NCBI GenBank assembly: GCA_018613055.1
Contig: JAGGQZ010000024.1
Span: forward strand, 48,706 to 112,705
Direction: 5' to 3'
Source: Chryseobacterium sp. ISL-80
GTDB taxonomy: Bacteria > Bacillota > Bacilli > Bacillales > Cytobacillaceae
Length of the DNA stretch: 64,000 nt
A model generated the notes under the pieces. It was not told where the DNA came from, made no database searches, and worked only from the letters and a program-made list of their open reading frames with translations. Positions 1 through 64,000 of the stretch are shown one piece after another. The stretch's first letter is position 1, and the number at the start of each line of letters is the position of its first letter. The translations under genes were made by a program, and so were the position numbers.

Positions 1-688
1 TTGCTGTAAGGATCGCTGTGTTTGGATATTGGAGCCAGCCATTATACGGCAGCGGATCCAGAAAGTTTTTATACTTGAACACTGATTTGATGGTATAACG
101 GTAGCCGGGTATATCAAATTCATCCAGACTGTCCGGAACATGGCTCAGCGGATTGTAAACCGGAGTATTGCCATCCTTCCATGTCAAGTTGGGAATCCCG
201 CCAAGCTGATGCGTGCCGTCTTTCAAATACTTAATCAACAGCAGCATCAATTTTTCTGTAGAGTCACCTCTCATGACAAAATCGATGAAGGGATACTCAA
301 TTAATTCTTTATGGTAATAGGTAGCAGAAAGTCCGCCAAAAACGATGGGGGTTTGTGGGTGAAGATTTTTGACAATTTTGGCAAGCTCGATGCTGCCATG
401 AGCATGTGGTAGCCAGTGCAGGTCAATCCCAAAGGCACGTGTCTTGACTTTTTTCAGTTTCTTTTCCACATCGAAGCTTTCATCCATCAGCATCCTGTTG
501 GCGATATTGATGATTTTCACTCGCAGTCCCTGACGTTCCAAATATTCAGCAATACTTGTCAGCCCAATAGGATACATTTCAAAAACTGGAGATGACGGAA
601 CAACATCACTGATTGGGCCAGCCAGCAATGCATTTTTCCGGAAATCATATACACTTGGTGCATGGAGAAGGACTAAATCGTATTTCAA
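1..688 (-). CDS. B12-binding domain / radical SAM protein, N-terminal part (runs off window)
   Basis: An open frame on the minus strand runs from a TTG codon at 686-688 to the window edge without a stop (about 229 residues visible). The start is preceded by GAGGTGAGTGC, a good ribosome binding site. The N-terminus (MKYDLVLLHAPSVYDF) and the segments YPIGLTSIAEYLE and VFGGLSATYY are typical of the cobalamin-binding Rossmann domain placed ahead of a radical SAM domain. The CxxxCxxC cluster would lie beyond the window, so the radical SAM half is inferred from the family, not seen. Such proteins carry out B12-dependent methylations or rearrangements; the substrate cannot be told here. Confidence 0.8.
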   Translation of the reverse strand, partial: MKYDLVLLHAPSVYDFRKNALLAGPISDVVPSSPVFEMYPIGLTSIAEYLERQGLRVKIINIANRMLMDESFDVEKKLKKVKTRAFGIDLHWLPHAHGSIELAKIVKNLHPQTPIVFGGLSATYYHKELIEYPFIDFVMRGDSTEKLMLLLIKYLKDGTHQLGGIPNLTWKDGNTPVYNPLSHVPDSLDEFDIPGYRYTIKSVFKYKNFLDPLPYNGWLQYPNTAILTA

Positions 689-921
689 AGCACTCACCTC
701 GAAAAAATAGAATCTATTAAGATTGCCTATAACAGAAAATGTCTGATTACACCTTAATCATAACTCTGGCATCCTTCGTCCAAGACCGGCAAAGGTATAT
801 ATTTTGTGAACAGCTGAACATTAACAAGTGTGAAATCCCCATATATCCCATGCGTGACAAGTGTTTGCAGATTTATGAAAGTTTTGTGGAGGGGTAAGTA
901 GCTATTTATAATAGGCTATCG

Positions 922-952
922 AAAAAAAAGAGACTGCACATCGGCAATCTCT
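922..952 (-). terminator. Intrinsic terminator after the coiled-coil ORF
   Basis: Read on the minus strand: GAGATTGC-CGATGT-GCAGTCTC hairpin followed by eight T. It lies just past the stop of the 960-1313 gene. Confidence 0.75.
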
Positions 953-959
953 CCAAAAT

Positions 960-1313
960 CTATTTTTCCTGCTGGACGATCAGGATCTCTTCCTCGACTC
1001 TTCCCAATTTCAATAAATGGGAATCAAGGCGTTTATGGATTGTGCTGAATTCAGAATTGTTCTTCATTTCGGTCTGGGTCATTAATTCTTTCAGCATATT
1101 TTCGATTTTTGCACTTTGAAGCTCTTCCATTCTTTCAAGTGCGTCTTTTATATCTGTTATATCGATTTGATTTGAAGTTACGCGATGTTCGATGCTATCC
1201 ACTTTTTCAAGTCGGTCAAGTCTCTTCTCGATGCTTTCGGTCCGCTTATTCAGGGAATCGATTGAACTTTCGATCCCTTTTAACAGATTGACGATTTCAG
1301 ATAAACCTTCCAT
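960..1313 (-). CDS. Small coiled-coil protein, unknown function
   Basis: I do not recognise a named family. The 117-residue product (MEGLSEIVNLLKGIESSIDS...) is almost entirely charged heptad-like helix with repeated Leu/Ile at a/d positions, so a coiled coil is the clear structural expectation; there is no signal peptide or membrane segment. I chose the ATG at 1311-1313 because AAGGGGAG lies 9 nt upstream, whereas the ATG at 1340 has no ribosome binding site. It has its own terminator and stands alone between the radical SAM gene and the guanidinium exporter. Similar small coiled-coil proteins are common in Bacillus genomes and in prophages, but nothing else here is phage-like. Confidence 0.75.
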   Translation of the reverse strand: MEGLSEIVNLLKGIESSIDSLNKRTESIEKRLDRLEKVDSIEHRVTSNQIDITDIKDALERMEELQSAKIENMLKELMTQTEMKNNSEFSTIHKRLDSHLLKLGRVEEEILIVQQEK

Positions 1314-1460
1314 TTCAGCATGCTCCCCTTCATTTGGCATAAATCAATTTTAACATCATTAAACATATCGATATGTTACAAAACTGGTAACAAATAAGCC
1401 TGATGTTTTCAAATCCGACATATTTTCAGTTCGATTCATCCGTGACGGAAATCCCAGCAA

Positions 1461-1496
1461 AAAAGCAGACTGCATGAAATGCCAGTCTGCTTTCTA
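1461..1496 (-). terminator. Intrinsic terminator of the SMR exporter gene
   Basis: AAAGCAGACTG and CAGTCTGCTTT form an 11-bp stem with a short loop; on the minus strand it ends in TTTTTT directly after the exporter stop codon. Confidence 0.85.
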
Positions 1497-1501
1497 TATG
1501 G

Positions 1502-1825
1502 TCAATTGCTCCCCGAAGTTGCCTTCAGACCAATGATCCCGATTAAAATGAATGCGACAAACATCAGCCTCAAAAGATTACGCGGTTCCCCAAACAGGAT
1601 GATTCCAAGTATGACAGCACCGGCAGCACCGATCCCCGTCCAGATGGCATAAGCGGTCCCGATGGGCAGCGTCTTGACGGCCATGGATAAAAAGTAAAAG
1701 CTTATTGCCATACCGGCCAGAGTGATCAACGATGGGATTGCTTTGGTAAATCCCTCCGTATACTTTAGGCCAATTGCCCATACCACTTCAAATATGCCAG
1801 CTATAACTAAAAAGATCCAAGCCAT
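1502..1825 (-). CDS. gdx: SMR-family guanidinium exporter (Gdx/SugE)
   Basis: A 107-residue protein with four membrane helices, the size of small multidrug resistance transporters. The conserved membrane-embedded glutamate is visible in helix 1 ([14 protein letters not shown]). The pattern [20 protein letters not shown] and ILFGEP is that of the SugE/Gdx branch, which works as a dimeric antiporter expelling guanidinium ion against protons. The start at 1823-1825 follows AAAGGAGCAATCAGT. The assignment to the guanidinium (rather than drug) branch is strongly supported by the guanidine-I riboswitch and terminator directly upstream. It is monocistronic, with its own terminator. A homodimeric single-gene form is expected because no partner SMR gene is adjacent. 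Confidence 0.93.
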
Positions 1826-2011
1826 ACTGATTGCTCCTTTCACTAAGTCTCTTTTCGTAAATCTTGTTGCGTTCACACACCAACATCTGGGGCTATACAA
1901 ATAGTCTCACCTATTAGATTAGAAAGCATCTCCGAAAAGAGCTCCGAATCTTTCAAATGCGGGTTGTTGTATTTGTACGAAGCAACATTCAATGCGAAAA
2001 CAGCTTTCATT

Positions 2012-2050
2012 AAAAAAACCCGGGAGATATCATTCGATATCTCCCGGGTT
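2012..2050 (-). terminator. Riboswitch-controlled terminator ahead of gdx
   Basis: On the minus strand CCCGGGAGATATC-loop-GATATCTCCCGGG forms a perfect 13-bp stem followed by seven T. Its 5' arm overlaps the conserved CCCGGGAGA end of the guanidine aptamer, so ligand-bound aptamer and terminator are mutually exclusive. Confidence 0.92.
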
Positions 2051-2134
2051 TTTGTCCCTCCGTGTACACAGGTGTTCCTGTGCGTCCTCTCTCGGACCAG
2101 TCCAGCAATGCTGCTGCGGAACCCTAGAGGACTT
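2036..2134 (-). promoter_or_regulatory. Guanidine-I riboswitch (ykkC class) of gdx
   Basis: Minus-strand sequence contains, in order, the class hallmarks CTAGGGTTCCG, TGGTCCGAGAG, ACACGGAGGGA and AAACCCGGGAGA, separated by variable hairpins (GCAGCATTGC; CACAGGAACACCTGTG). This is the conserved core of the ykkC/guanidine-I motif. Guanidine binding stabilises the aptamer, prevents the downstream terminator and turns on the exporter. The aptamer ends about 210 nt before the gdx start. Confidence 0.95.
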
Positions 2135-2184
2135 TTCATAATAGGAATAGTATCATAATTGAACTCCACAGTCAAAAGAATGCA

Positions 2185-4542
2185 TTAATTCGCAAGGAGC
2201 TCTCTGTTCATCATGGTTTCGTATTCATTCGATGGCAAAGGCGGCGAATAGTAATAGCCCTGGACTTCCTGGCAGCCCAGCGACTTCAGCAAGTCAATCT
2301 GAGATTCTGTCTCCACTCCCTCAGCTATGACCTTCAACTTAAGGTTTGTTGCCATAGAAACAATCGTAGAAATGATTTCGCGATTTTCCTGGGAGTGTGA
2401 AACGAAGCTTTGATCGATTTTCAGGCGATCGACTGAAAGCTTGCTCAAATAGCTCAATGAACTGTACCCTGTTCCAAAATCATCGATGCTTACTTCAATC
2501 CCAATTCCCCTCAGTGCCTGAAGCTGTTCATTGATGCTGTCTTCCTTCTTAATCATGATGCTTTCAGTTACTTCAATTTCAATCAATTCACCCACTAAAT
2601 CATACTCTTTAAGAGATTGCTGCATGAATTTCACGAAATCCTCCTGATAAAAATGGATGATCGAGATATTGATGGATGTCCGCGGAACCTCGTACCTCTG
2701 CTCCTTCCAGGTGACAAGCTGGCTGAACACCTGCCTGATGATCATCCGCTCTAGCGGTACGATCAAGTTTGCCTCCTCGGCAATCGGGATGAACACTCCA
2801 GGAGGAATCATTCCGTGGCGAGGATGCTTCCATCTTGCTAATGCTTCTGCTCCGGTTATTTCATTTGTGTTGGCATTGTACTTTGGCTGATAGAAAACGG
2901 TAAGTGAATCATTATTGATTGCGTTTCGCAATTCATTCTCCAATTCAAATTTATTGACATCCTGATCGACCATACTCTCGTCAAAAAACTGGAAGTTATT
3001 CGTTCCGTTCTCCTTCGCTTTATACATAGCCATGTCGGCGTACTTCAACAGCAGCTCTAGATCGCTTGTATCATCTGGAAAATGGGCAATCCCGATACTT
3101 GCCGTAATCAAAAACTCCATTCCCCCGGCAAATAGCGGTGACTGGAACGCCTTGACCACCTCTGCTGCGACTATTTCCGGCTTATTCCCTTCTGTCACGA
3201 GAATCGCGAACTCATCACCGCCGATTCTGGCAACCAGGCAGTTCTCAGGTGTCACCTTTGCAAGTTCCCTGCCGATTTGCACGAGAATCTTATCACCAAA
3301 CGAGTGGCCAAACGTGTCATTGATTCTTTTAAAACGGTCAAAATCTAGGTAAATCAAAGAAAAAGTTTCATCCTTAATGTACAATCCTGCCATCACTTTC
3401 TCTAAATTGCGCCTGTTTGGCAAATTGGTCAGTTCATCATGATACGCAAGGTACTCAATCATTTTGTCTGCTTTTTTCTGTTCTGTGATATCCCTGACAA
3501 TTCCAAAAACACCAACAGTCGTATTTTTAACGATGATCCTGACGGCCGTGATTCTCACTTCAGCGAAGGTCGAATCCGCTTTTTTCAAGGAGGTTTCTAT
3601 CACCTTCGTCTCGCCGCTCAGTACTTTCCGGTAATATCTCCTGATTTTCTCCCCTTCTTCGCTGCCGCCAATCAACTCGATAAAATGGAGACCAGTGAGT
3701 TCATTCGCTGTATAGCCTGTCAGCTCGACGGCCTCTTTGTTCACATTCAAGATAGATCCCTGCAAATCAACCCTGAAGACTGAATCAGGGTTATGACTGA
3801 ACAAGGATAAATGGGACTGGACATTCTTCATGATTAATTTTTCACCGAAAAGGTCCGGGATGAGCATAAAGAATAAATTAGCCATGGCCATATAAATGAA
3901 TGGAGCCATAAAAGATTGGATTCCTGCTCCTTCCGTGATTGGCATCATCGAAGTCAGGACAATATAAGGGATGCCGCCTAAGGCCATACCACCAAAGACA
4001 CTACCCAAATATTTATATTTTTTTATAAACTCATAAATATCCTCATTTGTAATCTGCATCAGGAACCTGAGCAGCACAAAGGATGTGACTGTCACCATTA
4101 AAGTGCTTAAAACCGTTAAAATCCACTGAATCTCAATTGTATCGCTGAAAATGATATAGAATGCTGTATACTCTGCAATCATAATGCTGGCGGCGATCAG
4201 CAAACTTGTGTATATGTACTGTGGCGTATTGGCAATATCTCTTTGCGCAAGGTTCAAAGCTGCATATGCCCCTATTGAGCAAATGCCAAAGAACAGCAGA
4301 AAGAATAAATAAAAATTGCCTGTTGAAAAGGGGACACCTGCTGATATGATCACAAAAATATGTGTCAATAAAAAGGTGAATGCCAGAAGCAGTGAATACA
4401 GAGCAATCCTTCGTTTTTTTCTGTCAGTATTTTTTTTGATCTGTCTGCTGAATTCGACCGCCATAATTGATGAAATCATCAAGAAGACAACGGTCAAAGC
4501 GATTGTTTTTATGTCAAATATGTACATTTGGGGAATCTCCAT
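2185..4542 (-). CDS. Membrane PAS-GGDEF-EAL cyclic-di-GMP turnover protein
   Basis: About 785 residues. The first about 260 residues hold seven or eight hydrophobic helices, followed by a PAS domain (about 270-375), a GGDEF domain with intact RIGGDEF, and an EAL domain. The EAL catalytic set is complete: EALARW, IEVTES, DDFGTGYSS, KIDQSF, AEGVET and QGY. No RxxD inhibitory site is visible five residues before GGDEF. Both diguanylate cyclase and c-di-GMP phosphodiesterase activities are therefore possible; which dominates cannot be read from sequence. I start at 4540-4542 (GAGGGG upstream); an alternative ATG 15 nt downstream is also preceded by GGAG. An open frame extends to 4695 but has no ribosome binding site. 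Confidence 0.9.
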   Translation of the reverse strand: MEIPQMYIFDIKTIALTVVFLMISSIMAVEFSRQIKKNTDRKKRRIALYSLLLAFTFLLTHIFVIISAGVPFSTGNFYLFFLLFFGICSIGAYAALNLAQRDIANTPQYIYTSLLIAASIMIAEYTAFYIIFSDTIEIQWILTVLSTLMVTVTSFVLLRFLMQITNEDIYEFIKKYKYLGSVFGGMALGGIPYIVLTSMMPITEGAGIQSFMAPFIYMAMANLFFMLIPDLFGEKLIMKNVQSHLSLFSHNPDSVFRVDLQGSILNVNKEAVELTGYTANELTGLHFIELIGGSEEGEKIRRYYRKVLSGETKVIETSLKKADSTFAEVRITAVRIIVKNTTVGVFGIVRDITEQKKADKMIEYLAYHDELTNLPNRRNLEKVMAGLYIKDETFSLIYLDFDRFKRINDTFGHSFGDKILVQIGRELAKVTPENCLVARIGGDEFAILVTEGNKPEIVAAEVVKAFQSPLFAGGMEFLITASIGIAHFPDDTSDLELLLKYADMAMYKAKENGTNNFQFFDESMVDQDVNKFELENELRNAINNDSLTVFYQPKYNANTNEITGAEALARWKHPRHGMIPPGVFIPIAEEANLIVPLERMIIRQVFSQLVTWKEQRYEVPRTSINISIIHFYQEDFVKFMQQSLKEYDLVGELIEIEVTESIMIKKEDSINEQLQALRGIGIEVSIDDFGTGYSSLSYLSKLSVDRLKIDQSFVSHSQENREIISTIVSMATNLKLKVIAEGVETESQIDLLKSLGCQEVQGYYYSPPLPSNEYETMMNRELLAN

Positions 4543-5077
4543 CCTGCCCCTCGTTTCTGTCTTTTTTATGGCTGCGTTCGGATTGGATACGGCTTTTTGA
4601 ATACTTGATCCGAATTCTTGCAGGTAGCGGGGCTCATTTCGAATATGCTTCCAATATTCGTTGACTTTGGCACCAAAGAGCCTTCTTTTATGCAATGCAT
4701 GTCAGGCAGTAAACAGAGCCTATTATTATAATGGACTACAGTTTTGGCCAGACGACAATTTCCCTGTTAAAGAACAAACCTTTTTCAATATTATACATTA
4801 ATCATCAATGAAAAGAGCGATTAAATAGACTATTTTCTTAATTTTCAAAACGAAATCCCCCACAAGAGGGCAACTATTTTATATAATGAAAGTAGAAATA
4901 GCTTCTTTTTCTTTTGTTCAGCCCCAACACTCCACATCGATTATTCTTCTCAGAAAAAATCTTATTCCTTATATATGTATCGGCCATAAACCTGGAATTC
5001 TTAAGAGGGAAACATCTGTTAGAGTTTTTGCTCTAAACTATTTAACACGTCGAGCAATTTTGAAGGGAGGAATTGTT
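4543..5077. other. A+T-rich intergenic region between divergent genes
   Basis: No credible gene is seen. The region separates the GGDEF-EAL gene (leftward) from the DUF3939-type gene (rightward) and should hold both promoters; TATAAT-like boxes occur on each strand but I could not pair them with convincing -35 boxes. I looked for a c-di-GMP riboswitch here and saw none. Confidence 0.5.
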
Positions 5078-5731
5078 ATGAAAACCGGGAGAAAAAGCGA
5101 AAAAGACGGGAACTTGTTCAATGGGACAGCGGCCATGAAAGCTTTATCCGCAATCGTCTGGCCAATAACCGGCTATCTTTTTGACCTATTGTCGAGTTTG
5201 TATCCCTTGTTCACAATCATGGGCACAATCGCTGGAGTTGCTCACGTTTTGTTTGCCATCAGGAAAAAGCAAGGCGGAAATGAGGAAAAAAAATCCTGGC
5301 CAATCATAGATTCCAGTGTGGAAGAGATTAGACAGGCAGTAAGAATATATTCAGACCAACTTCCAAAAGGTGTTTATCGAACGATCCTTGTAAAGGACGA
5401 TCATAGCATTGATTTAGAACAACTCGCCCCCATCTTGAAAGGTTTTCCTGCCCGAAGATTTTACATGTCAAAGGAAACCTACGATATTTTTGCAGAGGAT
5501 GAAAAAAAACTTGCGATCACACTCGATAAAGTCCAAAGAGCAGTCGATCACTATGTGAAAGAATTTAAAGAGTTTCCCGTTTTGCCATATGATCCATCGA
5601 ACAGGGTGAACTATTATCAGCTGTTGAAGGCTCATTGTCTTGATGTCGAGCCGGAAATCGAGCTGTATATCACCAATTACGATGGTCTTGTCACTCATAA
5701 AAAACCAAAGGAAAACAGCACGATGATATAA
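5078..5731 (+). CDS. DUF3939-like protein with AtpZ-like membrane N-terminus
   Basis: The 217-residue product starts at ATG 5078, preceded by AAGGGAGGAATTGTT. Residues about 17-63 form two hydrophobic helices arranged like the AtpZ/AtpI ATP-synthase accessory family (GYLFDLLSSLYPLFTIMGTI). From about 75 onward the sequence (WPIIDSS, LPKGVYRTILV, GFPARRFYMSKETYDIF, KEFPVLPYDP, INYY-like NYYQLLK) resembles the Bacillus DUF3939 family of unknown function. The assignment is from memory of the family pattern. It converges on the DUF202 gene with only 3 bp between stops. No operon partner is evident. Confidence 0.75.
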   Translation: MKTGRKSEKDGNLFNGTAAMKALSAIVWPITGYLFDLLSSLYPLFTIMGTIAGVAHVLFAIRKKQGGNEEKKSWPIIDSSVEEIRQAVRIYSDQLPKGVYRTILVKDDHSIDLEQLAPILKGFPARRFYMSKETYDIFAEDEKKLAITLDKVQRAVDHYVKEFKEFPVLPYDPSNRVNYYQLLKAHCLDVEPEIELYITNYDGLVTHKKPKENSTMI

Positions 5732-5734
5732 AGA

Positions 5735-6103
5735 TCAAAATAAAATAGTGATTAAATATAATCCGAGTAATAGGAAAATAAAAAAGATAATTCCTGTTGA
5801 AACCTTTATCAGACTATTTGCCGACTCGAAGGTCTGGCTGTTAATGTTTTTCTGTACTGAAAAATAATGAATGGTCGCAAGAGCAAGGATGGTCAGACCG
5901 ATCAGCAGGGAAAAAATGCTGACAAAAACAGCGATTGTATCGGCAAGCTGGCTCACTGACTTGATACTGTTGAAATGCAAGCTTGATGCCAAAAATCCAA
6001 TTCCAATGATGGCGATGGATGTCCTGACCCATGCAAGATAAGTTCGTTCGTTCGCAAGATGCTGTTGGATATATTTAGATTCGAGCGTTTTGTTCTCTTC
6101 CAT
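5735..6103 (-). CDS. DUF202 (YidH-type) membrane protein
   Basis: A 122-residue protein with three membrane helices. The signature LANERTYLAWVRTSIAIIG near residues 15-35 is diagnostic of DUF202. The start at 6101-6103 is preceded by GAGGGGATTGAA. DUF202 proteins sit in the cytoplasmic membrane; the molecular function is not established. The gene stands alone, converging on the upstream-neighbour gene with a 3-bp gap. Confidence 0.88.
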   Translation of the reverse strand: MEENKTLESKYIQQHLANERTYLAWVRTSIAIIGIGFLASSLHFNSIKSVSQLADTIAVFVSIFSLLIGLTILALATIHYFSVQKNINSQTFESANSLIKVSTGIIFFIFLLLGLYLITILF

Positions 6104-6255
6104 TTCAATCCCCTCTTTCATTTGTATCACCTAAATTTTATCACGCGAGCACCATGCTTCCCCTTCATATGCTCAACCCTATCCACTTTCTGCCTGTTTT
6201 ATCATTCCTCGCGAATGGGAATAGTTATGCATCCTTAGATAGGAGGGTGGAATAT

Positions 6256-6936
6256 ATGATTTATATTATGATTGCGCTAAAGCTGGTCATCGGGCTTGCT
6301 GCACTTATTATTGTTACAAGGCTTCTTGGCAAAAAGGAGATGTCTCAGGTCACCCCTTTCGATTTTGTCTATGCGGTCGTTTTAGGCGGATTGGTCGAGG
6401 AAAACTTGTTTGAAAAGTCGTCTTCTACGATTTGGGAAATGCTATTCGGGATTGCTGTCTGGGGACTTTTGATTTTCATTGTAGAAAAAACAACCCAGAA
6501 ATCTGATAAACTGCGGCCAATCCTGAAAGGACAGGCAGAACCACTTGTCAAAAATGGGGAAATACAGATTGAAAACCTGAATAAGGCTGAGCTTGAAATG
6601 GAGCAATTAAAATCTCTATTACGGCTTAAAGGTGTTTTTTCCATGAATGATGTGAAGGATGTCATACTCGAAACAAGTGGAAACATCAGCGTACTGTTAA
6701 AACCAAAAGCACAAACCCCGACATATGCAGGACTTGATGTACACGCTCCTAGATCAGATATCGCTGAAACGGTCGTTGATGAAGGAAAGCCAGTAAAGAA
6801 TGGCCTAAAAAATATTGGCAAGGACGAGAAATGGCTAAATCAAAAACTGAATGAGGAAGGAATACAACAGCTGGATGAGGTCTATTTCGCTGAATGGTCC
6901 GAGTCTGATGGATTCTATATCCAGCAGAAAAGCTAG
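6256..6936 (+). CDS. DUF421 (YetF/YdfR-type) membrane protein
   Basis: 226 residues beginning MIYIMIALK, preceded by AGGAGGGTGGAATAT. Three N-terminal membrane helices carry the family signature [19 protein letters not shown] followed by VVLGG. The soluble C-terminal part contains [12 protein letters not shown] and [19 protein letters not shown], the DUF421 cytoplasmic domain. In spore formers the family includes YetF and YrbG-type proteins and is often linked to the spore or stress envelope; the activity is unknown. An upstream in-frame extension to 6154 lacks a ribosome binding site. Confidence 0.88.
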
Positions 6937-7000
6937 CTCAGATTTTATTGGCCATGATTCCACCATGGTTTTAATGCGTTATAATGAAGGTGGGAGGCTG

Positions 7001-7321
7001 ATGATATTGAAAGAAAAGAAAAATGAAACGGCTGAACTGGATGAGGAAACCTTGTTCATGGTGTCGCAAACCTTCAAGGCCTTATCTGATCCGACTCGTC
7101 TGAGGATTCTTCACCTGCTGTTTCAGGGAGAACATTCAGTCAATGAAATTGCCGAAAAACTGTCATTGCTGCAATCCACTGTTTCACATCAATTGCGTTT
7201 TTTAAAAAACCTCAGGCTCGTTACATTCAGGAGAGAGGGTACAACCCTTTATTACACTCATGACGATGAACATGTCATCGACCTGCTGCGACAAAGCATA
7301 GAACATGCCAGCCATCAGTGA
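7001..7321 (+). CDS. czrA: ArsR/SmtB-family zinc/cobalt-responsive repressor (CzrA)
   Basis: A winged-helix regulator of about 105 residues. The recognition region reads [15 protein letters not shown]. The last helix carries DDEHV...IEHASH, matching the alpha-5 metal site of CzrA (Asp, His from one chain and His, His from the other), so Zn(II)/Co(II) sensing is expected. Start: GGTGGGAGG lies 3 nt from ATG 7001 and 9 nt from TTG 7007; TTG 7007 is quite possible. The gene converges on czcD, and a hairpin made from its last codons and downstream sequence serves both. A 24-bp palindrome before czcD is its likely operator. Confidence 0.9.
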
Positions 7322-7345
7322 ATCTGAATTGGCTGGCATGTTTTT
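7303..7345. terminator. Bidirectional terminator between czrA and czcD
   Basis: ACATGCCAGCCA (7303-7314) pairs perfectly with TGGCTGGCATGT (7330-7341), followed by TTTTTAATTA. The left arm lies inside the end of czrA; the stop codon is in the loop. Confidence 0.8.
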
Positions 7346-8279
7346 AATTACACGGCCCATGTGCACACGGGCAGCCGTGTTCCTCCGCTTCGACCTGGAG
7401 CGTGCTGTGGTCGATGCCAAACCGGTCATGCAGCAGTGTCTGCGCCGCCCTGAGGACACGGTCATGTGCTCCTTCTCCTTCGACCGCAATATGGCCGCTA
7501 AGCATGAAAACCCCTGATGTGATTGACCAAACATGAACATCGTGTACATCTCTAACTTGTGGAATCTTCAATATTTCCTCTTTCACTTCTTCTAATTTAA
7601 TTTGCTCCGGAGTACCTTCCATCAAGACATGGAAGCTATCCTTTGTAACCCTCAAGCCACTGATAATGATCAAGATCGCCACTGCGACACTCGCGATTGG
7701 ATCCGCAAGTCCCCAGCCAAAAAAGTAAATAAGCAATGCAGCAACGATTGCGCCAACCGAGCCCAGCATGTCACCTATTACATGGAGAAATGCACTCCTG
7801 ACGTTCAAGTTCTCATCTTTGTCACCCCGCATTAAAATCCATGCCGCGACTATATTGACCAGTAAACCGATAACTGAAATGGTCAGCATTCCAAGACTCT
7901 GCACTTCAGGAGGATTGGCCAGGCGATGGTACGCTTCGACAAATATATAAATCGAGATAATGATCAATGTCAGACCATTGAGAGCAGCAGCGATAATTTC
8001 AAAACGTTTGAATCCATACGTCTTTGTGTGAGTAGCTTTCTTTTCACCAAGCTTCATCGCAAATAAACTCAACCCAAGTGCAGCCGCATCAGAAAGCATA
8101 TGCCCGGCATCCGAAAGAAGTGCCAGACTGTTTGTAAGGATGCCTCCGATTACCTCGACAATCATGAAAGCTGAGATTAAAAGGAACGACCAGAATAATG
8201 CTTTTTTATTGTTTGTATGACTATGGCCATGACTGTGGCTGTGGCTGTGGCTGTGGCCGTGTGAATGATTATGGCCCAT
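7344..8279 (-). CDS. czcD: Cation diffusion facilitator, zinc/cobalt/cadmium efflux (CzcD)
   Basis: 311 residues with six membrane helices. A His-rich N-terminus (HSHGHSHSHSHSHGHSH) and the two HxxxD metal-site motifs (SDAGHMLSD in helix 2 and HVIGDMLGS in helix 5) identify a CDF metal:proton antiporter of the CzcD/ZitB branch. The cytoplasmic domain ends with a CPCAHGPC tail, probably an extra metal ligand set. The ATG at 8277-8279 follows AGGGAGGGCTGACAA. A perfect inverted repeat 18 nt upstream of the start is the likely CzrA operator. It exports excess Zn/Co/Cd from the cytoplasm. Confidence 0.95.
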   Translation of the reverse strand: MGHNHSHGHSHSHSHSHGHSHTNNKKALFWSFLLISAFMIVEVIGGILTNSLALLSDAGHMLSDAAALGLSLFAMKLGEKKATHTKTYGFKRFEIIAAALNGLTLIIISIYIFVEAYHRLANPPEVQSLGMLTISVIGLLVNIVAAWILMRGDKDENLNVRSAFLHVIGDMLGSVGAIVAALLIYFFGWGLADPIASVAVAILIIISGLRVTKDSFHVLMEGTPEQIKLEEVKEEILKIPQVRDVHDVHVWSITSGVFMLSGHIAVEGEGAHDRVLRAAQTLLHDRFGIDHSTLQVEAEEHGCPCAHGPCN

Positions 8280-8296
8280 TTGTCAGCCCTCCCTTT

Positions 8297-8320
8297 ATAT
8301 ATGAATATATGCTCATATAT
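8297..8320. promoter_or_regulatory. Putative CzrA (ArsR-family) operator of czcD
   Basis: Perfect 8-8 inverted repeat ATATATGA-N8-TCATATAT, the form expected for SmtB/CzrA-type operators, located between the czcD ribosome binding site and upstream DNA. Confidence 0.8.
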
Positions 8321-8400
8321 ATTATTATGACTCAAATGTGAAAATGGTTCAACAATAAGCTTGTCTATTTTATTTACCTTATTATTATGTTTTTCACACA

Positions 8401-8432
8401 TAAAAAAACCGCCAGTAATCAGCGGTTTGGTT
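8401..8432 (-). terminator. Intrinsic terminator of spoVR
   Basis: Minus strand: AAACCGC-TGATTACTG-GCGGTTT followed by a T run, directly after the spoVR stop. Confidence 0.85.
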
Positions 8433-8438
8433 CTGGAC

Positions 8439-9851
8439 TTATAAATATTTGCGGTGGACTCCTTTTCCATCATACGTATAAAGCATGGCCCTGCCTTCGA
8501 CAATCGTTTCGATATGGCACTTCCTGCCCCATAGCTGATGGATATACGGCAGGACTTTTTCAAGGTATTTAATATCCAGTTCTATCCCTTCGAAGCCATG
8601 TGTTATATATAGCTCACCGTTTTTAAGGTAATCACCATCTGTCACAGTAAGATAAGGAAACCCGCCATTGACTCTCATGCTTACAAGCTGGTCACGGACC
8701 TGCTCCCAGGCTTTGTCCACGACTTTATATTCCCGTCCTTGTTTTTGGAAAAGATACATATCCTCTCGCATGACCAGATCCTTTGTCAGGTAATTGCGTA
8801 AAAATGAGATATCTGATTCAATCTCGCGGACTTCGAACATTTTTTCCCTTCCTGAACCTGGTTTGACACCTCGGCGTTTCATTTCCTCAGTCGGATTATC
8901 ATACCGCTCTTCTATATCTTCAAACATTTTAATACCAAGATAATAGGGGTTGATTCCTGTCTTCGATGGCTGGACAACACCGGCATTCAATTTGGCGAAC
9001 TCAATTGACTCCCCGCTGGTAAGGTCCATCTCTCGGAGGATGCGTTGATGCCAGTAAGATGCCCATCCTTCGTTCATGATTTTCGTCTCCAGCTGCGGCC
9101 AAAAATAGAGCATTTCCTCACGCATCATCGTCAGGATATCCCTTTGCCAATCATCCAACTCCCGGCTGTAGCTTTCGATGAACAAGAGAAGATCTTTCTC
9201 CGGCCTCGGCGGGAATTTCTTTTTCTTGTTTTGTTCTTTCGGCTGTGCATTTTTTTCATCAAGGTTCCAAAGATCATCATAAGGACTGGCTGCTGTTACT
9301 GGCTCATCATCCCCGTCATCATCTTCGATGGACCATGCTAGCTTTGGCCTCATTAAGGAAGGATCGATATGCTCTTCAATCGCCAATACAGCATCGAGAA
9401 ATGACTCAACTGCTTGTTTTCCATGCTCGATTTCATATTTGCGGATCCTTTCCGCAGTTGCTGCCATGCTTTCAACCATATCCCTTTTCGTATTCTGGAA
9501 ACGGACATTATTTTTGAAAAAATCGCAATGAGCGAGTACGTGGGCAACAATTAATTTGTTCTGGATCAGCGAATTCGAATCGAGCAGGAAAGCATAACAA
9601 GGATTTGAATTGATCACCAATTCATAAATCTTGGATAGACCCAAATCATAATGTAGCTTCATTTTATGGAATTGTTTTCCGAAGCTCCAATGCGAAAATC
9701 TCGTTGGCATTCCGTATGCCCCAAATGTATAGATGATTTCGGCAGGACAAATTTCATATCGCATCGGATAAAAATCCAGCCCAAATCCCTTCGCAATTTC
9801 AGTAATTTCAGAAATGGCATATTCTAGAGACTTCTGTTCTTCCGACACCAT
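8439..9851 (-). CDS. spoVR: Stage V sporulation protein R (SpoVR)
   Basis: 470 residues, the usual SpoVR length. Conserved stretches include [39 protein letters not shown], [23 protein letters not shown] and the C-terminal [14 protein letters not shown]. SpoVR is needed for normal spore cortex formation in B. subtilis; the biochemical activity is not established. It co-occurs widely with the PrkA kinase and the YhbH protein, both present at 53-57 kb here. The start ATG 9849-9851 is preceded by AAGGGGGAGAG. A sigma-E-like -10 (CATACATT on the minus strand) lies 26 nt upstream, consistent with mother-cell expression. Confidence 0.96.
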
Positions 9852-9867
9852 CTCTCCCCCTTTCACC

Positions 9868-9885
9868 TCATACAACAATGTATGA
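9868..9885 (-). promoter_or_regulatory. Putative sigma-E -10 element of spoVR within a small palindrome
   Basis: The minus strand reads CATACATT (9877-9884), matching the sigma-E -10 consensus CATACAnT. It lies inside TCATAC-N6-GTATGA, a perfect inverted repeat. A matching -35 is not convincing. Confidence 0.5.
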
Positions 9886-9919
9886 GAAAAAAAGGAGAAA
9901 GATGAACAGGTTAAAAACT

Positions 9920-10243
9920 TTACTGCTGTTGCTGTTCAGTTACGCTAAGGCTTACTAATCGGTTATTTTTTACATCATGTGTGATTTGCACTGTCATATA
10001 AACAGGTTTTCCGTTTACATTGACTCTGTACTGGAAGGAGTCCAGCACCTGGCGATCATCAATTTGCTTTCGGCCCATATACTTATAATCCTGGACCTCC
10101 TCACCGGGAAAATCTTCTTTGATCACGGCGGTAGCGATCCGGCCATACTTTTCATAATCAGGCCTTTGCGCCTTGCTATCGATACTTAAGAATCCGGTTG
10201 AAAAAAGCATGGTCACCGCGATTGATAAAAGAAACTTTTTCAT
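9920..10243 (-). CDS. yhdC: Secreted DUF3889-type protein (YhdC-like)
   Basis: 107 residues with a classic signal peptide ([21 protein letters not shown]) and probable cleavage near residue 25. The mature part contains [29 protein letters not shown] and ends in a Gln run (TEQQQQ). The pattern fits DUF3889/YqzG-YhdC proteins of bacilli, small secreted proteins of unknown role. The start is preceded by AAAAGGGGCGTTCTT. Its position between spoVR and yhdB agrees with the B. subtilis yhd region. Confidence 0.8.
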
Positions 10244-10416
10244 AAGAACGCCCCTTTTCGTTGCTATTTTCTTCAAGTCACCCATGGTTCATGTAATGGC
10301 CGAATATACAGGTAAATATTAAAAACCCCTGTAAACAAAGGCGTCCAACATTTTCTGAGGAAGTTCCGCACACAAATCCATATAATATTATCAACTCCTC
10401 ATAAGGAGGATTGACA

Positions 10417-10671
10417 ATGAACAAAACGGATTATGACCGCGCACTATATTACACGCATCGGTCACAATGGGATAACCTGCTCATCCTGATGGTCAGGACC
10501 GAGGATCAATTCCTGGCTAAGAAAATTGAACATTTTCTCCACGCTTACAATTTTGAAAAAGATTATACTGTCATTGAAAGAAACCTGTATTCACTGCTAA
10601 GATACATCGACCACGCAAATGAAGCCGCCGGCGACGACTGCCTGGAAACCGCTGTAACCGGCTCGATTTAA
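10417..10671 (+). CDS. yhdB: YhdB-like small protein
   Basis: 84 residues (MNKTDYDRALYYTHRSQWDN...). The N-terminal half closely matches my memory of B. subtilis YhdB (DYDRALYYTHRSQWDNLLIL), a conserved Bacillus protein of unknown function. I use ATG 10417, with AAGGAGG 7 nt upstream; a TTG six bases earlier is too close to that site. It is followed by a bidirectional terminator shared with the response regulator gene. Confidence 0.85.
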   Translation: MNKTDYDRALYYTHRSQWDNLLILMVRTEDQFLAKKIEHFLHAYNFEKDYTVIERNLYSLLRYIDHANEAAGDDCLETAVTGSI

Positions 10672-10690
10672 ACTGAGAATTCCACCAAAA

Positions 10691-10728
10691 AATAACACGG
10701 CCACCTATATTAAGGTGCCGTGTTTGTT
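10691..10728. terminator. Bidirectional terminator yhdB / response regulator
   Basis: AACACGGC-C-ACCT-loop-AGGTGCCGTGTT stem with T-rich flank on the plus strand and A-rich flank on the left. Confidence 0.8.
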
Positions 10729-10762
10729 CTTTTTTATGCTGCTATCCCTCAGGAATTTTCTG

Positions 10763-11422
10763 CTAGGCCGAAGGAGGTTCCTGGTCCACAAGGCGATTCC
10801 GGACTGCATACAAAGCCGCCTGGGTACGGTCTGCCAGTTCCAATTTTGCCAGGACGTTGGATACATGGGTCTTGACGGTCTTTTCTGTAATAAATAAGGC
10901 AGCTGCGATTTCTTTGTTGCTTTTTCCGCTGGCAATTTCCTTCAGCACTTCAAGCTCCCGTTTGGTCAGCTCATCAAGCGGTCTTCTAACAGCTCGGTTG
11001 TTCCCGGAAAGATGCTTTAAAACGAGTGAGGTTGCTTTTGGATGAAGCTGGTTTTCGCCTTCCACCATCCTGATGATCGACCTGACGAGTTCATCCGGCT
11101 GAATATCTTTTAGCTGATATCCAGAGGCTCCAGCCTCAATCGCAGGTATGACGTGCTCCTGGTCGGAATAACTTGTCAGCATCATGATCTTAATATCAGG
11201 ATTTTTTGCTTTAATGACTTTTGTTGCCTCAATACCGTTCATTTCCGGCATGATTAAATCCATTAGGATAATATCTGGATTCAGCTTTTCTGCAAGCTTA
11301 ACTGCTTCCTTCCCATTACCTGCTTCCCCAACGATTTCAAGATGTTCTTGCGTCCTGAGGAAGAATGCCAAGCCTCTCCTGACGACATGATGGTCATCAG
11401 CAATCAGTACTTTAATTGCCAT
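10763..11422 (-). CDS. yhcZ: NarL/LuxR-family response regulator (YhcZ-like)
   Basis: 219 residues. The receiver domain has the acidic pair DDHH near the N-terminus, phospho-acceptor Asp in ILMDLIMPEMNG (about residue 54) and the conserved Lys in QLKD. The C-terminal LuxR helix-turn-helix is clear (LTKRELEVL, SNKEIA, TEKTVKTHVSNVL). It lies 14 bp after the partner kinase gene in the same operon. Neighbourhood (pgcA, yhcX, yhdB) matches B. subtilis yhcYZ; the signal is unknown. Confidence 0.9.
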   Translation of the reverse strand: MAIKVLIADDHHVVRRGLAFFLRTQEHLEIVGEAGNGKEAVKLAEKLNPDIILMDLIMPEMNGIEATKVIKAKNPDIKIMMLTSYSDQEHVIPAIEAGASGYQLKDIQPDELVRSIIRMVEGENQLHPKATSLVLKHLSGNNRAVRRPLDELTKRELEVLKEIASGKSNKEIAAALFITEKTVKTHVSNVLAKLELADRTQAALYAVRNRLVDQEPPSA

Positions 11423-11436
11423 CCCCTGTTCCTCCT

Positions 11437-12555
11437 TTAAATAGGAATCCTTATAATAACCGATGTTCCTTTTCCATGGTTACTTTTGATTTCAACCAGG
11501 CCTCCAAGTGAAGAAGCACGGGTTTGCATACTTTTCAACCCAAGTGACGGCAGCTCTTTTTCCGGATCAAAATTAAAACCGCAGCCATCATCCTTGATCC
11601 TCATTTCTACCAGTTCACTTGTCGTGGTAAGCAACAATTCAACTTTATTTGTCCCGGCATGCTTTTTGCAGTTGGCCAAACCTTCCTGACCAATTCGCCA
11701 AAGTGTTTCTTCTACTTTACCTGGCAGGCTTGCAATCCCTGATACCTTAGTGTCCAGATTTAAATCCAGCATTTCTGCATAACCGGCTAGCGCGCAAATG
11801 ATTCCGTTCTCAAGACCGCGGGGGCGCAATTGCCAGATCAGCGCCCTCATCTCCCCCTGAGCTTCCTGAGCCAGGTGCTGTATGTATGAGAAAGTTTCTT
11901 TCAGTTCGGAGGTTCCCGCCATTTCAATGCCAGCCCTTGCCGTCAGGCTTAAGGAAAAAAGAAGCTGGTTCACTGAATCATGAAGGTCCCTTGCCAGCCG
12001 GTTTCGCTCTGCTGCCAGTGCAAGTTCCTGCTCTTGCTGGGCAAGTTTTATTCTTTTTATGGCAGTACCGATTTGAAATGCGACAGCTTCAAGCAAGGCA
12101 AGCTCTTCTTGTTCAAAATGTATTTTATGAGGAGAGCCGACATTCATGACCCCGAACTTCTCATCCCCGGCCCGCAATGGAACCGTCGCATGATGCGTCA
12201 ATCCATTTGTATCACCTGTTTTATTATTAATCGCATCCTCAAGTCTTTTACATTCAAATATATTTGTTGCTTTATTCAATCTGCCATCATTATAGCGGTC
12301 CACACACCAGCAGCCGCCCTCGCACATTGGCGCGAACTCATTCTGGGATAATGCAGGAGGCAGTTTGGACTTTGCAGCCAGCTGATATTCACCCTCGCCA
12401 TCAATCAGAAAAATCCAGCCTGTCTCCAAGCCGGTAATATGTAAAAGCCTTCTTAAAACCTCCGCCAGGACACGATTAAGTTCTGTCCCCTCATTCAGTA
12501 ATTCTGCTATTTCCTTCAGAATGCTGACATTGGAATCAGCTTTATTTTCTGCCAT
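11437..12555 (-). CDS. yhcY: GAF-domain histidine kinase (YhcY-like)
   Basis: 372 residues, no membrane helices. A GAF domain (about 25-180) is followed by a HisKA_3 dimerisation domain with phospho-acceptor His in RDLHDSVNQLLFS, then an HATPase domain (EEGLANCKKHAG-like N box, DDGCGF G1 box, SLGLKSMQTRA). The GAF carries a cysteine group C-x3-C-x-C plus a further Cys about 16 residues on (MCEGGCWCVD, FECKR); whether it binds a metal or Fe-S cluster is open. The start ATG 12553-12555 follows ACGGGGGGATTTGT; the longer upstream frame has no such site. It phosphorylates the adjacent NarL-type regulator. Confidence 0.9.
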   Translation of the reverse strand: MAENKADSNVSILKEIAELLNEGTELNRVLAEVLRRLLHITGLETGWIFLIDGEGEYQLAAKSKLPPALSQNEFAPMCEGGCWCVDRYNDGRLNKATNIFECKRLEDAINNKTGDTNGLTHHATVPLRAGDEKFGVMNVGSPHKIHFEQEELALLEAVAFQIGTAIKRIKLAQQEQELALAAERNRLARDLHDSVNQLLFSLSLTARAGIEMAGTSELKETFSYIQHLAQEAQGEMRALIWQLRPRGLENGIICALAGYAEMLDLNLDTKVSGIASLPGKVEETLWRIGQEGLANCKKHAGTNKVELLLTTTSELVEMRIKDDGCGFNFDPEKELPSLGLKSMQTRASSLGGLVEIKSNHGKGTSVIIRIPI

Positions 12556-12655
12556 ACAAATCCCCCCGTTTCTCCCTATTATATCTTTATTCGGAAAATT
12601 CCGCTTTCTAAAAAAGTCTGAACCTCTCTCAGACAAAAGTCGTAAAAGCAAAAAA

Positions 12656-12686
12656 TCCGAAGAGAGACTGACTCTCTTCGGATTGA
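12656..12686 (-). terminator. Terminator left from a degraded SDR gene
   Basis: AATCCGAAGAGA-GACTGA-(C)TCTCTTCGGATT hairpin with a T run on the minus strand, directly after the SDR remnant stop codon. Confidence 0.75.
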
Positions 12687-12688
12687 AT

Positions 12689-12829
12689 TTACTTCGGATA
12701 ATTCTGTACCAGCGGATGGATGACAATTTCATCGATCAGCATATGCTTCGGTGCTGATGCCATATAGACGACAGCATTGGCATGTCCTCCACTTAAGCCA
12801 GTCTTGTTTTTAGGTAGGCCCTGTAACCC
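12689..12829 (-). pseudogene. C-terminal remnant of a short-chain dehydrogenase (SDR)
   Basis: The minus strand encodes 46 codons ending NAVVYMASAPKHMLIDE..., with HPL and a TAA stop. This is the C-terminus of classical SDR oxidoreductases related to YdfG. Just upstream the frame hits a TGA, and there is no Rossmann GxxxGxG segment or catalytic YxxxK between it and pgcA (stop at 12851). The usual EDIANAVV is altered to GGHANAVV. Only the tail and terminator survive, so I call it a decayed gene. Confidence 0.8.
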
Positions 12830-12850
12830 TCAGCTAAATTTATTTGTTTT

Positions 12851-14596
12851 TTACAGGTTCTTTGCTGCTTCCATTTTCTCTTCCACAACCTGCATGAAAT
12901 TCTGTTCGATTTTTTGGAGCTTCTGCTTGCTTTCAGCAAGACTCTTGTCATTCACACCAAAATAAAACTTGATTTTCGGCTCAGTTCCAGATGGGCGAAG
13001 GCACATCCATGTGCCATCCTCAAGATAGTATTTGATGACGTTTGAAGAAGGAAGCTGGATCTTTTCTTCCTCGTTGTTTTCATTCACTCTTACACCTGTT
13101 AAATAATCTTCCACTGCAGTTACTTTCAATCCACCCAGATTCTTGAGCGGCTCCTGACGGAAGACTCCAAGTGTTTTCTGGATTAGCTCGGCTCCTTCTT
13201 TTCCTTTTAACGTCAGGGAACGCAGCCCTTCCTGATAGAAACCATACTCCTCAAATACACTAAGAAGCGCTTCGTACAAAGACATGTCCTTCTTTTTATA
13301 ATATGCGCACACTTCAACGGCCAGCATGGCAGCCTGGACGGCATCTTTATCGCGGGCAAAGTCACCGATCAGATATCCGTAGCTTTCTTCATAACCGAAC
13401 AGGAATTTATACTCTCCCGTCTCTTCATATTGCTTTATTTTTTCCGCAATGAACTTGAAGCCTGTCAGGACATCGATGGTTTCAAGTCCGAAAGACGAAG
13501 CGATTTTGCGCCCAAGTTCGGAAGTCACGATTGTTTTTAACACGATTCCATTGGCCTGGAGCGTACCTTTTTCTTTTTTCTGTGTAAGAATATAGTGCAG
13601 CAGCAGGGCTCCTGTCTGATTCCCTGTCAGCACAGTGTACTCTCCGTCAGCATCTTTAACGGCGATTCCAAGACGATCCGCATCTGGGTCTGTTGCGATC
13701 AGCACATCTGCACCGATTTTCTTTCCTTCTCGGATTGCTAGTTCAAATGCAGCATGTTCTTCAGGATTCGGGCTTTTCACTGTCGAAAATTCAGGGTCTG
13801 GAAGCTCCTGCTCCTTCACCACTACAACATTCTGGTACTTCAGGTTCGTCAGTATATTCCGCACAGGCATATTGGCAGTGCCGTGCAATGGGGTGAAGAC
13901 CACTTTCACATTGGCTTCATCCGATAATGTAGGATTTTCGGAAATCGTCATCAGCTTCTCGAGATAAGCGCGGTCCACTTCAGGTCCAATCATCTTGATC
14001 AGGCCCTTATCTTTAAGCTCCTGCTCGTCCATAACTTCGATTGACAATTCATTTTCAATTTCATTCACTTTGGCAATGACTTCGTCAGCACCTTCCGGCG
14101 GCAGCTGCCCACCGTCCGGACCATATACCTTATACCCATTGTATTCAGGCGGATTATGGCTAGCTGTAACGACTATTCCTGCGTACGCATGCAGGTATCG
14201 TACTGCGAAAGACAACTCCGGAGTCGGTCTCAACTCTTCAAAAACATATGTCTGGATCCCGCGCGTAGCTAAAGTCTTTGCCGCTTCCATCGCGAATTCC
14301 GGTGATTTATGGCGGGAATCATAGGCGATCACTACACCGCGCTGCTTCGCCTCAGCCCCATGTTCTTCTATGTATGCCGCCAGTCCAGCCGACGCTTTGC
14401 GCACAGTGTATATGTTCATACGATTGGTCCCAGCGCCAATTTCCCCACGCATACCGCCAGTCCCAAACTCAAGATTCTTATAAAATACTTCCTCTAAATG
14501 CTTCTCGTTTTCCTTAAATGAATCAAGTTCGGCTTTAAGCTCTGGATCCAATCCAGCAAAACCAAGCCACTTGTCAGCATTCATCTTCCAATCCAT
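12851..14596 (-). CDS. pgcA: Alpha-phosphoglucomutase (PgcA)
   Basis: 581 residues, the standard length for the Bacillus enzyme that interconverts glucose-1-phosphate and glucose-6-phosphate. Active-site serine loop [14 protein letters not shown], metal loop TDPDADR, sugar loop GYEESYGY and phosphate loop [12 protein letters not shown] are all intact. The start is preceded by GGGAGGTCATTCG. In Bacillus it supplies UDP-glucose synthesis for teichoic acid glucosylation and glycolipids. The position between yhcX and yhcY matches B. subtilis pgcA (yhxB) without the intervening glp genes. Confidence 0.96.
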
Positions 14597-14714
14597 CGAA
14601 TGACCTCCCGAAAAATAAGATTTGAATCTTACAGCTAATTATAAAACAAGATAGAGCATGTTTGATAACTTTTATGCTAACTTGTTAAGTTTTTGATTTA
14701 TTTTCAGTGATTTA

Positions 14715-15425
14715 GGAATCCACAGGACATATTGGTGAGCCTTTTTTCTGGTTTCTGGGATTTCGTGGCACCAAGATGGCTTATTGGCGACACATTTTTC
14801 CTCTGTCTGGGTTTAAAGTGCTCCAAGACGGCTTATTGGTATCACACTTCTCCAGTTTCTGGGGTTTAAGTGCTTCAATATGGCTTATTGGTGACACGAT
14901 TATCCAGTATATGGGTTTTAAGTGTTCCAATATTGCTTATTGGTGACACGGTTATCCAGTATATGGGTTTCAAGTGTTCCAATATTGCTTATTGGTGACA
15001 AAATTATCCAGTATCTGGGTTTTAGAGGTTCCAATATGCTTTATTGGTGACACACTTTTCCTGTTTCTGGAATTTAAGTGTTCCAAGATGGCTTATTGGT
15101 GGCACGATAATCCAGTTTTTAGGTTTTCGATGTTCCAATACGCTTTATTGGTAACACATTTCTCCAGTTTTTGGGATTTAAGTGCTCCAATATTGCTTAT
15201 TGGCGACAAAATTATCCAATATCTGGGTTTTCTGTGTTCCAAACGCTTTATTGGTGACATAATTATCCAGTTATTGTAATTTAAAGGTTCCAATACGCTT
15301 TAATTAGTGACCTGTTTTTCTTGTTTCTGGGTTTTTTGGACACCAAGAAGGCCTATTGGTGTCCTTTTTTTCACCTTCCTGGGTTTTACGGCACCAACAG
15401 CATCCATTGGTCACCCTTTTGATAA
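14715..15425. repeat. Tandem array 1: 14 units, 52-bp period, CCAATA/TATTGG hairpin
   Basis: The motif ATTGGTGAC or a close variant recurs at 14731, 14783, 14835, 14887, 14939, 14991, 15043, 15095, 15147, 15199, 15250, 15303, 15355 and 15406: intervals are 52 bp with single-base exceptions at the degenerate right end. Each unit has CCAANA-N5-TATTGG, then TGACAC, a TCCAG box, TGGG, and (A)AGTGTT. It fills the gap between pgcA and yhcX. Because 52 is not a multiple of 3, the short frames across it are not conserved, so it is non-coding. No transposase or terminal repeats are present. Confidence 0.95.
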
Positions 15426-15545
15426 TGTTTCTACGGGTAAATCTCCAATCAAAAATGAATGCCATTTAACGGCTTCAATCAATTCCAATACCACTGAAAA
15501 ACACCTGAAGAATTTTGTACATTTTCCCCAGGTGTTGCAGCCATT

Positions 15546-17084
15546 TTACTTTTTATACTGAATCCGGTAAATATCGTGCCTGCGGTCTTTCAGCTGCCTT
15601 ACTGTTCCGTCCTGGCGCTGGCGGCGGAGGATTTCGAGATCGACGTCGCCAATCATCACCATTTCGATGTTCGGGTTCGTTTCGCCGACAATCCCGTCCC
15701 TAGCAAATTCAAAATCCGATGGCGCAAAGATCCCGGACTGGGCATACTGGATATCCATGTTTTCTGTTTGCGGCAGGTTCCCGACTGTTCCCGAGATGAC
15801 TGTGTATACCTGATTTTCGACCGCTCTTGCCTGGGCACAGTAACGAACACGAAGGTATCCCTGGCGATCTTCGGTACAAAATGGAGTGAAGATGATTTTC
15901 GCCCCCATATCGGTAGCGATTCTTGCCAGCTCAGGAAACTCGATATCATAACAGATCTGGATGGCGATTTTGCCGCAGTCTGTATCGAAGACCTTCAATT
16001 CATCGCCCCGGCTGATGCCCCACCATCTTCGTTCATTCGGCGTAATATGGAGCTTATACTGCTTGTCGATTGTGCCGTCGCGTCGGAACAAATAGGAGAT
16101 ATTATAGATTTCTTCATCTTCTTCTTTTACAAAATGGGAGCCGCCGATGATGTTGACATTGTAGCGGACAGCCAGGTCTGTAAAAAGTTCAATATATTGT
16201 TCCGTGTATTCGGCCACCTTTCGGACAGCGAGCGACGGTGATTTTTCATTCATGAACGACATGAGCTGTGTTGTAAAGAGTTCCGGAAAAACTGCAAAAT
16301 CTGAGCCGGCATCCGAAGCGACATCGGTAAAGTACTCAACCTGGTGTGCAAAGTCTTCAAAAGATTCAATTTGCCTCATCATATATTGGACAACGCAAAT
16401 ACGGACCGGGTTGCTTGTTTTGAAAAAGCGCTTCGATTTCGGATGGTAGTCGACATTATTCCATTCCATCAAGGTTGCATATTTGTTTGACTGAAGATCG
16501 TCCGGCAAATAATTCGGATTGATCCTCATTAATATGAAGTCATTCCTTAGCTGGAATGAGAGTACAGGATCATATATTTTATGCGATGCGACCTGCCTGA
16601 CATATTCACGAGGTGACATTTCTTCTGCATGCAGATGGTAATTCGGGATTCGGCCGCCGATGATGATACTCTTCAGGTTCATCTGCCTGGCGAGGTCTTT
16701 TCTCGCCTCATACAGACGGTACCCCACCTTCATCCTTCTGAATTCAGGATGGGTCATGACTTCAATTCCATATAAATTGTAGCCATCGGGATTATGGTTG
16801 GTGATATACCCTTCATCTGTGATGTCATCCCAGCTGTGGCGGTCATCATATTCGTCAAAGTTGATGATCAGGCTGGAACACGAACCGACCACCTTTCCGT
16901 CGTATTCTGCTACGAACTGGCCTTCAGGAAAAATTTCAAGATGACTTTCCAGCTGATCCCTTTTCCAGGGGTCCATTCCAGGAAAGCAGCTATTTTGCAT
17001 TTTGATGATTTCATCAATATCCTCATGCTTCGTATTACGGATAATCATTCTTTTTTCAAATTTGGACAAATCCAGTTCAGTCAT
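15546..17084 (-). CDS. yhcX: GNAT acetyltransferase-nitrilase fusion (YhcX-like)
   Basis: 512 residues. Residues about 12-190 form a GNAT fold (EFRRMKVGYRLYEARKDLA is the acetyl-CoA loop). Residues about 220-500 form a carbon-nitrogen hydrolase with the full Glu-Lys-Cys triad: FPELFTTQ, YKLHITPNE and IQICYDIEFPE. The domain order and length match B. subtilis YhcX. The hydrolase probably acts on a small amide; the natural substrate is unknown. Start at 17082-17084, with AAAGGG 10 nt upstream; the GTG at 17096 overlaps that site and is unlikely. Its 3' end abuts the 52-bp array. Confidence 0.93.
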   Translation of the reverse strand: MTELDLSKFEKRMIIRNTKHEDIDEIIKMQNSCFPGMDPWKRDQLESHLEIFPEGQFVAEYDGKVVGSCSSLIINFDEYDDRHSWDDITDEGYITNHNPDGYNLYGIEVMTHPEFRRMKVGYRLYEARKDLARQMNLKSIIIGGRIPNYHLHAEEMSPREYVRQVASHKIYDPVLSFQLRNDFILMRINPNYLPDDLQSNKYATLMEWNNVDYHPKSKRFFKTSNPVRICVVQYMMRQIESFEDFAHQVEYFTDVASDAGSDFAVFPELFTTQLMSFMNEKSPSLAVRKVAEYTEQYIELFTDLAVRYNVNIIGGSHFVKEEDEEIYNISYLFRRDGTIDKQYKLHITPNERRWWGISRGDELKVFDTDCGKIAIQICYDIEFPELARIATDMGAKIIFTPFCTEDRQGYLRVRYCAQARAVENQVYTVISGTVGNLPQTENMDIQYAQSGIFAPSDFEFARDGIVGETNPNIEMVMIGDVDLEILRRQRQDGTVRQLKDRRHDIYRIQYKK

Positions 17085-17328
17085 ATATTGATGCACCCTT
17101 TCTTAATCGTCTTGCATTTATGTAAAAAAACACCCCAGCATATCCCTATACCCGCAATCAGCAAAATATAATACTCTATATGTAGCTTCTCCTGATGTAT
17201 TGGGAAAAATTATTTCACATAATGTTAATTGAAATATTTTATTACTTTCCTTAAGATGTAATGAGGGATAGTTGTTTCTTTTATAGAGAATGTTTGAATA
17301 GAGATTACATAGCTTAGGGGAGATTAGC

Positions 17329-17766
17329 TTGCAAAAGCCGAAAAAAGATTCAAGGGAAACCTTATTGTTTACTGCATGGGCTACATCCATCATTGCGATG
17401 TTCGGCAGCCTATATTTTTCGGAAATCCGCCAGTATGAACCATGCCTGCTATGCTGGTACCAGAGAATAATGATGTATCCTTTTGCCTTGATACTGGGGA
17501 TAGCCGTTGTGAAGAAGGATTATAAGATTTCTTTTTATACAATGATCATGGCTGCTGTCGGGGGACTGATTTCGCTTTACCATTATTCATTGCAAAAAGT
17601 GCCGTTCATGGCCGATAATGCTGCAACTTGCGGAAGGGTTCCATGTACAGGCCAATACATCAACTGGTTTGGTTTTATCACCATCCCATTCCTGGCTTTG
17701 ACCGCATTCATCATTATTTTTTCTTTAAGCCTGGTTATTTGGAAGAAATCGAAGGAGGAAGCTTAA
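17329..17766 (+). CDS. bdbC: Disulfide bond formation protein, DsbB family (BdbC)
   Basis: 145 residues, four membrane helices. The quinone-linked disulfide CLLC lies at residues 39-42 and the second pair in ATCGRVPC in the outer loop at about 101-106. The QRIMMYP segment after CLLC is typical of BdbC/BdbB. It reoxidises an extracytoplasmic thiol oxidase and passes electrons to menaquinone. The TTG start at 17329 is preceded by GGGGAGATTAGC. The next gene, a thioredoxin-fold oxidase, starts 1 bp after its stop, so the two form an oxidase pair. Confidence 0.93.
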   Translation: MQKPKKDSRETLLFTAWATSIIAMFGSLYFSEIRQYEPCLLCWYQRIMMYPFALILGIAVVKKDYKISFYTMIMAAVGGLISLYHYSLQKVPFMADNAATCGRVPCTGQYINWFGFITIPFLALTAFIIIFSLSLVIWKKSKEEA

Positions 17767-17767
17767 G

Positions 17768-18238
17768 TTGAAAAAAGTCATCATTTTTTTGGTTATTATC
17801 ATAGGATTGTTCGCAGCTTTATTCTTTGTCAGTAAAGCGCAAAATGAGGAAAAATCTGAAGGCAATCCATACGGAAAGGACACGCTACATCCTGAAACCG
17901 TCAAACAGCTGGATGATCCAAACTATCAAAACATCATCCTGCCTGATGAACTCGATAAAAAGCTTGAAGCTGGAGAAAATGTTACGGTTTATTTTTTCAG
18001 CCCAACATGCCCTCACTGCGTTCGCACAACACCAGTGGTCGCACCACTGGCAAAGGATATGGATGTTGATCTAGTACAATACAACCTTCTTGAATTCGAA
18101 CAAGGCTGGAATGACTACGGAATCGAATCGACTCCAACCATTGTCCAGTACAAGGATGGAAAAGAAGTCAACCGGATCGTCGGCTATCAGGAAGAAGCCA
18201 CTTTTAAAGATTGGTTCAATGAGAACACTCTGAAATAA
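17768..18238 (+). CDS. Membrane-anchored thioredoxin-fold thiol oxidase (BdbA-like)
   Basis: 156 residues with one N-terminal membrane anchor (KKVIIFLVIIIGLFAALFF) and an extracytoplasmic thioredoxin domain with redox motif CPHC at residues 81-84 and cis-Pro in STPTIV. CPHC is characteristic of strong oxidases such as DsbA/BdbA. TTG start at 17768, with GGAGGAAGC upstream inside the end of bdbC. It is translationally coupled to bdbC, its presumed reoxidant. The result is disulfide formation in secreted proteins. Could also be named ResA-like, but the context favours oxidation. Confidence 0.88.
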   Translation: MKKVIIFLVIIIGLFAALFFVSKAQNEEKSEGNPYGKDTLHPETVKQLDDPNYQNIILPDELDKKLEAGENVTVYFFSPTCPHCVRTTPVVAPLAKDMDVDLVQYNLLEFEQGWNDYGIESTPTIVQYKDGKEVNRIVGYQEEATFKDWFNENTLK

Positions 18239-18239
18239 C

Positions 18240-18272
18240 GAAAAACGCCTGCGGATTCGCAGGCGTTTTCTT
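18240..18272. terminator. Bidirectional terminator after the bdb pair
   Basis: AAAACGCCTGCG-GATT-CGCAGGCGTTTT with T/A flanks on both sides. Confidence 0.9.
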
Positions 18273-18273
18273 C

Positions 18274-18672
18274 TTATAACAAAAGTCTGTTGGCAGCTTT
18301 GGCATAGGTACTGATATACTCTAGATGGACATGTTTTGATTCAGAGAACTGACTGTAATTGAATGGGAAGCAAATTCCGTAGTCCGTCAAGATCTGGACA
18401 TTTTTACGAAACATGGACTGATATTTTTCAGGAATATGGCCAGACTCCAGGATCGAGATCAAAGTCTGCATACTTGTAATGACCTGGAAAGCGTCTCCGA
18501 GTGTACTGAATCTCTCGAACTGCTCCGGCCTTGTATGTAACACTTCCAGCCTTTCAAATTCATGTATGTCTTCATCCGTGAAGTATAATGGAAAAATATC
18601 AGAGTAAAAATAATTCGCAAGCTCTAACACTTTTTCTTCTTGTCCGGGCGTAGACGCATAAACAATTTTCAA
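18274..18672 (-). CDS. yhcU: YhcU-family protein (DUF5365)
   Basis: 132 residues beginning with TTG at 18670-18672 (MKIVYASTPGQEEKV...), 8 nt after AAGGTGG; the GTG at 18684 is inside that site. The all-soluble product has FYSDIFPLYFTDEDIHEFE and DYGICFPFNYSQFSESK, matching Bacillus YhcU, of unknown function. It is next to yhcT as in B. subtilis. Confidence 0.85.
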   Translation of the reverse strand: MKIVYASTPGQEEKVLELANYFYSDIFPLYFTDEDIHEFERLEVLHTRPEQFERFSTLGDAFQVITSMQTLISILESGHIPEKYQSMFRKNVQILTDYGICFPFNYSQFSESKHVHLEYISTYAKAANRLLL

Positions 18673-18841
18673 TGATCGACCCACCTTTTTTAACCCTTTG
18701 TAATCTAATCGTAATATATATTCCTAGAATAACATATCCATTCCGATTAACCGGGTGGTAATTATGCCCATGCAGGCGGTAAAAGTTGACAAAACCTAAG
18801 GTGAAATGGAATTTTATCTTACACACACAAATAAGGAGATT

Positions 18842-19765
18842 ATGATGATCCAGACAAACAAAAAAGGCAACTGGTTTGAAATCACGGTTCCCGTAGAATG
18901 GGAAAAATACACAGTCGAAACTCTTTTCAAGGACTTTTGGAAGGCACCGAAAAAGCTGGTCCATACCTTCCGGATGGAAAAGGGCGTCTTACTGAATGGA
19001 CAGTTGCCTGATTGGACACTTCCTCTTCGTAAAAGTGAACGACTTAGCGTGAAGCTTTTCACTGAGGAGGAATCGAGCTACGTACCTCAATATTTGAATG
19101 TAGAAGTCCTTTATGAAGATGATCACCTGATTGTCTTCAATAAACCAGCGGGAATGGACACCCATCCAAACGAAGACGGTCAGACGGGCACCCTAGCTAA
19201 TGCTGCTGCATTCCATATGCAGGCAAGTGGTGAGGTCAACCGGCCGCGCCATATTCACAGACTTGACCGGGATACGACTGGTGCTGTCCTTTTTGCAAAA
19301 AATCCTCTCATTGCCGCCATCCTTGATAAGATGCTTGAGGAACGTTCCATCAAAAGAATCTATTTGGCACTGGCAGATGGGATCATCAGGCAGAAAAAAG
19401 GAACAATTGATAAACCAATCGGGCGGGACCGGCATCACCCCACAAGAAGACGAGTATCCGAGACAGGCCAGCATGCGATTACCCATTTTAAAGTTTTGGA
19501 AAAACTTAAACAGAAAAACCTTACCCTCGTCCAGTGTACATTGGATACTGGACGGACACATCAAATCCGTGTCCACTTTAGCTCCATTGGCCATCCGCTG
19601 GCCGGAGACGAGCTGTATGGCGGAAGTGACGCATTTTATCGGCAGGCGCTGCATGCAGCAAAGATGGAATTCACTCACCCGTTTACACAGGAAAAAATAA
19701 TATGCCATGCTCCTTTTATCGACGAGGAACCGATCTTTATTAATATTGATCCAAATGAAATTTGA
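18842..19765 (+). CDS. yhcT: RluA-family pseudouridine synthase (YhcT-like)
   Basis: About 307 residues. The catalytic aspartate motif is HRLDRDTTGAVLFAK (about residue 140), with the RluA box YLALADG and C-terminal DTGRTHQIRVHFSSIGHPLAGDELYGG. It converts a uridine in rRNA or tRNA to pseudouridine; the target is not evident. AAGGAG lies just before ATG 18842/18845, either of which may start. Divergent from yhcU, as in B. subtilis. Confidence 0.93.
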   Translation: MMIQTNKKGNWFEITVPVEWEKYTVETLFKDFWKAPKKLVHTFRMEKGVLLNGQLPDWTLPLRKSERLSVKLFTEEESSYVPQYLNVEVLYEDDHLIVFNKPAGMDTHPNEDGQTGTLANAAAFHMQASGEVNRPRHIHRLDRDTTGAVLFAKNPLIAAILDKMLEERSIKRIYLALADGIIRQKKGTIDKPIGRDRHHPTRRRVSETGQHAITHFKVLEKLKQKNLTLVQCTLDTGRTHQIRVHFSSIGHPLAGDELYGGSDAFYRQALHAAKMEFTHPFTQEKIICHAPFIDEEPIFINIDPNEI

Positions 19766-19824
19766 TATATTAGTGGAACATGGAATGCCACACCTCACTC
19801 GAACAACCAGAAATTGCGCACAAA

Positions 19825-19850
19825 AATGCCCTTCCGAATCCGGAAGGGCT
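19825..19850. terminator. Bidirectional terminator yhcT / glsB-like
   Basis: GCCCTTCCG-AATC-CGGAAGGGC, flanked by A and T tracts, between the two convergent genes. Confidence 0.8.
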
Positions 19851-19863
19851 CATTTACCTTTTA

Positions 19864-20121
19864 TTAGTCAGCTCTGCGCATGCTCTTCATTACAAGGCTG
19901 ACGATGAATACTAGTGCGATAGCACCGATCAAGGCCGGAATAATCGCAAAGTCAGCAACTACAGGTCCCCAGTCACCCAGGATTGCTTGTCCAATCCAAG
20001 CACCTACGAAACCTGCGATGATGTTACCAATGACTCCGCCTGGAATATCTCTTCCAAGGATTAGTCCTGCAATCCATCCAATAATACCACCAATAATTAA
20101 TGCCCAAAGAAAACTTAACAT
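19864..20121 (-). CDS. GlsB/YeaQ/YmgE-family stress membrane protein
   Basis: 85 residues with three Gly-rich hydrophobic segments (IIGGIIGWIAGLILG, IIAGFVGAWIG). This is the pattern of the transglycosylase-associated/YeaQ family. Members are small cytoplasmic-membrane proteins raised in general stress; the molecular role is unknown. The start has AAGGAGGAAGAACAATT upstream. I saw no clear sigma-B promoter. Confidence 0.88.
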   Translation of the reverse strand: MLSFLWALIIGGIIGWIAGLILGRDIPGGVIGNIIAGFVGAWIGQAILGDWGPVVADFAIIPALIGAIALVFIVSLVMKSMRRAD

Positions 20122-20515
20122 AATTGTTCTTCCTCCTTATGATGTGAATGTAATGTAAAGTAGTAGTGCCAGGTGTTCATGCACCTATTTTTCATACTGC
20201 AGTGTTTCTAAAATTAGGCTGTGCTGATGAAAATTGCTTCCCGGGAGCTTACCAGCTTGCTCTAATTTTATCTTACCTCTTTAACAGTGATGTTAAACCT
20301 GAGATTCTGCAGCAGACAAGCAGTCAATCTGAGATGTTGAATCATGTTGTTTTCTGCTTGTACACCTACATTACCACCCTCAGATTGTTTTAAAACCTTC
20401 AATATCCAAAATCCTTTTTTAAAACGTTTCGTCGGGTTTTATCTCTGTTTTTAGTGTATCCATTTTGAAAAATAAAAAACGGACTGATAAAAATTCAGTC
20501 CGTCTTTTGCTTATA
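20122..20515. other. Intergenic stretch without a recognised gene
   Basis: No protein with a ribosome binding site and family resemblance is seen. It contains AGGTG-N6-CACCT at 20171-20186 followed by ATTTTT, and the terminator of the next gene (20467-20506). Otherwise featureless to me. Confidence 0.4.
20467..20506 (-). terminator. Intrinsic terminator of aldo/keto reductase gene
   Basis: Minus strand: ACGGACTGA-loop-TCAGTCCGT followed by TTTTTTATTTT. Confidence 0.85.
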
Positions 20516-21343
20516 TTAAAAATCGATATGATCGGGATCAGCCCCAAAACGCTGATCTTTATTGAGGTCATCAATCTCCGCCATTTCTTGTTGACTAAGC
20601 TGGAAATCAAATACGTCGGCATTTTCTTTAAGCCTTGATGGCGTGACCGATTTTGGAATCGGAATAATTTCATGCTGCAGGTGCCACCTTAAAATGACCT
20701 GAGCCGGAGTCTTTCCATGGCGGTCAGCGATGCTACCCAAAACACGTTCATCCAGAAACCTTCCTCTGGATAATGGCGACCATGCTTCCACCCTAATGTC
20801 ATTTTGCCGGCAGAAATTCTGAAGTTCCGTCTGCGCCAGCAGTGGATGAAGTTCAACCTGATTGATTACTGGCCTTTCTTTACATTGGCTTAGGAGATCC
20901 TGCAAATGATGGATTTTAAAATTGCTGACACCAATAGCCTTTACCCTGCCCTCTTGATAAAGTTTTTCGAGGGCACGCCATGTGTCCACATACATTCCTT
21001 TGACTGGCCAGTGTACCAGATACAAATCCAGATACTCGAGGCCCAGCCTCTCCATGCTTTCATCGAATGCTCGTAACGTATTGTCATATCCCTGTTCAGA
21101 ATTCCAGACCTTCGTGGTAATGAACAATTCTTCTCTTGGGATGCTGCTGTTCCGGATAGCTCTTCCGACACCTTCTTCATTCTGGTAAAAAGAAGCCGTA
21201 TCAATCAGCCGGTAGCCGTATTCCAGTGCTGTATGAATCGTTTCTTCAATTTGTGTCCCTTGCTCTACTTTGTATACACCAAGACCCAGAACAGGCATTT
21301 CCACTCCATTATGTAATTTGATTTTATCAAAAATACTGGCCAT
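20516..21343 (-). CDS. Aldo/keto reductase (YtbE/YvgN type), paralogue A
   Basis: 275 residues, the full (beta/alpha)8 AKR. The catalytic tetrad Asp-Tyr-Lys-His is visible in LIDTASFYQNEEGVG, ITTKVW and LVHWP; NADPH-site segments IPKSV and RLKENADVFDF are present. These enzymes reduce aldehydes such as glyoxal and methylglyoxal. The product resembles the reductase at 45.0 kb but clearly differs in sequence, so it is an old paralogue. Transcribed alone, divergent from ykaA-pit. Confidence 0.92.
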   Translation of the reverse strand: MASIFDKIKLHNGVEMPVLGLGVYKVEQGTQIEETIHTALEYGYRLIDTASFYQNEEGVGRAIRNSSIPREELFITTKVWNSEQGYDNTLRAFDESMERLGLEYLDLYLVHWPVKGMYVDTWRALEKLYQEGRVKAIGVSNFKIHHLQDLLSQCKERPVINQVELHPLLAQTELQNFCRQNDIRVEAWSPLSRGRFLDERVLGSIADRHGKTPAQVILRWHLQHEIIPIPKSVTPSRLKENADVFDFQLSQQEMAEIDDLNKDQRFGADPDHIDF

Positions 21344-21732
21344 GAAATCCCTCTTTTTTTATCCATTTTATCCTTCAGCGGAAATGATTACAAATCAAAA
21401 CGGCTGCCGAAAAGCAGCCGCTAAATCTATATAAACGGCTCATTGGCCGAAATTTTCATCTTCACTCAATTTCTAATTTCCCGGCAAAAAATTGTCCTAA
21501 ACAGCTGGACATATTCATTTTTTAAAAATGGGCTTTTCCTTCTGAAAATTGTTTAGGGGATGATTAAAAGAGGAATTCAATATTAATCCATTATTAAGAA
21601 TGTAAAAATCGAAACAAGAGTTTTATTAAATTTATGTAAATTTTTACGCAAACATCTTCATATTTCGACATCTTTAAGCTAAAATGAATTTCGCTCTAAA
21701 AAATTTATTTGGATAACAGTGGGGGGACCATA
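21344..21732. other. A+T-rich divergent promoter region
   Basis: Lies between the AKR gene and ykaA-pit. It holds a small hairpin GGCTGC-CGAAAA-GCAGCC near 21402 without a long T run, and long A/T tracts. No gene is seen. Confidence 0.4.
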
Positions 21733-22350
21733 ATGGTTTTCAGAAAAAAGGACAAGTTTGCTATTTTGCTTACGGATATCTCCGTAAATTTGAAAGAAAG
21801 CAGTGAATATTTTGCTGATTATAAACTCAACAATGCCAGCGATTTAAAAATCTTCACTGAAAAAATGAAGGACATGGAGACGAAAGGCGATAATTACATC
21901 CATGAAGTCATCATGGAACTGAACAATGCGTTCATCACTCCGATTGAAAGAGAAGACATTCTTGCCCTTTCTATGTCAATGGATGATGTCCTTGATGGGA
22001 TGGAACAATGTGCGAACCTGTTCGACATGTATTCAATCACTAAAGCGGATGAGTTCATGATGCAATTCGTGTCTGCCATCAAGAGCGCTTCCTTTGAGAT
22101 TGAACAAGCTGTTCAGTTATTAACTACAAAGAAACTTAAACAAATAAGAGAACATGCTATCCGGATTAAAGATCTTGAATCAAAATGTGATGGGATCCTT
22201 CGCCAGTCCATTAAACACTTATTTTCGGTCGAAAAAGACCCAATCAGAATCATTCAGTACAAGGAAATATATGAAGGTCTTGAAGAGATCGCAGACAGCT
22301 GCCAGGATGTTGCAAACACCCTTGAGAGCATCGTCATGAAAAACGCGTAA
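21733..22350 (+). CDS. ykaA: DUF47 (PhoU-like) protein, Pit accessory (YkaA)
   Basis: 205 residues, all-alpha, with the DUF47 pattern MKDMETKGDNYIHEVIMELNNAFITPIEREDI and the second-repeat ESKCDGILRQSIKHLF. DUF47 proteins share the PhoU helical-bundle fold and are encoded with Pit phosphate carriers. ATG 21733 is preceded by GTGGGGGGACCATA. The pit gene follows after 12 bp, so they form one operon. A role in gating or phosphate signalling is inferred from the family. Confidence 0.92.
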   Translation: MVFRKKDKFAILLTDISVNLKESSEYFADYKLNNASDLKIFTEKMKDMETKGDNYIHEVIMELNNAFITPIEREDILALSMSMDDVLDGMEQCANLFDMYSITKADEFMMQFVSAIKSASFEIEQAVQLLTTKKLKQIREHAIRIKDLESKCDGILRQSIKHLFSVEKDPIRIIQYKEIYEGLEEIADSCQDVANTLESIVMKNA

Positions 22351-22362
22351 GGAGCCTGAGAC

Positions 22363-23361
22363 ATGGATGTAGTATTTTTAGTAACAGTATTGATTGTTAT
22401 CGGGGCTCTTGCTTTTGACTTTATCAATGGTTTTCACGATACAGCAAATGCGATCGCCACTTCCGTATCAACGAAAGCCCTTAAACCTCGCCATGCAATT
22501 CTATTGGCTGCCATCATGAACTTTGTCGGCGCCATGACCTTTACTGGTGTAGCCAAAACAATTACAAAGGATATTGTTGATCCTTTCACTCTTGAAAATG
22601 GATCAATCGTGATTTTGGCTGCTTTGATTGCCGCGATCTTCTGGAATCTGTTGACATGGTACTATGGGATTCCGAGCAGCTCTTCGCATGCAATCATCGG
22701 TTCCATTGCTGGTGCGGCGATTGCAGCATCAGGATTTAGTGCGTTAAATTACAGTGGCTTCCTTAAAATCCTTCAAGCGTTGATCATTTCACCGCTCCTT
22801 GCTTTTGGAATAGGATTTATTATTTACAGTATTTTTAAAGTTGTATTCAGAAACAACAATCTCGCAAAAACGAATAGGAACTTTCGCTATTTCCAGGTTG
22901 CAACAGCAGCATTGCAGTCATTTACACACGGAACGAATGATGCTCAAAAGGCTATGGGTATCATTACAATGGCCTTGATTGCAAATAACTACCTGACTAC
23001 AAATGATATCCCGCTATGGGTCCAGTTCTCCTGTGCGCTAGCCATGGGTCTTGGTACCTCAATCGGTGGCTGGAAGATCATTAAGACAGTCGGCGGGAAT
23101 ATCATGAAAATCCGCCCGGTGAACGGCGTAGCAGCTGATTTGACCGGTGCGCTGATTATTTTTGGAGCGACTTATATCCACTTGCCAGTTAGTACAACCC
23201 ATGTCATTTCATCTTCCATTCTTGGAGTTGGAACTGCACATAGGGTAAAGGGCGTGAAATGGACTACAGCACAGCGCATGATTATTACATGGGTTATTAC
23301 CCTGCCAATTTCTGCTACTGTAGCAGCTATCTCGTACTTTATCTTAAACGCAATCTTTTAA
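22363..23361 (+). CDS. pit: Low-affinity inorganic phosphate transporter (Pit family)
   Basis: 332 residues with about ten membrane helices and the two inverted PiT signatures GFHDTANAIATSVSTKAL and FTHGTNDAQKAMGII. Also IPSSSSHAIIGS and LPVSTTHVISSSILG. Pit carriers import metal-phosphate with protons. It follows ykaA directly; a strong terminator follows. B. subtilis has the same ykaA-pit pair. Confidence 0.95.
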   Translation: MDVVFLVTVLIVIGALAFDFINGFHDTANAIATSVSTKALKPRHAILLAAIMNFVGAMTFTGVAKTITKDIVDPFTLENGSIVILAALIAAIFWNLLTWYYGIPSSSSHAIIGSIAGAAIAASGFSALNYSGFLKILQALIISPLLAFGIGFIIYSIFKVVFRNNNLAKTNRNFRYFQVATAALQSFTHGTNDAQKAMGIITMALIANNYLTTNDIPLWVQFSCALAMGLGTSIGGWKIIKTVGGNIMKIRPVNGVAADLTGALIIFGATYIHLPVSTTHVISSSILGVGTAHRVKGVKWTTAQRMIITWVITLPISATVAAISYFILNAIF

Positions 23362-23374
23362 TTAGGTTTTGTGA

Positions 23375-23415
23375 TGATGAGAAGCCCAAGGCATCTGCCT
23401 TGGGCTTCTCATTTT
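23375..23415. terminator. Strong bidirectional terminator after pit
   Basis: GAGAAGCCCAAGGCA-TC-TGCCTTGGGCTTCTC, a 15-bp perfect stem, followed by ATTTTA. Confidence 0.9.
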
Positions 23416-23432
23416 ATCCATAGAAAAGGTCA

Positions 23433-23816
23433 TTATTTAATGTTGTCGATAGCGCCGATCAGCCTTTTCTCAATATCTGACGCGATGGCTTGCAGGTCTT
23501 CATTTTCAACAAACTTAATTAACTCAGTAGGCTTCGGCAGGCCCACCTTGGTTGCACCATTTTCTTTATATACAACAATTTTACATGGAAGGAAATAGCT
23601 CACGAGTGGACTTTTCTCCAGAACTCGTTTTGCTTCATGTGGATTGCATACTTCAAGGATGATATAATCTCCGTCTAGCTCTACGCCTTTACCAGCCAAT
23701 GTCTCCTTCATATTCAGCGACCAGAGGACGCCAAACTTCTCATTTTTCAGGCTTGCTTCAAGTGCCGTTACCGCTTCATTCAATGACTTGTCCACTTCAA
23801 TTGTATGATGGAACAT
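23433..23816 (-). CDS. DUF302 protein
   Basis: 127 residues with the DUF302 arrangement: N-terminal hit-and-helix (HHTIEVDKSLNEAVTALEASLKNE), FGVLWSLNM, ILEVCNPHEAKRVLE, and LLPCK-type FLPCKIVVYKE. The family forms small homodimers of unknown activity. Monocistronic; GGGGAGATGAAGT precedes the start. Confidence 0.85.
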   Translation of the reverse strand: MFHHTIEVDKSLNEAVTALEASLKNEKFGVLWSLNMKETLAGKGVELDGDYIILEVCNPHEAKRVLEKSPLVSYFLPCKIVVYKENGATKVGLPKPTELIKFVENEDLQAIASDIEKRLIGAIDNIK

Positions 23817-23900
23817 ACTTCATCTCCCCTTTCGATTTTAAAATACCTTTAAATGATAGCAGATAAACCACTATAGGTATTATATACATTGTGCCATAGT

Positions 23901-23940
23901 AAAAAACCGCCGTACATTTTTTTGCATACCGGCGGTTAAT
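23901..23940 (-). terminator. Intrinsic terminator of sspH (first copy)
   Basis: AACCGCCG-bulged stem-CGGCGGTT with a TTTTTT tail on the minus strand. Confidence 0.8.
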
Positions 23941-23961
23941 ACTTTTATTAATCCATTTCCA

Positions 23962-24144
23962 TCATGATCTTTCGTGCAGTTCGGAAATCTCCACAGATGA
24001 TCGCTCTTCCAGTGGTCCCCGCAGATGAACAGTCGCGGTCCGTCCATCTTCATTTAAATGATCAATCCAGACAGAGGCACCATTATAGACAACATCGATT
24101 TCTGCAGATGACGATAAAATTTGCTTAACCCGGTTCAAATCCAT
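23962..24144 (-). CDS. sspH: Small acid-soluble spore protein, H type (SspH), copy 1
   Basis: 60 residues: MDLNRVKQILSSSAEIDVVYNG, then VWIDHLNEDGRTATVHL. This matches the SspH family (minor SASP of the spore core made in the forespore). The start at 24142-24144 is preceded by GGAGGTAGGAAA. A second, more diverged copy lies at 32.9 kb. Minor SASPs are normally sigma-G driven. Confidence 0.92.
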   Translation of the reverse strand: MDLNRVKQILSSSAEIDVVYNGASVWIDHLNEDGRTATVHLRGPLEERSSVEISELHERS

Positions 24145-24362
24145 TTTCCTACCTCCACAATCCATTTTCTCCACTATTTTAGCTAGAAGCTTTAGTTTTT
24201 ATGCGGCACATGCAAGGAAACTTTGCCTAGCCCTTGTAACTAAGTTGTATTAGTCAATTTGAAATTATGGCCAATGCGCTGAGAAAAATTCCTTGCCTAT
24301 CCGCCAATGGGCAGCAAGTTTACGTTAGAATAGAAGAAAACTTTAAAATTCAGGAGGACATT

Positions 24363-26192
24363 ATGCCTGATTGGTCCTATCACCCGCTATTTAAACCATG
24401 GCTATCACGGCTCCCCGGAAATGCAGGCAGGGAATTCATCCACCGGGGAATGTCGACAATCGCCAGTGTTTTTGGAGGAAAATCATTCATCGAGTTTCTC
24501 GGCCATATGAGTCCTTCAGGAAAATTGTCACGCAACCTATTTGGACTTGATTTTAAAAGCCCTGTTGGATTAAGCGGCAAAATCGACCCAAATTTAACAG
24601 GAACTCAAGCATTCCAATCGCTTGGTTTTGGGGCAATCGAAGTTGGCCCTGTTTCGGTATTACCGCGGGAGCCCGACGTCGGTGCATCAATTGCTCCGAC
24701 AGAAGATGCGCTTATCCTTCCGGAAAATCTACAGACGATTGGACTCCCGGCCACACTTGACACTTTGAAAAAGAAGAAAATAAATGTTCCAGTCCTCATC
24801 CGACTGGAGGAACCTGAAACAATTGCCAACCATTTCAAAGACGTTGGGGATGCATTCGTAATAGAAATTGACAGCATCAAAAGCCCGGAAGACCTGTCAC
24901 AAATAAAAGCAGTGTTGGATAACAGACCGATTCTTATAGCAGTCAGCCATTATGATGTTGCGGCCACCCTTCCGAAACTTAAGGGAGCTAGTGCCTTTGC
25001 AGATGGAATCATGGTAGAGGAACACGGTGTCATGACATCAGGCAAACAGGTCCTGCCTTTACAGCAAATCAGCGGCCTGACTGGTGCAATCTCGATGATA
25101 AAAAAAGAAATTGCCTTACCAGTCGTGACTTCGGGGGGAGTTGTCGAACCGGCTGATGCTCTTGAATTGTTCAGGGCAGGAGCAGAACTTGTCTTTCTGT
25201 CTGGGGGCTATATCGCATCAGGACCTGGATTGCCAAAGAGAATCCAGGAAGCAATGCTTGATATCCGTGAAGAAGAAGCAAACATCCAACCAGGATGGTT
25301 ATGGTATTGGTTTTTCGGACTGTTTATTTTGCTTGGTGGTTCCCTAATCCTTTTCTATAGTCTGACGAAGGTAATCCTTTTTTATGATGAAGCTTTCATG
25401 CAAATGAGCAGGCTCGAATTGATTACTTATAACGCCAACCTGTATAAATTCATGTCTCATGACCGGATGACCCTGGCGGGAACGATGATTTCTGGCGGGT
25501 TTATCTATATGCAGCTTGCCCGCCATGGCATCAGACACGGCATCCATTGGACGAGGAAAGCTTTTAACATCGGAGCAATCACAGGCTTCCTCGGGATTCT
25601 GCTGTTTCTCGGATTCGGTTACTTCGACTGGCTCCACGGATTGTTTTGGCTGATCCTTCTTCCTGTTTATCTAATTGGCTACAGAAAGACACGCGGTGCG
25701 AATGAGCCCCCAGCCTCCAAAAACCGAACCAACCATCGCGCATGGAAAAAGGCAGTATTTGGACAGCTATTGTTGGTAATTCTCGGCTCCTCGTTTGTCC
25801 TGGGAGGAATTATCATTTCCTCTATCGGAGCGACATCTGTATTTGTTGATACCGATCTTCAATATATTTGCATGACACCAGATCAGCTAAATGCACTGAA
25901 CGAAAAATTGATCCCGGTAATCGCGCATGACCGTGCAGGATTCGGCAGTGCACTTTTCAGCGTGGGGTTATTGGTGCTGACAATGGCTCTATGGGGTTTT
26001 CACGAGGGTTCTGCCTGGGTATGGAGGACTTTTCTGATTGGCGGTATCCCAGCTTTTTCAGCAGGGATCCTCACCCATTTTTATATCGGCTACCTTGATT
26101 TCATCCATCTCCTGCCAGCCTATTTTGCACTCGCCCTTTACCTTGGCGGATTATGGCTGACAAGGGACTTTTTCAAGTCGGATTCCAGGTGA
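24363..26192 (+). CDS. Dihydroorotate-dehydrogenase-like domain fused to a membrane domain
   Basis: 609 residues. Residues about 1-315 look like a class-2 DHOD TIM barrel: RNLFGLDFKSPVGLSGKID, GFGAIEVGPVSVLPREP, and the FMN-phosphate region VTSGGVVEPADALELFRAGAELVFL. However, the segment normally carrying the catalytic Ser and NxS/N substrate residues is shortened and I cannot find them, so pyrimidine synthesis is doubtful. The C-terminal about 290 residues hold seven or more membrane helices. ATG 24363 follows CAGGAGGACATT. It is monocistronic with a terminator. A flavin-linked membrane redox protein is one inference; the true role is unknown. Confidence 0.78.
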   Translation: MPDWSYHPLFKPWLSRLPGNAGREFIHRGMSTIASVFGGKSFIEFLGHMSPSGKLSRNLFGLDFKSPVGLSGKIDPNLTGTQAFQSLGFGAIEVGPVSVLPREPDVGASIAPTEDALILPENLQTIGLPATLDTLKKKKINVPVLIRLEEPETIANHFKDVGDAFVIEIDSIKSPEDLSQIKAVLDNRPILIAVSHYDVAATLPKLKGASAFADGIMVEEHGVMTSGKQVLPLQQISGLTGAISMIKKEIALPVVTSGGVVEPADALELFRAGAELVFLSGGYIASGPGLPKRIQEAMLDIREEEANIQPGWLWYWFFGLFILLGGSLILFYSLTKVILFYDEAFMQMSRLELITYNANLYKFMSHDRMTLAGTMISGGFIYMQLARHGIRHGIHWTRKAFNIGAITGFLGILLFLGFGYFDWLHGLFWLILLPVYLIGYRKTRGANEPPASKNRTNHRAWKKAVFGQLLLVILGSSFVLGGIIISSIGATSVFVDTDLQYICMTPDQLNALNEKLIPVIAHDRAGFGSALFSVGLLVLTMALWGFHEGSAWVWRTFLIGGIPAFSAGILTHFYIGYLDFIHLLPAYFALALYLGGLWLTRDFFKSDSR

Positions 26193-26210
26193 ACCACTAG
26201 CACCTATGCA

Positions 26211-26250
26211 AGACTGCATACAAAGCCGATTGTCAGCAGTCTTTTTTAAT
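26211..26250 (+). terminator. Terminator of the DHOD-like gene
   Basis: AAGACTGC-long loop-GCAGTCTT followed by TTTTAATTTG. Confidence 0.7.
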
Positions 26251-26349
26251 TTGTTCAATATTTCCCTTATTTCTTCTGAACAAGACCCTTATGCGAAAGA
26301 TTCGAATTTAAACAAGATGAGATATTACTTTGGACCGAGGAACATTCTT

Positions 26350-26880
26350 ACTTGGACTTACTTTCAGACAGCTATTCTTCGTTTCCCGCCAAACCTGTCC
26401 GAACCTGGATTTACTTCGGACAACTTTACTTCGGCTCCCGCCAAACCTGTCCGAACTTGGACTTACTTCGGACAGCTTTTCACCTCCAGCACCCGAACCT
26501 GTCAAGATCCCCTCGTTTTCTTGACAGCTTTCCACCCCCAGCACCCGAACCTGTCAAGATTCCCTCGTTTTCTTGACAGCTTTTCACCTCCAGCACTCGA
26601 ACCTGTCAAAATTACCTCGTTTTCTTGACAGCTTTTCACCCTCAGCACCCAAACCTGTCAAAATTACCTCGTTTTCTTGACAGCTTTTCACCTCCAGCAC
26701 CCAAACCTGTCAAAATTACCTCGTTTTCTTGACAGCTTTTCACCCTCAGCACCCAAACCTGTCAAAATTATCTCGTTTTCTTGACAGCTTTTCACCTCTA
26801 GCACCCGAACCTGTCAAAATTACCTCGTTTTCTTGACAGCTTTTCACCTCCAGCACTCGAACCTGTCAAAATCCCCCCGA
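26350..26880. repeat. Tandem array 2: 10 units, exact 52-bp period, CTGTC/GACAG hairpin
   Basis: GACAG or its variant occurs at 26367, 26419, 26471, 26523, 26575, 26627, 26679, 26731, 26783 and 26835: every interval is exactly 52 bp. Each unit has CTGTCAA-N15-TTGACAG followed by a 23-bp linker. In the left units the stem is CTGTCCGAA-N11-TTCGGACAG; from 26499 on it is CTGTCAA/TTGACAG, so both arms changed together. The region lies between the DHOD-like gene and a YceI remnant, is non-coding, and is related in its core to array 3 at 44.4 kb. Confidence 0.96.
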
Positions 26881-26898
26881 CGCAACACCCCACCAAAA

Positions 26899-26938
26899 CA
26901 AAAAACCGTCCAGAGATCATCAAATCCCTGAACGGTTT
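26899..26938 (-). terminator. Terminator left after the YceI remnant
   Basis: ACCGT-CAG-GAT arms pair with ATC-CTG-ACGGT; on the minus strand a TTTTTTG tail follows. Confidence 0.7.
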
Positions 26939-27085
26939 TCAAATCGAAATCATGCTGCTGGGTTCTCCTTTTATCTTGATGTCTTTACCAACCAGGACGC
27001 CGCCTGTTTCTCGTGCTGCATTCCATGTAAGACCGAAATCTTGGCGGTTTACTTTTGCTTCTGCTTCGAATCCCCGTAGACACAT
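26939..27085 (-). pseudogene. C-terminal remnant of a YceI-family lipid-binding protein
   Basis: The minus strand encodes GFEAEAKVNRQDFGLTWN, then ETGGVLVGKDIKI, ending SMISI-TGA. This is the C-terminal 45 residues of YceI (normally 170-190 residues, a lipocalin-like polyisoprenoid binder). Nothing of the N-terminal two thirds is found upstream; the sequence breaks off at 27085 near the pbuO promoter. An ATG at 27083-27085 opens the frame but a functional short YceI is unlikely. Confidence 0.82.
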
Positions 27086-27245
27086 CACCCTATAAAGGAG
27101 TTTCCTTAAACGGAACCTTAATGAAAGGAAACTGGCATATCAGGGAACAATACAAGTTACATGGGCATTTTACATATTTTACTGCCATGCTCTATCACAA
27201 ATTATCAAGATTTCTTTAAATTTACCCTTGTAAAACTAACTAAAA

Positions 27246-27282
27246 ACGAATATTATATTTATTGTGCTTAAAAATCGTTCGT
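27246..27282. promoter_or_regulatory. Putative PurR box pair upstream of pbuO
   Basis: ACGAATATT (27246-27254) and the inverted AATCGTTCGT (27273-27282) lie 18 bp apart just before the pbuO ribosome binding site. The arrangement resembles the inverted PurBox pair (CGAAC cores) recognised by Bacillus PurR. No purine riboswitch is seen here. Confidence 0.55.
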
Positions 27283-27297
27283 ATTTTGGAGGAACTC

Positions 27298-28599
27298 ATG
27301 TTTAAATTAAAAGAGAACAACACAACCATAAAAACTGAAATGATGGCTGGGCTAACTACCTTCTTTACGATGGTTTATATCGTAGTCGTCAATCCGATCA
27401 TCCTTGCTGATGCTGGTGTTCCCTTTGAACAAGTTTTCACAGCGACCATCATCGCGGCAGTCATCGGTACTTTGTGGATGGCCTTATTTGCTAATTATCC
27501 GATTGCCATCGCTCCGGGCATGGGCCTGAATGCTTACTTTGCCTATTCCGTTGTTGGCAACCATCAGAATATCACTTATGAAACAGCATTTGCCGCTGTA
27601 TTTATCGCAGGTTTAATCTTTGTCATCCTTTCGCTGACATCTTTCCGCGAAAAATTGATTGAAGCGATTCCTGTCAACCTGAAGCACGGAATCACTGCCG
27701 GAATCGGTTTGTTCATTGCTTTTATCGGCTTGCGCCTGACAGGGATCATCACGGCACACCCGACGAACCTGGTTGCACTTGGTGACCTGCATTCACCTTC
27801 TGCAATGCTAGCTTTAGCTGGACTTGCCATTACGCTTATCTTATGGGTTCTGAACATTAATGGTGCCCTTTTCCTTGGCATGGTGGCCACGGCCCTCATT
27901 GCCTTTTTTACTGGCCAACTGAATTTTAATGAAGGTTTCATGGCGATGCCCTCCCTGCCTGAAGGGATGATTGTCCTGAATCCTTGGACAGCATTGATGG
28001 ATGTTATCCAAAACAGCTTATATGCTGTCGTCTTTTCTTTCATCCTTGTAACTATTTTTGATACGACTGGTACGATGATTGGTGTGGCCCATCAGGCTGG
28101 ACTGATGAAAGGCAATTCAATGCCGCGTGCTAGGGAAGCACTGCTTTCCGATTCGATTGCCACTGCTGCTGGTGCCATGTTCGGGACAAGCCCGACGACA
28201 GCTTACATTGAATCATCCGCAGGTGTGGCAGCAGGCGGACGTACCGGGCTTACTTCCCTGACAGTAGCGGGGCTGTTCATTCTTGCAGCTTTCTTCGGAC
28301 CGCTTGTAAGCGCGGTTTCCGGGTTGTCGGCTATTACTGCTCCGGCATTAATCATTGTCGGAAGCCTGATGATGGGAAGCATCTCTAAAATCACATGGGA
28401 TGAACTTGATGAAGCATTCCCCGCTTTTCTGATTATCCTTAGCATGCCGCTTACATCAAGTATTGCTACAGGAATCGCACTTGGCTTCATTTCCTATCCT
28501 CTTTTAAAAGTAGTAAGAGGAAGATGGCGTGAAGTTCATCCGTTACTCTATGTATTCGCAGTGCTGTTCTTTTACCAGCTCGCCTTCCTGCCTCATTAA
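27298..28599 (+). CDS. pbuO: NCS2-family guanine/hypoxanthine permease (PbuO/PbuG type), copy 1
   Basis: 433 residues, about 12-14 membrane segments. AzgA-subfamily marks include MAGLTTFFTMVYIVVVNP, APGMGLNAYFAYSV, LFDTTGTMIGVA-like FDTTGTMIGVAHQAG and SPTTAYIESSAGVAAGGRTG. The start ATG 27298 follows TTTTGGAGGAACTC. It imports purine bases with protons. It resembles the 40.9-kb permease, but is preceded by PurR-like boxes rather than a riboswitch, which fits the pbuO/pbuG split of B. subtilis. A terminator follows. Confidence 0.92.
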   Translation: MFKLKENNTTIKTEMMAGLTTFFTMVYIVVVNPIILADAGVPFEQVFTATIIAAVIGTLWMALFANYPIAIAPGMGLNAYFAYSVVGNHQNITYETAFAAVFIAGLIFVILSLTSFREKLIEAIPVNLKHGITAGIGLFIAFIGLRLTGIITAHPTNLVALGDLHSPSAMLALAGLAITLILWVLNINGALFLGMVATALIAFFTGQLNFNEGFMAMPSLPEGMIVLNPWTALMDVIQNSLYAVVFSFILVTIFDTTGTMIGVAHQAGLMKGNSMPRAREALLSDSIATAAGAMFGTSPTTAYIESSAGVAAGGRTGLTSLTVAGLFILAAFFGPLVSAVSGLSAITAPALIIVGSLMMGSISKITWDELDEAFPAFLIILSMPLTSSIATGIALGFISYPLLKVVRGRWREVHPLLYVFAVLFFYQLAFLPH

Positions 28600-28618
28600 T
28601 CTTTTGATATTGGACGAG

Positions 28619-28655
28619 CCACAACCCGAACCTGCCAAGTGCGGGTTCTTTTTTT
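28619..28655 (+). terminator. Terminator of pbuO
   Basis: AACCCG...CGGGTT hairpin followed by CTTTTTTT. Confidence 0.8.
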
Positions 28656-28778
28656 ATCCGGGATTTTTTTCTCTTCGACCCTAAGATCAAAACGGCAAGG
28701 CATTTTATGCTGCCATGGTTCTAACACTTGTCTTTCCACATAGAAATAATGGGAGACGGACAGGGCTGGTGATCAAAG

Positions 28779-29354
28779 ATGAAAGGGAAATTACTTGCTG
28801 TACTCGTGGGAAGCTTAATGCTTGGGGTAGGAGTGAATGGATTTTTAGTCCCCCACCACCTCCTGGATGGCGGTATGATCGGGATTGGGTTGATCATTCA
28901 TTATTTTTATGGTTTTCCTGCAGGTCTCACGATGAACCTCCTGAGCTTACCTCTATTCTTATTGGCATGGATACTGGAACGAAAATACTTTTTTCATAGC
29001 TTGTATGGTTTGTTGGCGTCAAGCTTGTTCATTGATTTATTCGTACCAGTGAAACGCGCAATACACTTAGGCATTTTGCCAAGTGCATTCATGGGAGGTA
29101 TTTTGGTAGGCTGCGGAATAGGCTTGATGCTTCGTTATGAAACAAGCACCGGCGGAACGGATTTATTTGCCCAATTGATTCATAAATTTTTTCCTCTTAA
29201 TGTCGGAATCTTGATTTTCATAATTGATGGAATAGTGGTTTTGTCAGGACTGAAGGTGATTGGGATGGAAAAATTCATTTTTTCCCTGCTCACCATAACC
29301 TGTGCAGGATTTATGACATCGTTGTGCGTGATTAAGCGACGAATCGTTTACTGA
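28779..29354 (+). CDS. Short YitT-family (DUF161) membrane protein
   Basis: 191 residues, five or six membrane helices. Conserved elements VNGFLVPHHLLDGGMIGIGLIIH and GLMLRYETSTGGTDLFAQLI are the duplicated YitT membrane-domain motifs. The C-terminal DUF2179 domain of full-length YitT proteins (about 280 residues) is missing; the frame ends at CVIKRRIVY. Transport function is suggested for the family but unproven. The ribosome binding site (GGTGATCAAAG) is modest. Confidence 0.85.
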   Translation: MKGKLLAVLVGSLMLGVGVNGFLVPHHLLDGGMIGIGLIIHYFYGFPAGLTMNLLSLPLFLLAWILERKYFFHSLYGLLASSLFIDLFVPVKRAIHLGILPSAFMGGILVGCGIGLMLRYETSTGGTDLFAQLIHKFFPLNVGILIFIIDGIVVLSGLKVIGMEKFIFSLLTITCAGFMTSLCVIKRRIVY

Positions 29355-29411
29355 TTTTTTTGTTGGGAATTGACTTAAAAACTTTTCCGTTGATCGCTTT
29401 GTAATCACAAT

Positions 29412-29448
29412 AAAAAGCCAGCCACAACATACTTGGCTGGCTTTTTTT
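29412..29448. terminator. Bidirectional terminator yitT-like / tcyP
   Basis: AAAAAGCCAGCCA-loop-TGGCTGGCTTTTTTT; tails on both strands serve the two convergent genes. Confidence 0.92.
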
Positions 29449-29454
29449 GCATTA

Positions 29455-30843
29455 TTAAGCTTCCACTTCGATTTTCTGATTCATATCTGTATAGACAGCA
29501 GAATCGATTTCCTTTGTAATTCTGCTTGTAAGGATACCTGATGTCATCGATCCGCTGACATTAACTGCTGTGCGTCCCATATCAATCAATGGCTCAATTG
29601 AAATCAGCAAGCCGGCAAGACCGACTGGCAGGTTCAATGCAGATAGTACGAGCAATGCGGCGAAAGTGGCCCCGCCCCCAACACCTGCGACACCGAAGGA
29701 ACTGATTGCCACGATGACAATCACTGTCACCAGGAATGATGGTGATAATGGATCGATTCCTACTGTCGGCGCAATCATGACTGCCAGCATTGCAGGATAA
29801 ATTCCGGCACAGCCGTTTTGGCCGATTGATAGGCCAAACGATCCGGCAAAGTTCGCGATTCCCTCTGGAACACCAAGTGAGCGCTGCGTTTTGATATTCA
29901 ATGGCAATGCCCCTGCACTCGTCCTTGAAGTGAAGGCAAATGCAAGCACAGGAAATGCTTTTTTAACATAAGTGACCGGATTTAATCCAGCAACCGTCAA
30001 TAATAGCAAGTGGATGATGAACATGATGGCTAGAGCAACGTAAGATGCGGCTACGAACTTACCCAATTTCAGGATTGCATCGAAATCACTTAAGGCAACT
30101 GTCTTGGTCATGATGGCAAGAACACCATACGGAGTCAGCCTCAGGATCAGTGTCACAACTCTCATGATGACTGCATAAAAAGCATCCACAATCTTCGCGA
30201 ACAGCTCTGCCTGTTCAGGAGACTTCCTTCTGACTCCAAGGAAGGCGATTCCAATGAATGCTGCGAAAATCACGACAGATATAGTAGACGTTGGTCTTGC
30301 TCCTGTGAAGTCCAGGAATGGATTGGCTGGCAGCAGATCGAGAATTTGCTGTGGCATTGTGCGTCCCTCAATCCCGCCATATGTCTCTTCCAGTGAAGCT
30401 GCACGCGCCTGCTCAGCATCTCCCTGCGTGATTTGGACAGCTTCGAGATCGAAGCCAACAGCAGTGGCAATCCCCACAGCAGCCGCCACAGCCGTGGTAC
30501 CGACCAGCAGGCCAAGGATAAGCGTGCTGATTTTCCCAATATTATTGGTCAGTTTCAGCTTAGTAAAAGCCGTAAGAATGGAAATGAACACAAGCGGCAT
30601 GACAACCATCTGCAGGAATTTCACATATCCGCTGCCAACGATTGAAAACCAGTCCGCACTCTTGGTGATGATTTCGGAACCTGCCCCATAAATCCATTGC
30701 AGTGCGAAACCGAAAATAATCCCGATTCCGAGCGCAATGAATACTCTTTTTGAAAAAGATACATGCTTTTTTTGCAAGTAAAAAAGAACAGCTATAATAC
30801 CCAGCATGATTGCAATATTTAATATCACTAATCCAGTTGTCAC
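29455..30843 (-). CDS. tcyP: L-cystine sodium/proton symporter (TcyP)
   Basis: 462 residues of the dicarboxylate/amino-acid:cation symporter fold. GSGYVKFLQMVVMPLVF, AFAFTSRTSAGALPLNI and GQNGCAGIYPAMLAVMIAP are the TcyP forms of helical hairpins. The Ser-rich hairpin loop typical of aspartate carriers is replaced, as in cystine carriers. Start ATG preceded by AGGAGGGGAAATGAG-type site. A clean promoter lies about 35 bp upstream. The gene imports cystine and is normally CymR-regulated in Bacillus. Confidence 0.93.
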   Translation of the reverse strand: MTTGLVILNIAIMLGIIAVLFYLQKKHVSFSKRVFIALGIGIIFGFALQWIYGAGSEIITKSADWFSIVGSGYVKFLQMVVMPLVFISILTAFTKLKLTNNIGKISTLILGLLVGTTAVAAAVGIATAVGFDLEAVQITQGDAEQARAASLEETYGGIEGRTMPQQILDLLPANPFLDFTGARPTSTISVVIFAAFIGIAFLGVRRKSPEQAELFAKIVDAFYAVIMRVVTLILRLTPYGVLAIMTKTVALSDFDAILKLGKFVAASYVALAIMFIIHLLLLTVAGLNPVTYVKKAFPVLAFAFTSRTSAGALPLNIKTQRSLGVPEGIANFAGSFGLSIGQNGCAGIYPAMLAVMIAPTVGIDPLSPSFLVTVIVIVAISSFGVAGVGGGATFAALLVLSALNLPVGLAGLLISIEPLIDMGRTAVNVSGSMTSGILTSRITKEIDSAVYTDMNQKIEVEA

Positions 30844-30875
30844 TCATTTCCCCTCCTATTTTATCAATATCGAAT

Positions 30876-30904
30876 AATATAATACATGTATTCTGATATG
30901 TCAA
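30876..30904 (-). promoter_or_regulatory. Sigma-A promoter of tcyP with internal palindrome
   Basis: Minus strand: TTGACA (30899-30904), exactly 17 nt, then TATATT (30876-30881). The spacer contains the perfect palindrome AATACATGTATT, a possible operator. Confidence 0.75.
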
Positions 30905-30989
30905 CTCGGAATTAAATTTTTCTCCTCCTTTTCCTAAAATTTATATAGTATACTTTATGACTGTGTCTAGGGTTCCATGCCATACAAAT

Positions 30990-31036
30990 AAATTTAAAAA
31001 GGGTGTCCGCCTGATGATTCCCCAGGGACACCCTCT
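30990..31036 (-). terminator. Terminator of the candidate selenoprotein gene
   Basis: AGGGTGTCC...GGACACCCT stem followed on the minus strand by TTTTTAAATTT. Confidence 0.85.
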
Positions 31037-31053
31037 TCACCTATGTCTGCTAT

Positions 31054-31332
31054 CTACTTCAAATCTTCAACGAGTTTTTCTATTTCGCTCCTGTTATTTT
31101 CAAATCCGATCAGGACTTTTTTATTTTTCAAGAACAGCAGCTTTGTGTTTGTAAAAATGAATGCTGGAACAATTACAGTCCCAGTCATCTCTTTAAGTTG
31201 CTTTTCCTTTTCAGGTTCATTCTGGACATTGATTTCTTCATAAGGTACATGGTTAAGCGAAAGAAACTCCTTCGCCTCCTGGCAGTCTGTTCACATTGGC
31301 CGGGTGAATAGTATTAATGCGTTTTTTGACAT
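31054..31332 (-). CDS. Candidate selenocysteine-containing glutaredoxin/thioredoxin-fold protein (in-frame TGA)
   Basis: Starting at ATG 31330-31332 (AGGAGGGAAGGAA upstream), the minus strand reads MSKNALILFTRPM-TGA-TDCQEAKEFL, then continues open to TAG at 31054-31056: 92 residues if TGA is read through. LFTRPMxTDC is the N-terminal beta strand and redox loop of a glutaredoxin, so TGA (31291-31293, codon 14) replaces the first Cys of CxxC. TVIVPAFIF supplies the cis-Pro and the rest completes the fold with no other defect. A stem-loop follows at SECIS distance. The alternative is a single nonsense mutation in a recently broken gene. Sel machinery is not in this window. Confidence 0.65.
31255..31277 (-). 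promoter_or_regulatory. Candidate bacterial SECIS element inside the UGA gene
   Basis: Minus strand AGGCGAAGGA-GTT-TCTTTCGCTT folds into a 10-bp stem (two G-U pairs) with loop GUU. The loop begins with G and lies 23 nt after the in-frame TGA; the known bacterial range is about 16-37 nt with a G in the first two loop positions. Confidence 0.6.
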
Positions 31333-31562
31333 TTCCTTCCCTCCTAAAACCATACTCTTAACGGTATTATATATTCAAAAAGTTAAGCCAATCCAATATT
31401 TAGCCTAGAAAGGCTTTCTTTAACTAAATTCCTGTAACACTACATTAAACATAAAAAATCCTCAACAACATTCCTTTTTATGTTAAAGTAAAAGTAATAT
31501 ATCCGAATAATTTGTCTTTTTAAACGGGGCTTTAGCCCACTTGATGACTGGGGATTTAAAAT

Positions 31563-32837
31563 ATGGACCTTTTAACAGTTCTTGTATTGAATCTAATCTT
31601 CATCCTGATCACTACATTTGTATTCCAATACATTATCATCAACAAGTTTAAAACATTATATCAAAGGCACGCCAAACCGTTGATTGTCTTATTGGCAGGA
31701 AGCCAGATCGTTTTTTGCATGACTTTTACCCTGATGATCAACCGTGATTTCATTTTTGATTTACGATTGATTCCTGTAGTCGTCGGAGGCCTTTATGGCG
31801 GCCCGATTGTAAGCATCCTCCTTTTCATGGTTGTGGGTTTGGTAAGGATTCCATTGGGAGGCGATGGTGTATGGGTCAACTTTTTCAATATGCTGACCAT
31901 CACCGTTTTCACTTCATACATATCATTAAAATTTCGGAGTTTCCCTCTTGCTAAAAAGCTTTATACAGTAGTGGCTGTTGCTATTTCCTATACCCTCCTC
32001 ATTTTCCTGATGAAAGCGGCAGTTTTTAAGAACCCTAATGACATTCAGTTTATGGTCATATACGGAGTAACTCTGACAGTGGGAATATTTATTATTGTTT
32101 ATTATATTGAAATCATGAAGCAAAATCTTGTTTTACATAATGCTGTAATCAAATCGGATAAAATTGAAGTCGTTTCCCAGCTGGCTGCAAGTGTCAGCCA
32201 TGAGGTCCGCAATCCCCTGACCGTTACCAGAGGTTTTTTACAGATGCTGAAGGATCCATCCATAGAGGAGGAGAAACGCCTCTATTATTTGAATACTGCT
32301 ATCGATGAACTTGATCGGGCGGAGACGATCATAAAAGATTATCTCACTTTTGCCAAACCGCAATCCGGGACAGCCTCATCCATCTGTGTGAAGACAGAGA
32401 TTGAAAAAGCTCTTGAACTCATCATTCCATACGCCAATCATTTCTCGGTCAGCATAAAAAAGGATTTGATGGAGGGAATGAATATTTCCGGGGAAGCTTC
32501 TAAATTCCATCAGTGTATATTGAATATCATAAAAAATGGCATAGAAGCTATGCCAAACGGTGGGGACCTCGTGATCAGCTGCAGGGAAACCGAAGGCAGG
32601 CAGGTTACCATTTCTATAAAAGATACAGGCTGCGGCATGACCCCCCAGCAACTGGCCAGGCTTGGTGAGCCTTACTTTTCCACCAAGGCTGAAAAAGGCA
32701 CCGGACTCGGCATGATGGTCGTTCACAAAATCATTGATGAAATGAACGGCAGGATCGAGGTAAAAAGCAAATTGGAACAAGGAACTATTTTCAAAATTGA
32801 TTTGCCATTATACGATACGGAAAAACGGGAGATATAA
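31563..32837 (+). CDS. Membrane sensor histidine kinase, KinB-like
   Basis: 424 residues. Six membrane helices (about 1-190) of the LytS/5TMR type (LIPVVVGGLYGGPIVSI) precede a HisKA domain with SHEVRNPLTVTRGFL and an HATPase domain (NIIKNGIEAMPNGG, DTGCGM, GTGLGM). Topology and length match B. subtilis KinB, which starts the Spo0F-Spo0B-Spo0A phosphorelay. No response regulator is adjacent, as expected for an orphan phosphorelay kinase. Neighbouring spore genes fit this. The exact paralogue cannot be fixed by eye. Confidence 0.85.
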   Translation: MDLLTVLVLNLIFILITTFVFQYIIINKFKTLYQRHAKPLIVLLAGSQIVFCMTFTLMINRDFIFDLRLIPVVVGGLYGGPIVSILLFMVVGLVRIPLGGDGVWVNFFNMLTITVFTSYISLKFRSFPLAKKLYTVVAVAISYTLLIFLMKAAVFKNPNDIQFMVIYGVTLTVGIFIIVYYIEIMKQNLVLHNAVIKSDKIEVVSQLAASVSHEVRNPLTVTRGFLQMLKDPSIEEEKRLYYLNTAIDELDRAETIIKDYLTFAKPQSGTASSICVKTEIEKALELIIPYANHFSVSIKKDLMEGMNISGEASKFHQCILNIIKNGIEAMPNGGDLVISCRETEGRQVTISIKDTGCGMTPQQLARLGEPYFSTKAEKGTGLGMMVVHKIIDEMNGRIEVKSKLEQGTIFKIDLPLYDTEKREI

Positions 32838-32853
32838 TCATCTCCCGTTTTTT
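32821..32853. terminator. Bidirectional terminator kinB-like / sspH copy 2
   Basis: AAAACGGGAGAT-ATAATC-ATCTCCCGTTTT; the kinase stop codon lies in the hairpin. Confidence 0.88.
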
Positions 32854-33031
32854 AATCTTCTATTAAGTTAAGGACTGGCACGTCTCTTTCCAATTCCGGT
32901 TCAGATTTTGAATAGACCCTTGCCATCTTTGTTTTCTCGTCAACATGCTGGATAATGACGGGAGTGCCATCATATGTCACATTGATTAAATCCGCTGACT
33001 CAACAATTTCCTTTGCCCGGCCAACATTCAT
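32852..33031 (-). CDS. sspH: Small acid-soluble spore protein, H type (SspH), copy 2
   Basis: 59 residues: MNVGRAKEIVESADLINVTYDGTPVIIQHVD. Same family as the 24-kb gene: (R-x-K-x-I) N-terminus, V-x-Y-(D/N)-G, then I-x-H. The start at 33029-33031 is preceded by GAGGGACTCAGA. Less basic than copy 1. A forespore product protecting or associating with spore DNA. Confidence 0.9.
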   Translation of the reverse strand: MNVGRAKEIVESADLINVTYDGTPVIIQHVDEKTKMARVYSKSEPELERDVPVLNLIED

Positions 33032-33108
33032 TCTGAGTCCCTCCTTCTTGATAACAAACATAATTTATGCGTAATCATGTCATGCTATCCAAGAATCCGA
33101 CTCAAACA

Positions 33109-34140
33109 TTAAATCTTGAAGTTCAGTTTGATCACATTCGCTTTTCTTAAGGTTTCATAGATAATCACAATGATTGGTCCAATAAAAATACCCGCTATCC
33201 CCAGCAGCTTCAGGCCGATGTACATGCTGATCAAAGAGGCAAGCGGAGAAATCCCAAGGCTGGAAGAATAAATTTTTGGCTCTATCACCCTTCGGACAAC
33301 AGTGATGACGAAGAACAGGATAATCAAACCGATCCCGAGAAAATTGTTATCCTGAAGAATCGCAATGACAGCCCATGGAACCAGTACCGAACCTGTACCG
33401 AGAATGGGCAGGATATCAACTGCCACAATTAGCAGTGACAGAAGGCCGGTATACTTCACCCCTAAAATACTCATACCAGCCATTGCCATTACAAAGGTGA
33501 CAAAACTCAGGATGATCTGCGCTTTTAAAAATCCGATTCCCGCCTTGTTTAACTGGCTGCCGACTAGAAAAACCTTTTGCCGGGTTTGTTCCTTCAAGTG
33601 GGACTCAAGTTTCAATTTCAGTCTGGGAAGTTCAAGACTGAACAAGAATAACGCGATTAAATACACAAGAAATTCAATCATGAATCCAGGGATAGCCGCA
33701 AGCAGATTGATAATGCCTGCAACGGCTTGCTGAAGAAAAGAATCGAGTGCATTAATGTTTTTTTCAATTGTCTCCTCAATTTGAGCAATGACTTCAATCG
33801 GGAAATTTTTCGAGTAGAATTCCCATTTATGCATCAATGGCAAGATTGCTGTCCTGTAAATGTCCCTTACAAAAGTTGGCGTCTTTTCCGATAATGATAC
33901 TGCCTGGTGTGCGATAATTGAGACAAGATTATATCCAATCACTCCTAGCAGGAGAACAAAACCAAGGAACACAGCGATCACTGCCTGGAGTCGCTGAAAT
34001 GAAAATCTTTTCATGATCCACTGAACCGCTCCTTCAAGCATGACTGCAGTCAGGAAGGCAAAAATGAGCGGCAGGCTGTAAGGAACAAGAAGGATGATGA
34101 CTGCAGCAGCCACTCCAACCGTTAACCATTTTTTCCACAT
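33109..34140 (-). CDS. ytvI: AI-2E-family permease, sporulation protein YtvI type
   Basis: 343 residues with about eight membrane helices. Motifs include LKAQIILSFVTFVMA, VDILPILGTGSVLVPWA and VRRVIEPKIYSSSLGISPLASLISMYIGLKLLG, diagnostic of the AI-2E family; the latter matches the YtvI subgroup named sporulation integral membrane protein. Substrate unknown. Monocistronic between sspH copy 2 and mpg. Confidence 0.88.
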   Translation of the reverse strand: MWKKWLTVGVAAAVIILLVPYSLPLIFAFLTAVMLEGAVQWIMKRFSFQRLQAVIAVFLGFVLLLGVIGYNLVSIIAHQAVSLSEKTPTFVRDIYRTAILPLMHKWEFYSKNFPIEVIAQIEETIEKNINALDSFLQQAVAGIINLLAAIPGFMIEFLVYLIALFLFSLELPRLKLKLESHLKEQTRQKVFLVGSQLNKAGIGFLKAQIILSFVTFVMAMAGMSILGVKYTGLLSLLIVAVDILPILGTGSVLVPWAVIAILQDNNFLGIGLIILFFVITVVRRVIEPKIYSSSLGISPLASLISMYIGLKLLGIAGIFIGPIIVIIYETLRKANVIKLNFKI

Positions 34141-34289
34141 AATCTATACTCCCTTTTAAAAAACTAAATCTGGAATAGCTTTAAAATTACTATAAACCAT
34201 CTTGGCCTTGACTGCTATTTTTTCCGTCAGAAATTTTGTTTCTCCCTTTTGCAGGGTATAAAGGTAAAAATGATTAGTGAGGAGATTTT

Positions 34290-34934
34290 ATGGAGGAACA
34301 ATTCAATTTTTCGAGCCCGCTGGAAAATGATTTCTTTCAGCAGCCCACCCTCGATTTGGCTGCTTCCCTGCTGGGCTGCATCCTTGTAAAAGAAACCGAA
34401 GAAGGGACAGCCGCCGGAATCATTGTCGAGACGGAAGCCTATATCGGCCCGATGGATCAGGCAGCACACAGCTATAATAATCGCAGGACACCTAGGACTG
34501 AGATCATGTTCCATCAGGCTGGATTGGCCTATACGTATGTCATGCACACCCATACCCTATTCAATGTTGTCAGTGGAAAGGCAGGCAATCCAGAGGCTGT
34601 GTTAATCCGGGGAGTGGAACCATTATCAGGTTTGGATTTAATGGTCAAACGACGGGGCATGCCGGAATCAGCCAATCTCACCAACGGTCCAGGGAAGCTG
34701 ACAAAAGCGCTCGGGATCAATATGTCAGATTACGGACATCCTTTAACGAAGGAACCACTTTTCATTGCACCGGGATTCGTACCAGATAGCATTTCGTCAG
34801 GCAAAAGAATCGGCATCGATAACTCCGGAGAAGCAAGAGACTATCCATGGCGGTTCTGGATCACCGGCAACCGCTATGTTTCCCGCCACCAGAAGACCGA
34901 AAAAACATTTCTTAATAATGGAGGATCAAAATGA
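34290..34934 (+). CDS. 3-methyladenine DNA glycosylase (AAG/MPG family)
   Basis: 214 residues. Catalytic Glu in IVETEAYIGPMDQAAHSY, the intercalating Tyr region YTYVMHTHTLFNVV and NGPGKLTKALGI are family hallmarks. It removes alkylated purines (3-methyladenine, hypoxanthine) to start base excision repair. ATG 34290 follows GAGGAGATTTT. Its stop overlaps the start of the next gene by 4 bp (34931-34934), so the two are coupled. B. subtilis counterpart: YxlJ. Confidence 0.94.
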   Translation: MEEQFNFSSPLENDFFQQPTLDLAASLLGCILVKETEEGTAAGIIVETEAYIGPMDQAAHSYNNRRTPRTEIMFHQAGLAYTYVMHTHTLFNVVSGKAGNPEAVLIRGVEPLSGLDLMVKRRGMPESANLTNGPGKLTKALGINMSDYGHPLTKEPLFIAPGFVPDSISSGKRIGIDNSGEARDYPWRFWITGNRYVSRHQKTEKTFLNNGGSK

Positions 34935-35464
34935 AAAAGAAAGCGATATTCTTGGACCGGGACGGGGTCCTGAATGAAGTACTATCTCACCGGGTAAAAT
35001 TCGTCAACTCACCGGAAGACTTGTACCTGCTTGAAGGTGCAGCCGAAGCCGTGGCGGAACTGAGCAGAGCCGGTTATGAAATTTTTGTTGTCACAAACCA
35101 GGGTGGCGTCGGTCTGGGATTTTTAAAAGAAAAACGCCTACACGAAATTCATGACACCATGATTGAGATGATCAAGGAACACGGCGGCCATATCAAGGAA
35201 GTTGCCTATTGCCCTCACAAACCAAAAGCCGGTTGCGAGTGCCGAAAACCGAATGCCGGCATGCTACTGGACCTCGCCAGCAGGCATGACATCAACCTGG
35301 AAGGAAGCGTCATGGTCGGCGATCACGAACGCGATATTGTAGCAGGAAAAAAAGCCGGCTGTAAAACCGTCTTTATTGGCACCGAAGAAACAAGTGCAGA
35401 CCAAAAAGCCCCTTCACTTCAGGCAGCTGTTCCATTCATTCTTGAACTTTTAAATGAAGAATAA
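34931..35464 (+). CDS. HAD-IIIA phosphatase, GmhB (heptose-1,7-bisphosphatase) type
   Basis: 177 residues. HAD motifs: FLDRDGVLNE (nucleophile and acid/base Asp), VVTNQGGVG (motif II Thr/Asn), CRKPNAGML (Lys) and MVGDHERDIVAGKKAGC (motif IV). The four Cys in CPHKPKAGCECRKP bind zinc as in GmhB. The natural substrate in bacilli, which lack LPS heptose, is unclear; a sugar bisphosphate is likely. Translationally coupled to the glycosylase gene. Confidence 0.9.
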   Translation: MKKKAIFLDRDGVLNEVLSHRVKFVNSPEDLYLLEGAAEAVAELSRAGYEIFVVTNQGGVGLGFLKEKRLHEIHDTMIEMIKEHGGHIKEVAYCPHKPKAGCECRKPNAGMLLDLASRHDINLEGSVMVGDHERDIVAGKKAGCKTVFIGTEETSADQKAPSLQAAVPFILELLNEE

Positions 35465-35473
35465 CTTACAACG

Positions 35474-35511
35474 ATAAAACCGCTGCCATTGAAAAACTGG
35501 CAGCGGTTTTG
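35474..35511 (+). terminator. Terminator after the glycosylase-HAD operon
   Basis: AAAACCGCTGCCA-loop-TGGCAGCGGTTTT, 13-bp stem. Confidence 0.88.
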
Positions 35512-35604
35512 AATTTGCCACATCATATTTGCCAGGCAATTGGGGGTATTGCAAACAGAAATTAAGATAGACTTTCTGTTTCAGGAGCAGGTTTTAGGTT
35601 AACT

Positions 35605-35712
35605 GCTATTTATGTGACCGTAAACTGGGTTTTGCTCTGTTTTCGGGCATATATTTCTTCTTTATGTGACCATAATCAGGGATCCGCTCCCTTTTCGGGC
35701 ACATTTTACAGT
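35605..35712. repeat. Tandem array 4: two units, 52-bp period
   Basis: TATGTGACC recurs at 35611 and 35663 and TTTTCGGGCA at 35640 and 35692, both 52 bp apart. Each unit contains a 36-bp conserved block running from GTGACC to TTTCGGGCA, with CCC/GGG pairing across TTTTC. Non-coding; it lies between two convergent operons. Confidence 0.85.
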
Positions 35713-35781
35713 TGGATAAACCCATTCCTATCCCAAAATCGACTAATCTGCGGGAAACATAATCCTATACCGAGGCCTCCA

Positions 35782-36327
35782 TCAAGAAGCAGTCACCTTC
35801 GTCAATGTTCGCCCGAGTTCGAGTGCCCGCCGATTAATATTCAGCAGAGAATGTTTTTCAGGGGCAAGCACTTTTTTCAATGCTTCCAGGATCGATTCAT
35901 CAGGCAGGATTCCCGTTTCCTCCAAAAATGCACCCAGTAGGATCATATTGGCGACTTTTGGGTTGCCAAGCTCATTGGCCTTGTCTGTTGCGTTGATATT
36001 TAACACCGTGATATCGGTTCTTTCCGATTTTTTTGAAATTAATGAGGAGTTTACAATGAGTAATCCTCCGGCTCTTACCACTGGCTCAAATTTTTCATAA
36101 GAAGGATTATTCAGGACAATAGCTGTCGTCGGCCTTGAAACAAGCGGCGAGCCAACCTGCTGCTCGCTGACAACGACTGCACAGTTTGCGGTACCACCCC
36201 GCTGCTCAGGCCCGTAGGAAGGAAGCCATGATACAAACTTTCCCTCTGTCATTCCGGCATAGGCAATCAATTGGCCCATCGACATGACCCCCTGGCCGCC
36301 AAAGCCGGCAATCAGTATTTCTTCCAT
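35782..36327 (-). CDS. 2-oxoacid:ferredoxin oxidoreductase, gamma subunit
   Basis: 181 residues. GFGGQGVMSMGQLIAYAG and SWLPSYGPEQRGGTANC are the gamma-domain hallmarks of pyruvate/ketoisovalerate ferredoxin oxidoreductases. The start overlaps the stop of the beta gene. It is the last gene of a five-gene operon (ATPase, ferredoxin, alpha, beta, gamma). The complex decarboxylates a 2-oxoacid to acyl-CoA, reducing ferredoxin. Confidence 0.92.
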   Translation of the reverse strand: MEEILIAGFGGQGVMSMGQLIAYAGMTEGKFVSWLPSYGPEQRGGTANCAVVVSEQQVGSPLVSRPTTAIVLNNPSYEKFEPVVRAGGLLIVNSSLISKKSERTDITVLNINATDKANELGNPKVANMILLGAFLEETGILPDESILEALKKVLAPEKHSLLNINRRALELGRTLTKVTAS

Positions 36328-37079
36328 CAGCGAACATCTCCCTTTTGGATATCCTTATACACACCGAGAGGATAAGCAGGAACCATATTGTCCTTGATCC
36401 AATCTAGTGATTCATTCGGGTCCAGCCCCCAGTTTGTTGGACAGCTTGATAGAACCTCGACCATCGAAAAGCCAAGCCCTTGCTGCTGTGTTTCGAACGC
36501 TTTGCGGATTGCTTTCTTTGCTTTGATAATATTCGGGACATCATGTGAGGAAACCCGTTCAATATAAGCTGTGCCATCCAAAGTTGAGAGCATCTCACTA
36601 ACTCTGATCGGCAGCCCCTGAATACTCGCATTCCGGCCAAAAGGAGTTGTTGCCGTTTTTTGGCCGATCAGGGTGGTCGGCGCCATTTGTCCGCCTGTCA
36701 TCCCATAAATCGCGTTGTTGACGAAGATGACGGTAATTTTTTCTCCCCGCGCTGCCGCATGGACAGCTTCTGCAATCCCAATCGACGCCAGGTCGCCATC
36801 CCCCTGATAGGTAAAAACAAATCGGTCTGGAAGGACACGCTTGATTCCGGTCGCTACTGCAGGAGCCCGGCCATGTGCTGCCTGTGTCATATCACAATTG
36901 AAATATTCATAGGACAGTACCGAACAGCCTACCGATGCCACTCCGACCGTATCCTCGAGGATGCCCATTTCTTCCAGTACTTCCCCTACCATCCTATGGA
37001 TGATTCCATGGGTGCAGCCAGGACAATAATGTGTCTGGGTATCCGTCAGCCCCGCTGTTTTCTCGAACACCGTTTTCAT
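36327..37079 (-). CDS. 2-oxoacid:ferredoxin oxidoreductase, beta subunit (TPP-binding)
   Basis: 250 residues. [14 protein letters not shown] with the Cys pair, GVASVGCSV, and TPP/Mg site [17 protein letters not shown]...[16 protein letters not shown]. It holds the thiamine cofactor. ATG 37077-37079 is preferred (GAGGT 6 nt upstream); an ATG at 37085 overlaps the alpha stop as ATGA. A Fe-S ligand set like that of VorA/KorB is only partly present (CPGC, a later Cys), so cluster content is uncertain. Confidence 0.93.
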
Positions 37080-37081
37080 CG

Positions 37082-38146
37082 TCATACCTCAACACCCCCG
37101 GCCAGCTTGATGATTTGATCATAGATTTCTTCCTGCGTCGGCACTACTCCGCCTGTCCGGCCGAAAAATGAAACTGGAGACCTGCCGTCGACAGCCAGCC
37201 TGACATCCTCGACCATTTGGCCAGCACTCATCTCAACTGATAGAAAGCCCTTCACCCGGTCACGAGTCTCCACAAACGGCAATTCAGGGAACGGCCATAA
37301 AGTAATTGGGCGGATCATGCCGATTTTCAGTCCGTCTTTCCGCGCTTTGTTAATCGCATTCATGGCAATCCTGGCAGAGGTTCCATAAGCCGTTACGATA
37401 TAATCAGCATCCTCAGTTTCATATGTCTCAAATCTGACTTCATTTTGCTGAATCAGCGCAAACTTTTTCTGAAGATGTTCATTGCGTTTTTCCAGGGCAT
37501 CCGCATTCAATTCGAGTGAAGAGATGATCCTTGGCTTGCCGTCCCCGCGGGTTCCTGTCGTCGCCCACTCCTTTTGTTCCGGCTCCCTTTCTCTCAGCTC
37601 CTTGAACTCGACTGGCTCCATCATTTGTCCGAGCATGCCGTCGCCAAGCAGGATGACAGGCGTGCGATAGCGGTCGGCAATATCAAATGCTGCTTCTGTC
37701 AGGTCAATGATTTCCTGTAAAGTTGAAGGCGCCAGGACTGGTGTGTGATAATCGCCATGCCCTCCGCCCTTTGTTACCTGGAAATAGTCCGATTGGGCCG
37801 GCTGGATGTTCCCAAGCCCGGGACCGCCGCGCACAACATTCACGATTAGCGCCGGCAGTTCTGCCCCAACAAGATAGGAGATGCCCTCCTGCTTCAGGCT
37901 GAAACCAGGGCTTGAAGAAGACGTCATCACGCGAACTCCGGTTCCTGCCGCGCCATAAACCATATTTATCGCAGCCACTTCACTTTCCGCCTGTAAAAAT
38001 AACCCGCCAACCTCGGGAAGCCTCCTTGCCATATAGGCAACAAGCTCACTCTGCGGGGTAATCGGATAGCCGAAAAAATACTTGCAGCCCGCATGGACAG
38101 CAGCTTCGGCGATCACCTCATTACCCTTCATCAATACTTTCCCCAT
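37082..38146 (-). CDS. vorB: 2-oxoacid:ferredoxin oxidoreductase, alpha subunit (VorB-like)
   Basis: 354 residues. [58 protein letters not shown] and [16 protein letters not shown] are signatures of the KorA/VorB alpha chain. The name VorB (3-methyl-2-oxobutanoate:ferredoxin) follows common family usage; substrate choice between branched-chain and 2-oxoglutarate cannot be settled by eye. Start 38144-38146, 8 nt after AAAGGAG. Same operon as ferredoxin upstream (16 bp). Confidence 0.92.
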
Positions 38147-38162
38147 TGTCATCTCTCCTTTG

Positions 38163-38393
38163 TTACACAGATTTACGAACCTTCTCAGGCCTATAGACAG
38201 TGATCACAGAATCCGGACACATTTGCGCGCATTTTCCGCAACTGATACAGTTCTCCTGATCCGTGACGACGGCTGGCCGGTATCCCTTTTCATTCAAGTA
38301 ATCAGCCAGATAGATCACATTTGTCGGACAAGCATTCACGCACAACTTACACGATTTGCAGGTCTCTTCGTTAAAAACAACTCTCTTCTCCAC
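38163..38393 (-). CDS. 2[4Fe-4S] ferredoxin (delta subunit) of the oxoacid oxidoreductase
   Basis: 76 residues with two CxxCxxCxxxCP clusters: CKSCKLCVNACP and CISCGKCAQMCP. GTG start at 38391-38393 with AAAGGAGGGCAAAAGCA upstream. It accepts electrons from the alpha/beta subunits and probably passes them to a soluble carrier. Confidence 0.93.
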   Translation of the reverse strand: MEKRVVFNEETCKSCKLCVNACPTNVIYLADYLNEKGYRPAVVTDQENCISCGKCAQMCPDSVITVYRPEKVRKSV

Positions 38394-38408
38394 TGCTTTT
38401 GCCCTCCT

Positions 38409-39086
38409 TTACATTTCCCACGGCAATTTTAAATACCTGGAGATCACTTTCACTGGGGCTGCCCACTCAATATCGACAGCTTGTTTTTCTAAATGCTGCG
38501 GCAGTACCGTGTACACCAGTGGAATCCCCAGCTGATCTGATAGAGCCATACTCAGTTTCAAGCCATTCGCTACATCCTGAACCGTGGTTTCATTTCCAAC
38601 ATTTGAATTATTGATTATACCGGTAATCCTCAGTCTTGAAGCTTTTTCAATTTTCTTTAACGTATCCATTGCACCTTCCAGATTGCTGACATAAGGCCGG
38701 TTGGCATTCAGGACAAAGAGTACCTCTGGCTTCATCTCATTCCACTCGTTGTAAAATTGGCCCAGTGCTGTCGCACCATCCTTATCCCCGCCGGCATCGA
38801 CGATCAGCTTATATGCCGGATCATAAATCACCCTGCTCAAATCACCGGGAACAATCGGTAAATCCGCAGCAGCTAGCCTTTCAGCAGGTGCGATCAATTC
38901 AATCCCTTTTTCTAAAAAAATGTCCCTCGCATCCCTGGCACGATAATACGGATTAACTATATCAAGATCGGCTACTGCGACTCTATCCCTTTTCCTTGCT
39001 GCATCTATCGCCAGATTGATTGATAGTTCGGTCTTGCCGCTGCCGAAATGGCCGGTAATGATGGTAATATCCGCACCTAGCTTCAC
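38409..39086 (-). CDS. P-loop ATPase (MinD/CobQ/ParA class) leading the oxoacid oxidoreductase operon
   Basis: About 225 residues from GTG 39084-39086, preceded by AAAGGGGGTGGAGCC. The deviant Walker A GHFGSGKTELSINLA, VADLDIVNPYYRARD and LIVDAGGDKDGATALG are those of SIMIBI-class ATPases. Nucleotide-binding partners of this type often load metal cofactors or deliver Fe-S clusters. As first gene of the operon it may assemble or activate the ferredoxin oxidoreductase; this is an inference from position. Alternative upstream starts lack a ribosome binding site. Confidence 0.85.
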   Translation of the reverse strand: MKLGADITIITGHFGSGKTELSINLAIDAARKRDRVAVADLDIVNPYYRARDARDIFLEKGIELIAPAERLAAADLPIVPGDLSRVIYDPAYKLIVDAGGDKDGATALGQFYNEWNEMKPEVLFVLNANRPYVSNLEGAMDTLKKIEKASRLRITGIINNSNVGNETTVQDVANGLKLSMALSDQLGIPLVYTVLPQHLEKQAVDIEWAAPVKVISRYLKLPWEM

Positions 39087-39103
39087 GGCTCCACCCCCTT
39101 TTT

Positions 39104-39129
39104 TGAAAGCGTTTTCATTTACCATTATA
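39104..39129 (-). promoter_or_regulatory. cre box and -10 of the oxoacid:ferredoxin oxidoreductase operon
   Basis: Minus strand TGAAAACGCTTTCA (39104-39117) matches the catabolite-responsive element TGWNANCGNTNWCA at every defined position. A TATAAT (39124-39129) lies just upstream, so the cre overlaps the start of transcription, the position used by CcpA to repress. Confidence 0.82.
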
Positions 39130-39176
39130 GTAGCTTTTTTTTCTCTTCTCTTTGACAAAAGTCACGTTTTCGATAA

Positions 39177-39208
39177 AAAAGGAGTTCATGATGAACTCCT
39201 TTTTTATC
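39177..39208 (-). terminator. Terminator of the 106-residue gene
   Basis: AAAAAAGGAGTTCAT-GATGAACTCCTTTTTT perfect hairpin with T tail on the minus strand. Confidence 0.9.
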
Positions 39209-39212
39209 ATTC

Positions 39213-39533
39213 TTATATTGCGAAACTCAGGACGACCTTTTGCGGCATGTCCTGTTCTTCGTATACATCTTTTCTCAATCTCTCACATGAAGGCATTTCA
39301 TAGGAAAAATCCTGCACTGCTTCAGGAATCAATCCGTCAGCTTTCAATGTTTCAAATACCCTCTGCATTGCATCATCCGTATCCAGGCATTCATCTGAGC
39401 CTTCATATTTAAAACAATCTACACATGTCTCCACGATATTTGCGTCAACCTGCTCCTGAGTGAAAACCAGTTTTGCGCCAGCCATTTTTTCCACTTCGCG
39501 ATTTTCCAACTCAATAATCGTCGTTACGTTCAT
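39213..39533 (-). CDS. Conserved hypothetical protein with cysteine motif
   Basis: 106 residues, start at 39531-39533 with GGAGGTGCCAATA upstream. I do not recognise the family. It is soluble and acidic. It has ETCVDCFKYEGSDECLD (C-x2-C-x8-C) and a later PSCERL, suggesting metal or redox function. It has its own terminator just before the oxoacid oxidoreductase operon, so it is a separate transcript upstream of it. Confidence 0.75.
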   Translation of the reverse strand: MNVTTIIELENREVEKMAGAKLVFTQEQVDANIVETCVDCFKYEGSDECLDTDDAMQRVFETLKADGLIPEAVQDFSYEMPSCERLRKDVYEEQDMPQKVVLSFAI

Positions 39534-39686
39534 TATTGGCACCTCCGTTTGGATTACACTATCATTATAGTAAGTTGTCATCCAAACAGGGGTGTTTTGC
39601 CGATTAGTTCATTTTTTATTCACATATTTCATTCAAAAAGTTGTCAAAACTCCGTAATGGCAGGACTTTCGATACCAGCGCAGGGA

Positions 39687-40448
39687 TTACTCCATCGCAT
39701 CAATTTCAACCAAGTCCCATGGAGTTATCATCCCGATCGGCTTTTCTGAAGGCTTTCCAGTTTCAGTAATCAGAACGGCTTCCAGTTTCCTGCTTTCCAA
39801 ATGGTATTTTTCAAAAATATCTTCAACGGTGAAAATATCCGAATCCTTTGCCGCAAATTCAACGAATCTTTGTGAATGAAGATACTCAAGGTCACTGATA
39901 TTACTGTCTTCGAGCGCCTTTCCGCCCTCCAGCAAATTTCCCGCGAGCCACTGCGCTATACAATTCGATGTCAGCAGCCATTTAAAGCCATTTTCATCAT
40001 AAACGGGGAATTGCGAATAAGCTCTTTTCTGGATGATTTTCAAAACATCGATCAAGCCGGTTTCTTCGTGAAAATAGAACACAGGCCTCGTCGCAATCTC
40101 CAACGCATTTTTCGGATCAGATACCTGGCTGGCAATCATTTCGATTTTCTCCACTACTTTTTCATGTGGTTCAGCTATGTAAAAATCAAGCGCAATTTTA
40201 TCGTGGACAAGTGAATTCCTTAGCCGGCCGTACATTTTTAAATCATGATAGTACTTCCGGATAATGGAATGCTTCGCATAATTGACCCTCAGCAGTTCTG
40301 AATACTTATCTGTCGTTCCATTCCGCGTAATCCTCTGCAACCATGAATGAATTCGGTTGAAAGCCACTTCAAATCTCTCTGAACGCTTCTCATTTTGGAT
40401 AATCGCCAATTTTATTAACTCCTTTTCAAACGATCTTACAAATTCCAT
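39687..40448 (-). CDS. CBS-domain protein with helical N-terminal domain
   Basis: 253 residues. The N-terminal about 110 residues are helical and charged (GRLRNSLVHDKIA). A CBS pair follows: ATRPVFYFHEETGLIDVLKIIQKRAYSQFPVYDENG and VEDIFEKYHLESRKLEAVLITETG...IGMITPWDLV. CBS pairs bind adenosine nucleotides. The effector part is not recognised; the RNSLVH segment recalls HEPN-type or C-terminal nucleotidyl-like helices but is too weak to name. Monocistronic; the 21-bp array begins 55 bp upstream of its start. Confidence 0.8.
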   Translation of the reverse strand: MEFVRSFEKELIKLAIIQNEKRSERFEVAFNRIHSWLQRITRNGTTDKYSELLRVNYAKHSIIRKYYHDLKMYGRLRNSLVHDKIALDFYIAEPHEKVVEKIEMIASQVSDPKNALEIATRPVFYFHEETGLIDVLKIIQKRAYSQFPVYDENGFKWLLTSNCIAQWLAGNLLEGGKALEDSNISDLEYLHSQRFVEFAAKDSDIFTVEDIFEKYHLESRKLEAVLITETGKPSEKPIGMITPWDLVEIDAME

Positions 40449-40503
40449 TGTATTTATAGGGATTTTCTCCTATTATATCGTGAATTTAGGGATTAAGTTT
40501 TTG

Positions 40504-40608
40504 AATTCCGCGAAATTGAATGATTTTTCCGCGATATCTACCTGTAATTCCGCGAAACAACCATCTAATTTCGCGAATTTCCACCATAATTCCGCGACTT
40601 GGAAAACA
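40504..40608. repeat. Tandem array 5: five units, exact 21-bp period, palindromic TTCCGCGAA core
   Basis: Units start at 40504, 40525, 40546, 40567 and 40588. Each has AATTCCGCGAA or a close variant (AATTTCGCGAA), a near-palindrome, plus a less conserved 10-bp linker ending CAT/ACC-like. It sits between the CBS gene and the pbuG riboswitch. Period 21 bp equals two helical turns, so the cores face one side of the DNA. Confidence 0.9.
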
Positions 40609-40756
40609 GTATCTAAATTTGACAGCCCACTTCCAGAACATTTAATGTCCTCCTGCTAATAATCAGAAAAAATCAAATAGATAAACTTCCGGAAATCCAA
40701 TTGACCTAGAAAAAAATAACTGATACTATCTCTAGTATTATTTAAATCTATCATTA

Positions 40757-40829
40757 TTCCTTGTATATGTTCGAGAATATGGCTCGAACGTTTCTACCAT
40801 GCTACCGTAAAAGGCGTGACTACAAGGGA
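40757..40829 (+). promoter_or_regulatory. Purine (guanine-type) riboswitch of pbuG
   Basis: P1 arms CCTTGTA and TACAAGG enclose the conserved junction: GAATATGG, GTTTCTACC, CCGTAAA and GTGACTAC. P2 is TTCGAG/CTCGAA and P3 is ATGC.../GCGT-like. The discriminating nucleotide (position 74 of the B. subtilis xpt aptamer) is C in GACTAC, so guanine/hypoxanthine rather than adenine is the ligand. Confidence 0.95.
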
Positions 40830-40875
40830 CTTACATATTTGCCACTCTTTTTTGGCATCTATTTGTCCTTTGTGG

Positions 40876-40912
40876 TACTCCGGCAGCATGCACTGCCGGA
40901 GTTTTTTATTTT
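40876..40912 (+). terminator. Riboswitch-controlled terminator ahead of pbuG
   Basis: ACTCCGGCAG-CATGCA-CTGCCGGAGT followed by TTTTTATTTT, 30 bp before the pbuG ribosome binding site. Guanine binding is expected to favour it. Confidence 0.92.
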
Positions 40913-40943
40913 CCAAAAAATAACAACCAGGAGGACAGCACAT

Positions 40944-42236
40944 ATGAAAAATTTTTTCCAATTCGCAGAACGAAACACCAGTTATAAACAAGAGTCTCTT
41001 GCCGGGATTACGACGTTCTTGTCGATGGCGTACATTCTTGTCGTCAACCCGATGATCCTCAGCCAGGCTGGCATGGACAAGGGAGCCGTTTTTACAGCTA
41101 CCGCTCTTTCCGCCATCATTGGCTCTCTGCTCATTGGCCTGCTTGCCAATTTTCCAATTGGAATCGCTCCAAGCATGGGCTTGAATTCCTTTTTCACTTT
41201 TAGCGTCAGCATCGGGATGGGTGTTGAATGGGAGGTCGCTCTTACCGGCGTCTTTATTGCGGGAGTCCTGTTTGTCATCCTCAGTCTTTTGAAGATCCGT
41301 GAAAAAATCATAAATGTCATCCCACAGGACTTGAAGCATGCCATCGCAGCGGGAATCGGCTTTTTCGTCGCCTTCATCGGCCTGAAAAATGCTGGAATCA
41401 TTGTTGGCAGTGAAGCGACATTTGTATCGATTGGCAACCTCACATCGGGACCGGTATTGCTTGCTTTGTTCGGCTTCATCATCAGTGTGGTCATGATGGC
41501 CCGCGGTGTCAGCGGCGGGATTTTTTACGGAATGGTCATTGCCACGATCATCGGGATTTTTACAGGCCTGATTGAAAAACCTGATGCTGTTATCGGCACG
41601 GTTCCAGACATCTCACCTACTTTCGGTGTCGTTTTCAACCATTTGGGCGATATTTTCTCACCAGATGTGCTGGCTGTCATTTTCACTTTCCTTTTCGTTG
41701 CATTCTTCGATACGGCTGGTGCGCTGATTGCGGTAGCGAGTCAGGCTGGATTGATGAAGGATAATAAAATCCCGAATGCAGGTCGTGCCCTGCTTGCAGA
41801 TGCTGGCTCGGCGGTTGCCGGTGCTGTACTTGGCACATCAACAACAGCATCATTCGTTGAATCATCTGCGGGGATTGCAGTCGGGGGCCGCACGGGTTTC
41901 ACTTCCGTGATTATTGCGGCCTGCTTTAGCGCCGCCTTGTTCTTCTCCCCTGTACTATCCGTGATCACGCCGGAAGTTACCGCACCGGCCCTGATTATCG
42001 TTGGTGCGCTGATGGCAACTGAAATCAGCAAGATTGACTGGAGTAACCTTGCCGTCATCATTCCTTCGTTCGTGACGATCATTATGATGCCGCTCACTTT
42101 CAGTGTCGCAACAGGGATCGCGCTTGGTTTCATTCTTTACCCGTTGATGATGCTTGGCATGGGCAAATCCAGAGATGTCCACCCAATTATGTATGTCCTT
42201 GGATTCCTGTTTGTCGGTTATTTTATATATGTATAG
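40944..42236 (+). CDS. pbuG: NCS2-family guanine/hypoxanthine permease (PbuG), copy 2
   Basis: 430 residues. AGITTFLSMAYILVVNPMIL, APSMGLNSFFTFSV, FFDTAGALIAVASQAG and STTASFVESSAGIAVGGRTG identify an AzgA-type purine permease. Start ATG 40944 follows AGGAGGACAGCACAT; the longer upstream frame overlaps the riboswitch and is not used. It imports guanine and hypoxanthine. Feedback by the guanine riboswitch matches pbuG of B. subtilis. Confidence 0.95.
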   Translation: MKNFFQFAERNTSYKQESLAGITTFLSMAYILVVNPMILSQAGMDKGAVFTATALSAIIGSLLIGLLANFPIGIAPSMGLNSFFTFSVSIGMGVEWEVALTGVFIAGVLFVILSLLKIREKIINVIPQDLKHAIAAGIGFFVAFIGLKNAGIIVGSEATFVSIGNLTSGPVLLALFGFIISVVMMARGVSGGIFYGMVIATIIGIFTGLIEKPDAVIGTVPDISPTFGVVFNHLGDIFSPDVLAVIFTFLFVAFFDTAGALIAVASQAGLMKDNKIPNAGRALLADAGSAVAGAVLGTSTTASFVESSAGIAVGGRTGFTSVIIAACFSAALFFSPVLSVITPEVTAPALIIVGALMATEISKIDWSNLAVIIPSFVTIIMMPLTFSVATGIALGFILYPLMMLGMGKSRDVHPIMYVLGFLFVGYFIYV

Positions 42237-42242
42237 CAATGT

Positions 42243-42282
42243 AAAGCCCGCAGCTATTAAGTTTGCGGGCTTTCTTTTTTAA
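42243..42282 (+). terminator. Terminator of pbuG
   Basis: AAAGCCCGCA-loop-TGCGGGCTTT followed by CTTTTTT. Confidence 0.88.
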
Positions 42283-42283
42283 A

Positions 42284-42318
42284 AAGGAATCAGCCCTGCA
42301 CAGGCTGATTCCTTTTAA
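42284..42318 (-). terminator. Terminator of degV
   Basis: AAGGAATCAGCC-loop-GGCTGATTCCTTTT, located between the pbuG terminator and the degV stop. Confidence 0.85.
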
Positions 42319-42326
42319 ATTATGTT

Positions 42327-43172
42327 CTATTCATTTACCCATGCCAAGCCGATAGTGCCTTGGCCAGTATGTGTGCCGGCAACCGGACTGAATGTAGTCG
42401 TTGTAAAAGAGATTTCCGGGAAACGCTGCTGAAGTTCTGCCTGCCATTCGTTTGCCAATTGCTGCACATTTCCATGAATGACACTCGCTTCCTTTACATT
42501 GGCAGAGGCCTCCTCTAAAATTTGGAACAGGCGCTCCTTCACTTTTCTTTCTGTCCTGATTTTATCAAACAGAACAACCTTCCCATCATCGAACCTGACG
42601 ATCAGCTTCAGTTTGATCAAGCTGCCGATGATCACCTGGGTAGTCGACAGGCGGCCGCCTTTATGCAACTGCTCAAGGCTACCCGGCGCCATATACAGAT
42701 TGGCCTTGTCAGGCAGCGTCCTTAAATAGGATACGATTTCATCATAGGATTTGCCTTCTTTTTGAAGCTCAATCCCCTTTTCAACCATGCGTCCCAATGG
42801 AAAGGAACCAATTTTCGAATCGATGACATCCACCTTGAAGTCCACCATGCTGGATGCAGCTACTGAAGATTGGTAAGTTCCTGTAAGGGCACTTGAAGCG
42901 TGGATCGCAATCGCATGCTTGTATTGCTCCTTAAGCTTCTGGTAAAGTTCCACAAACTCGCCGATCGCGGGCTGCGATGTTTTAGGCAGTACCTTTGATG
43001 CCGCAAGCTTTGGATAAAAATCCTCGGCTGTAATATCAACGCCCTCCAAATAGGATTCTTCGCCAAAAATAATGCTTAAAGGTACAACATATATATGATT
43101 TTCTTTTATGAATTCTTCAGATAGTGAAGATGTACTGTCGGTTACCCATGCAATGTTATTTAATGTCGTCAT
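42327..43172 (-). CDS. DegV-family fatty-acid-binding protein
   Basis: 281 residues. WVTDSTSSLSEEF, VVPLSIIFGEESYLEGVDIT, TSQPAIGEF and ALTGTYQS are the N-lobe signatures; LHKGGRLS and PVAGTHTGQGTIGLAW the C-lobe. DegV (FakB-type) proteins bind a fatty acid for phosphorylation by a FakA kinase. Bacilli often hold several copies. Monocistronic. Confidence 0.93.
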   Translation of the reverse strand: MTTLNNIAWVTDSTSSLSEEFIKENHIYVVPLSIIFGEESYLEGVDITAEDFYPKLAASKVLPKTSQPAIGEFVELYQKLKEQYKHAIAIHASSALTGTYQSSVAASSMVDFKVDVIDSKIGSFPLGRMVEKGIELQKEGKSYDEIVSYLRTLPDKANLYMAPGSLEQLHKGGRLSTTQVIIGSLIKLKLIVRFDDGKVVLFDKIRTERKVKERLFQILEEASANVKEASVIHGNVQQLANEWQAELQQRFPEISFTTTTFSPVAGTHTGQGTIGLAWVNE

Positions 43173-43380
43173 GTTCTCTCCTGTTCTCCGTCTAAAATAT
43201 ATCGATGAATATGCTTACATTTCCCATGATATATGAAGTTCACTTATAAAACTATTAGTAATTTTTAAGAATACAATTTATTTGTTAGAAACTATAAAAA
43301 AGTTAATAACATTGACACATGTTTTTACTTCCGGCCCAACGGGAACAATGGTATAAACTCGACCGGGAGGAACTCGTTCC

Positions 43381-44049
43381 ATGGACCCTTATATCTATGC
43401 TTTATATTCCCTCATCTACTTAATTTTATTCCTGTGGGGTTTAAAAGCTTCAATCAAATACGGATTTTTCAGGTGGATGAATGTGCTTTTACTCGTAACG
43501 TTTGGACTGGTATATGACAATTTGATTCTTGCGTTTGGAAGCATGATTGGCGAAGGCTCTTTTTTAAAAAACATGAACCTTTTGCGTTTTTGGTTTCATG
43601 CCCTTTTCACTCCATTACTGATTATGTTTTCCTGGGCCGCAGCCAGTGAGACGGCCACCTCATGGTTAAAAGGGCGAGGCGGGTTGCTTGTCGCTGGATT
43701 CCTCACACTGGCCATGGTCATTTCTGAACTTGTTCAAAACACGATAGGTCTGAAGTTGGAGCCAGACCACTCATATGGAGTGTTAAGCTATGAATCTTCA
43801 GGCTCCCATGGTCCGCCAATCATGATCATAGGCGTTACAGCCGCTTTGCTTATTGCCGGCATCACCCTTTGGAAAAAAAGGAAGTGGAAATGGATGGCCA
43901 TCGGTGTCATCCTAATGGGAATCGGCAGTGCTGTTCCCATTCCATTGGAAAGCGATGCAGCGACCAACGGTTTTGAACTGATCCTCCTCATCTCACTATG
44001 GGCTACACAGACATTTCTAGAAAAGAACCAGGCCGTGAAGGTGGCCTGA
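43381..44049 (+). CDS. Hypothetical membrane protein, seven or more helices
   Basis: 222 residues beginning MDPYIYALYSLIYLILFLW, preceded by GGGAGGAACTCGTTCC. Seven hydrophobic segments alternate with short charged loops (LRFWFHALFTPLLIMFSW; IMIIGVTAALLIAGITLWKKRKWKW). I recognise no family with certainty; the charged FHALFTPL helix recalls carotenoid-cyclase-like or rhodopsin-like folds only weakly. It converges on the small thioredoxin gene, leaving 5 bp between stops. Confidence 0.75.
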   Translation: MDPYIYALYSLIYLILFLWGLKASIKYGFFRWMNVLLLVTFGLVYDNLILAFGSMIGEGSFLKNMNLLRFWFHALFTPLLIMFSWAAASETATSWLKGRGGLLVAGFLTLAMVISELVQNTIGLKLEPDHSYGVLSYESSGSHGPPIMIIGVTAALLIAGITLWKKRKWKWMAIGVILMGIGSAVPIPLESDAATNGFELILLISLWATQTFLEKNQAVKVA

Positions 44050-44054
44050 TTGCT

Positions 44055-44282
44055 TTAGAATAATCTCTTGATTTCCTCCGCTGTTAACTGTTTGCCTGCC
44101 GAGACTACTTTTTCATCAATGACCACAGCGGGGGTGCAATTTGCGACATACTTTTCGATTTCCTTCCTATTTTCGATCTTTTCAACAATAGCCGCGACCC
44201 CCGCTTCCTGGATCGCTAAATTAATATTATCCTCAAGAACCTTGGATTTTTCACAACCCGTTCCCAACACTTTAATGATCAT
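44055..44282 (-). CDS. Small thioredoxin-fold protein with CxxS redox site
   Basis: 75 residues resembling the MJ0307/redox-active disulfide protein 2 family: MIIKVLGTGCEKSKVLEDNI, then VANCTPAVVIDEKVVSAGK. The family usually has GCxxC; here residue 13 is Ser (C10-E-K-S13), so it is monothiol. The second region CTPAVV supplies the cis-Pro. Such proteins may act as thiol transferases in arsenite or organoarsenic and general redox operons. The start is preceded by GGAGGGAAAGGACA. Confidence 0.82.
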   Translation of the reverse strand: MIIKVLGTGCEKSKVLEDNINLAIQEAGVAAIVEKIENRKEIEKYVANCTPAVVIDEKVVSAGKQLTAEEIKRLF

Positions 44283-44389
44283 GTCCTTTCCCTCCTTCTG
44301 ATACTGTATAAAGTGAATCTACCCCATTCCTGAAAATGAAAGACTCCTACGGGCAGATTTTTGTGTTTTGAAACAGGTATTTGGCCGAG

Positions 44390-44935
44390 ATCAGGTTCTG
44401 AATTTGACAGCTTGTACCGCATTTGCTTTGTACCTGTCAAAATAACCGCAGGTTCTTGACAGCTTTCACTGTCAACACCTCTAACCTGTCAAAATTACGA
44501 GGCTTTCTTGACAGCTTTTACTGCTAACACCCGTAACCTGTCACAATAACCGCACTTTTTTGACAGCTTTTACTGCTAACACCCCCAACTTGTCAAAATA
44601 ACGGCACTTTCTTGACAGCTTTTACTGCTAACACCCGTAACCTGTCAAAATAACGGTGCTTTCTTGACAACTTATACTGCTATCACCTCTAACTTGTCAA
44701 AATAACGGTACTTTCTTGACAGCTTTTACTGCTAACACCCCCAAGCTGTCAAAATAACGCCACTTTCTTGACAGCTTTTACTCACAACACCTCCAACCTG
44801 TCAAAATAACAGCTGGTTCTTGACAGCTTTTACTGCTAACACCCGTAACCTGTCAAAATAACAGCACTTTCCTGACAGCATTCCCTCCCAGCACCCGTAA
44901 CCTGTCAAAATAACGACACTCCTTCCCCCCCAAAC
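44390..44935. repeat. Tandem array 3: 10 units, exact 52-bp period, related to array 2
   Basis: GACAG (or GACAA) starts at 44406, 44458, 44510, 44562, 44614, 44666, 44718, 44770, 44822 and 44874: every interval 52 bp. Units share CTGTCAAAATAAC, a variable GGCAC-like loop, TTTCTTGACAG and CTTTTACTGCTAACACC. The CTGTCAA-N15-TTGACAG hairpin equals that of array 2, but the linker differs. Here the array is in a divergent gap (thioredoxin leftward, yvgN rightward). Confidence 0.96.
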
Positions 44936-45019
44936 AGTCCCTTCAATTCCAATTACTTTTTAGATATCCCTAAATGTGAGAAAATAGAAAAGTATTAATT
45001 TGAAGAGGAGGCGCATGGG

Positions 45020-45850
45020 ATGCCAAAAAATCTCCAGGATACAACTACATTACATAACGGAGTCAAGATGCCTTGGTTTGGTCTTGGCGTGTTCAAGGTG
45101 AAGGAAGGTTCAGAAGTTGTTGAGTCTGTAAAAGCTGCCCTTAAGAATGGGTATAAAAGCATCGATACAGCTGCGGTCTATAAGAATGAGGAAGGCGTAG
45201 GACAGGCGCTTAAAGAAGCTGATGTTTCTCGTGAGGAGTTGTTTATCACGACAAAGGTGTGGAATTCGGATCAGGGTTATGAATCCACTCTTCAAGCTTT
45301 TGAGACAAGCATGGAGAAGCTGGGCCTTGATTATCTTGATCTTTACCTGATTCACTGGCCGGTTGCGGGAAAATATAAGGAAACATGGAAAGCTCTTGAA
45401 AAGCTATATAAAGACGGCCGGGTCCGCGCGATTGGTGTCAGTAACTTCCACGTCCACCATCTTAAAGATTTGATGGCGGATGCAGAAATCAAGCCAATGG
45501 TTAACCAGGTTGAATACCATCCACATCTGGCCCAGACTGAGCTGCTGGAATTCTGTAAAGCCGAAGGGATCCAAATGGAAGCATGGTCTCCATTGAAACA
45601 GGGTGAACTTTTGTCTGAGCCGACGATTGTCGAGATTGCCGAAAAGCATGGGAAGTCACCAGCTCAGATTATCCTTCGCTGGGATTTGCAAAATGGCGTT
45701 GTGACAATTCCAAAATCCATCAAGGAGCATCGCATTATTGAAAATGCTGATATCTTTGATTTTGAACTTTCCACCGATGACATGGACCGTCTGAACAGCC
45801 TGAACAAAAACGAACGTGTTGGACCGGATCCGGATAATTTCGATTTTTAA
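45020..45850 (+). CDS. yvgN: Glyoxal/methylglyoxal reductase, aldo/keto reductase (YvgN)
   Basis: 276 residues. Close to B. subtilis YvgN along its length (KMPWFGLGVFKV, SIDTAAVYKNEEGVG, LDYLDLYLIHWPV, VVTIPKSIKEHRIIENADIFDFELS). Catalytic Asp, Tyr, Lys and His are all present. It reduces glyoxal and methylglyoxal with NADPH in the cytoplasm. ATG 45020 follows GAAGAGGAGGCGCATGGG. A second, more distant paralogue lies at 20.5 kb. Confidence 0.94.
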   Translation: MPKNLQDTTTLHNGVKMPWFGLGVFKVKEGSEVVESVKAALKNGYKSIDTAAVYKNEEGVGQALKEADVSREELFITTKVWNSDQGYESTLQAFETSMEKLGLDYLDLYLIHWPVAGKYKETWKALEKLYKDGRVRAIGVSNFHVHHLKDLMADAEIKPMVNQVEYHPHLAQTELLEFCKAEGIQMEAWSPLKQGELLSEPTIVEIAEKHGKSPAQIILRWDLQNGVVTIPKSIKEHRIIENADIFDFELSTDDMDRLNSLNKNERVGPDPDNFDF

Positions 45851-45865
45851 GTACAAATCTAGAAG

Positions 45866-45900
45866 TGAGGCGCAGAATTAGTTTTCTGCGTCTTTTTTTT
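45866..45900 (+). terminator. Terminator of yvgN
   Basis: GGCGCAGAA-TTAG-TTTTCTGCGTC followed by eight T. Confidence 0.88.
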
Positions 45901-46019
45901 CGACAAAATTTAAGACTAAATAATTATACCTAAACTTAATATCTGGTGCTAAAAATCACTTCTTTTTATAATCCAACATGTTAAACTGCAAAGGAATAAA
46001 GTCAGAAAGGGGTATTAGC

Positions 46020-46988
46020 ATGAATTTTCCAGAGCTTAAACTTGGCCACATGGTTACAAGTGTTCCAATCATGCAAGGAGGAATGGGGGTAGGAATCTCA
46101 CTGAGCGGGTTAGCCTCAGCGGTAGCAAACGCAGGAGGTATAGGCATCATTTCCGGAACAGGGATATCGACCGAGGAATTACGGTTACATATCAGGAAGG
46201 CCAGAGAGTTAACACAGGGAAAGGGATACATTGGCGTAAATGTATTGTTTGCTATGAATGACTTTGCTGAAAAAATGAAAGCTGCTTTAGCTGAAAAAGT
46301 GGATTTCATCATTTCTGGAGCAGGGATCTCAAGGGATATGTATTCCTGGGGCAAACAAGCTGGCATCCCTGTCATTTCAATCGTCTCCTCTGCGAAGCTG
46401 GCAAAAATTTCGGAACGTTTGGGTGCTGCTGCAGTTGTGGTAGAGGGTTTTGAAGCAGGCGGTCATCTTGGAACAGATAAGCCGTTATTTGATATACTTC
46501 CCGAGATTGTTGAGTCTGTGTCGATCCCAGTAATTGCTGCGGGAGGAATTATGACAGGTGCCGATATCGCCAGGGCATTATCACTTGGAGCCTCCGGTGT
46601 GCAAATGGGCACAAGGTTTGTGGCAAGCGAGGAATGTGATGCTCCGCAAAGCTTCAAGGAAAAGTATGTCTCCGCTGCAGAAGAGGACTTACAGCTGGTA
46701 AAAACAACTGTAGGATTACATGGACGGGCAATTGCAAACCATTTTACGAGACTAATTACAACTTCAGATAAACTGAGAATCAAAAAATGCCGTGATTGCC
46801 TGAAAAATTGCTCCTATCAATTTTGCACACTCGACTCGCTGCTTACCTCTGTTGCAGGCGATGTAGAGAATGGCCTTGTATTTGCAGGGGCCAGGGTGGG
46901 TGAAATAAAAGAAATCCTTCCAGTCCGGAAAATCATTGAAAATTTAAGGGTAGAATACCAAGCAGCAGCTAAAAGCTTTGCATTGTAA
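46020..46988 (+). CDS. Nitronate monooxygenase / FMN oxidoreductase with Cys-rich insertion
   Basis: 322 residues, TIM barrel. PIMQGGMGVGISLSGLASAVANAGGIGIIS, VVEGFEAGGHLG (catalytic His region) and VIAAGGIMTGADIARALSLGASGVQMGTRF bind FMN. After the barrel comes CRDCLKNCSYQFC, four Cys in 13 residues, absent from classical 2-nitropropane dioxygenases; an Fe-S or zinc site is possible. ATG 46020 follows GAAAGGGGTATTAGC. It may detoxify propionate-3-nitronate or act as an enoyl reductase-like flavoprotein. Confidence 0.88.
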   Translation: MNFPELKLGHMVTSVPIMQGGMGVGISLSGLASAVANAGGIGIISGTGISTEELRLHIRKARELTQGKGYIGVNVLFAMNDFAEKMKAALAEKVDFIISGAGISRDMYSWGKQAGIPVISIVSSAKLAKISERLGAAAVVVEGFEAGGHLGTDKPLFDILPEIVESVSIPVIAAGGIMTGADIARALSLGASGVQMGTRFVASEECDAPQSFKEKYVSAAEEDLQLVKTTVGLHGRAIANHFTRLITTSDKLRIKKCRDCLKNCSYQFCTLDSLLTSVAGDVENGLVFAGARVGEIKEILPVRKIIENLRVEYQAAAKSFAL

Positions 46989-47055
46989 AGACTGTTCTTT
47001 CATCAGGTTCTGCTTGCCACATCAACCGGAGCCTGTTGTTCCGGAGACAGCCATT

Positions 47056-47093
47056 CATAAAAACAGACAACCAGGATAGAGGTTGTCTGTTTT
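47056..47093. terminator. Bidirectional terminator between convergent genes
   Basis: AAAACAGACAACC-loop-GGTTGTCTGTTTT. Confidence 0.88.
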
Positions 47094-47095
47094 GC

Positions 47096-47851
47096 TTACA
47101 GTGTTATGAAGAATTCCTGGTTTGTCCGTTGGTCTTCTGTGAAAACCCGTTCGTTAAAATAGATCTCTTTGTCATTCATTAAAATGACAGTCGAGCTTCT
47201 TGTTCCGTATCCTTCACTTTTAATGAACATCGGTGACAGCAAACGTTCCCATTCGAGAGAAACTCCGGTTGAAGGCAGGTTATGGTCAGGGGCAGGATCT
47301 GCATTTTCCAAATGACTAAACAAACGTTCTGCCAAGTCTGGGGAGTTTTCAGAAATGATTTTCTCCAATCCTTCTTTGCCTTTTTCCACTTTCGGCCAAT
47401 CTGTGTTGAGCAGATGGTTGCTTACTCCATGGATGCCTGGCTCTATTTTCACAGGGTGATTTCCACGGTTCGAATAATAATAGAGTTCCTCATGGTCACC
47501 GGCCAGAAGATTATATCCCGGATATTCGAGACGCCGTTCTGCCATTTTCTGCAGATAGGTTTCAGGATGATTCGAACCCTTCAGATAATCAGCCACAAGC
47601 TCCCCGCGGGTTCTTTTTCCAGCAGTCTGTTCACTTGGGTCCCGGTAATTAGTCAAGGCGGCAAATTTTCCTGAAGTGGTCACTCCCATCCAGGTACCCA
47701 TTTTTTCAAGGTCACGCCCGGCAAGCAGCTCCGGGACATCCTCCCAAAAAGCCGCTGGGGCAGTGGCACGGTTGTATGCTTCATCCCTGTTTGCAGCGAT
47801 AATCAGCTTATATTTTGGATGTGCTTTATAGGCAAATAAAATTAAACACAT
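47096..47851 (-). CDS. NRDE (TANGO2-type) family protein
   Basis: 251 residues. Begins MCLILFAYKAHPKYKLIIAANRDEAYNR, containing the NRDE motif behind the family name, with an N-terminal Cys2 that in related Ntn-hydrolase-like folds could be the nucleophile. GTWMGVTTSGKFAALTNYRDP and GYGTRSSTVILM are further matches. Function in bacteria unknown; the human homologue TANGO2 affects lipid and heme handling. Confidence 0.9.
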   Translation of the reverse strand: MCLILFAYKAHPKYKLIIAANRDEAYNRATAPAAFWEDVPELLAGRDLEKMGTWMGVTTSGKFAALTNYRDPSEQTAGKRTRGELVADYLKGSNHPETYLQKMAERRLEYPGYNLLAGDHEELYYYSNRGNHPVKIEPGIHGVSNHLLNTDWPKVEKGKEGLEKIISENSPDLAERLFSHLENADPAPDHNLPSTGVSLEWERLLSPMFIKSEGYGTRSSTVILMNDKEIYFNERVFTEDQRTNQEFFITL

Positions 47852-47899
47852 TCATCATCACAGCTTTCCGTTCGGTTTTCTTCTATTATAACTCAAAGC

Positions 47900-47932
47900 A
47901 AAAAAAGAGAAGGACCAGGTCCCTCTCTTTTC
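47900..47932 (-). terminator. Terminator of nupC
   Basis: AAAGAGA-GGACC-AGGTCC-TCTCTTT hairpin with T run on the minus strand. Confidence 0.82.
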
Positions 47933-47941
47933 AGTCATTTA

Positions 47942-49156
47942 TTATAACAACATACCTGCCATTGCTGCACTCAATAATGACGCAAGCATACCAGCAATGA
48001 TTGATCGTACACCCATTTTCGCGATGTCAGCACGGCGATTTGGGGCAAGGCTTCCAAGTCCGCCAAGCAGGATTCCCATAGAAGATACGTTTGCGAATCC
48101 ACATAGCGCGAAACTGATGATTGCTACTGTTTTAGCAGATAATTGATCGATTTGCGGCGCAAATGATGAATAAGCTACAAATTCATTCAAGATTAATTTT
48201 TGTCCAATGAATCCGCCAGCTTTAACTGCTTCATCCCAAGGAACACCAATAGCGAAAGCAAGCGGAGCAAATACATATCCAAGGATCGTTTCAAGTGTTA
48301 GATTATCAGCACCGAAGAATCCTCCGAAGAATCCAATAATACCGTTGATTAATGCAATCAATGCGATGAACGCAAGCAACATTGCACCGATATTCAAAGC
48401 TAATTGAAGACCTGTACTCGCACCTCTGGCCGCGGCATCGATTACGTTCGCTGATTCTGTGTCTTTTTCCATCCTCAGCTCATCCGATGTTTCAGATTTC
48501 TCTGTTTCCGGAATCATGATTTTAGCCAGTACCAAACCTGCCGGAGCAGCCATGAAACTTGCTGCAAGCAAGTATTCCAAAGGAACACCCAATAAAGAAT
48601 AACCAATTAAAACAGAGCCCGCAACGGAAGCTAGTCCACCTACCATTACTGCAAAAAGTTCAGATTGAGTCATTTTAGCAATATACGGCTTAATGACAAG
48701 TGGTGCCTCAGTCTGTCCAACAAAAATGTTTGCTGCTGCTGAAAGTGATTCAGCTTTGCTTGTTCCCAGTAATTTAGAAAGTCCTCCGCCCAGGAACTTG
48801 ATGATGAATTGCATGATTCCCAGATAGTAAAGAACAGAAATCAAAGAAGAGAAGAAAATAACGACTGTTAATACTTGAAAAGCGAATACAAAGCCAATAT
48901 TTTCAGCCTGGAACAATCCGCCGAACAGGAACTGCACACCAGCGTCTGTATAGTTTACGATTTCATTGACACCAAGTGAGAGTTTTTTCAATAATAGCTT
49001 TCCTGTTTCCCACTTCAGTACAGCGAAAGCGAAGATGAATTGGATTGCCAATCCACCAAGGATGGTGCGCAAATTGATGGATTTCTTGTTATTTGAGAAA
49101 ATGAATGCAATTCCCAGAACAACTGCTATTCCCATCAGACCCCATAAGATATTCAT
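47942..49156 (-). CDS. nupC: Concentrative nucleoside transporter (NupC)
   Basis: 404 residues, about ten helices. GQTEAPLVIKPYIAKMTQSELFAVMVGGLASVAGSVLIGY and ELVAYSS-like NEFVAYSSF, with FALCGFANVSSMGILLGGLGSLAP, are the CNT-family substrate-site motifs. It imports nucleosides with protons or sodium. A perfect cre box lies 28 bp upstream of the start, and the deoR regulator gene is the upstream neighbour in the same direction, so control by CcpA and DeoR is expected. Confidence 0.95.
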   Translation of the reverse strand: MNILWGLMGIAVVLGIAFIFSNNKKSINLRTILGGLAIQFIFAFAVLKWETGKLLLKKLSLGVNEIVNYTDAGVQFLFGGLFQAENIGFVFAFQVLTVVIFFSSLISVLYYLGIMQFIIKFLGGGLSKLLGTSKAESLSAAANIFVGQTEAPLVIKPYIAKMTQSELFAVMVGGLASVAGSVLIGYSLLGVPLEYLLAASFMAAPAGLVLAKIMIPETEKSETSDELRMEKDTESANVIDAAARGASTGLQLALNIGAMLLAFIALIALINGIIGFFGGFFGADNLTLETILGYVFAPLAFAIGVPWDEAVKAGGFIGQKLILNEFVAYSSFAPQIDQLSAKTVAIISFALCGFANVSSMGILLGGLGSLAPNRRADIAKMGVRSIIAGMLASLLSAAMAGMLL

Positions 49157-49183
49157 TGTGACCCACCTCTTGTTGTGTTATTT

Positions 49184-49197
49184 TGTTACCGTTTACA
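49184..49197 (-). promoter_or_regulatory. cre box upstream of nupC
   Basis: Minus strand TGTAAACGGTAACA agrees with TGWNANCGNTNWCA at all defined positions. A second partial site (TGTAAACGTTTTAG) follows at 49219-49232. Confidence 0.78.
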
Positions 49198-49343
49198 AAT
49201 AATTCGAAAAAAATTTCACTAAAACGTTTACAATTGTTTAACTCAGACTTTCTATAGCAAATATATCAGAACTAAAGAACTTTTGTAAATACGTTTTTGA
49301 ACAAATGTAAAATGAAAATAATCCCTTTTCATTTTTTCGACAA

Positions 49344-49382
49344 AAATACCCGCAAGGCTGAAAACCTACCGGGTATTTGTTT
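49344..49382 (-). terminator. Terminator of deoR
   Basis: AAATACCCG-long loop-CGGGTATTT with T-rich tail on the minus strand. Confidence 0.8.
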
Positions 49383-49423
49383 GTTCCTTATGGCTTTTCT
49401 CAATAAATACAACGTTTAAACTT

Positions 49424-50362
49424 TTACTTATCCAATAGGAACTTCGCTGTGAACTGGTCTGTTACGAGCACATTTGTATAATTCCCTTTTAAAGCACCAT
49501 AAATACCCTCTATTTTATGAGCTCCGCCTGCCACTAAAATAGAATACTTTTTCTTCTTTAATTCTTCCAGCTCGATCCCCAATGTTCGCGCGTTGAGATT
49601 TTCGTTGCAAACCTTTCCGTCCTTGTCGAAGAATCGGGAACAAATATCCCCTACGGCCTTCGAATAGATGACTTGCAGGTCTTCTTCTGTAAAATAGCCT
49701 AACTGGAACAATAGTGATTCAGATTTGATCGGCCCGATTGTATAGACAGCGATGTTGGATTGCTTCCCCATTTCGAGGATTTTTTTGATATGCCTGTCCG
49801 CCTCCATTGCCTGCTTCACCACGACATGGTCGACGATTGCCGGAAGCGGCAGGTGATGCGGTGCACTGTTGAAAGCCTTGCCGAACAAATACAGGATTTC
49901 ATTTGCATACGTATTTGTTTCAGAATGGCTGACTCCGCCTTTCAGCTGGACTACCTTGACATTCTTGCACGGCTTTTGTTTCAGTTCCAGTGCCACGTGA
50001 TACAGCGTCGTTCCCCACGTAACACCGATGATATCATCATGCTCGACCACTTCATTCAGAAAGGATGCTGCTTTCTCTCCAAGATAGGTTTTGATGACAC
50101 TGTCCTCATATTGCGGAATATGGGTAACAATCGCCTTCTTGAGCCCAAACTTCTGTTCAAGCTTCAATGACAGATTTTCTACATCTTCAGTCGGATCCAT
50201 GATCTTGATATCGACAATGCCCTCCTGCTTCGCTATCTGAAGGAACCTCGACACTGTCGGCCGTGATACTCCCAACTCTTTCGCAATATCATTCTGGTTA
50301 TAATCCAGAAGGTAATATAGTTTTGCTGCCTCGATTATCTTCAGTAATTTTTCTTTTTCCAT
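49424..50362 (-). CDS. deoR: SorC/DeoR-family deoxyribonucleoside regulator (DeoR)
   Basis: 312 residues. N-terminal helix-turn-helix YNQNDIAKELGVSRPTVSRFLQIAK (about 20-45), then a sugar-binding domain with GVTWGTTLYHVA, QLKGGV and DGKVCNENLNARTLGI. The pattern matches B. subtilis DeoR, which binds deoxyribose-5-phosphate and represses dra-nupC-pdp. Start 50360-50362 with AAAGGTGATCAGG upstream. Adjacent nupC supports this. A GAACA-AAA-TGTTC palindrome upstream may be autoregulatory. Confidence 0.9.
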   Translation of the reverse strand: MEKEKLLKIIEAAKLYYLLDYNQNDIAKELGVSRPTVSRFLQIAKQEGIVDIKIMDPTEDVENLSLKLEQKFGLKKAIVTHIPQYEDSVIKTYLGEKAASFLNEVVEHDDIIGVTWGTTLYHVALELKQKPCKNVKVVQLKGGVSHSETNTYANEILYLFGKAFNSAPHHLPLPAIVDHVVVKQAMEADRHIKKILEMGKQSNIAVYTIGPIKSESLLFQLGYFTEEDLQVIYSKAVGDICSRFFDKDGKVCNENLNARTLGIELEELKKKKYSILVAGGAHKIEGIYGALKGNYTNVLVTDQFTAKFLLDK

Positions 50363-50445
50363 CCTGATCACCTTTGGAAATGACATAAATTCAATACCTT
50401 CATTTTAGCAAAAAAACCAAATGAAAACATTTACAATTTTAAAAA

Positions 50446-50458
50446 GAACAAAATGTTC
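50446..50458. promoter_or_regulatory. Palindrome upstream of deoR, candidate operator
   Basis: GAACA-AAA-TGTTC, perfect 5-bp arms. A related TGAACAAATGT occurs at 49298-49308, upstream of nupC, which supports a shared site for DeoR. Confidence 0.5.
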
Positions 50459-50526
50459 ATAAATCTCCATATCTTTACATATGATTATCTTTTTTGAACA
50501 TTTTAATCAATTAACGCTATTGAAAC

Positions 50527-50570
50527 ACAAAAAAGGCATCCTTCTCATATTGGAAGGATACCTTTTTAAA
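50527..50570 (-). terminator. Terminator of the BCCT carrier gene
   Basis: AAAAAGG-ATCCTTC-loop-GGAAGGAT-CCTTTTT stem, T-rich on both sides. Confidence 0.85.
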
Positions 50571-50610
50571 ATTGATTTTCCTATTCTATCGTGCCAAGAG
50601 TCTTGATCAA

Positions 50611-52128
50611 TTACTGTTTTCGCTTCGGTATTTTCCCGATTCCAAGCTCTCTTGCCTCTTTACTTAATGCTTTGATTAAGCTGAAGGCCATCATTGCCAT
50701 GATGACAGAGAATGGCAACGCAGCGACAATCATTGTATTCTGCAGTGCCTGCAACCCGCCAGAGTACAGCAGTACCAGGGAAATGGCCGCAAGCATGATT
50801 CCCCATGTGAATTTAATCCGATTGCCTGGTGTCAGTGACCCGTTCGTCGTCATCATGCCTAAAACGAATGTCCCTGAATCCGCTGAAGTGATGAAGAACG
50901 TTCCGATGAGGATCATTGCCAGAATAGACATCAATGAACTCATTGGATAATTTGCGAATACGCCAAATAGTGCTTCTTCAGTCGCCAGCTCGGAAATTTT
51001 TGCAATTCCCTCATGTTCTAGGGTAATCGCAGCCCCTCCAAATGCCGAAAACCACAAAAAGCCGATCAGGGATGGTACAAGAAGGACACCGAACACAAAC
51101 TCCCTTATCGTACGGCCTTTAGAAACTCGAGCTATAAAAATCCCTACAAATGGTGCCCATGCAATCCACCAAGCCCAATAGAATATGGTCCAGCCGTTTA
51201 TCCATGAACGCACATCTTCATTAAGCGGCGAAATACGGAAGCTCATTGAAGGAAGGTTCTGAAGATATGTACCAATAGTATTGGTGAATAAATTAAGGAT
51301 AAATTGCGTTGGTCCAAGAATCAGCATGGCTAACAGCAATAGACCTGCCAAAAGCATATTAACATTGCTTAGGATCTTAATCCCTTTTCCTAATCCTGAC
51401 CATGCTGAAATCATAAATAAAACTGTGACGATCAGGACTATTAGTAATTGAGTCAAGAAACTAGTAGGAATTCCAAACAGGTAAGAAAGTCCCCCGTTAA
51501 TTTGTACAGCTCCAAATCCTAAAGTTGTTGCTACACCGATTACCGTCGCTACAACGGAAATAACATCGACTACTTTTCCTGCGACTCCTTCAGTCCGGTC
51601 ACCTAAAATCGGTCCGAGCGTGGCACTGATCAGTCCAGGTTTTCCATGGCGGAAATTGAAATAAGCAAGAACTAAAGCGACAATTCCATAAATGGCCCAG
51701 GCATGGATCCCCCAATGGAAAAAGGTGAATCTCATTGAATCTCGGATTGCCTGATTGGACCCTGGTTCAGACCCGGTCGGTGTAGATACCATAAAGTGGC
51801 TGATTGGTTCAGCCGTTCCCCAGAAAACCAGCCCGATCCCCATCCCGGCACTGAACAGCATTGCATACCAAGTCGGCGTCGAGAACTCTGGACGGTCATC
51901 CTGTCTGCCTAATCTGATTTTCCCCAATGGACTGATGAGGAAATAGAGACAAACAATAACGATCAAAGATACAAGGATTAAATAATACCAACCCAAAGAA
52001 TCAGTGATGAAAGCCTGTATATTGGCTGTGAGTGATTCAAGCTTATCTGGTACGAACACACCGAACAGGACCATCAGAAGCAAAATCCCGGTCGATATGA
52101 AAAAAACAGATGAATCCTTTTTCATCAT
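50611..52128 (-). CDS. opuD: BCCT-family glycine betaine transporter (OpuD-like)
   Basis: 505 residues, 12 membrane helices. GMGIGLVFWGTAEP (Gly-rich substrate helix) and the tryptophan box FYWAWWIAWAPFVGIFIARVSKG are diagnostic of the betaine-choline-carnitine family. The GMGIG form is the sodium-coupled betaine type. C-terminal tail is short and basic (KIPKRKQ). It imports the compatible solute glycine betaine in osmotic stress. Start preceded by AAGGGAGTTTT. Monocistronic. Confidence 0.93.
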   Translation of the reverse strand: MMKKDSSVFFISTGILLLMVLFGVFVPDKLESLTANIQAFITDSLGWYYLILVSLIVIVCLYFLISPLGKIRLGRQDDRPEFSTPTWYAMLFSAGMGIGLVFWGTAEPISHFMVSTPTGSEPGSNQAIRDSMRFTFFHWGIHAWAIYGIVALVLAYFNFRHGKPGLISATLGPILGDRTEGVAGKVVDVISVVATVIGVATTLGFGAVQINGGLSYLFGIPTSFLTQLLIVLIVTVLFMISAWSGLGKGIKILSNVNMLLAGLLLLAMLILGPTQFILNLFTNTIGTYLQNLPSMSFRISPLNEDVRSWINGWTIFYWAWWIAWAPFVGIFIARVSKGRTIREFVFGVLLVPSLIGFLWFSAFGGAAITLEHEGIAKISELATEEALFGVFANYPMSSLMSILAMILIGTFFITSADSGTFVLGMMTTNGSLTPGNRIKFTWGIMLAAISLVLLYSGGLQALQNTMIVAALPFSVIMAMMAFSLIKALSKEARELGIGKIPKRKQ

Positions 52129-52445
52129 AAAACTCCCTTCTTTAAAATGACACCTTAATACCCTAACATATTTTAATGCTATTTAAAAAAGATTGACTCA
52201 TAACAGAGTTAGTATGCCCTGGCACATCCAATAAAATGTAGACTAATAAGACCTTTTTAAAAGTCTTTTAAATTCCTTTTATGTATTTCCAATTTCACCT
52301 GTCTGAAAACAGAAATTTTTATTTCTTTCTGAAGCAACATTTTTATATTTCCCATCCATTATCCAATTAACAATCTATTAGTCTATTGAATCAATGTCGA
52401 AACTTGTATAAGATTGATATAGAGATGTTGTAAGGAGACGATATT
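52129..52445. other. A+T-rich divergent promoter region
   Basis: Between the betaine carrier and the C39 peptidase gene. No gene, known riboswitch or clear sigma-B promoter was found; it is rich in A/T tracts. Confidence 0.4.
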
Positions 52446-53246
52446 TTGAATAAAAAAATTTTTTTCAGGACATTATCAATAGGAGCCATTTTCCTTGTCA
52501 CTTTCCTTGGTGCCGAGAAAATACGATCGGTTGAAAACCCTACAGCAGAGGCCAGAGCTGAAGAAGCACCCAAAATTACCAGGACGAAAGCTCATCTTGT
52601 GAATAAGAATATTGAAGACAAAAATCTTCTTAAAGATTTTACGAATAGGGAAAAGAAAATAATCATCGACGGGGTTCCACATGTCAGCCAGCTCCCCGAA
52701 TTGCAGCGAGGGTGTGAAGTAACCAGTCTGTCCATGCTGCTGCAATACGAAGGGATTGCAGCGGATAAGATGACTTTAGCAAAAAAAATACATAAAATTC
52801 CATTTCGCGACGCGAATTACGTCAGAAGCAACCCTTATGATGGATTTGTTGGCGATATCTATACATTCAGCAAATCTGGTTACGGTGTATATCATGGACC
52901 AGTCGCCAACCTTGCAGAAAATTTCCTTCCTGGCAAGGTCAAGGATGTCACTGGACAGCCCTTTAAGGCAGTAACTGACCTGCTTGACAGCGGTTCGCCG
53001 GTCTGGGTGATTATCAATTCGACGTTTGCTCCACTGCCAGAATCCGAGTTCACTACGTGGAAAACCAATACCGGGGATGTCAAGATCACGTACAGAGAAC
53101 ACAGTGTATTAATCGTCGGCTATGATGAAAATTACTTATACATCAACGATCCACTTGATATTTCGGGTTATAAGCCTGTTTCACGCAAAGCATTTGAACA
53201 AGCCTGGATTCAAATGGGCAGCCAGGCAATAGGCATTCAAAAGTAG
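52446..53246 (+). CDS. Secreted C39-like cysteine peptidase (YvpB type)
   Basis: 266 residues. N-terminal signal/anchor (FRTLSIGAIFLVTFLGAEKI). The peptidase domain begins at about residue 75 (IDGVPHVSQLPELQRGCEVTSLSMLL), with catalytic Cys in RGCEVTS, His in YREHSVLIVGYDE and Asp in INDPLD. C39_2 family enzymes are extracytoplasmic; targets are unknown. TTG start at 52446 after AAGGAGACGATATT. Confidence 0.88.
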   Translation: MNKKIFFRTLSIGAIFLVTFLGAEKIRSVENPTAEARAEEAPKITRTKAHLVNKNIEDKNLLKDFTNREKKIIIDGVPHVSQLPELQRGCEVTSLSMLLQYEGIAADKMTLAKKIHKIPFRDANYVRSNPYDGFVGDIYTFSKSGYGVYHGPVANLAENFLPGKVKDVTGQPFKAVTDLLDSGSPVWVIINSTFAPLPESEFTTWKTNTGDVKITYREHSVLIVGYDENYLYINDPLDISGYKPVSRKAFEQAWIQMGSQAIGIQK

Positions 53247-53261
53247 CAGTTTAAGAGGATA

Positions 53262-53298
53262 ATAGGAAAAATCGGCAGGGATTCTACCCTGCCGATTT
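53262..53298. terminator. Bidirectional terminator C39 gene / yhbH
   Basis: AAAATCGGCAGGG-ATTCTA-CCCTGCCGATTTTTG. Confidence 0.9.
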
Positions 53299-53302
53299 TT
53301 GT

Positions 53303-54472
53303 TTAAGCATACATTTTATTTTCTTCTTTTTGGAAAAAGCTCTTCATGGCATGGAATACATCGGCTTTTTGCTTGAGGATATAGTATCTGAAATGTTCAT
53401 CTTTAATGTTTTTATACGCGGACATTAGGGTCGAGTGGCGGTTGTACTGATTGACTTCTCCATAGCCGAACATATTGGAGACCTTAATCAGTTCTTCAAC
53501 TAATTTCACACAGCGGGCATTGTCGGAGGTCAGGTTATCACCATCGGAAAAGTGGAATGGGTAAATATTAAACTTGCTCGGATTGTATTTCAAATCAATA
53601 AGTTCTAAAGCTTTTCGATAGGCGGAAGAACAAATGGTACCGCCGCTTTCCCCTTTTGAGAAAAAGTCTTCCTCGGATACGACCTTTGCTTCGGTATGAT
53701 GGGCGATGAATTCAATTTCGACCGTTTCATATTTAGATCGAAGGAAACGGGTCATCCAGAAGAAGAAGCTCCTCGCCATATATTTCTCCCAAAGTCCCAT
53801 ACTGCCGCTTGTATCCATCATCGCCAGCACAACAGCCTTTGAGTCTGGCTTCACAACCTCATTCCAGGTCTTGAACTTCAGGTCCTCCTTGTAGATTGGA
53901 TGGAAGGCTGGCTTTCCGGTCATCGCATTTCGTTTATAAGCTGACATCATTGTGCGCTTTTTATCAATATTCCCCATGAGCCCTGTTTTCCTGATGTCAT
54001 TGAATTCGATGTTTTCGACGAGATGCTCCTGTTCTTCCTTCTTCTTGAGATTTGGAAGCTCCAGTTCTTTGAATAGGGCCTCCTCAATTTCCATCATTGA
54101 CACTTCTGCTTCATAATAATCTTCACCAGCCTGGTCTCCTGCACCCTGGCCTTTCCCTGGTCCCTGCTGCTGGCCTGAGCCATCACGGGCGACAACATCC
54201 CCAATCTTTGAATCTCCATTGCCCTGGCCTACATGTTTGTTCTTATCATAGTTATAACGGATTTTGTACTCATCCAGTGACCTTATCGGAATCTTTACGA
54301 CATCCCTGCCGTTGGACATGATAATATTCTCTTCTGTGATCAAATCAGGCAGATTGCTCTTAATAGCTTCCTGCACCTTTTCCTGATGGCGCTGCTGGTC
54401 ATCATGTCCTTTGCGGTGGAGGGACCAATCTTCCTGGGAAATCACAAACTGGTGACTGCTTTCATCGGTCAT
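53303..54472 (-). CDS. yhbH: Sporulation protein YhbH (von Willebrand A-like)
   Basis: 389 residues. [33 protein letters not shown] and [24 protein letters not shown] are YhbH/YeaH signatures. A vWA-like MIDAS segment lies at [10 protein letters not shown], with [16 protein letters not shown] later. A Gly/Gln-rich linker (about 95-120) separates the parts. E. coli YeaH and B. subtilis YhbH are encoded with the PrkA kinase; prkA is here 600 bp upstream in the same direction. Start at 54470-54472 after GGAGGGGTTGAAA. Confidence 0.94.
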
Positions 54473-54705
54473 TTTCAACCCCTCCTTTGAAATTTTCATT
54501 TTGAGTAACATAATACAATCTACTTTCATACAATATCCCGATGGCCGTTAACCACAGGGGAGATGTAATTACTCTATCTTATGCAAGAAGACAAAATAAT
54601 TTACAAATAATTTTGACAATTACTTCTTTCTCCTAGTGCAGGACAAGCCCATTTTACAAGTTGAATCTATTTATAGTGCTTGAAATTAGGCTGTACACAC
54701 CATCT

Positions 54706-54741
54706 TTTTTTTCGCAATAACTCAGGCCCCCTTTTCGGGCA
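54706..54741. repeat. Solo degenerate copy of the array-4 unit
   Basis: AACTCAGG and GCCCCCTTTTCGGGCA here resemble the 36-bp core of array 4 (ATAATCAGG, CTCCCTTTTCGGGCA) with a 4-base gap. GCCC/GGGC can pair. Located in the yhbH upstream gap next to a terminator. Confidence 0.5.
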
Positions 54742-54743
54742 AA

Positions 54744-54781
54744 AAAATAACCTTTGCATAATCGGCAAAGGTTATTTCTTT
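54744..54781 (-). terminator. Terminator of the 65-residue gene
   Basis: AAATAACCTTTGC-ATAATC-GCAAAGGTTATTT with T tail on the minus strand. Confidence 0.9.
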
Positions 54782-54969
54782 TCATTCGCTTTATCAAATT
54801 GAATTGGGTCTGGTACTTTATCATATTCCTCTTTTAAAACTTCGCCACTGCGGCGATGTTCCATTTGCTTGCCCAGATTTTCGATTTCATCTTCATTACG
54901 CGCCATGGAACTGTTTTTCGGGACATAGTTTCTTGGTAAGTCTTTTGGTAATTCTTCTTTTGCCATCAT
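54772..54969 (-). CDS. Small hydrophilic protein, unknown
   Basis: About 64-65 residues: MAKEELPKDLPRNYVPKNSSMARNEDEIENLGKQ. Highly charged, low in hydrophobics, probably disordered; resembles small conserved Bacillus proteins of unknown function. GAGGTGATA precedes ATG-ATG at 54969/54966. Monocistronic with a strong terminator, between prkA and yhbH. Confidence 0.72.
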   Translation of the reverse strand: MMAKEELPKDLPRNYVPKNSSMARNEDEIENLGKQMEHRRSGEVLKEEYDKVPDPIQFDKANEKK

Positions 54970-55035
54970 TATCACCTCTTGCCTGTACTATTCCCTCTAT
55001 GGAATCTAAATAAACTCTTGTACCACAAGCTGAAA

Positions 55036-55060
55036 AGGACCTGCAATCTGCAGGTCCTCG
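55036..55060 (-). terminator. Terminator of prkA
   Basis: AGGACCTGCA-ATC-TGCAGGTCCT followed on the minus strand by TTTTC. Confidence 0.78.
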
Positions 55061-55064
55061 CTGG

Positions 55065-56960
55065 CTATCTATTTAACAAGCTTCCAACATACCGCAGCAA
55101 TTCGTTTGCGGAAGTGGAGTTGTAGCCATGCTCATCAATCAGCCTTGCGACAACATTATTGATTTTCTTCAGTTGCGTCTCATCAGGAGTCTTCGTTGAA
55201 GTCGTAATCTTCACAACATCCTTCAGATCAGCAAAAAGCTTTTTCTGGATCGCTTCACGCAGGCGGTCATGCGAATTGTAGTCAAACCTCTTGCCTTTGC
55301 GCGCATAAGCAGAAATTCTGATTAAAATCTCTTCGCGGAACGCTTTTTTCGCATTTTCGGAAATGCCAATCTGCTCTTCAATCGAGCGCATCAGCTTTTC
55401 ATCCGGATTAATTTCCTCTCCAGTCAGCTGATCACGCATCTTCGCCTTATTGCAATATGCCTCAACATTATCAAGGTAATTATCCATAAGGGTTTTAGCT
55501 GATTCTTCGTATGAATACACGAATGCCTTTTGGACTTCCTTCTTGGCGATATCATCATACTCTTTACGGGCAAGAGATATATAGTTCAAATAACGCTCTC
55601 TTGTTTCTGCAGTGATCGAAGGGTGCTGGTCAAGTCCCTCTTTCAATGACCGTAAAACATCAAGTGCATTGATCGTTTTAACTTCCTTCCTGATTATTGT
55701 GGAAGAAATCCGGTTGATGACATAGCGAGGGTCAATCCCGCTCATTCCTTCATCCTGATGCTCTTTCTTCAATTCCTCAACATCGGCCCGGTTATAACCC
55801 TCTACACTTTCACCATCGTACAGCCGCATCTTCTTGATCAGGTCAATATCACCTTTTTTCGGATCCTTCAGGCGCGTAAGGATTGTGAACATTGCAGCCA
55901 CCCTAAGTGTATGCGGTGCGATATGGACATCATTTACATCGCTTTCCCTGATCATCTTGTCATAAATTTTCTCTTCTTCAGACACTTTCAAGTTGTAAGG
56001 TATCGGCATCACGATTATACGTGAATGCAGTGCTTCGTTCTTTTTATTTGAAATGAATGAACGGTACTCTGTTTCATTCGTATGGGCAACAATCAGTTCA
56101 TCCGCACTGATCAAGGCGAATCTTCCCGCTTTAAAATTGCCTTCCTGTGTCAGGCTCAGCAAATGCCAGAGGAATTTCTCGTCACACTTCAGCATTTCCT
56201 GGAACTCCATCATCCCCCGGTTCGCTTTATTCAGTTCACCATCAAAGCGATATGCCCTCGGATCGGATTCTGAACCGTACTCGGCAATCGTGGAGAAATC
56301 AATGCTTCCGGTTAAATCCGCGATATCCTGCGATTTTGGGTCAGATGGGCTGAATGTGCCAATCCCGGTTCTTTTGTCCTCTGAGAAGAAGACTCTCTCG
56401 ATAATAACATCTTCTATCCTGCCGCCATATTCCTGTTCAAGCCTCATCATATTAAGCGGCGACAGATTGCCTTCAATCCTGATACCATATTCATCATAAA
56501 AATCCTTGCGGAGATGATGCGGAATCATATGCAGCGGATCTTCATGCATAGGGCATCCCTTAATGGCGTATATCGCCCCTCTGTCAGTATGTGAGTATGC
56601 TTCTAATCCTCTTTTCAGCATTGTGACCAGGGTGGATTTTCCACCGCTCACCGGTCCCATCAACAGCAGGATCCGTTTCCTGACATCCAGCCTTTTAGCC
56701 GCTGGATGGAAATACTCTTCGACAAGCCTCTCCAATGCTTCCTCAAGGCCAAATAATTGGGAACTAAAGAAGGAATACCTTTTTTTGCCTTTGTCGCTTT
56801 CAATTCCTGCGTCTTTGATCATATTATATACACGCGAATGTGCCGATTGAGCAACCCATGGCTGTTCCTTCACAATTTCAAGATATTCCCTGAACGTCCC
56901 TTCCCACTTCAGCTTCTCTTCATCCTGGCGATACATTTCAATCTTTTTTAAAATATCCAT
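55065..56960 (-). CDS. prkA: PrkA serine protein kinase / AAA+ protein
   Basis: 631 residues, the usual length. AAA-type Walker A GPVSGGKSTLV (about residue 105), the PrkA-core segments GCPMHEDPLHMIPHHLR, FSPSDPKSQDIADLTGSIDFSTI and GMMEFQEMLKCDEKFLWHLL, and a C-terminal all-helical PrkA_C domain. Reported as a sporulation-linked kinase or Lon-like protease in Bacillus; activity remains debated. ATG 56958-56960 after GGAGGTCCAT; the open frame to 57221 lacks such a site. Functions with yhbH and spoVR. Confidence 0.96.
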   Translation of the reverse strand: MDILKKIEMYRQDEEKLKWEGTFREYLEIVKEQPWVAQSAHSRVYNMIKDAGIESDKGKKRYSFFSSQLFGLEEALERLVEEYFHPAAKRLDVRKRILLLMGPVSGGKSTLVTMLKRGLEAYSHTDRGAIYAIKGCPMHEDPLHMIPHHLRKDFYDEYGIRIEGNLSPLNMMRLEQEYGGRIEDVIIERVFFSEDKRTGIGTFSPSDPKSQDIADLTGSIDFSTIAEYGSESDPRAYRFDGELNKANRGMMEFQEMLKCDEKFLWHLLSLTQEGNFKAGRFALISADELIVAHTNETEYRSFISNKKNEALHSRIIVMPIPYNLKVSEEEKIYDKMIRESDVNDVHIAPHTLRVAAMFTILTRLKDPKKGDIDLIKKMRLYDGESVEGYNRADVEELKKEHQDEGMSGIDPRYVINRISSTIIRKEVKTINALDVLRSLKEGLDQHPSITAETRERYLNYISLARKEYDDIAKKEVQKAFVYSYEESAKTLMDNYLDNVEAYCNKAKMRDQLTGEEINPDEKLMRSIEEQIGISENAKKAFREEILIRISAYARKGKRFDYNSHDRLREAIQKKLFADLKDVVKITTSTKTPDETQLKKINNVVARLIDEHGYNSTSANELLRYVGSLLNR

Positions 56961-57165
56961 ATGGACCTCCCCATGTAGCGTTATCAAGAGACGATTAATA
57001 AATTCTATGCAGCAAACAATTTGAACATGCGTATTCGTTGGGCTGTCCTGATTGTCCTTTTTAATTCTCCGTGCAAAAATAGAGGCATCTCCTTCACAGT
57101 TCGGAGATAATAGGCTATAATAATTTTTATATGGACAAAATCGAATAAAAGGGAGGCTTACATAC

Positions 57166-57261
57166 ATGAAACTAATTCTAATTCTGGGCGTCACAGTTGC
57201 ATTCTTATCTGCAATCTTCACTTCAGGTTACGATGATAAGCCGGGGATCACCAAAAAATAA
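57166..57261 (+). CDS. 31-residue single-pass membrane peptide
   Basis: ATG 57166 is preceded by AAAGGGAGGCTTACATAC, a near-ideal site. The product is MKLILILGVTVAFLSAIFTS, then GYDDKPGITKK: one hydrophobic helix and a short polar tail. A strong terminator follows at once. The coding of so short a gene is supported by the start site, terminator and compact design, but no homologue is known to me. Confidence 0.62.
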   Translation: MKLILILGVTVAFLSAIFTSGYDDKPGITKK

Positions 57262-57288
57262 AAAGCTGCCGATTGGCAGCTTTTTTAT
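57261..57288 (+). terminator. Terminator of the 31-residue gene
   Basis: AAAAAGCTGCC-GATT-GGCAGCTTTTTT. Confidence 0.9.
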
Positions 57289-57320
57289 CATTATTTTTGG
57301 CTGTTTTCGTAAAGATTGTT

Positions 57321-57379
57321 GTTAAAATCCTAAAGCCGATTTTAACGTAATATATACCTATTTTAGCGGTCGGTATATA
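57321..57379. repeat. Two adjacent perfect inverted repeats
   Basis: GTTAAAATC-N8-GATTTTAAC (57321-57346) and TATATACC-N13-GGTATATA (57351-57379), in the gap between the 31-residue gene and nfsA-like. Neither is followed by a T run, so they are not ordinary terminators. Confidence 0.7.
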
Positions 57380-57482
57380 GTTTGAATGCTCTTTTCTCAT
57401 ATAAAGCGTCTACTTTTACGAAGAATTACAGCTAATTCAATCCAATTTTGTTTCAATAGCAACAAAGTTTGAGAAAAGAGCC

Positions 57483-58232
57483 TTATTTTTTATTTAAATT
57501 CTGTTTTTCTACAAACTCCTTCATATACATCCGCGATTTACGACCTAGCATCTTGGCCATTTGGCCGGTCCAGGTGTCCTCACGTTTCCCTCCCGTTCTT
57601 TCACGGTAGTATTGCGAGGTCGTTTCATTATAATCCTGCAGCTGCTTCTCAAACAAGCTCTGGTCCTGCTGATACTCATTTTCCATATAGACATGTTCCA
57701 TTGCCAGACGAGGCTTTAAATCCGTCTCCTGATCAGGATAGCCTACTGCCATGCCAAACAGAGGAATCACATGTTCAGGCGTCTTCAAAACTTCCTTTAC
57801 CGCTTCCAGGTCATTGCGGATTCCTCCGATATAGCAAATACCAAGACCCATTGATTCAGCAGCAATTGCAGCATTCTGCGCGGCCAGTGCTGCATCAATC
57901 AATGCAACCATGAATTTCTCCGTACTCTCAATTGAGTCATTTAAATCGGCATTCTCCATCCCGGCTAAGACCTTATGACGGTAAAGATCCGCACAAAACA
58001 CGAAAAAATGGCCATTAGCTGCGACATATGCCTGATTCCCGGCAATTTCAGACAGCTTGTCCTTCTTTTCCTGGTCCGTTACGCCAATAATCGAATACGC
58101 CTGGATGAAGCTCGAGGTAGAAGCTGCCTGTGCGCTTTTTACAATCGCTTCTATCTGTTCACGGTCCAGCACCTGATTTTTAAAGCTCCTTACCGAGCGA
58201 TGGTTTAAAATGGTTTCGATTACCTTGTTCAT
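57483..58232 (-). CDS. Oxygen-insensitive NADPH nitroreductase / flavin reductase (NfsA/NfrA type)
   Basis: 249 residues. NHRSVRSFKNQVLDREQIEAIVKSAQAASTSSFIQAYS is the FMN-binding start of NfsA-type flavoproteins; GLGICYIGGIRND and GMAVGYPDQETDLKPRL also match. It reduces nitro-compounds, quinones or flavin with NADPH. Start at 58230-58232 follows GGAGCTGAGAGAAGA. Monocistronic. Confidence 0.9.
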   Translation of the reverse strand: MNKVIETILNHRSVRSFKNQVLDREQIEAIVKSAQAASTSSFIQAYSIIGVTDQEKKDKLSEIAGNQAYVAANGHFFVFCADLYRHKVLAGMENADLNDSIESTEKFMVALIDAALAAQNAAIAAESMGLGICYIGGIRNDLEAVKEVLKTPEHVIPLFGMAVGYPDQETDLKPRLAMEHVYMENEYQQDQSLFEKQLQDYNETTSQYYRERTGGKREDTWTGQMAKMLGRKSRMYMKEFVEKQNLNKK

Positions 58233-58265
58233 TCTTCTCTCAGCTCCTTCAATATGATGGTAATG

Positions 58266-58298
58266 CCAAAAAGGAGACCTGAAAAGGCCTCCTAATTT
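58266..58298 (-). terminator. Terminator of trmL
   Basis: AGGAG-CCTGAAAAGG-CTCCT hairpin; minus-strand tail TTTTTGG. Confidence 0.72.
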
Positions 58299-58771
58299 TT
58301 GCGCAAATCGCGATAATCCTGCTGCCTTAATGCCTCATAAATCAGGATAGCGGCTGTATTGGACAAGTTTAACGAACGAATATTTTCATTCATAGGCAGC
58401 CGAAGGCATCTATCCATATTGTTTTCAATCACTTCTGAAGGAAGTCCGGTTGTCTCCCGGCCGAAAATAAAGAAGTACTCCTGATCGGTTGCACTATAAT
58501 CGAAAGCAGAATGCGCCTTCTTGCCAAATTTGGTCACATAAAAGAATTCTCCACCCTCGTTCTGCTGATAAAAATCATCCAGCGAATCATAGTAATGGAT
58601 TTTTACGTGTTCCCAATAATCCAACCCGGCACGCTTCAGCATCTTATCATCCGTTGAAAACCCCAATGGCCTGATCAAGTGAAGCTCGGTGTCGGTACCA
58701 GCGCATGTGCGCGCAATATTGCCAGTGTTTGCTGGAATGAGCGGCTGGTATAATACAACATGCAATGCCAT
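58292..58771 (-). CDS. trmL: tRNA (cytidine/uridine-34 2'-O)-methyltransferase TrmL
   Basis: 159 residues, SPOUT knot. LYQPLIPANTGNIARTCAGT, FIFGRETTGLP and the knot end LPMNENIRSLNLSNTAAILIYEA are the TrmL/CspR hallmarks. It methylates the wobble ribose of tRNA-Leu using S-adenosylmethionine. Start 58769-58771, after GAGGTGAAAGTC. Interesting in view of the tRNA-Leu(CAA) gene 3 kb away, though no functional link is implied. Confidence 0.95.
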   Translation of the reverse strand: MALHVVLYQPLIPANTGNIARTCAGTDTELHLIRPLGFSTDDKMLKRAGLDYWEHVKIHYYDSLDDFYQQNEGGEFFYVTKFGKKAHSAFDYSATDQEYFFIFGRETTGLPSEVIENNMDRCLRLPMNENIRSLNLSNTAAILIYEALRQQDYRDLRKN

Positions 58772-58846
58772 GACTTTCACCTCTAATCAAAACTACAGCT
58801 ATTATACCATTACACTCCCTCACAGCAAAAGAAATGGCCCCGACAT

Positions 58847-59737
58847 TCATTCATCACGGTCATCAGTAATCGTCAGGAACTTATACTTTATGTTCGGGGT
58901 ATAGGCAGTTGAATCTTCATATGCCCAGTACCTCATCCGACTGTTATACGTATGGGCGTTGACAAGCGGCATTCCGTCCCCATCATGTCCGGTTACAATG
59001 GTCGTATGGTCAAACCGTCCATCCCCCTGGAAATCGTAACAGATCACATCGCCGAGCTTCAGCTTTTCTGCACTGCCCACCTCTCTTCCCCTTAACCCAA
59101 ACTTTGAACCAGGAATATGCCAGCGCAACGCATTTGCGACCGACCAGCTGAAGCTCCAATTATTACTTTGCATCCACCAGCCATTGCTTCGGTTTGGATA
59201 GCCGCGCATCGGTGCCCCGCCAACATGCAGACATTGCGATATATAATTGGTACAATCCACTTCAAACTTCTTATATGCGGGATTATAGTCATTCCACCAG
59301 CGTTCAGCATACTGGACCGCCTTTAACCTGTCATATCGGAAGCCTTTCCTCTCCTGTCCGTCCGTCTCATGCGAAAAGGCAGGCAGCTCTTCCTCAATTT
59401 TCTCCGCAGGTTCAATTTCATTCAACTTCTCGTCCTTTACCAGGATACCTTTATAAAATTCTGCTCGCCTCTTTTCCACTTCCTCTTCCATGTAAAATAA
59501 ACCTCTTTGCTTGATCAAATACTGAAAGTGAACATCATATAGAACAGAGGCATTCTCCTTATCTTCAAATTTTTGCTTGATCCTGCCATCTGCCTTTGCT
59601 TTTACAATTTCAGCAGACCTGTTTGCAAAGCTCTGCTTTTTTAACTCAATGCCCGGACACTCATGCAATTGATTGCGAGGCATGGATACACATTGAAGGA
59701 CTCGCTGTTCCAGCAGCTCCTGCAGTTGTTCACGCAT
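58847..59737 (-). CDS. Amidase_6-domain protein
   Basis: 296 residues. An N-terminal helical region (1-140) is followed by the Amidase_6 fold: YAERWWNDYNPAYKKFEVDCTNYISQCL with catalytic Cys, GDVICYDFQGDGRFDHTTIV with His, and PLVNAHTYNSR with Asn. No signal peptide is seen, although many relatives are wall enzymes. The ATG at 59735-59737 fits GGAG 8 nt upstream. Predicted papain-like peptidase or amidase, substrate unknown. Confidence 0.88.
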   Translation of the reverse strand: MREQLQELLEQRVLQCVSMPRNQLHECPGIELKKQSFANRSAEIVKAKADGRIKQKFEDKENASVLYDVHFQYLIKQRGLFYMEEEVEKRRAEFYKGILVKDEKLNEIEPAEKIEEELPAFSHETDGQERKGFRYDRLKAVQYAERWWNDYNPAYKKFEVDCTNYISQCLHVGGAPMRGYPNRSNGWWMQSNNWSFSWSVANALRWHIPGSKFGLRGREVGSAEKLKLGDVICYDFQGDGRFDHTTIVTGHDGDGMPLVNAHTYNSRMRYWAYEDSTAYTPNIKYKFLTITDDRDE

Positions 59738-59789
59738 ACTCATCTCTCCCTTCACCTATCATGTTTATGAAGGTAAAAGGGATTTCAGG

Positions 59790-59823
59790 CATTAAAAAAG
59801 AATGGATTCATTAAAATCCATTC
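59790..59823 (-). terminator. Terminator of queG
   Basis: GAATGGATT-CATTAA-AATCCATTC with TTTTTT on the minus strand. Confidence 0.88.
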
Positions 59824-59827
59824 GGTC

Positions 59828-60985
59828 CTAAATTGGCATATCGGTCTGTTCCTTTTCATTAAAAAAATCCAGGCCTTTACTGATTTCCTGTAATACCTCT
59901 TCATCCTTCTCGACAATTGAAGCATGCTCCAATGCGTCCAAGGCGGCACGTCCGCCAATTTTGCCAAGCGCCCACGCTGCCGTTCCTCTCAGAACAGGTC
60001 TTGGATCATCCTTCATGACCATTATCAACTCAGGCACTGCTGTATCATCCTTATAATGAGCAAGGGCAATGATCGCATTACGCTGGATAGGCTTCTTACC
60101 ACGCCACGATCCGGATACATGTCCGAACTTTTCTTTGAACTCACGGTTGCTCATGGTCAATAAAGGTTTCAGCAGCGGTTTCGCAATCTCAGGATCTGGT
60201 TCCATCTCTATATGGAAATGAAAATCCTTGCCTTTATTTTCAGGGCACACAGTCTGGCAAGTATCACATCCATATAAACGGTTTCCGAGCTTCTCCCTGA
60301 ATTCATCTGCTAAAAAACCCTTAGTTTGAGTCACGAACGCAATACATTTTTGCGCATCCAGCTGGCCGCCCTGTACCAGCGCACCTGTAGGACAGACATC
60401 CACACACTTGTTGCAGCTGCCACAGCGGTCCTCCATGGGATGGTCCGGCTCAAATGGGATATTCGTGATCATTTCGCCCAGATAGACGTATGAGCCAAAC
60501 TCAGGTGTGATAATCGAACAGTTTTTCCCGCTCCAGCCGATTCCCGCACGTTCAGCAACTGCCCTGTCAACCAGTTCACCCGTATCGACCATTGATTTGA
60601 AGCGGGCTCCGGGAACTTTCAAAGCAATGAATTCCTCTAGTTTTCTCAGCCTGTCCCTCAGGACCGCATGGTAATCAGTTCCCCATGAAGCACGACAGAA
60701 GATTCCACGCCTTTCTCCCTTCTTGCTGATCACTTTCGTCTTCATTTTTGAAGGATAAGCGAGAGCAATCGAAATGATTGATTTAGGAGTGTCAAAAATC
60801 AGTGCAGGCTCCGTTCTCTTTTCAATGTCCTTTTCTTCAAACCCGGATTGATAGTGAAGTTCCTGCTGCCTGTATAACCGGACCTTCATCTCTTCAAAGG
60901 TTGATGGTGCTGCAAAACCAATTTTATCGATGCCGATCGTTTTGCTGTATGCTATGATCTCCTTTTTCAAACTTGCCGTATCCAT
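59828..60985 (-). CDS. queG: Epoxyqueuosine reductase QueG with HEAT-repeat tail
   Basis: 385 residues. Two 4Fe-4S clusters: CGSCNKCVDVCPTG (about 190) and YGCDTCQTVCPEN (about 240), with the catalytic Asp in MVDTGELVDRAVAERAGIGWSGKN. The B12-dependent reductive dehalogenase-like core is followed by HEAT-like repeats (RNAIIALAHYKDD...RGTAAWALGKIGG). It makes the last step to queuosine in tRNA anticodons (GUN). Start at 60983-60985 with GGAGGATTCTATA. Confidence 0.96.
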   Translation of the reverse strand: MDTASLKKEIIAYSKTIGIDKIGFAAPSTFEEMKVRLYRQQELHYQSGFEEKDIEKRTEPALIFDTPKSIISIALAYPSKMKTKVISKKGERRGIFCRASWGTDYHAVLRDRLRKLEEFIALKVPGARFKSMVDTGELVDRAVAERAGIGWSGKNCSIITPEFGSYVYLGEMITNIPFEPDHPMEDRCGSCNKCVDVCPTGALVQGGQLDAQKCIAFVTQTKGFLADEFREKLGNRLYGCDTCQTVCPENKGKDFHFHIEMEPDPEIAKPLLKPLLTMSNREFKEKFGHVSGSWRGKKPIQRNAIIALAHYKDDTAVPELIMVMKDDPRPVLRGTAAWALGKIGGRAALDALEHASIVEKDEEVLQEISKGLDFFNEKEQTDMPI

Positions 60986-61092
60986 TATAGAATCCTCCTT
61001 TCCATTTTAATATCTATATTTAAATTCGATAAATTTAAAAGCAAATCTCTTTTATGATAAACTATTTTAAAGCAGATTTGGAGGTGGAATCA

Positions 61093-61761
61093 ATGGAAAT
61101 TCAAGTTTCCAGGGCGATATGCGATCTCATTCCCGGATTTACAATCGGAATGATCGAGTATAAGGATATACAAGTAGGAGAATCTCCTCAAATGTTGAAA
61201 GGCAGACTGCAGCTCTTCCAGGAATCCATATACTTTGACCTTTTGGAAAAAAACGTAACAGAGCTTGATGGAATCAAAGAGTGGCGAGGAATATTCAAAA
61301 CAACGGGAAAGGATCCAAACCGATATAGACACTCTGCCGAAGCCCTCTACCGAAGGATCTCAAAGCAGAATTATCTTCAATCGTTACATAGTGCAATAGA
61401 TCTGAATAATTTCTTCTCACTCGAATATCAAATTCCAATTGGAGTTTACGATAGTAATAAACTGAAGGGGAATGTCACGATTAAAATTGGCGAAGAAAAT
61501 GAAGAGTACGCTGGCCTGAACGGGAGAACCAATAACCTGGCTAACCTGATCCTTTCTGCGGACGATAGAGGGCCGTTCGGGAGCCCTTTCGTCGATTCTG
61601 AAAGAACGGCAGTGACAGAAGAAACAAGAAACGCGTTGCAGATTGTCTATTTAAGGCCTTCTTCCCCTTTAACAGACATGGAGAAGATGACTGAATCACT
61701 TATGAACATGTTCACCCAGATTCATGGAGGAACGGGTACATATAGACTTGTGGGATGCTGA
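61093..61761 (+). CDS. B3/B4 tRNA-binding-domain protein (PheT-like editing domain)
   Basis: 222 residues resembling the B3/B4 domain of phenylalanyl-tRNA synthetase beta: LDGIKEWRGIFKTTGKDPNRYRHSAEALYRRI and SLEYQIPIGVYDSNKLKGNV. Stand-alone B3/B4 proteins are of uncertain function; trans-editing of misacylated tRNA is a reasonable inference. ATG 61093 after GGAGGTGGAATCA. It ends in a terminator hairpin, just before the tRNA cluster but on the opposite strand. Confidence 0.88.
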   Translation: MEIQVSRAICDLIPGFTIGMIEYKDIQVGESPQMLKGRLQLFQESIYFDLLEKNVTELDGIKEWRGIFKTTGKDPNRYRHSAEALYRRISKQNYLQSLHSAIDLNNFFSLEYQIPIGVYDSNKLKGNVTIKIGEENEEYAGLNGRTNNLANLILSADDRGPFGSPFVDSERTAVTEETRNALQIVYLRPSSPLTDMEKMTESLMNMFTQIHGGTGTYRLVGC

Positions 61762-61779
61762 TGCATCCCTTTTTTATTC
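61753..61779 (+). terminator. Terminator of the B3/B4 gene
   Basis: GGGATGC-TGAT-GCATCCC followed by TTTTTTATT; the stop codon is in the loop. Confidence 0.88.
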
Positions 61780-61841
61780 CCATGACAGTCTATCCCTTTG
61801 GAATAAGAAAGATCCGCCCCCATCAATATTGCCGGATAAAA

Positions 61842-61890
61842 TAAAAACGCAGCACGTCGTTTTCAAGAAACGATATACTGCGTTAGTCAC
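61842..61890 (-). terminator. Terminator of the rRNA-tRNA operon
   Basis: AACGCAG and CTGCGTT enclose a second stem CGTTT/AAACG; the minus strand continues TTTTTATTTT after the last tRNA. Confidence 0.85.
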
Positions 61891-61897
61891 GTATGTA

Positions 61898-61971
61898 TGG
61901 AGCGGGTGAAGGGAATCGAACCCTCATCATCAGCTTGGAAGGCTGAGGTTTTACCACTAAACTACACCCGC
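61898..61971 (-). tRNA. tRNA-Gly (anticodon TCC)
   Basis: Cloverleaf with anticodon loop CTTCCAA, acceptor GCGGGTG/CACCCGC and encoded CCA. Last gene of the cluster. Confidence 0.95.
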
Positions 61972-62023
61972 ATACATATCTTATGAAAATAAAGAAAACA
62001 GGAAATCCTGTTTTAAAAAAAGA

Positions 62024-62108
62024 TGGTACCGGTGGTCGGGGTCGAACCGACACTCCAGAAGGAACACGATTTTGAGTCGTGCGCGTCTGCCAATTCCGCC
62101 ACACCGGC
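62024..62108 (-). tRNA. tRNA-Leu (anticodon CAA)
   Basis: Class II tRNA with long variable arm; anticodon loop CTCAAAA; encoded CCA. Confidence 0.95.
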
Positions 62109-62150
62109 ATATGAAGATTTCAAGTACTGCTATTGCCACTAAATAATTAG

Positions 62151-62225
62151 TGGAGGCGGCAACCGGATTTGAACCGGTGAATAAAGGTTTTGCAGACCTT
62201 TGCCTTACCACTTGGCTATGCCGCC
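62151..62225 (-). tRNA. tRNA-Cys (anticodon GCA)
   Basis: Anticodon loop CTGCAAA; acceptor GGCGGCA/TGCCGCC; encoded CCA. Confidence 0.95.
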
Positions 62226-62234
62226 ATATTATAT

Positions 62235-62309
62235 TGGAGCGGAAGACGGGATTCGAACCCGCGACCCCAACCTTGGCAAGGTTGTATTCTACCACTGAAC
62301 TACTTCCGC
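62235..62309 (-). tRNA. tRNA-Gly (anticodon GCC)
   Basis: Anticodon loop TTGCCAA; acceptor GCGGAAG/CTTCCGC; encoded CCA. Confidence 0.95.
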
Positions 62310-62315
62310 AAAAAA

Positions 62316-62390
62316 TGGCTGGGCTAGCTGGATTCGAACCAACGCATGTCGCAGTCAAAGTGCGATGCCTTACCGCTTGGCTATAGCCCA
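62316..62390 (-). tRNA. tRNA-Gln (anticodon TTG)
   Basis: Anticodon loop CTTTGAC; acceptor TGGGCTA/TAGCCCA; encoded CCA. Confidence 0.95.
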
Positions 62391-62430
62391 ATATATTATA
62401 TTCAATACTGATTGAATATGTGATTTGAAA

Positions 62431-62507
62431 TGGGGCGACTGATGGGAATCGAACCCACGAATGTCGGAACCACAATCCGATGCGTTAACCACTTCGCCAC
62501 AATCGCC
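62431..62507 (-). tRNA. tRNA-His (anticodon GTG)
   Basis: Anticodon loop TTGTGGT; acceptor GGCGATT with GTCGCC partner; encoded CCA. Confidence 0.95.
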
Positions 62508-62517
62508 ATAATAAAAT

Positions 62518-62591
62518 TGGCAGGGGTAGTAGGAATCGAACCCACACCAAAGGTTTTGGAGACCTTCGTTCTACCTTTAAACTATACCCCT
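62518..62591 (-). tRNA. tRNA-Trp (anticodon CCA)
   Basis: Anticodon loop CTCCAAA; acceptor AGGGGTA/TACCCCT; encoded CCA. Confidence 0.95.
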
Positions 62592-62599
62592 ATGATAAA

Positions 62600-62685
62600 T
62601 GGTGGAGGGGGACGGATTCGAACCGCCGAACCCTGAGGGAGCGGATTTACAGTCCGCCGCGTTTAGCCACTTCGCTACCCCTCCA
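62600..62685 (-). tRNA. tRNA-Tyr (anticodon GTA)
   Basis: Class II tRNA; anticodon loop CTGTAAA; acceptor GGAGGGG/CCCCTCC; encoded CCA. Confidence 0.95.
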
Positions 62686-62754
62686 TTATAACATCATTTC
62701 CGATGTTGAAAAACCCATTTACTCAATTTCCTGATTAACCAGGATCATTTTAAA

Positions 62755-62830
62755 TGGTGGCTCAGGACGGAATCGAACCGCCGACACAAGGATTTTCAGT
62801 CCTTTGCTCTACCGACTGAGCTACTGAGCC
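62755..62830 (-). tRNA. tRNA-Phe (anticodon GAA)
   Basis: Anticodon loop CTGAAAA; acceptor GGCTCAG/CTGAGCC; encoded CCA. A copy of its D-arm region recurs about 130 bp upstream. Confidence 0.95.
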
Positions 62831-62988
62831 ACTATGATATTGTTGTCTAAATTCTGTTAGGCTTTTGTCCTTTGCTCGAATGACCTTCGGTCTTTCTCGC
62901 AAGTTGCCGCAGAAGCTTCTTCGATGATGTGAGCAACTTGCTCTACCGACTGAGCTACTATGATATTGTTGCCTGAAGCTTATAAAAA
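62831..62988 (-). repeat. Spacer with duplicated tRNA-Phe 5' fragment and hairpins
   Basis: TTGCTCTACCGACTGAGCTA at 62938-62957 repeats the tRNA-Phe D-arm region at about 62807-62826, followed in both copies by CTATGATATTGTTG. The insert between them contains GCAAGTTGC...GCAACTTGC and GACC-GAA-GGTC inverted repeats. Confidence 0.8.
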
Positions 62989-63064
62989 TGGCGGTCCCGA
63001 CCGGGATCGAACCGGCGATCTCCTGCGTGACAGGCAGGCATGTTAACCGCTACACCACGGGACC
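62989..63064 (-). tRNA. tRNA-Asp (anticodon GTC)
   Basis: Anticodon loop CTGTCAC; acceptor GGTCCCG/CGGGACC; encoded CCA. Confidence 0.95.
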
Positions 63065-63067
63065 AGA

Positions 63068-63141
<74 letters not shown>

Positions 63142-63309
63142 ACGGTAATAAAAATATCATTCAATTTATGCTCTTAGAGAGCATTGACTGTCCCGATCTC
63201 AGGAAGCTTACTCAAGTAGCAGCTCGATCGGTACAACTCGCAGTTCATACAGTGAAGTAACGCTCGTTGCTCCACCCCGCGACGATAAAAGTATTATCAT
63301 TAGTATTTA
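63142..63309 (-). repeat. Spacer with duplicated tRNA-fMet 5' fragment
   Basis: TTGCTCCACCCCGCGACG at 63267-63284 repeats the fMet 5' end at about 63127-63144, and both are flanked by A/T-rich ATAAAA...TATCATT sequence. The about 120-bp insert carries AGCTCGATCGGT- and GATC-containing inverted repeats. Same architecture as the Phe spacer. Confidence 0.75.
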
Positions 63310-63385
63310 TGGTGGAGGATGACGGGATCGAACCGCCGACCCTCTGCTTGTAAGGCAGATGCTCTCCCAGCTGAGCTAATCCTCC
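63310..63385 (-). tRNA. tRNA-Val (anticodon TAC)
   Basis: Anticodon loop CTTACAA; acceptor GGAGGAT/ATCCTCC; encoded CCA. Confidence 0.95.
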
Positions 63386-63411
63386 ATTAATAAGTTATTA
63401 ATTAAAATGAA

Positions 63412-63486
63412 TGGTGACCCCTACGGGATTCGAACCCGTGTTACCGCCGTGAAAGGGCGGTGTCTTAACCGCTTGACCAAGGGGCC
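63412..63486 (-). tRNA. tRNA-Glu (anticodon TTC)
   Basis: Anticodon loop CTTTCAC; acceptor GGCCCCT with AGGGGTC; encoded CCA. Confidence 0.95.
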
Positions 63487-63503
63487 GTTTATTTAAGTTT
63501 CTA

Positions 63504-63595
63504 TGGCGGAGAGCAAGGGATTCGAACCCTTGAGACAGCGTTGACCGTCTACACGATTTCCAATCGTGCTCCTTCGACCTCTCGGACAGCTCTCC
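63504..63595 (-). tRNA. tRNA-Ser (anticodon GGA)
   Basis: Class II tRNA with long variable arm; anticodon loop TTGGAAA; acceptor GGAGAGC/GCTCTCC; encoded CCA. Confidence 0.95.
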
Positions 63596-63599
63596 AAAT

Positions 63600-63674
63600 T
63601 GGCTCCGCAGGTAGGATTCGAACCTACGACCGCTCGGTTAACAGCCGAGTGCTCTACCACTGAGCTACTGCGGA
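63600..63674 (-). tRNA. tRNA-Asn (anticodon GTT)
   Basis: Anticodon loop CTGTTAA; acceptor TCCGCAG/CTGCGGA; encoded CCA. First tRNA after the 5S gene. Confidence 0.95.
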
Positions 63675-63741
63675 ATAGTAATGATTTCTCCGACCTGGAT
63701 ACACGATCCGTATCTTTGAAACAAGATGTAAAATGCATCTT

Positions 63742-63857
<116 letters not shown>

Positions 63858-64000
63858 CTATTTTTCAAAGACAATATCTATTATACTGTCTTTAGTGCAT
63901 TTTGCAAGAGAAATTTTAAAGATATTTCACTTCGTAAAAATCTTTATTCCCTCAAAACTAGATAATGTGTAAGAAGAATACAAGAGAATCGAATGATCAT
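63858..64000 (-). other. 23S-5S spacer
   Basis: A/T-rich spacer including a CAAAACTAGATAAT-type sequence typical of Bacillus rRNA processing regions. The 23S gene should lie beyond the window; none of its conserved 3' end is seen. Confidence 0.6.

What the first reader, a model, noticed from the sequence alone, without database searches (positions are those of the whole stretch)
14715..44935. Common design: four arrays at 52 bp and one at 21 bp, all whole helical turns
52 bp equals five turns at 10.4 bp and 21 bp equals two turns at 10.5 bp. Sequences differ by locus, but each unit has a short inverted repeat, all are intergenic, and they appear upstream, downstream and between divergent genes. 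The shared geometry across unrelated sequences points to one mechanism that makes or reads phased hairpins: a DNA-architectural system, a repeat-expansion process with fixed step, or a family of structured RNAs. This is my main candidate for something undescribed.
Basis: partly seen in the sequence, partly recalled or inferred. Interest (0 to 1): 0.88.

Follow-up and report, generated by a model that had tools for sequence, protein, structure and literature searches.

The report
Nucleases paired with their own satellites
In many Bacillus relatives, genes for nuclease-related (NERD) proteins sit beside their own block of evenly spaced DNA repeats, repeats of the same kinds lie at many other places in the genome and mostly point one way relative to the predicted direction of DNA copying, and the proteins likely bind these repeats and may spread them, which would be a new kind of bacterial satellite DNA.

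Summary
The arrays are real and their shared geometry is no coincidence. In 0.84 Mb of the same genome, 55 of 58 non-coding tandem arrays have a period of 51-53 bp (35, one counted as its 104-bp double) or 20-21 bp and doubles (20); two genomes in which searches found neither NERD class had none in 0.4 Mb. The cause traced here lies outside the window: NERD (nuclease-related) genes with a zinc ribbon and a predicted winged helix. Class I genes have a 51-53-bp array at the 3' end (56 of 60 loci); class II genes have 20-21-bp arrays, mostly 5' (19 of 30). Period follows protein class; sequence differs per gene. Every window array family has a partner gene in the genome, though two of the four partner genes carry an in-frame stop. 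Among close paralogues, array similarity tracks the recognition-helix region (rho 0.71), not the nuclease domain (0.015). 52-bp units are polar with inferred replication direction (20 of 22 loci in one complete genome). Best mechanism: each protein binds its own array, and nuclease action there likely drives amplification and spread. Binding and cutting are untested.

The parts
14754..15271 (.). Array A, 52-bp units with CCAAT-N7-ATTGG; about 10 copies (autocorrelation stretches it to 14687-15340). Best own-genome match: the array after class I NERD gene L171 (contig 30).
   Evidence: similarity 0.69 to L171; shuffled-unit 99% level 0.56. Present in sisters G085, G220, short in G115, absent in G143 and G194.
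26353..26479 (.). Array B1, 52-bp units with TTCGGACAG/CTGTCCGAA arms. Own-genome match: the array after class I NERD gene L174 (contig 31; gene has one in-frame stop).
   Evidence: 0.69 to L174; 0.71 to the sister-species array L181.
26471..26872 (.). Array B2, 52-bp units with TTGACAG/CTGTCAA arms, joined in 52-bp register to B1. Own-genome match: the array after class I NERD gene L169 (contig 13).
   Evidence: 0.73 to L169; ten unit marks, nine steps of 52. Site empty in four sisters; the fifth (G220) has a 53-bp array matching its own NERD gene L259.
40507..40599 (.). Array D, 21-bp direct repeats of TTCCGCGAA (five marks), between divergent genes, upstream of a purine riboswitch. Same core and spacing as the array at the 5' side of class II NERD gene L165 (contig 15; gene has one in-frame stop).
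44432..44920 (.). Array C, 52-bp units with TTGACAG/CTGTCAA arms, about 9 copies. Own-genome match: the array after class I NERD gene L169.
   Evidence: 0.73 to L169.

Best explanation
Every array family in the window matches an array that sits beside a NERD-protein gene elsewhere in the same genome, and that protein, predicted to carry a nuclease fold and a winged helix, likely binds its own array through the winged helix. Shown: class I genes carry 51-53-bp arrays at the 3' end and class II genes 20-21-bp arrays, mostly at the 5' side; arrays of the same families recur at other intergenic sites; array similarity follows the recognition-helix region of the protein. Inferred: dimers sit on the palindromic arms of successive 52-bp units and so on one face of the helix (5 turns), while class II proteins read direct repeats every 2 turns. 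Inferred and least certain: the nuclease domain, whose active-site residues are conserved, nicks or cuts the array, and repair at replication forks changes copy number, homogenises units and copies arrays to new intergenic sites in one orientation. Gene plus array would then be a selfish satellite, and arrays that lose their gene would decay.
For: Linkage: own genome 6 of 6 class I genes with a 52/53-bp array 3', 5 of 5 class II genes with a 20-21-bp array 5', 0 for the single third-kind gene; background 24 of 726 ORFs. Across the order 28 of 30 class I and 19 of 30 class II; 56 of 60 class I loci in all. Co-occurrence: 43 of 45 pattern-bearing genomes have class I NERD against 56 of the other 204, p 3e-18; 14 of 14 chosen array-bearing genomes, including Trichococcus and Sedimentibacter. 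Specificity: rho 0.71 for residues 276-302 against 0.015 for residues 1-150 in 29 close pairs, 0 of 1000 permutations; helix 279-289 is the predicted recognition helix. The odd 53-bp period also follows the partner: the arrays after L168, L247 and L259 are 53 bp, and so is the dispersed G220 array that matches L259. Turnover: site empty or filled by another family in sisters; arrays with a partner gene in the genome more homogeneous and longer. Active-site residues kept in both classes. Polarity with inferred replication.
Against: No binding or cutting was observed. Three of the 11 array-linked NERD genes in the own genome have an in-frame stop, among them the partners of B1 and D. 56 class I-bearing genomes lack the GACA pattern (other families not searched) and 2 pattern-bearing genomes lack class I NERD. 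7 of 30 loci have no 51-53-bp array on either side, though 2 of these are class II-like hits and 1 ends 99 bp after the gene. Eight of 30 class II loci have no 20-42-bp array on either side. Over all 1225 protein pairs the array correlation is weak (rho 0.27). Sixteen of 35 sampled arrays have no partner gene found in the genome. The homogeneity test rests on families grouped by eye.
Confidence: 0.6

Rival explanations
1. Host function: the arrays are polar chromosome landmarks, working like KOPS/SRS-type motifs, and NERD proteins act there in replication, segregation or fork repair; arrays are kept by selection for the host rather than by selfish drive.
For: Polarity flips with GC skew in complete genomes; arrays occur at many intergenic sites and 0 of 31 lie between divergent genes; conserved protein partner.
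Against: Sites differ between sister species; class I NERD is patchy (50 of 106 genera, weak matches included); many different specificities per genome; some partner genes interrupted.
Confidence: 0.25
2. Defence: NERD proteins are nucleases held on chromosomal arrays and released or activated against foreign DNA; arrays act as storage or sensing sites.
For: The NERD domain is weakly related to that of PglW (BREX) and MAD6; patchy distribution and fast change of specificity suit an arms race.
Against: No full-length match to a defence protein in PADLOC or NCBIfam; the arrays read by the proteins are chromosomal; only 1 IMG/VR contig has the GACA 2.5-unit pattern.
Confidence: 0.1
3. Passive satellites: hairpin-prone repeats expand by replication slippage; NERD genes merely lie beside them.
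For: Arms are palindromic and the polarity fits orientation-dependent repeat stability, a known effect (recalled).
Against: Period follows protein class, non-coding arrays were absent in 0.4 Mb of two genomes without detected NERD classes, and array family follows the recognition-helix region.
Confidence: 0.03
4. Structured RNA: the arrays are transcribed as hairpin arrays in 3' regions.
For: Palindromic arms; 52-bp arrays lie downstream of a gene.
Against: Orientation to the neighbouring gene is not fixed for dispersed arrays (8 of 23 pyrimidine-rich on the gene-sense strand), while orientation to GC skew is (32 of 35); no Rfam match on the arrays. RNA folding was not tested.
Confidence: 0.02

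Closest known systems
NERD (nuclease-related domain) proteins, Pfam PF08378
   Same: The partner proteins belong to this family by HMM.
   Different: No paper in the searches made links NERD proteins with tandem DNA arrays (listings only).
Homing endonucleases (recalled)
   Same: A nuclease-family gene placed next to DNA it likely recognises; patchy presence, gene decay.
   Different: Partner DNA is a tandem array with many dispersed copies that lack the gene, not a single insertion site.
Plasmid iterons and centromere repeats such as those bound by Rep proteins or AspA (recalled; AspA appears as a fold match)
   Same: Tandem sites spaced by about whole helical turns; winged-helix reader; class II spacing of 20-21 bp resembles iterons.
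   Different: Dispersed over the chromosome, many families per genome, reader joined to a nuclease domain.
KOPS/SRS and other skewed chromosome motifs (recalled)
   Same: Orientation linked to replication direction.
   Different: Arrays of 52-bp palindromic units, many sequence families, paired nuclease-family genes, gain and loss between sister species.
REP/RAYT elements (recalled)
   Same: Dispersed palindromic repeats with a partner gene whose product is a DNA-processing enzyme.
   Different: Partner is NERD, not a Y1 transposase; units are long tandem arrays of fixed period.

Membership tests
NERD family (PF08378) | NERD domain above the curated cut-off | tested here: met
   12 of 12 own-genome matches over cut-off; 5 of 5 class I proteins of other genomes.
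PD-(D/E)XK nuclease superfamily | Conserved E, D, (D/E)xK and Q residues | tested here: met
   10 of 10 in A1; 46-47 of 47 in A3; 34 of 34 in A4.
PD-(D/E)XK nuclease superfamily | Nuclease core fold | tested here: inconclusive
   Model residues about 3-198 align with Can2, Card1, McrC, PspGI and other nucleases, but at middling Z (best 8.3, rmsd 3.2, 120 aligned).
PD-(D/E)XK nuclease superfamily | DNA cleavage | not testable with these tools
   Needs protein.
Winged-helix DNA-binding proteins | Three helices and a wing | tested here: inconclusive
CRISPR array | Constant repeats separated by unique spacers | tested here: not met
   Whole 52-bp units repeat, 73-93% match between adjacent copies in the window.
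REP/RAYT | Y1 (HUH) transposase partner | tested here: not met
   Partners match NERD only above Pfam cut-offs.
Homing endonuclease | Gene lies within and spreads through its own recognition site | tested here: inconclusive
   Gene lies beside its array; spread of the gene with the array was not followed.
KOPS/SRS-type motifs | Orientation switches at origin and terminus | tested here: met
   G115: 20 of 22 loci, with switches near both GC-skew changes; origin and terminus inferred from skew only.
KOPS/SRS-type motifs | Read by an FtsK/SpoIIIE translocase | not testable with these tools
   Needs experiment.
Restriction-modification | Cognate methyltransferase | not tested
   No search made for methyltransferases beside the NERD genes.

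The most novel reading that the evidence does not exclude
A new class of bacterial selfish DNA: winged-helix NERD nucleases that each build, homogenise and spread a private, helically phased satellite array, copied at replication forks in one orientation, with new specificities arising by replacing the recognition helix while the nuclease domain stays the same.
Probability: 0.45. Interest if true: 0.95.

Novelty: categorically new. Interest (0 to 1): 0.9.

Why it matters
If true, bacteria have a satellite-DNA system with a known reader: by extrapolation from the sampled stretches roughly 100-200 arrays of the 52-bp kind per genome in this genus, several protein paralogues each with its own repeat family, and a period set by protein class. 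It would turn a common annotation ('nuclease-related domain-containing protein') into a testable function. Close paralogues that differ in the recognition-helix region and in the array are natural experiments on DNA recognition; the polarity makes replication-linked repeat amplification testable in a bacterium.

Tried and rejected
Rfam at gathering cut-offs gives tRNAs, 5S rRNA and two riboswitches in the window, none on the arrays. Neighbour-gene clustering first gave translated arrays and common families (response regulators, ABC transporters, SDR enzymes); of the five clusters inspected NERD was the one placed regularly beside the array. A viral origin has little support: 1 contig in IMG/VR. 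The whole-set NERD/array correlation is weak (rho 0.27); the signal appears in the C-terminal region among close pairs. In one search pairs were sorted by eye into same and different array family; one search repeats the test without that sorting. Pyrimidine bias relative to neighbouring genes was not significant for dispersed arrays (8 of 23, p 0.21) and led to the replication test. Class II arrays were not tested for polarity or for reader specificity. PDB sequence search found weak zinc-ribbon matches. PADLOC, NCBIfam and PHROGs gave weak matches, the better ones to the NERD domain of PglW, MAD6 and phrog_21557. Paper searches found no precedent (listings and abstract starts only, no paper opened; most subscription papers are not held). 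Rows dropped: nine weak class I hits (E about 1e-31 to 1e-35, probably another class) were left out of the NERD-positive group; none of the nine genomes has the GACA pattern. In one search five of 60 loci were found through the array itself (51 of 55 without them). Sample bias: all sampled contigs of the own genome came from the hit list; 34 of 40 stretches tile contigs 1, 8 and 9, and 6 on contigs 7, 13, 16, 32 and 33 were placed with hits in mind.
Full report
1. The observation. TRF and autocorrelation confirm three 52-bp loci (one made of two families) and one 21-bp array in the window. The two families at 26.35-26.87 kb meet in exact 52-bp register: ten unit marks, nine steps of 52. Two other loci show such junctions: L017 with a step of 52, L039 with 260 = 5 x 52.

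2. Genome-wide test. The window lies in a 4.75-Mb draft genome in 35 contigs (G000), probably a Mesobacillus (named relatives of its class II protein; inference). In 839,531 bases (window plus 40 stretches) TRF finds 58 non-coding arrays: 31 at 52, 2 at 51, 1 at 53, 1 at 104; 8 at 20, 8 at 21, 2 at 40, 2 at 42; three others at 32, 34 and 35. The 15 coding arrays have periods divisible by three. In a sister species (G115, 400 kb) 10 of 18 non-coding arrays are at 51-52, 7 at 20-42 and one at 18. Two genomes of the order without a class I or class II hit (G009, G013; 200 kb each) have no non-coding array. The contigs sampled in the own genome all came from the hit list, so density is not a random estimate; the G115, G009 and G013 stretches were evenly spaced.

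3. A common frame. Several families share GACA-N25-TGTC-N19 = 52 bp with different extended arms. Two-unit matches number 617 in the own genome, with 0 for the reversed-pattern control. Over 56 array consensuses the best 8-bp arm pairing averages 7.2 of 8 against 5.8 for shuffles. Another group, including window array A, has CCAAT-N7-ATTGG instead.

4. The partner. Clustering ORFs of the 113 loci gave NERD proteins of about 302 aa in 6 loci, with the array directly 3' in 5. The own genome has 12 NERD places. Six are class I, and all six have a 52/53-bp array after the 3' end, of different families. Five are class II (about 335 aa), and all five have a 20-21-bp array at the 5' side. One of a third kind has none. 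Background: 24 of 726 ORFs have a 52-type array within 150 bp of the 3' end. In one locus per genome across the order, 28 of 30 class I genes have a 51-52-bp array 3' (of the two misses, one ends 135 bp after the gene); class II genes have 20-21/40-41-bp arrays 5' in 19 of 30, and 20-42-bp arrays on either side in 22 of 30. With one script over all class I loci examined then, 56 of 60 (two of the four misses are contig ends). In 249 genomes of the order, 43 of 45 with the GACA pattern have class I NERD, against 56 of the other 204 (p 3e-18; nine weak hits counted as negative). In 14 array-bearing named genomes that I picked for diversity all 14 have class I NERD. Of 30 loci there 20 have a 3' array of 50-54 bp and 3 more a 5' one only. 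At least two of these genomes look the same as genomes (identical places), so the sets overlap.

5. Window arrays and partners. A, B1, B2 and C match the arrays after L171, L174, L169 and L169 at 0.69-0.73 (shuffled 99% level 0.56); B1 matches the sister-species array L181 slightly better (0.71 against 0.69). D has the core and 21-bp spacing of the array beside class II gene L165. L174 and L165 have an in-frame stop each, as has L172. None of the 12 NERD places lies in the window.

6. What reads the array. AlphaFold2 gives class I (pLDDT 93.8) and class II (94.1) the same plan: NERD domain, zinc ribbon, three helices and a wing. The N-terminal part aligns with PD-(D/E)XK nucleases at middling Z; the class II C-terminal part with MarR/ArsR-type winged helices and AspA, also at middling Z. 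Among 29 pairs of class I proteins at least 78% identical over residues 1-150 (25 proteins), array similarity correlates with identity over residues 276-302 (rho 0.71, 0 of 1000 permutations) and not with residues 1-150 (rho 0.015). Over all 1225 pairs of 50 proteins the correlation with the full protein is 0.27. L254 and L250 are 90% identical over residues 1-150 and 26% over 276-302, and have different arrays. The predicted recognition helix is 279-289. Active-site residues are kept in both classes.

7. Movement and decay. At site B four sister species have no array by TRF; the fifth, G220, has a 53-bp array whose best match is the array after its own NERD gene L259, also 53 bp. At site A two of five have none and three have CCAAT-type arrays. 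In the own-genome sample 19 arrays of families with a partner gene in the genome are more homogeneous and longer than 16 without (medians 86 vs 80%, p 0.0046; 8.8 vs 5.05 copies, p 0.018; families grouped by eye, arrays not fully independent). Likely partner genes for some orphan families exist in sisters: L248 for ATGACGGACA, L251/L254 for GGGCACAT. For GGACATTT and CGACCGAA none was found.

8. Polarity. In the own genome 30 of 33 arrays agree within their family in orientation relative to contig GC skew (some strand calls are near ties), and the purine-rich strand is the GC-skew-positive strand in 32 of 35. In G220 (one contig) an oriented pattern gives 80 reverse matches, all listed and all below 2.41 Mb (19 loci), and 63 forward matches of which 20 are listed: loci at 441 kb and 2.457 Mb, then four from 2.88 to 3.55 Mb. 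GC skew turns negative between 2.49 and 2.58 Mb, so 441 kb and 2.457 Mb are exceptions by skew; one right-arm stretch at 3.9 Mb has positive skew. In G115 all 97 matches are listed: where skew is positive 10 loci are reverse and 2 forward, where negative 10 are forward and 0 reverse, with switches near both skew changes (loci counted by hand, sign between samples interpolated). Around 20 class I genes in 9 genomes (7 of them new to this test), 16 run head-on to inferred replication, against 60 of 290 and 17 of 111 ORFs in G115 and G220. All 19 NERD-adjacent arrays found there have the purine-rich strand on the leading strand (0.53-0.75), also beside the four co-directional genes; one gene had no array, and one locus has a skew near zero. 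Part of the purine effect could be compositional; the motif-level flips are harder to explain so.

9. Mechanism. Shown: linkage, period by class, covariation with the recognition-helix region, polarity, differences between sister species. Inferred: binding, as dimers, on one face of the helix. Inferred and less certain: nuclease-driven, fork-linked amplification and spread. No binding or cutting was observed.

10. Novelty. Paper searches found no report joining NERD proteins with tandem arrays or describing 52-bp arrays of this kind (listings only). Comparison with homing endonucleases, iterons, REP/RAYT and KOPS is recalled.

Noticed in passing
window 26446-26498; L017 1253-1305; L039 1461-1721: Arrays of the TTCGGACAG and TTGACAG families are joined head to tail without losing the 52-bp register, as if one family converts into or recombines with the other.
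   Followed up: partly
G000:C13 end (L169), C1 start (L029), C8 end; G085:C15 end (L178): Several draft contigs end inside or at these arrays, so short-read assemblies seem to break there.
   Followed up: no
G253:C12:302965-303192 and G253:C19:223954-224178 (Natribacillus): Matches to the C-terminal reader part alone (model residues 226-301) in open frames of 99 and 105 aa: possible stand-alone reader domains.
   Followed up: no
window 2039-2138 (-) and 40741-40842 (+): Guanidine-I and purine riboswitches; the 21-bp array D lies just upstream of the purine riboswitch.
   Followed up: no
L276, L278, L287 (Trichococcus): Here 52-bp arrays lie at the 5' side of the class I gene (on both sides in L278), unlike most Bacillaceae.
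   Followed up: no
L162 (IMGVR_UViG_3300007759_000741): One viral-collection contig carries the GACA-type array; it may be host DNA.
   Followed up: no
class I NERD genes: NERD genes themselves mostly run head-on to inferred replication (16 of 20), against about 15-21% of ORFs in two sister genomes.
   Followed up: partly
own genome, TTTTATAGCGA and TTTATTGGCGA 20-21-bp arrays: Class II-type arrays are also dispersed at many intergenic sites; the TTTATTGGCGA family had no partner among the five class II genes inspected.
   Followed up: no
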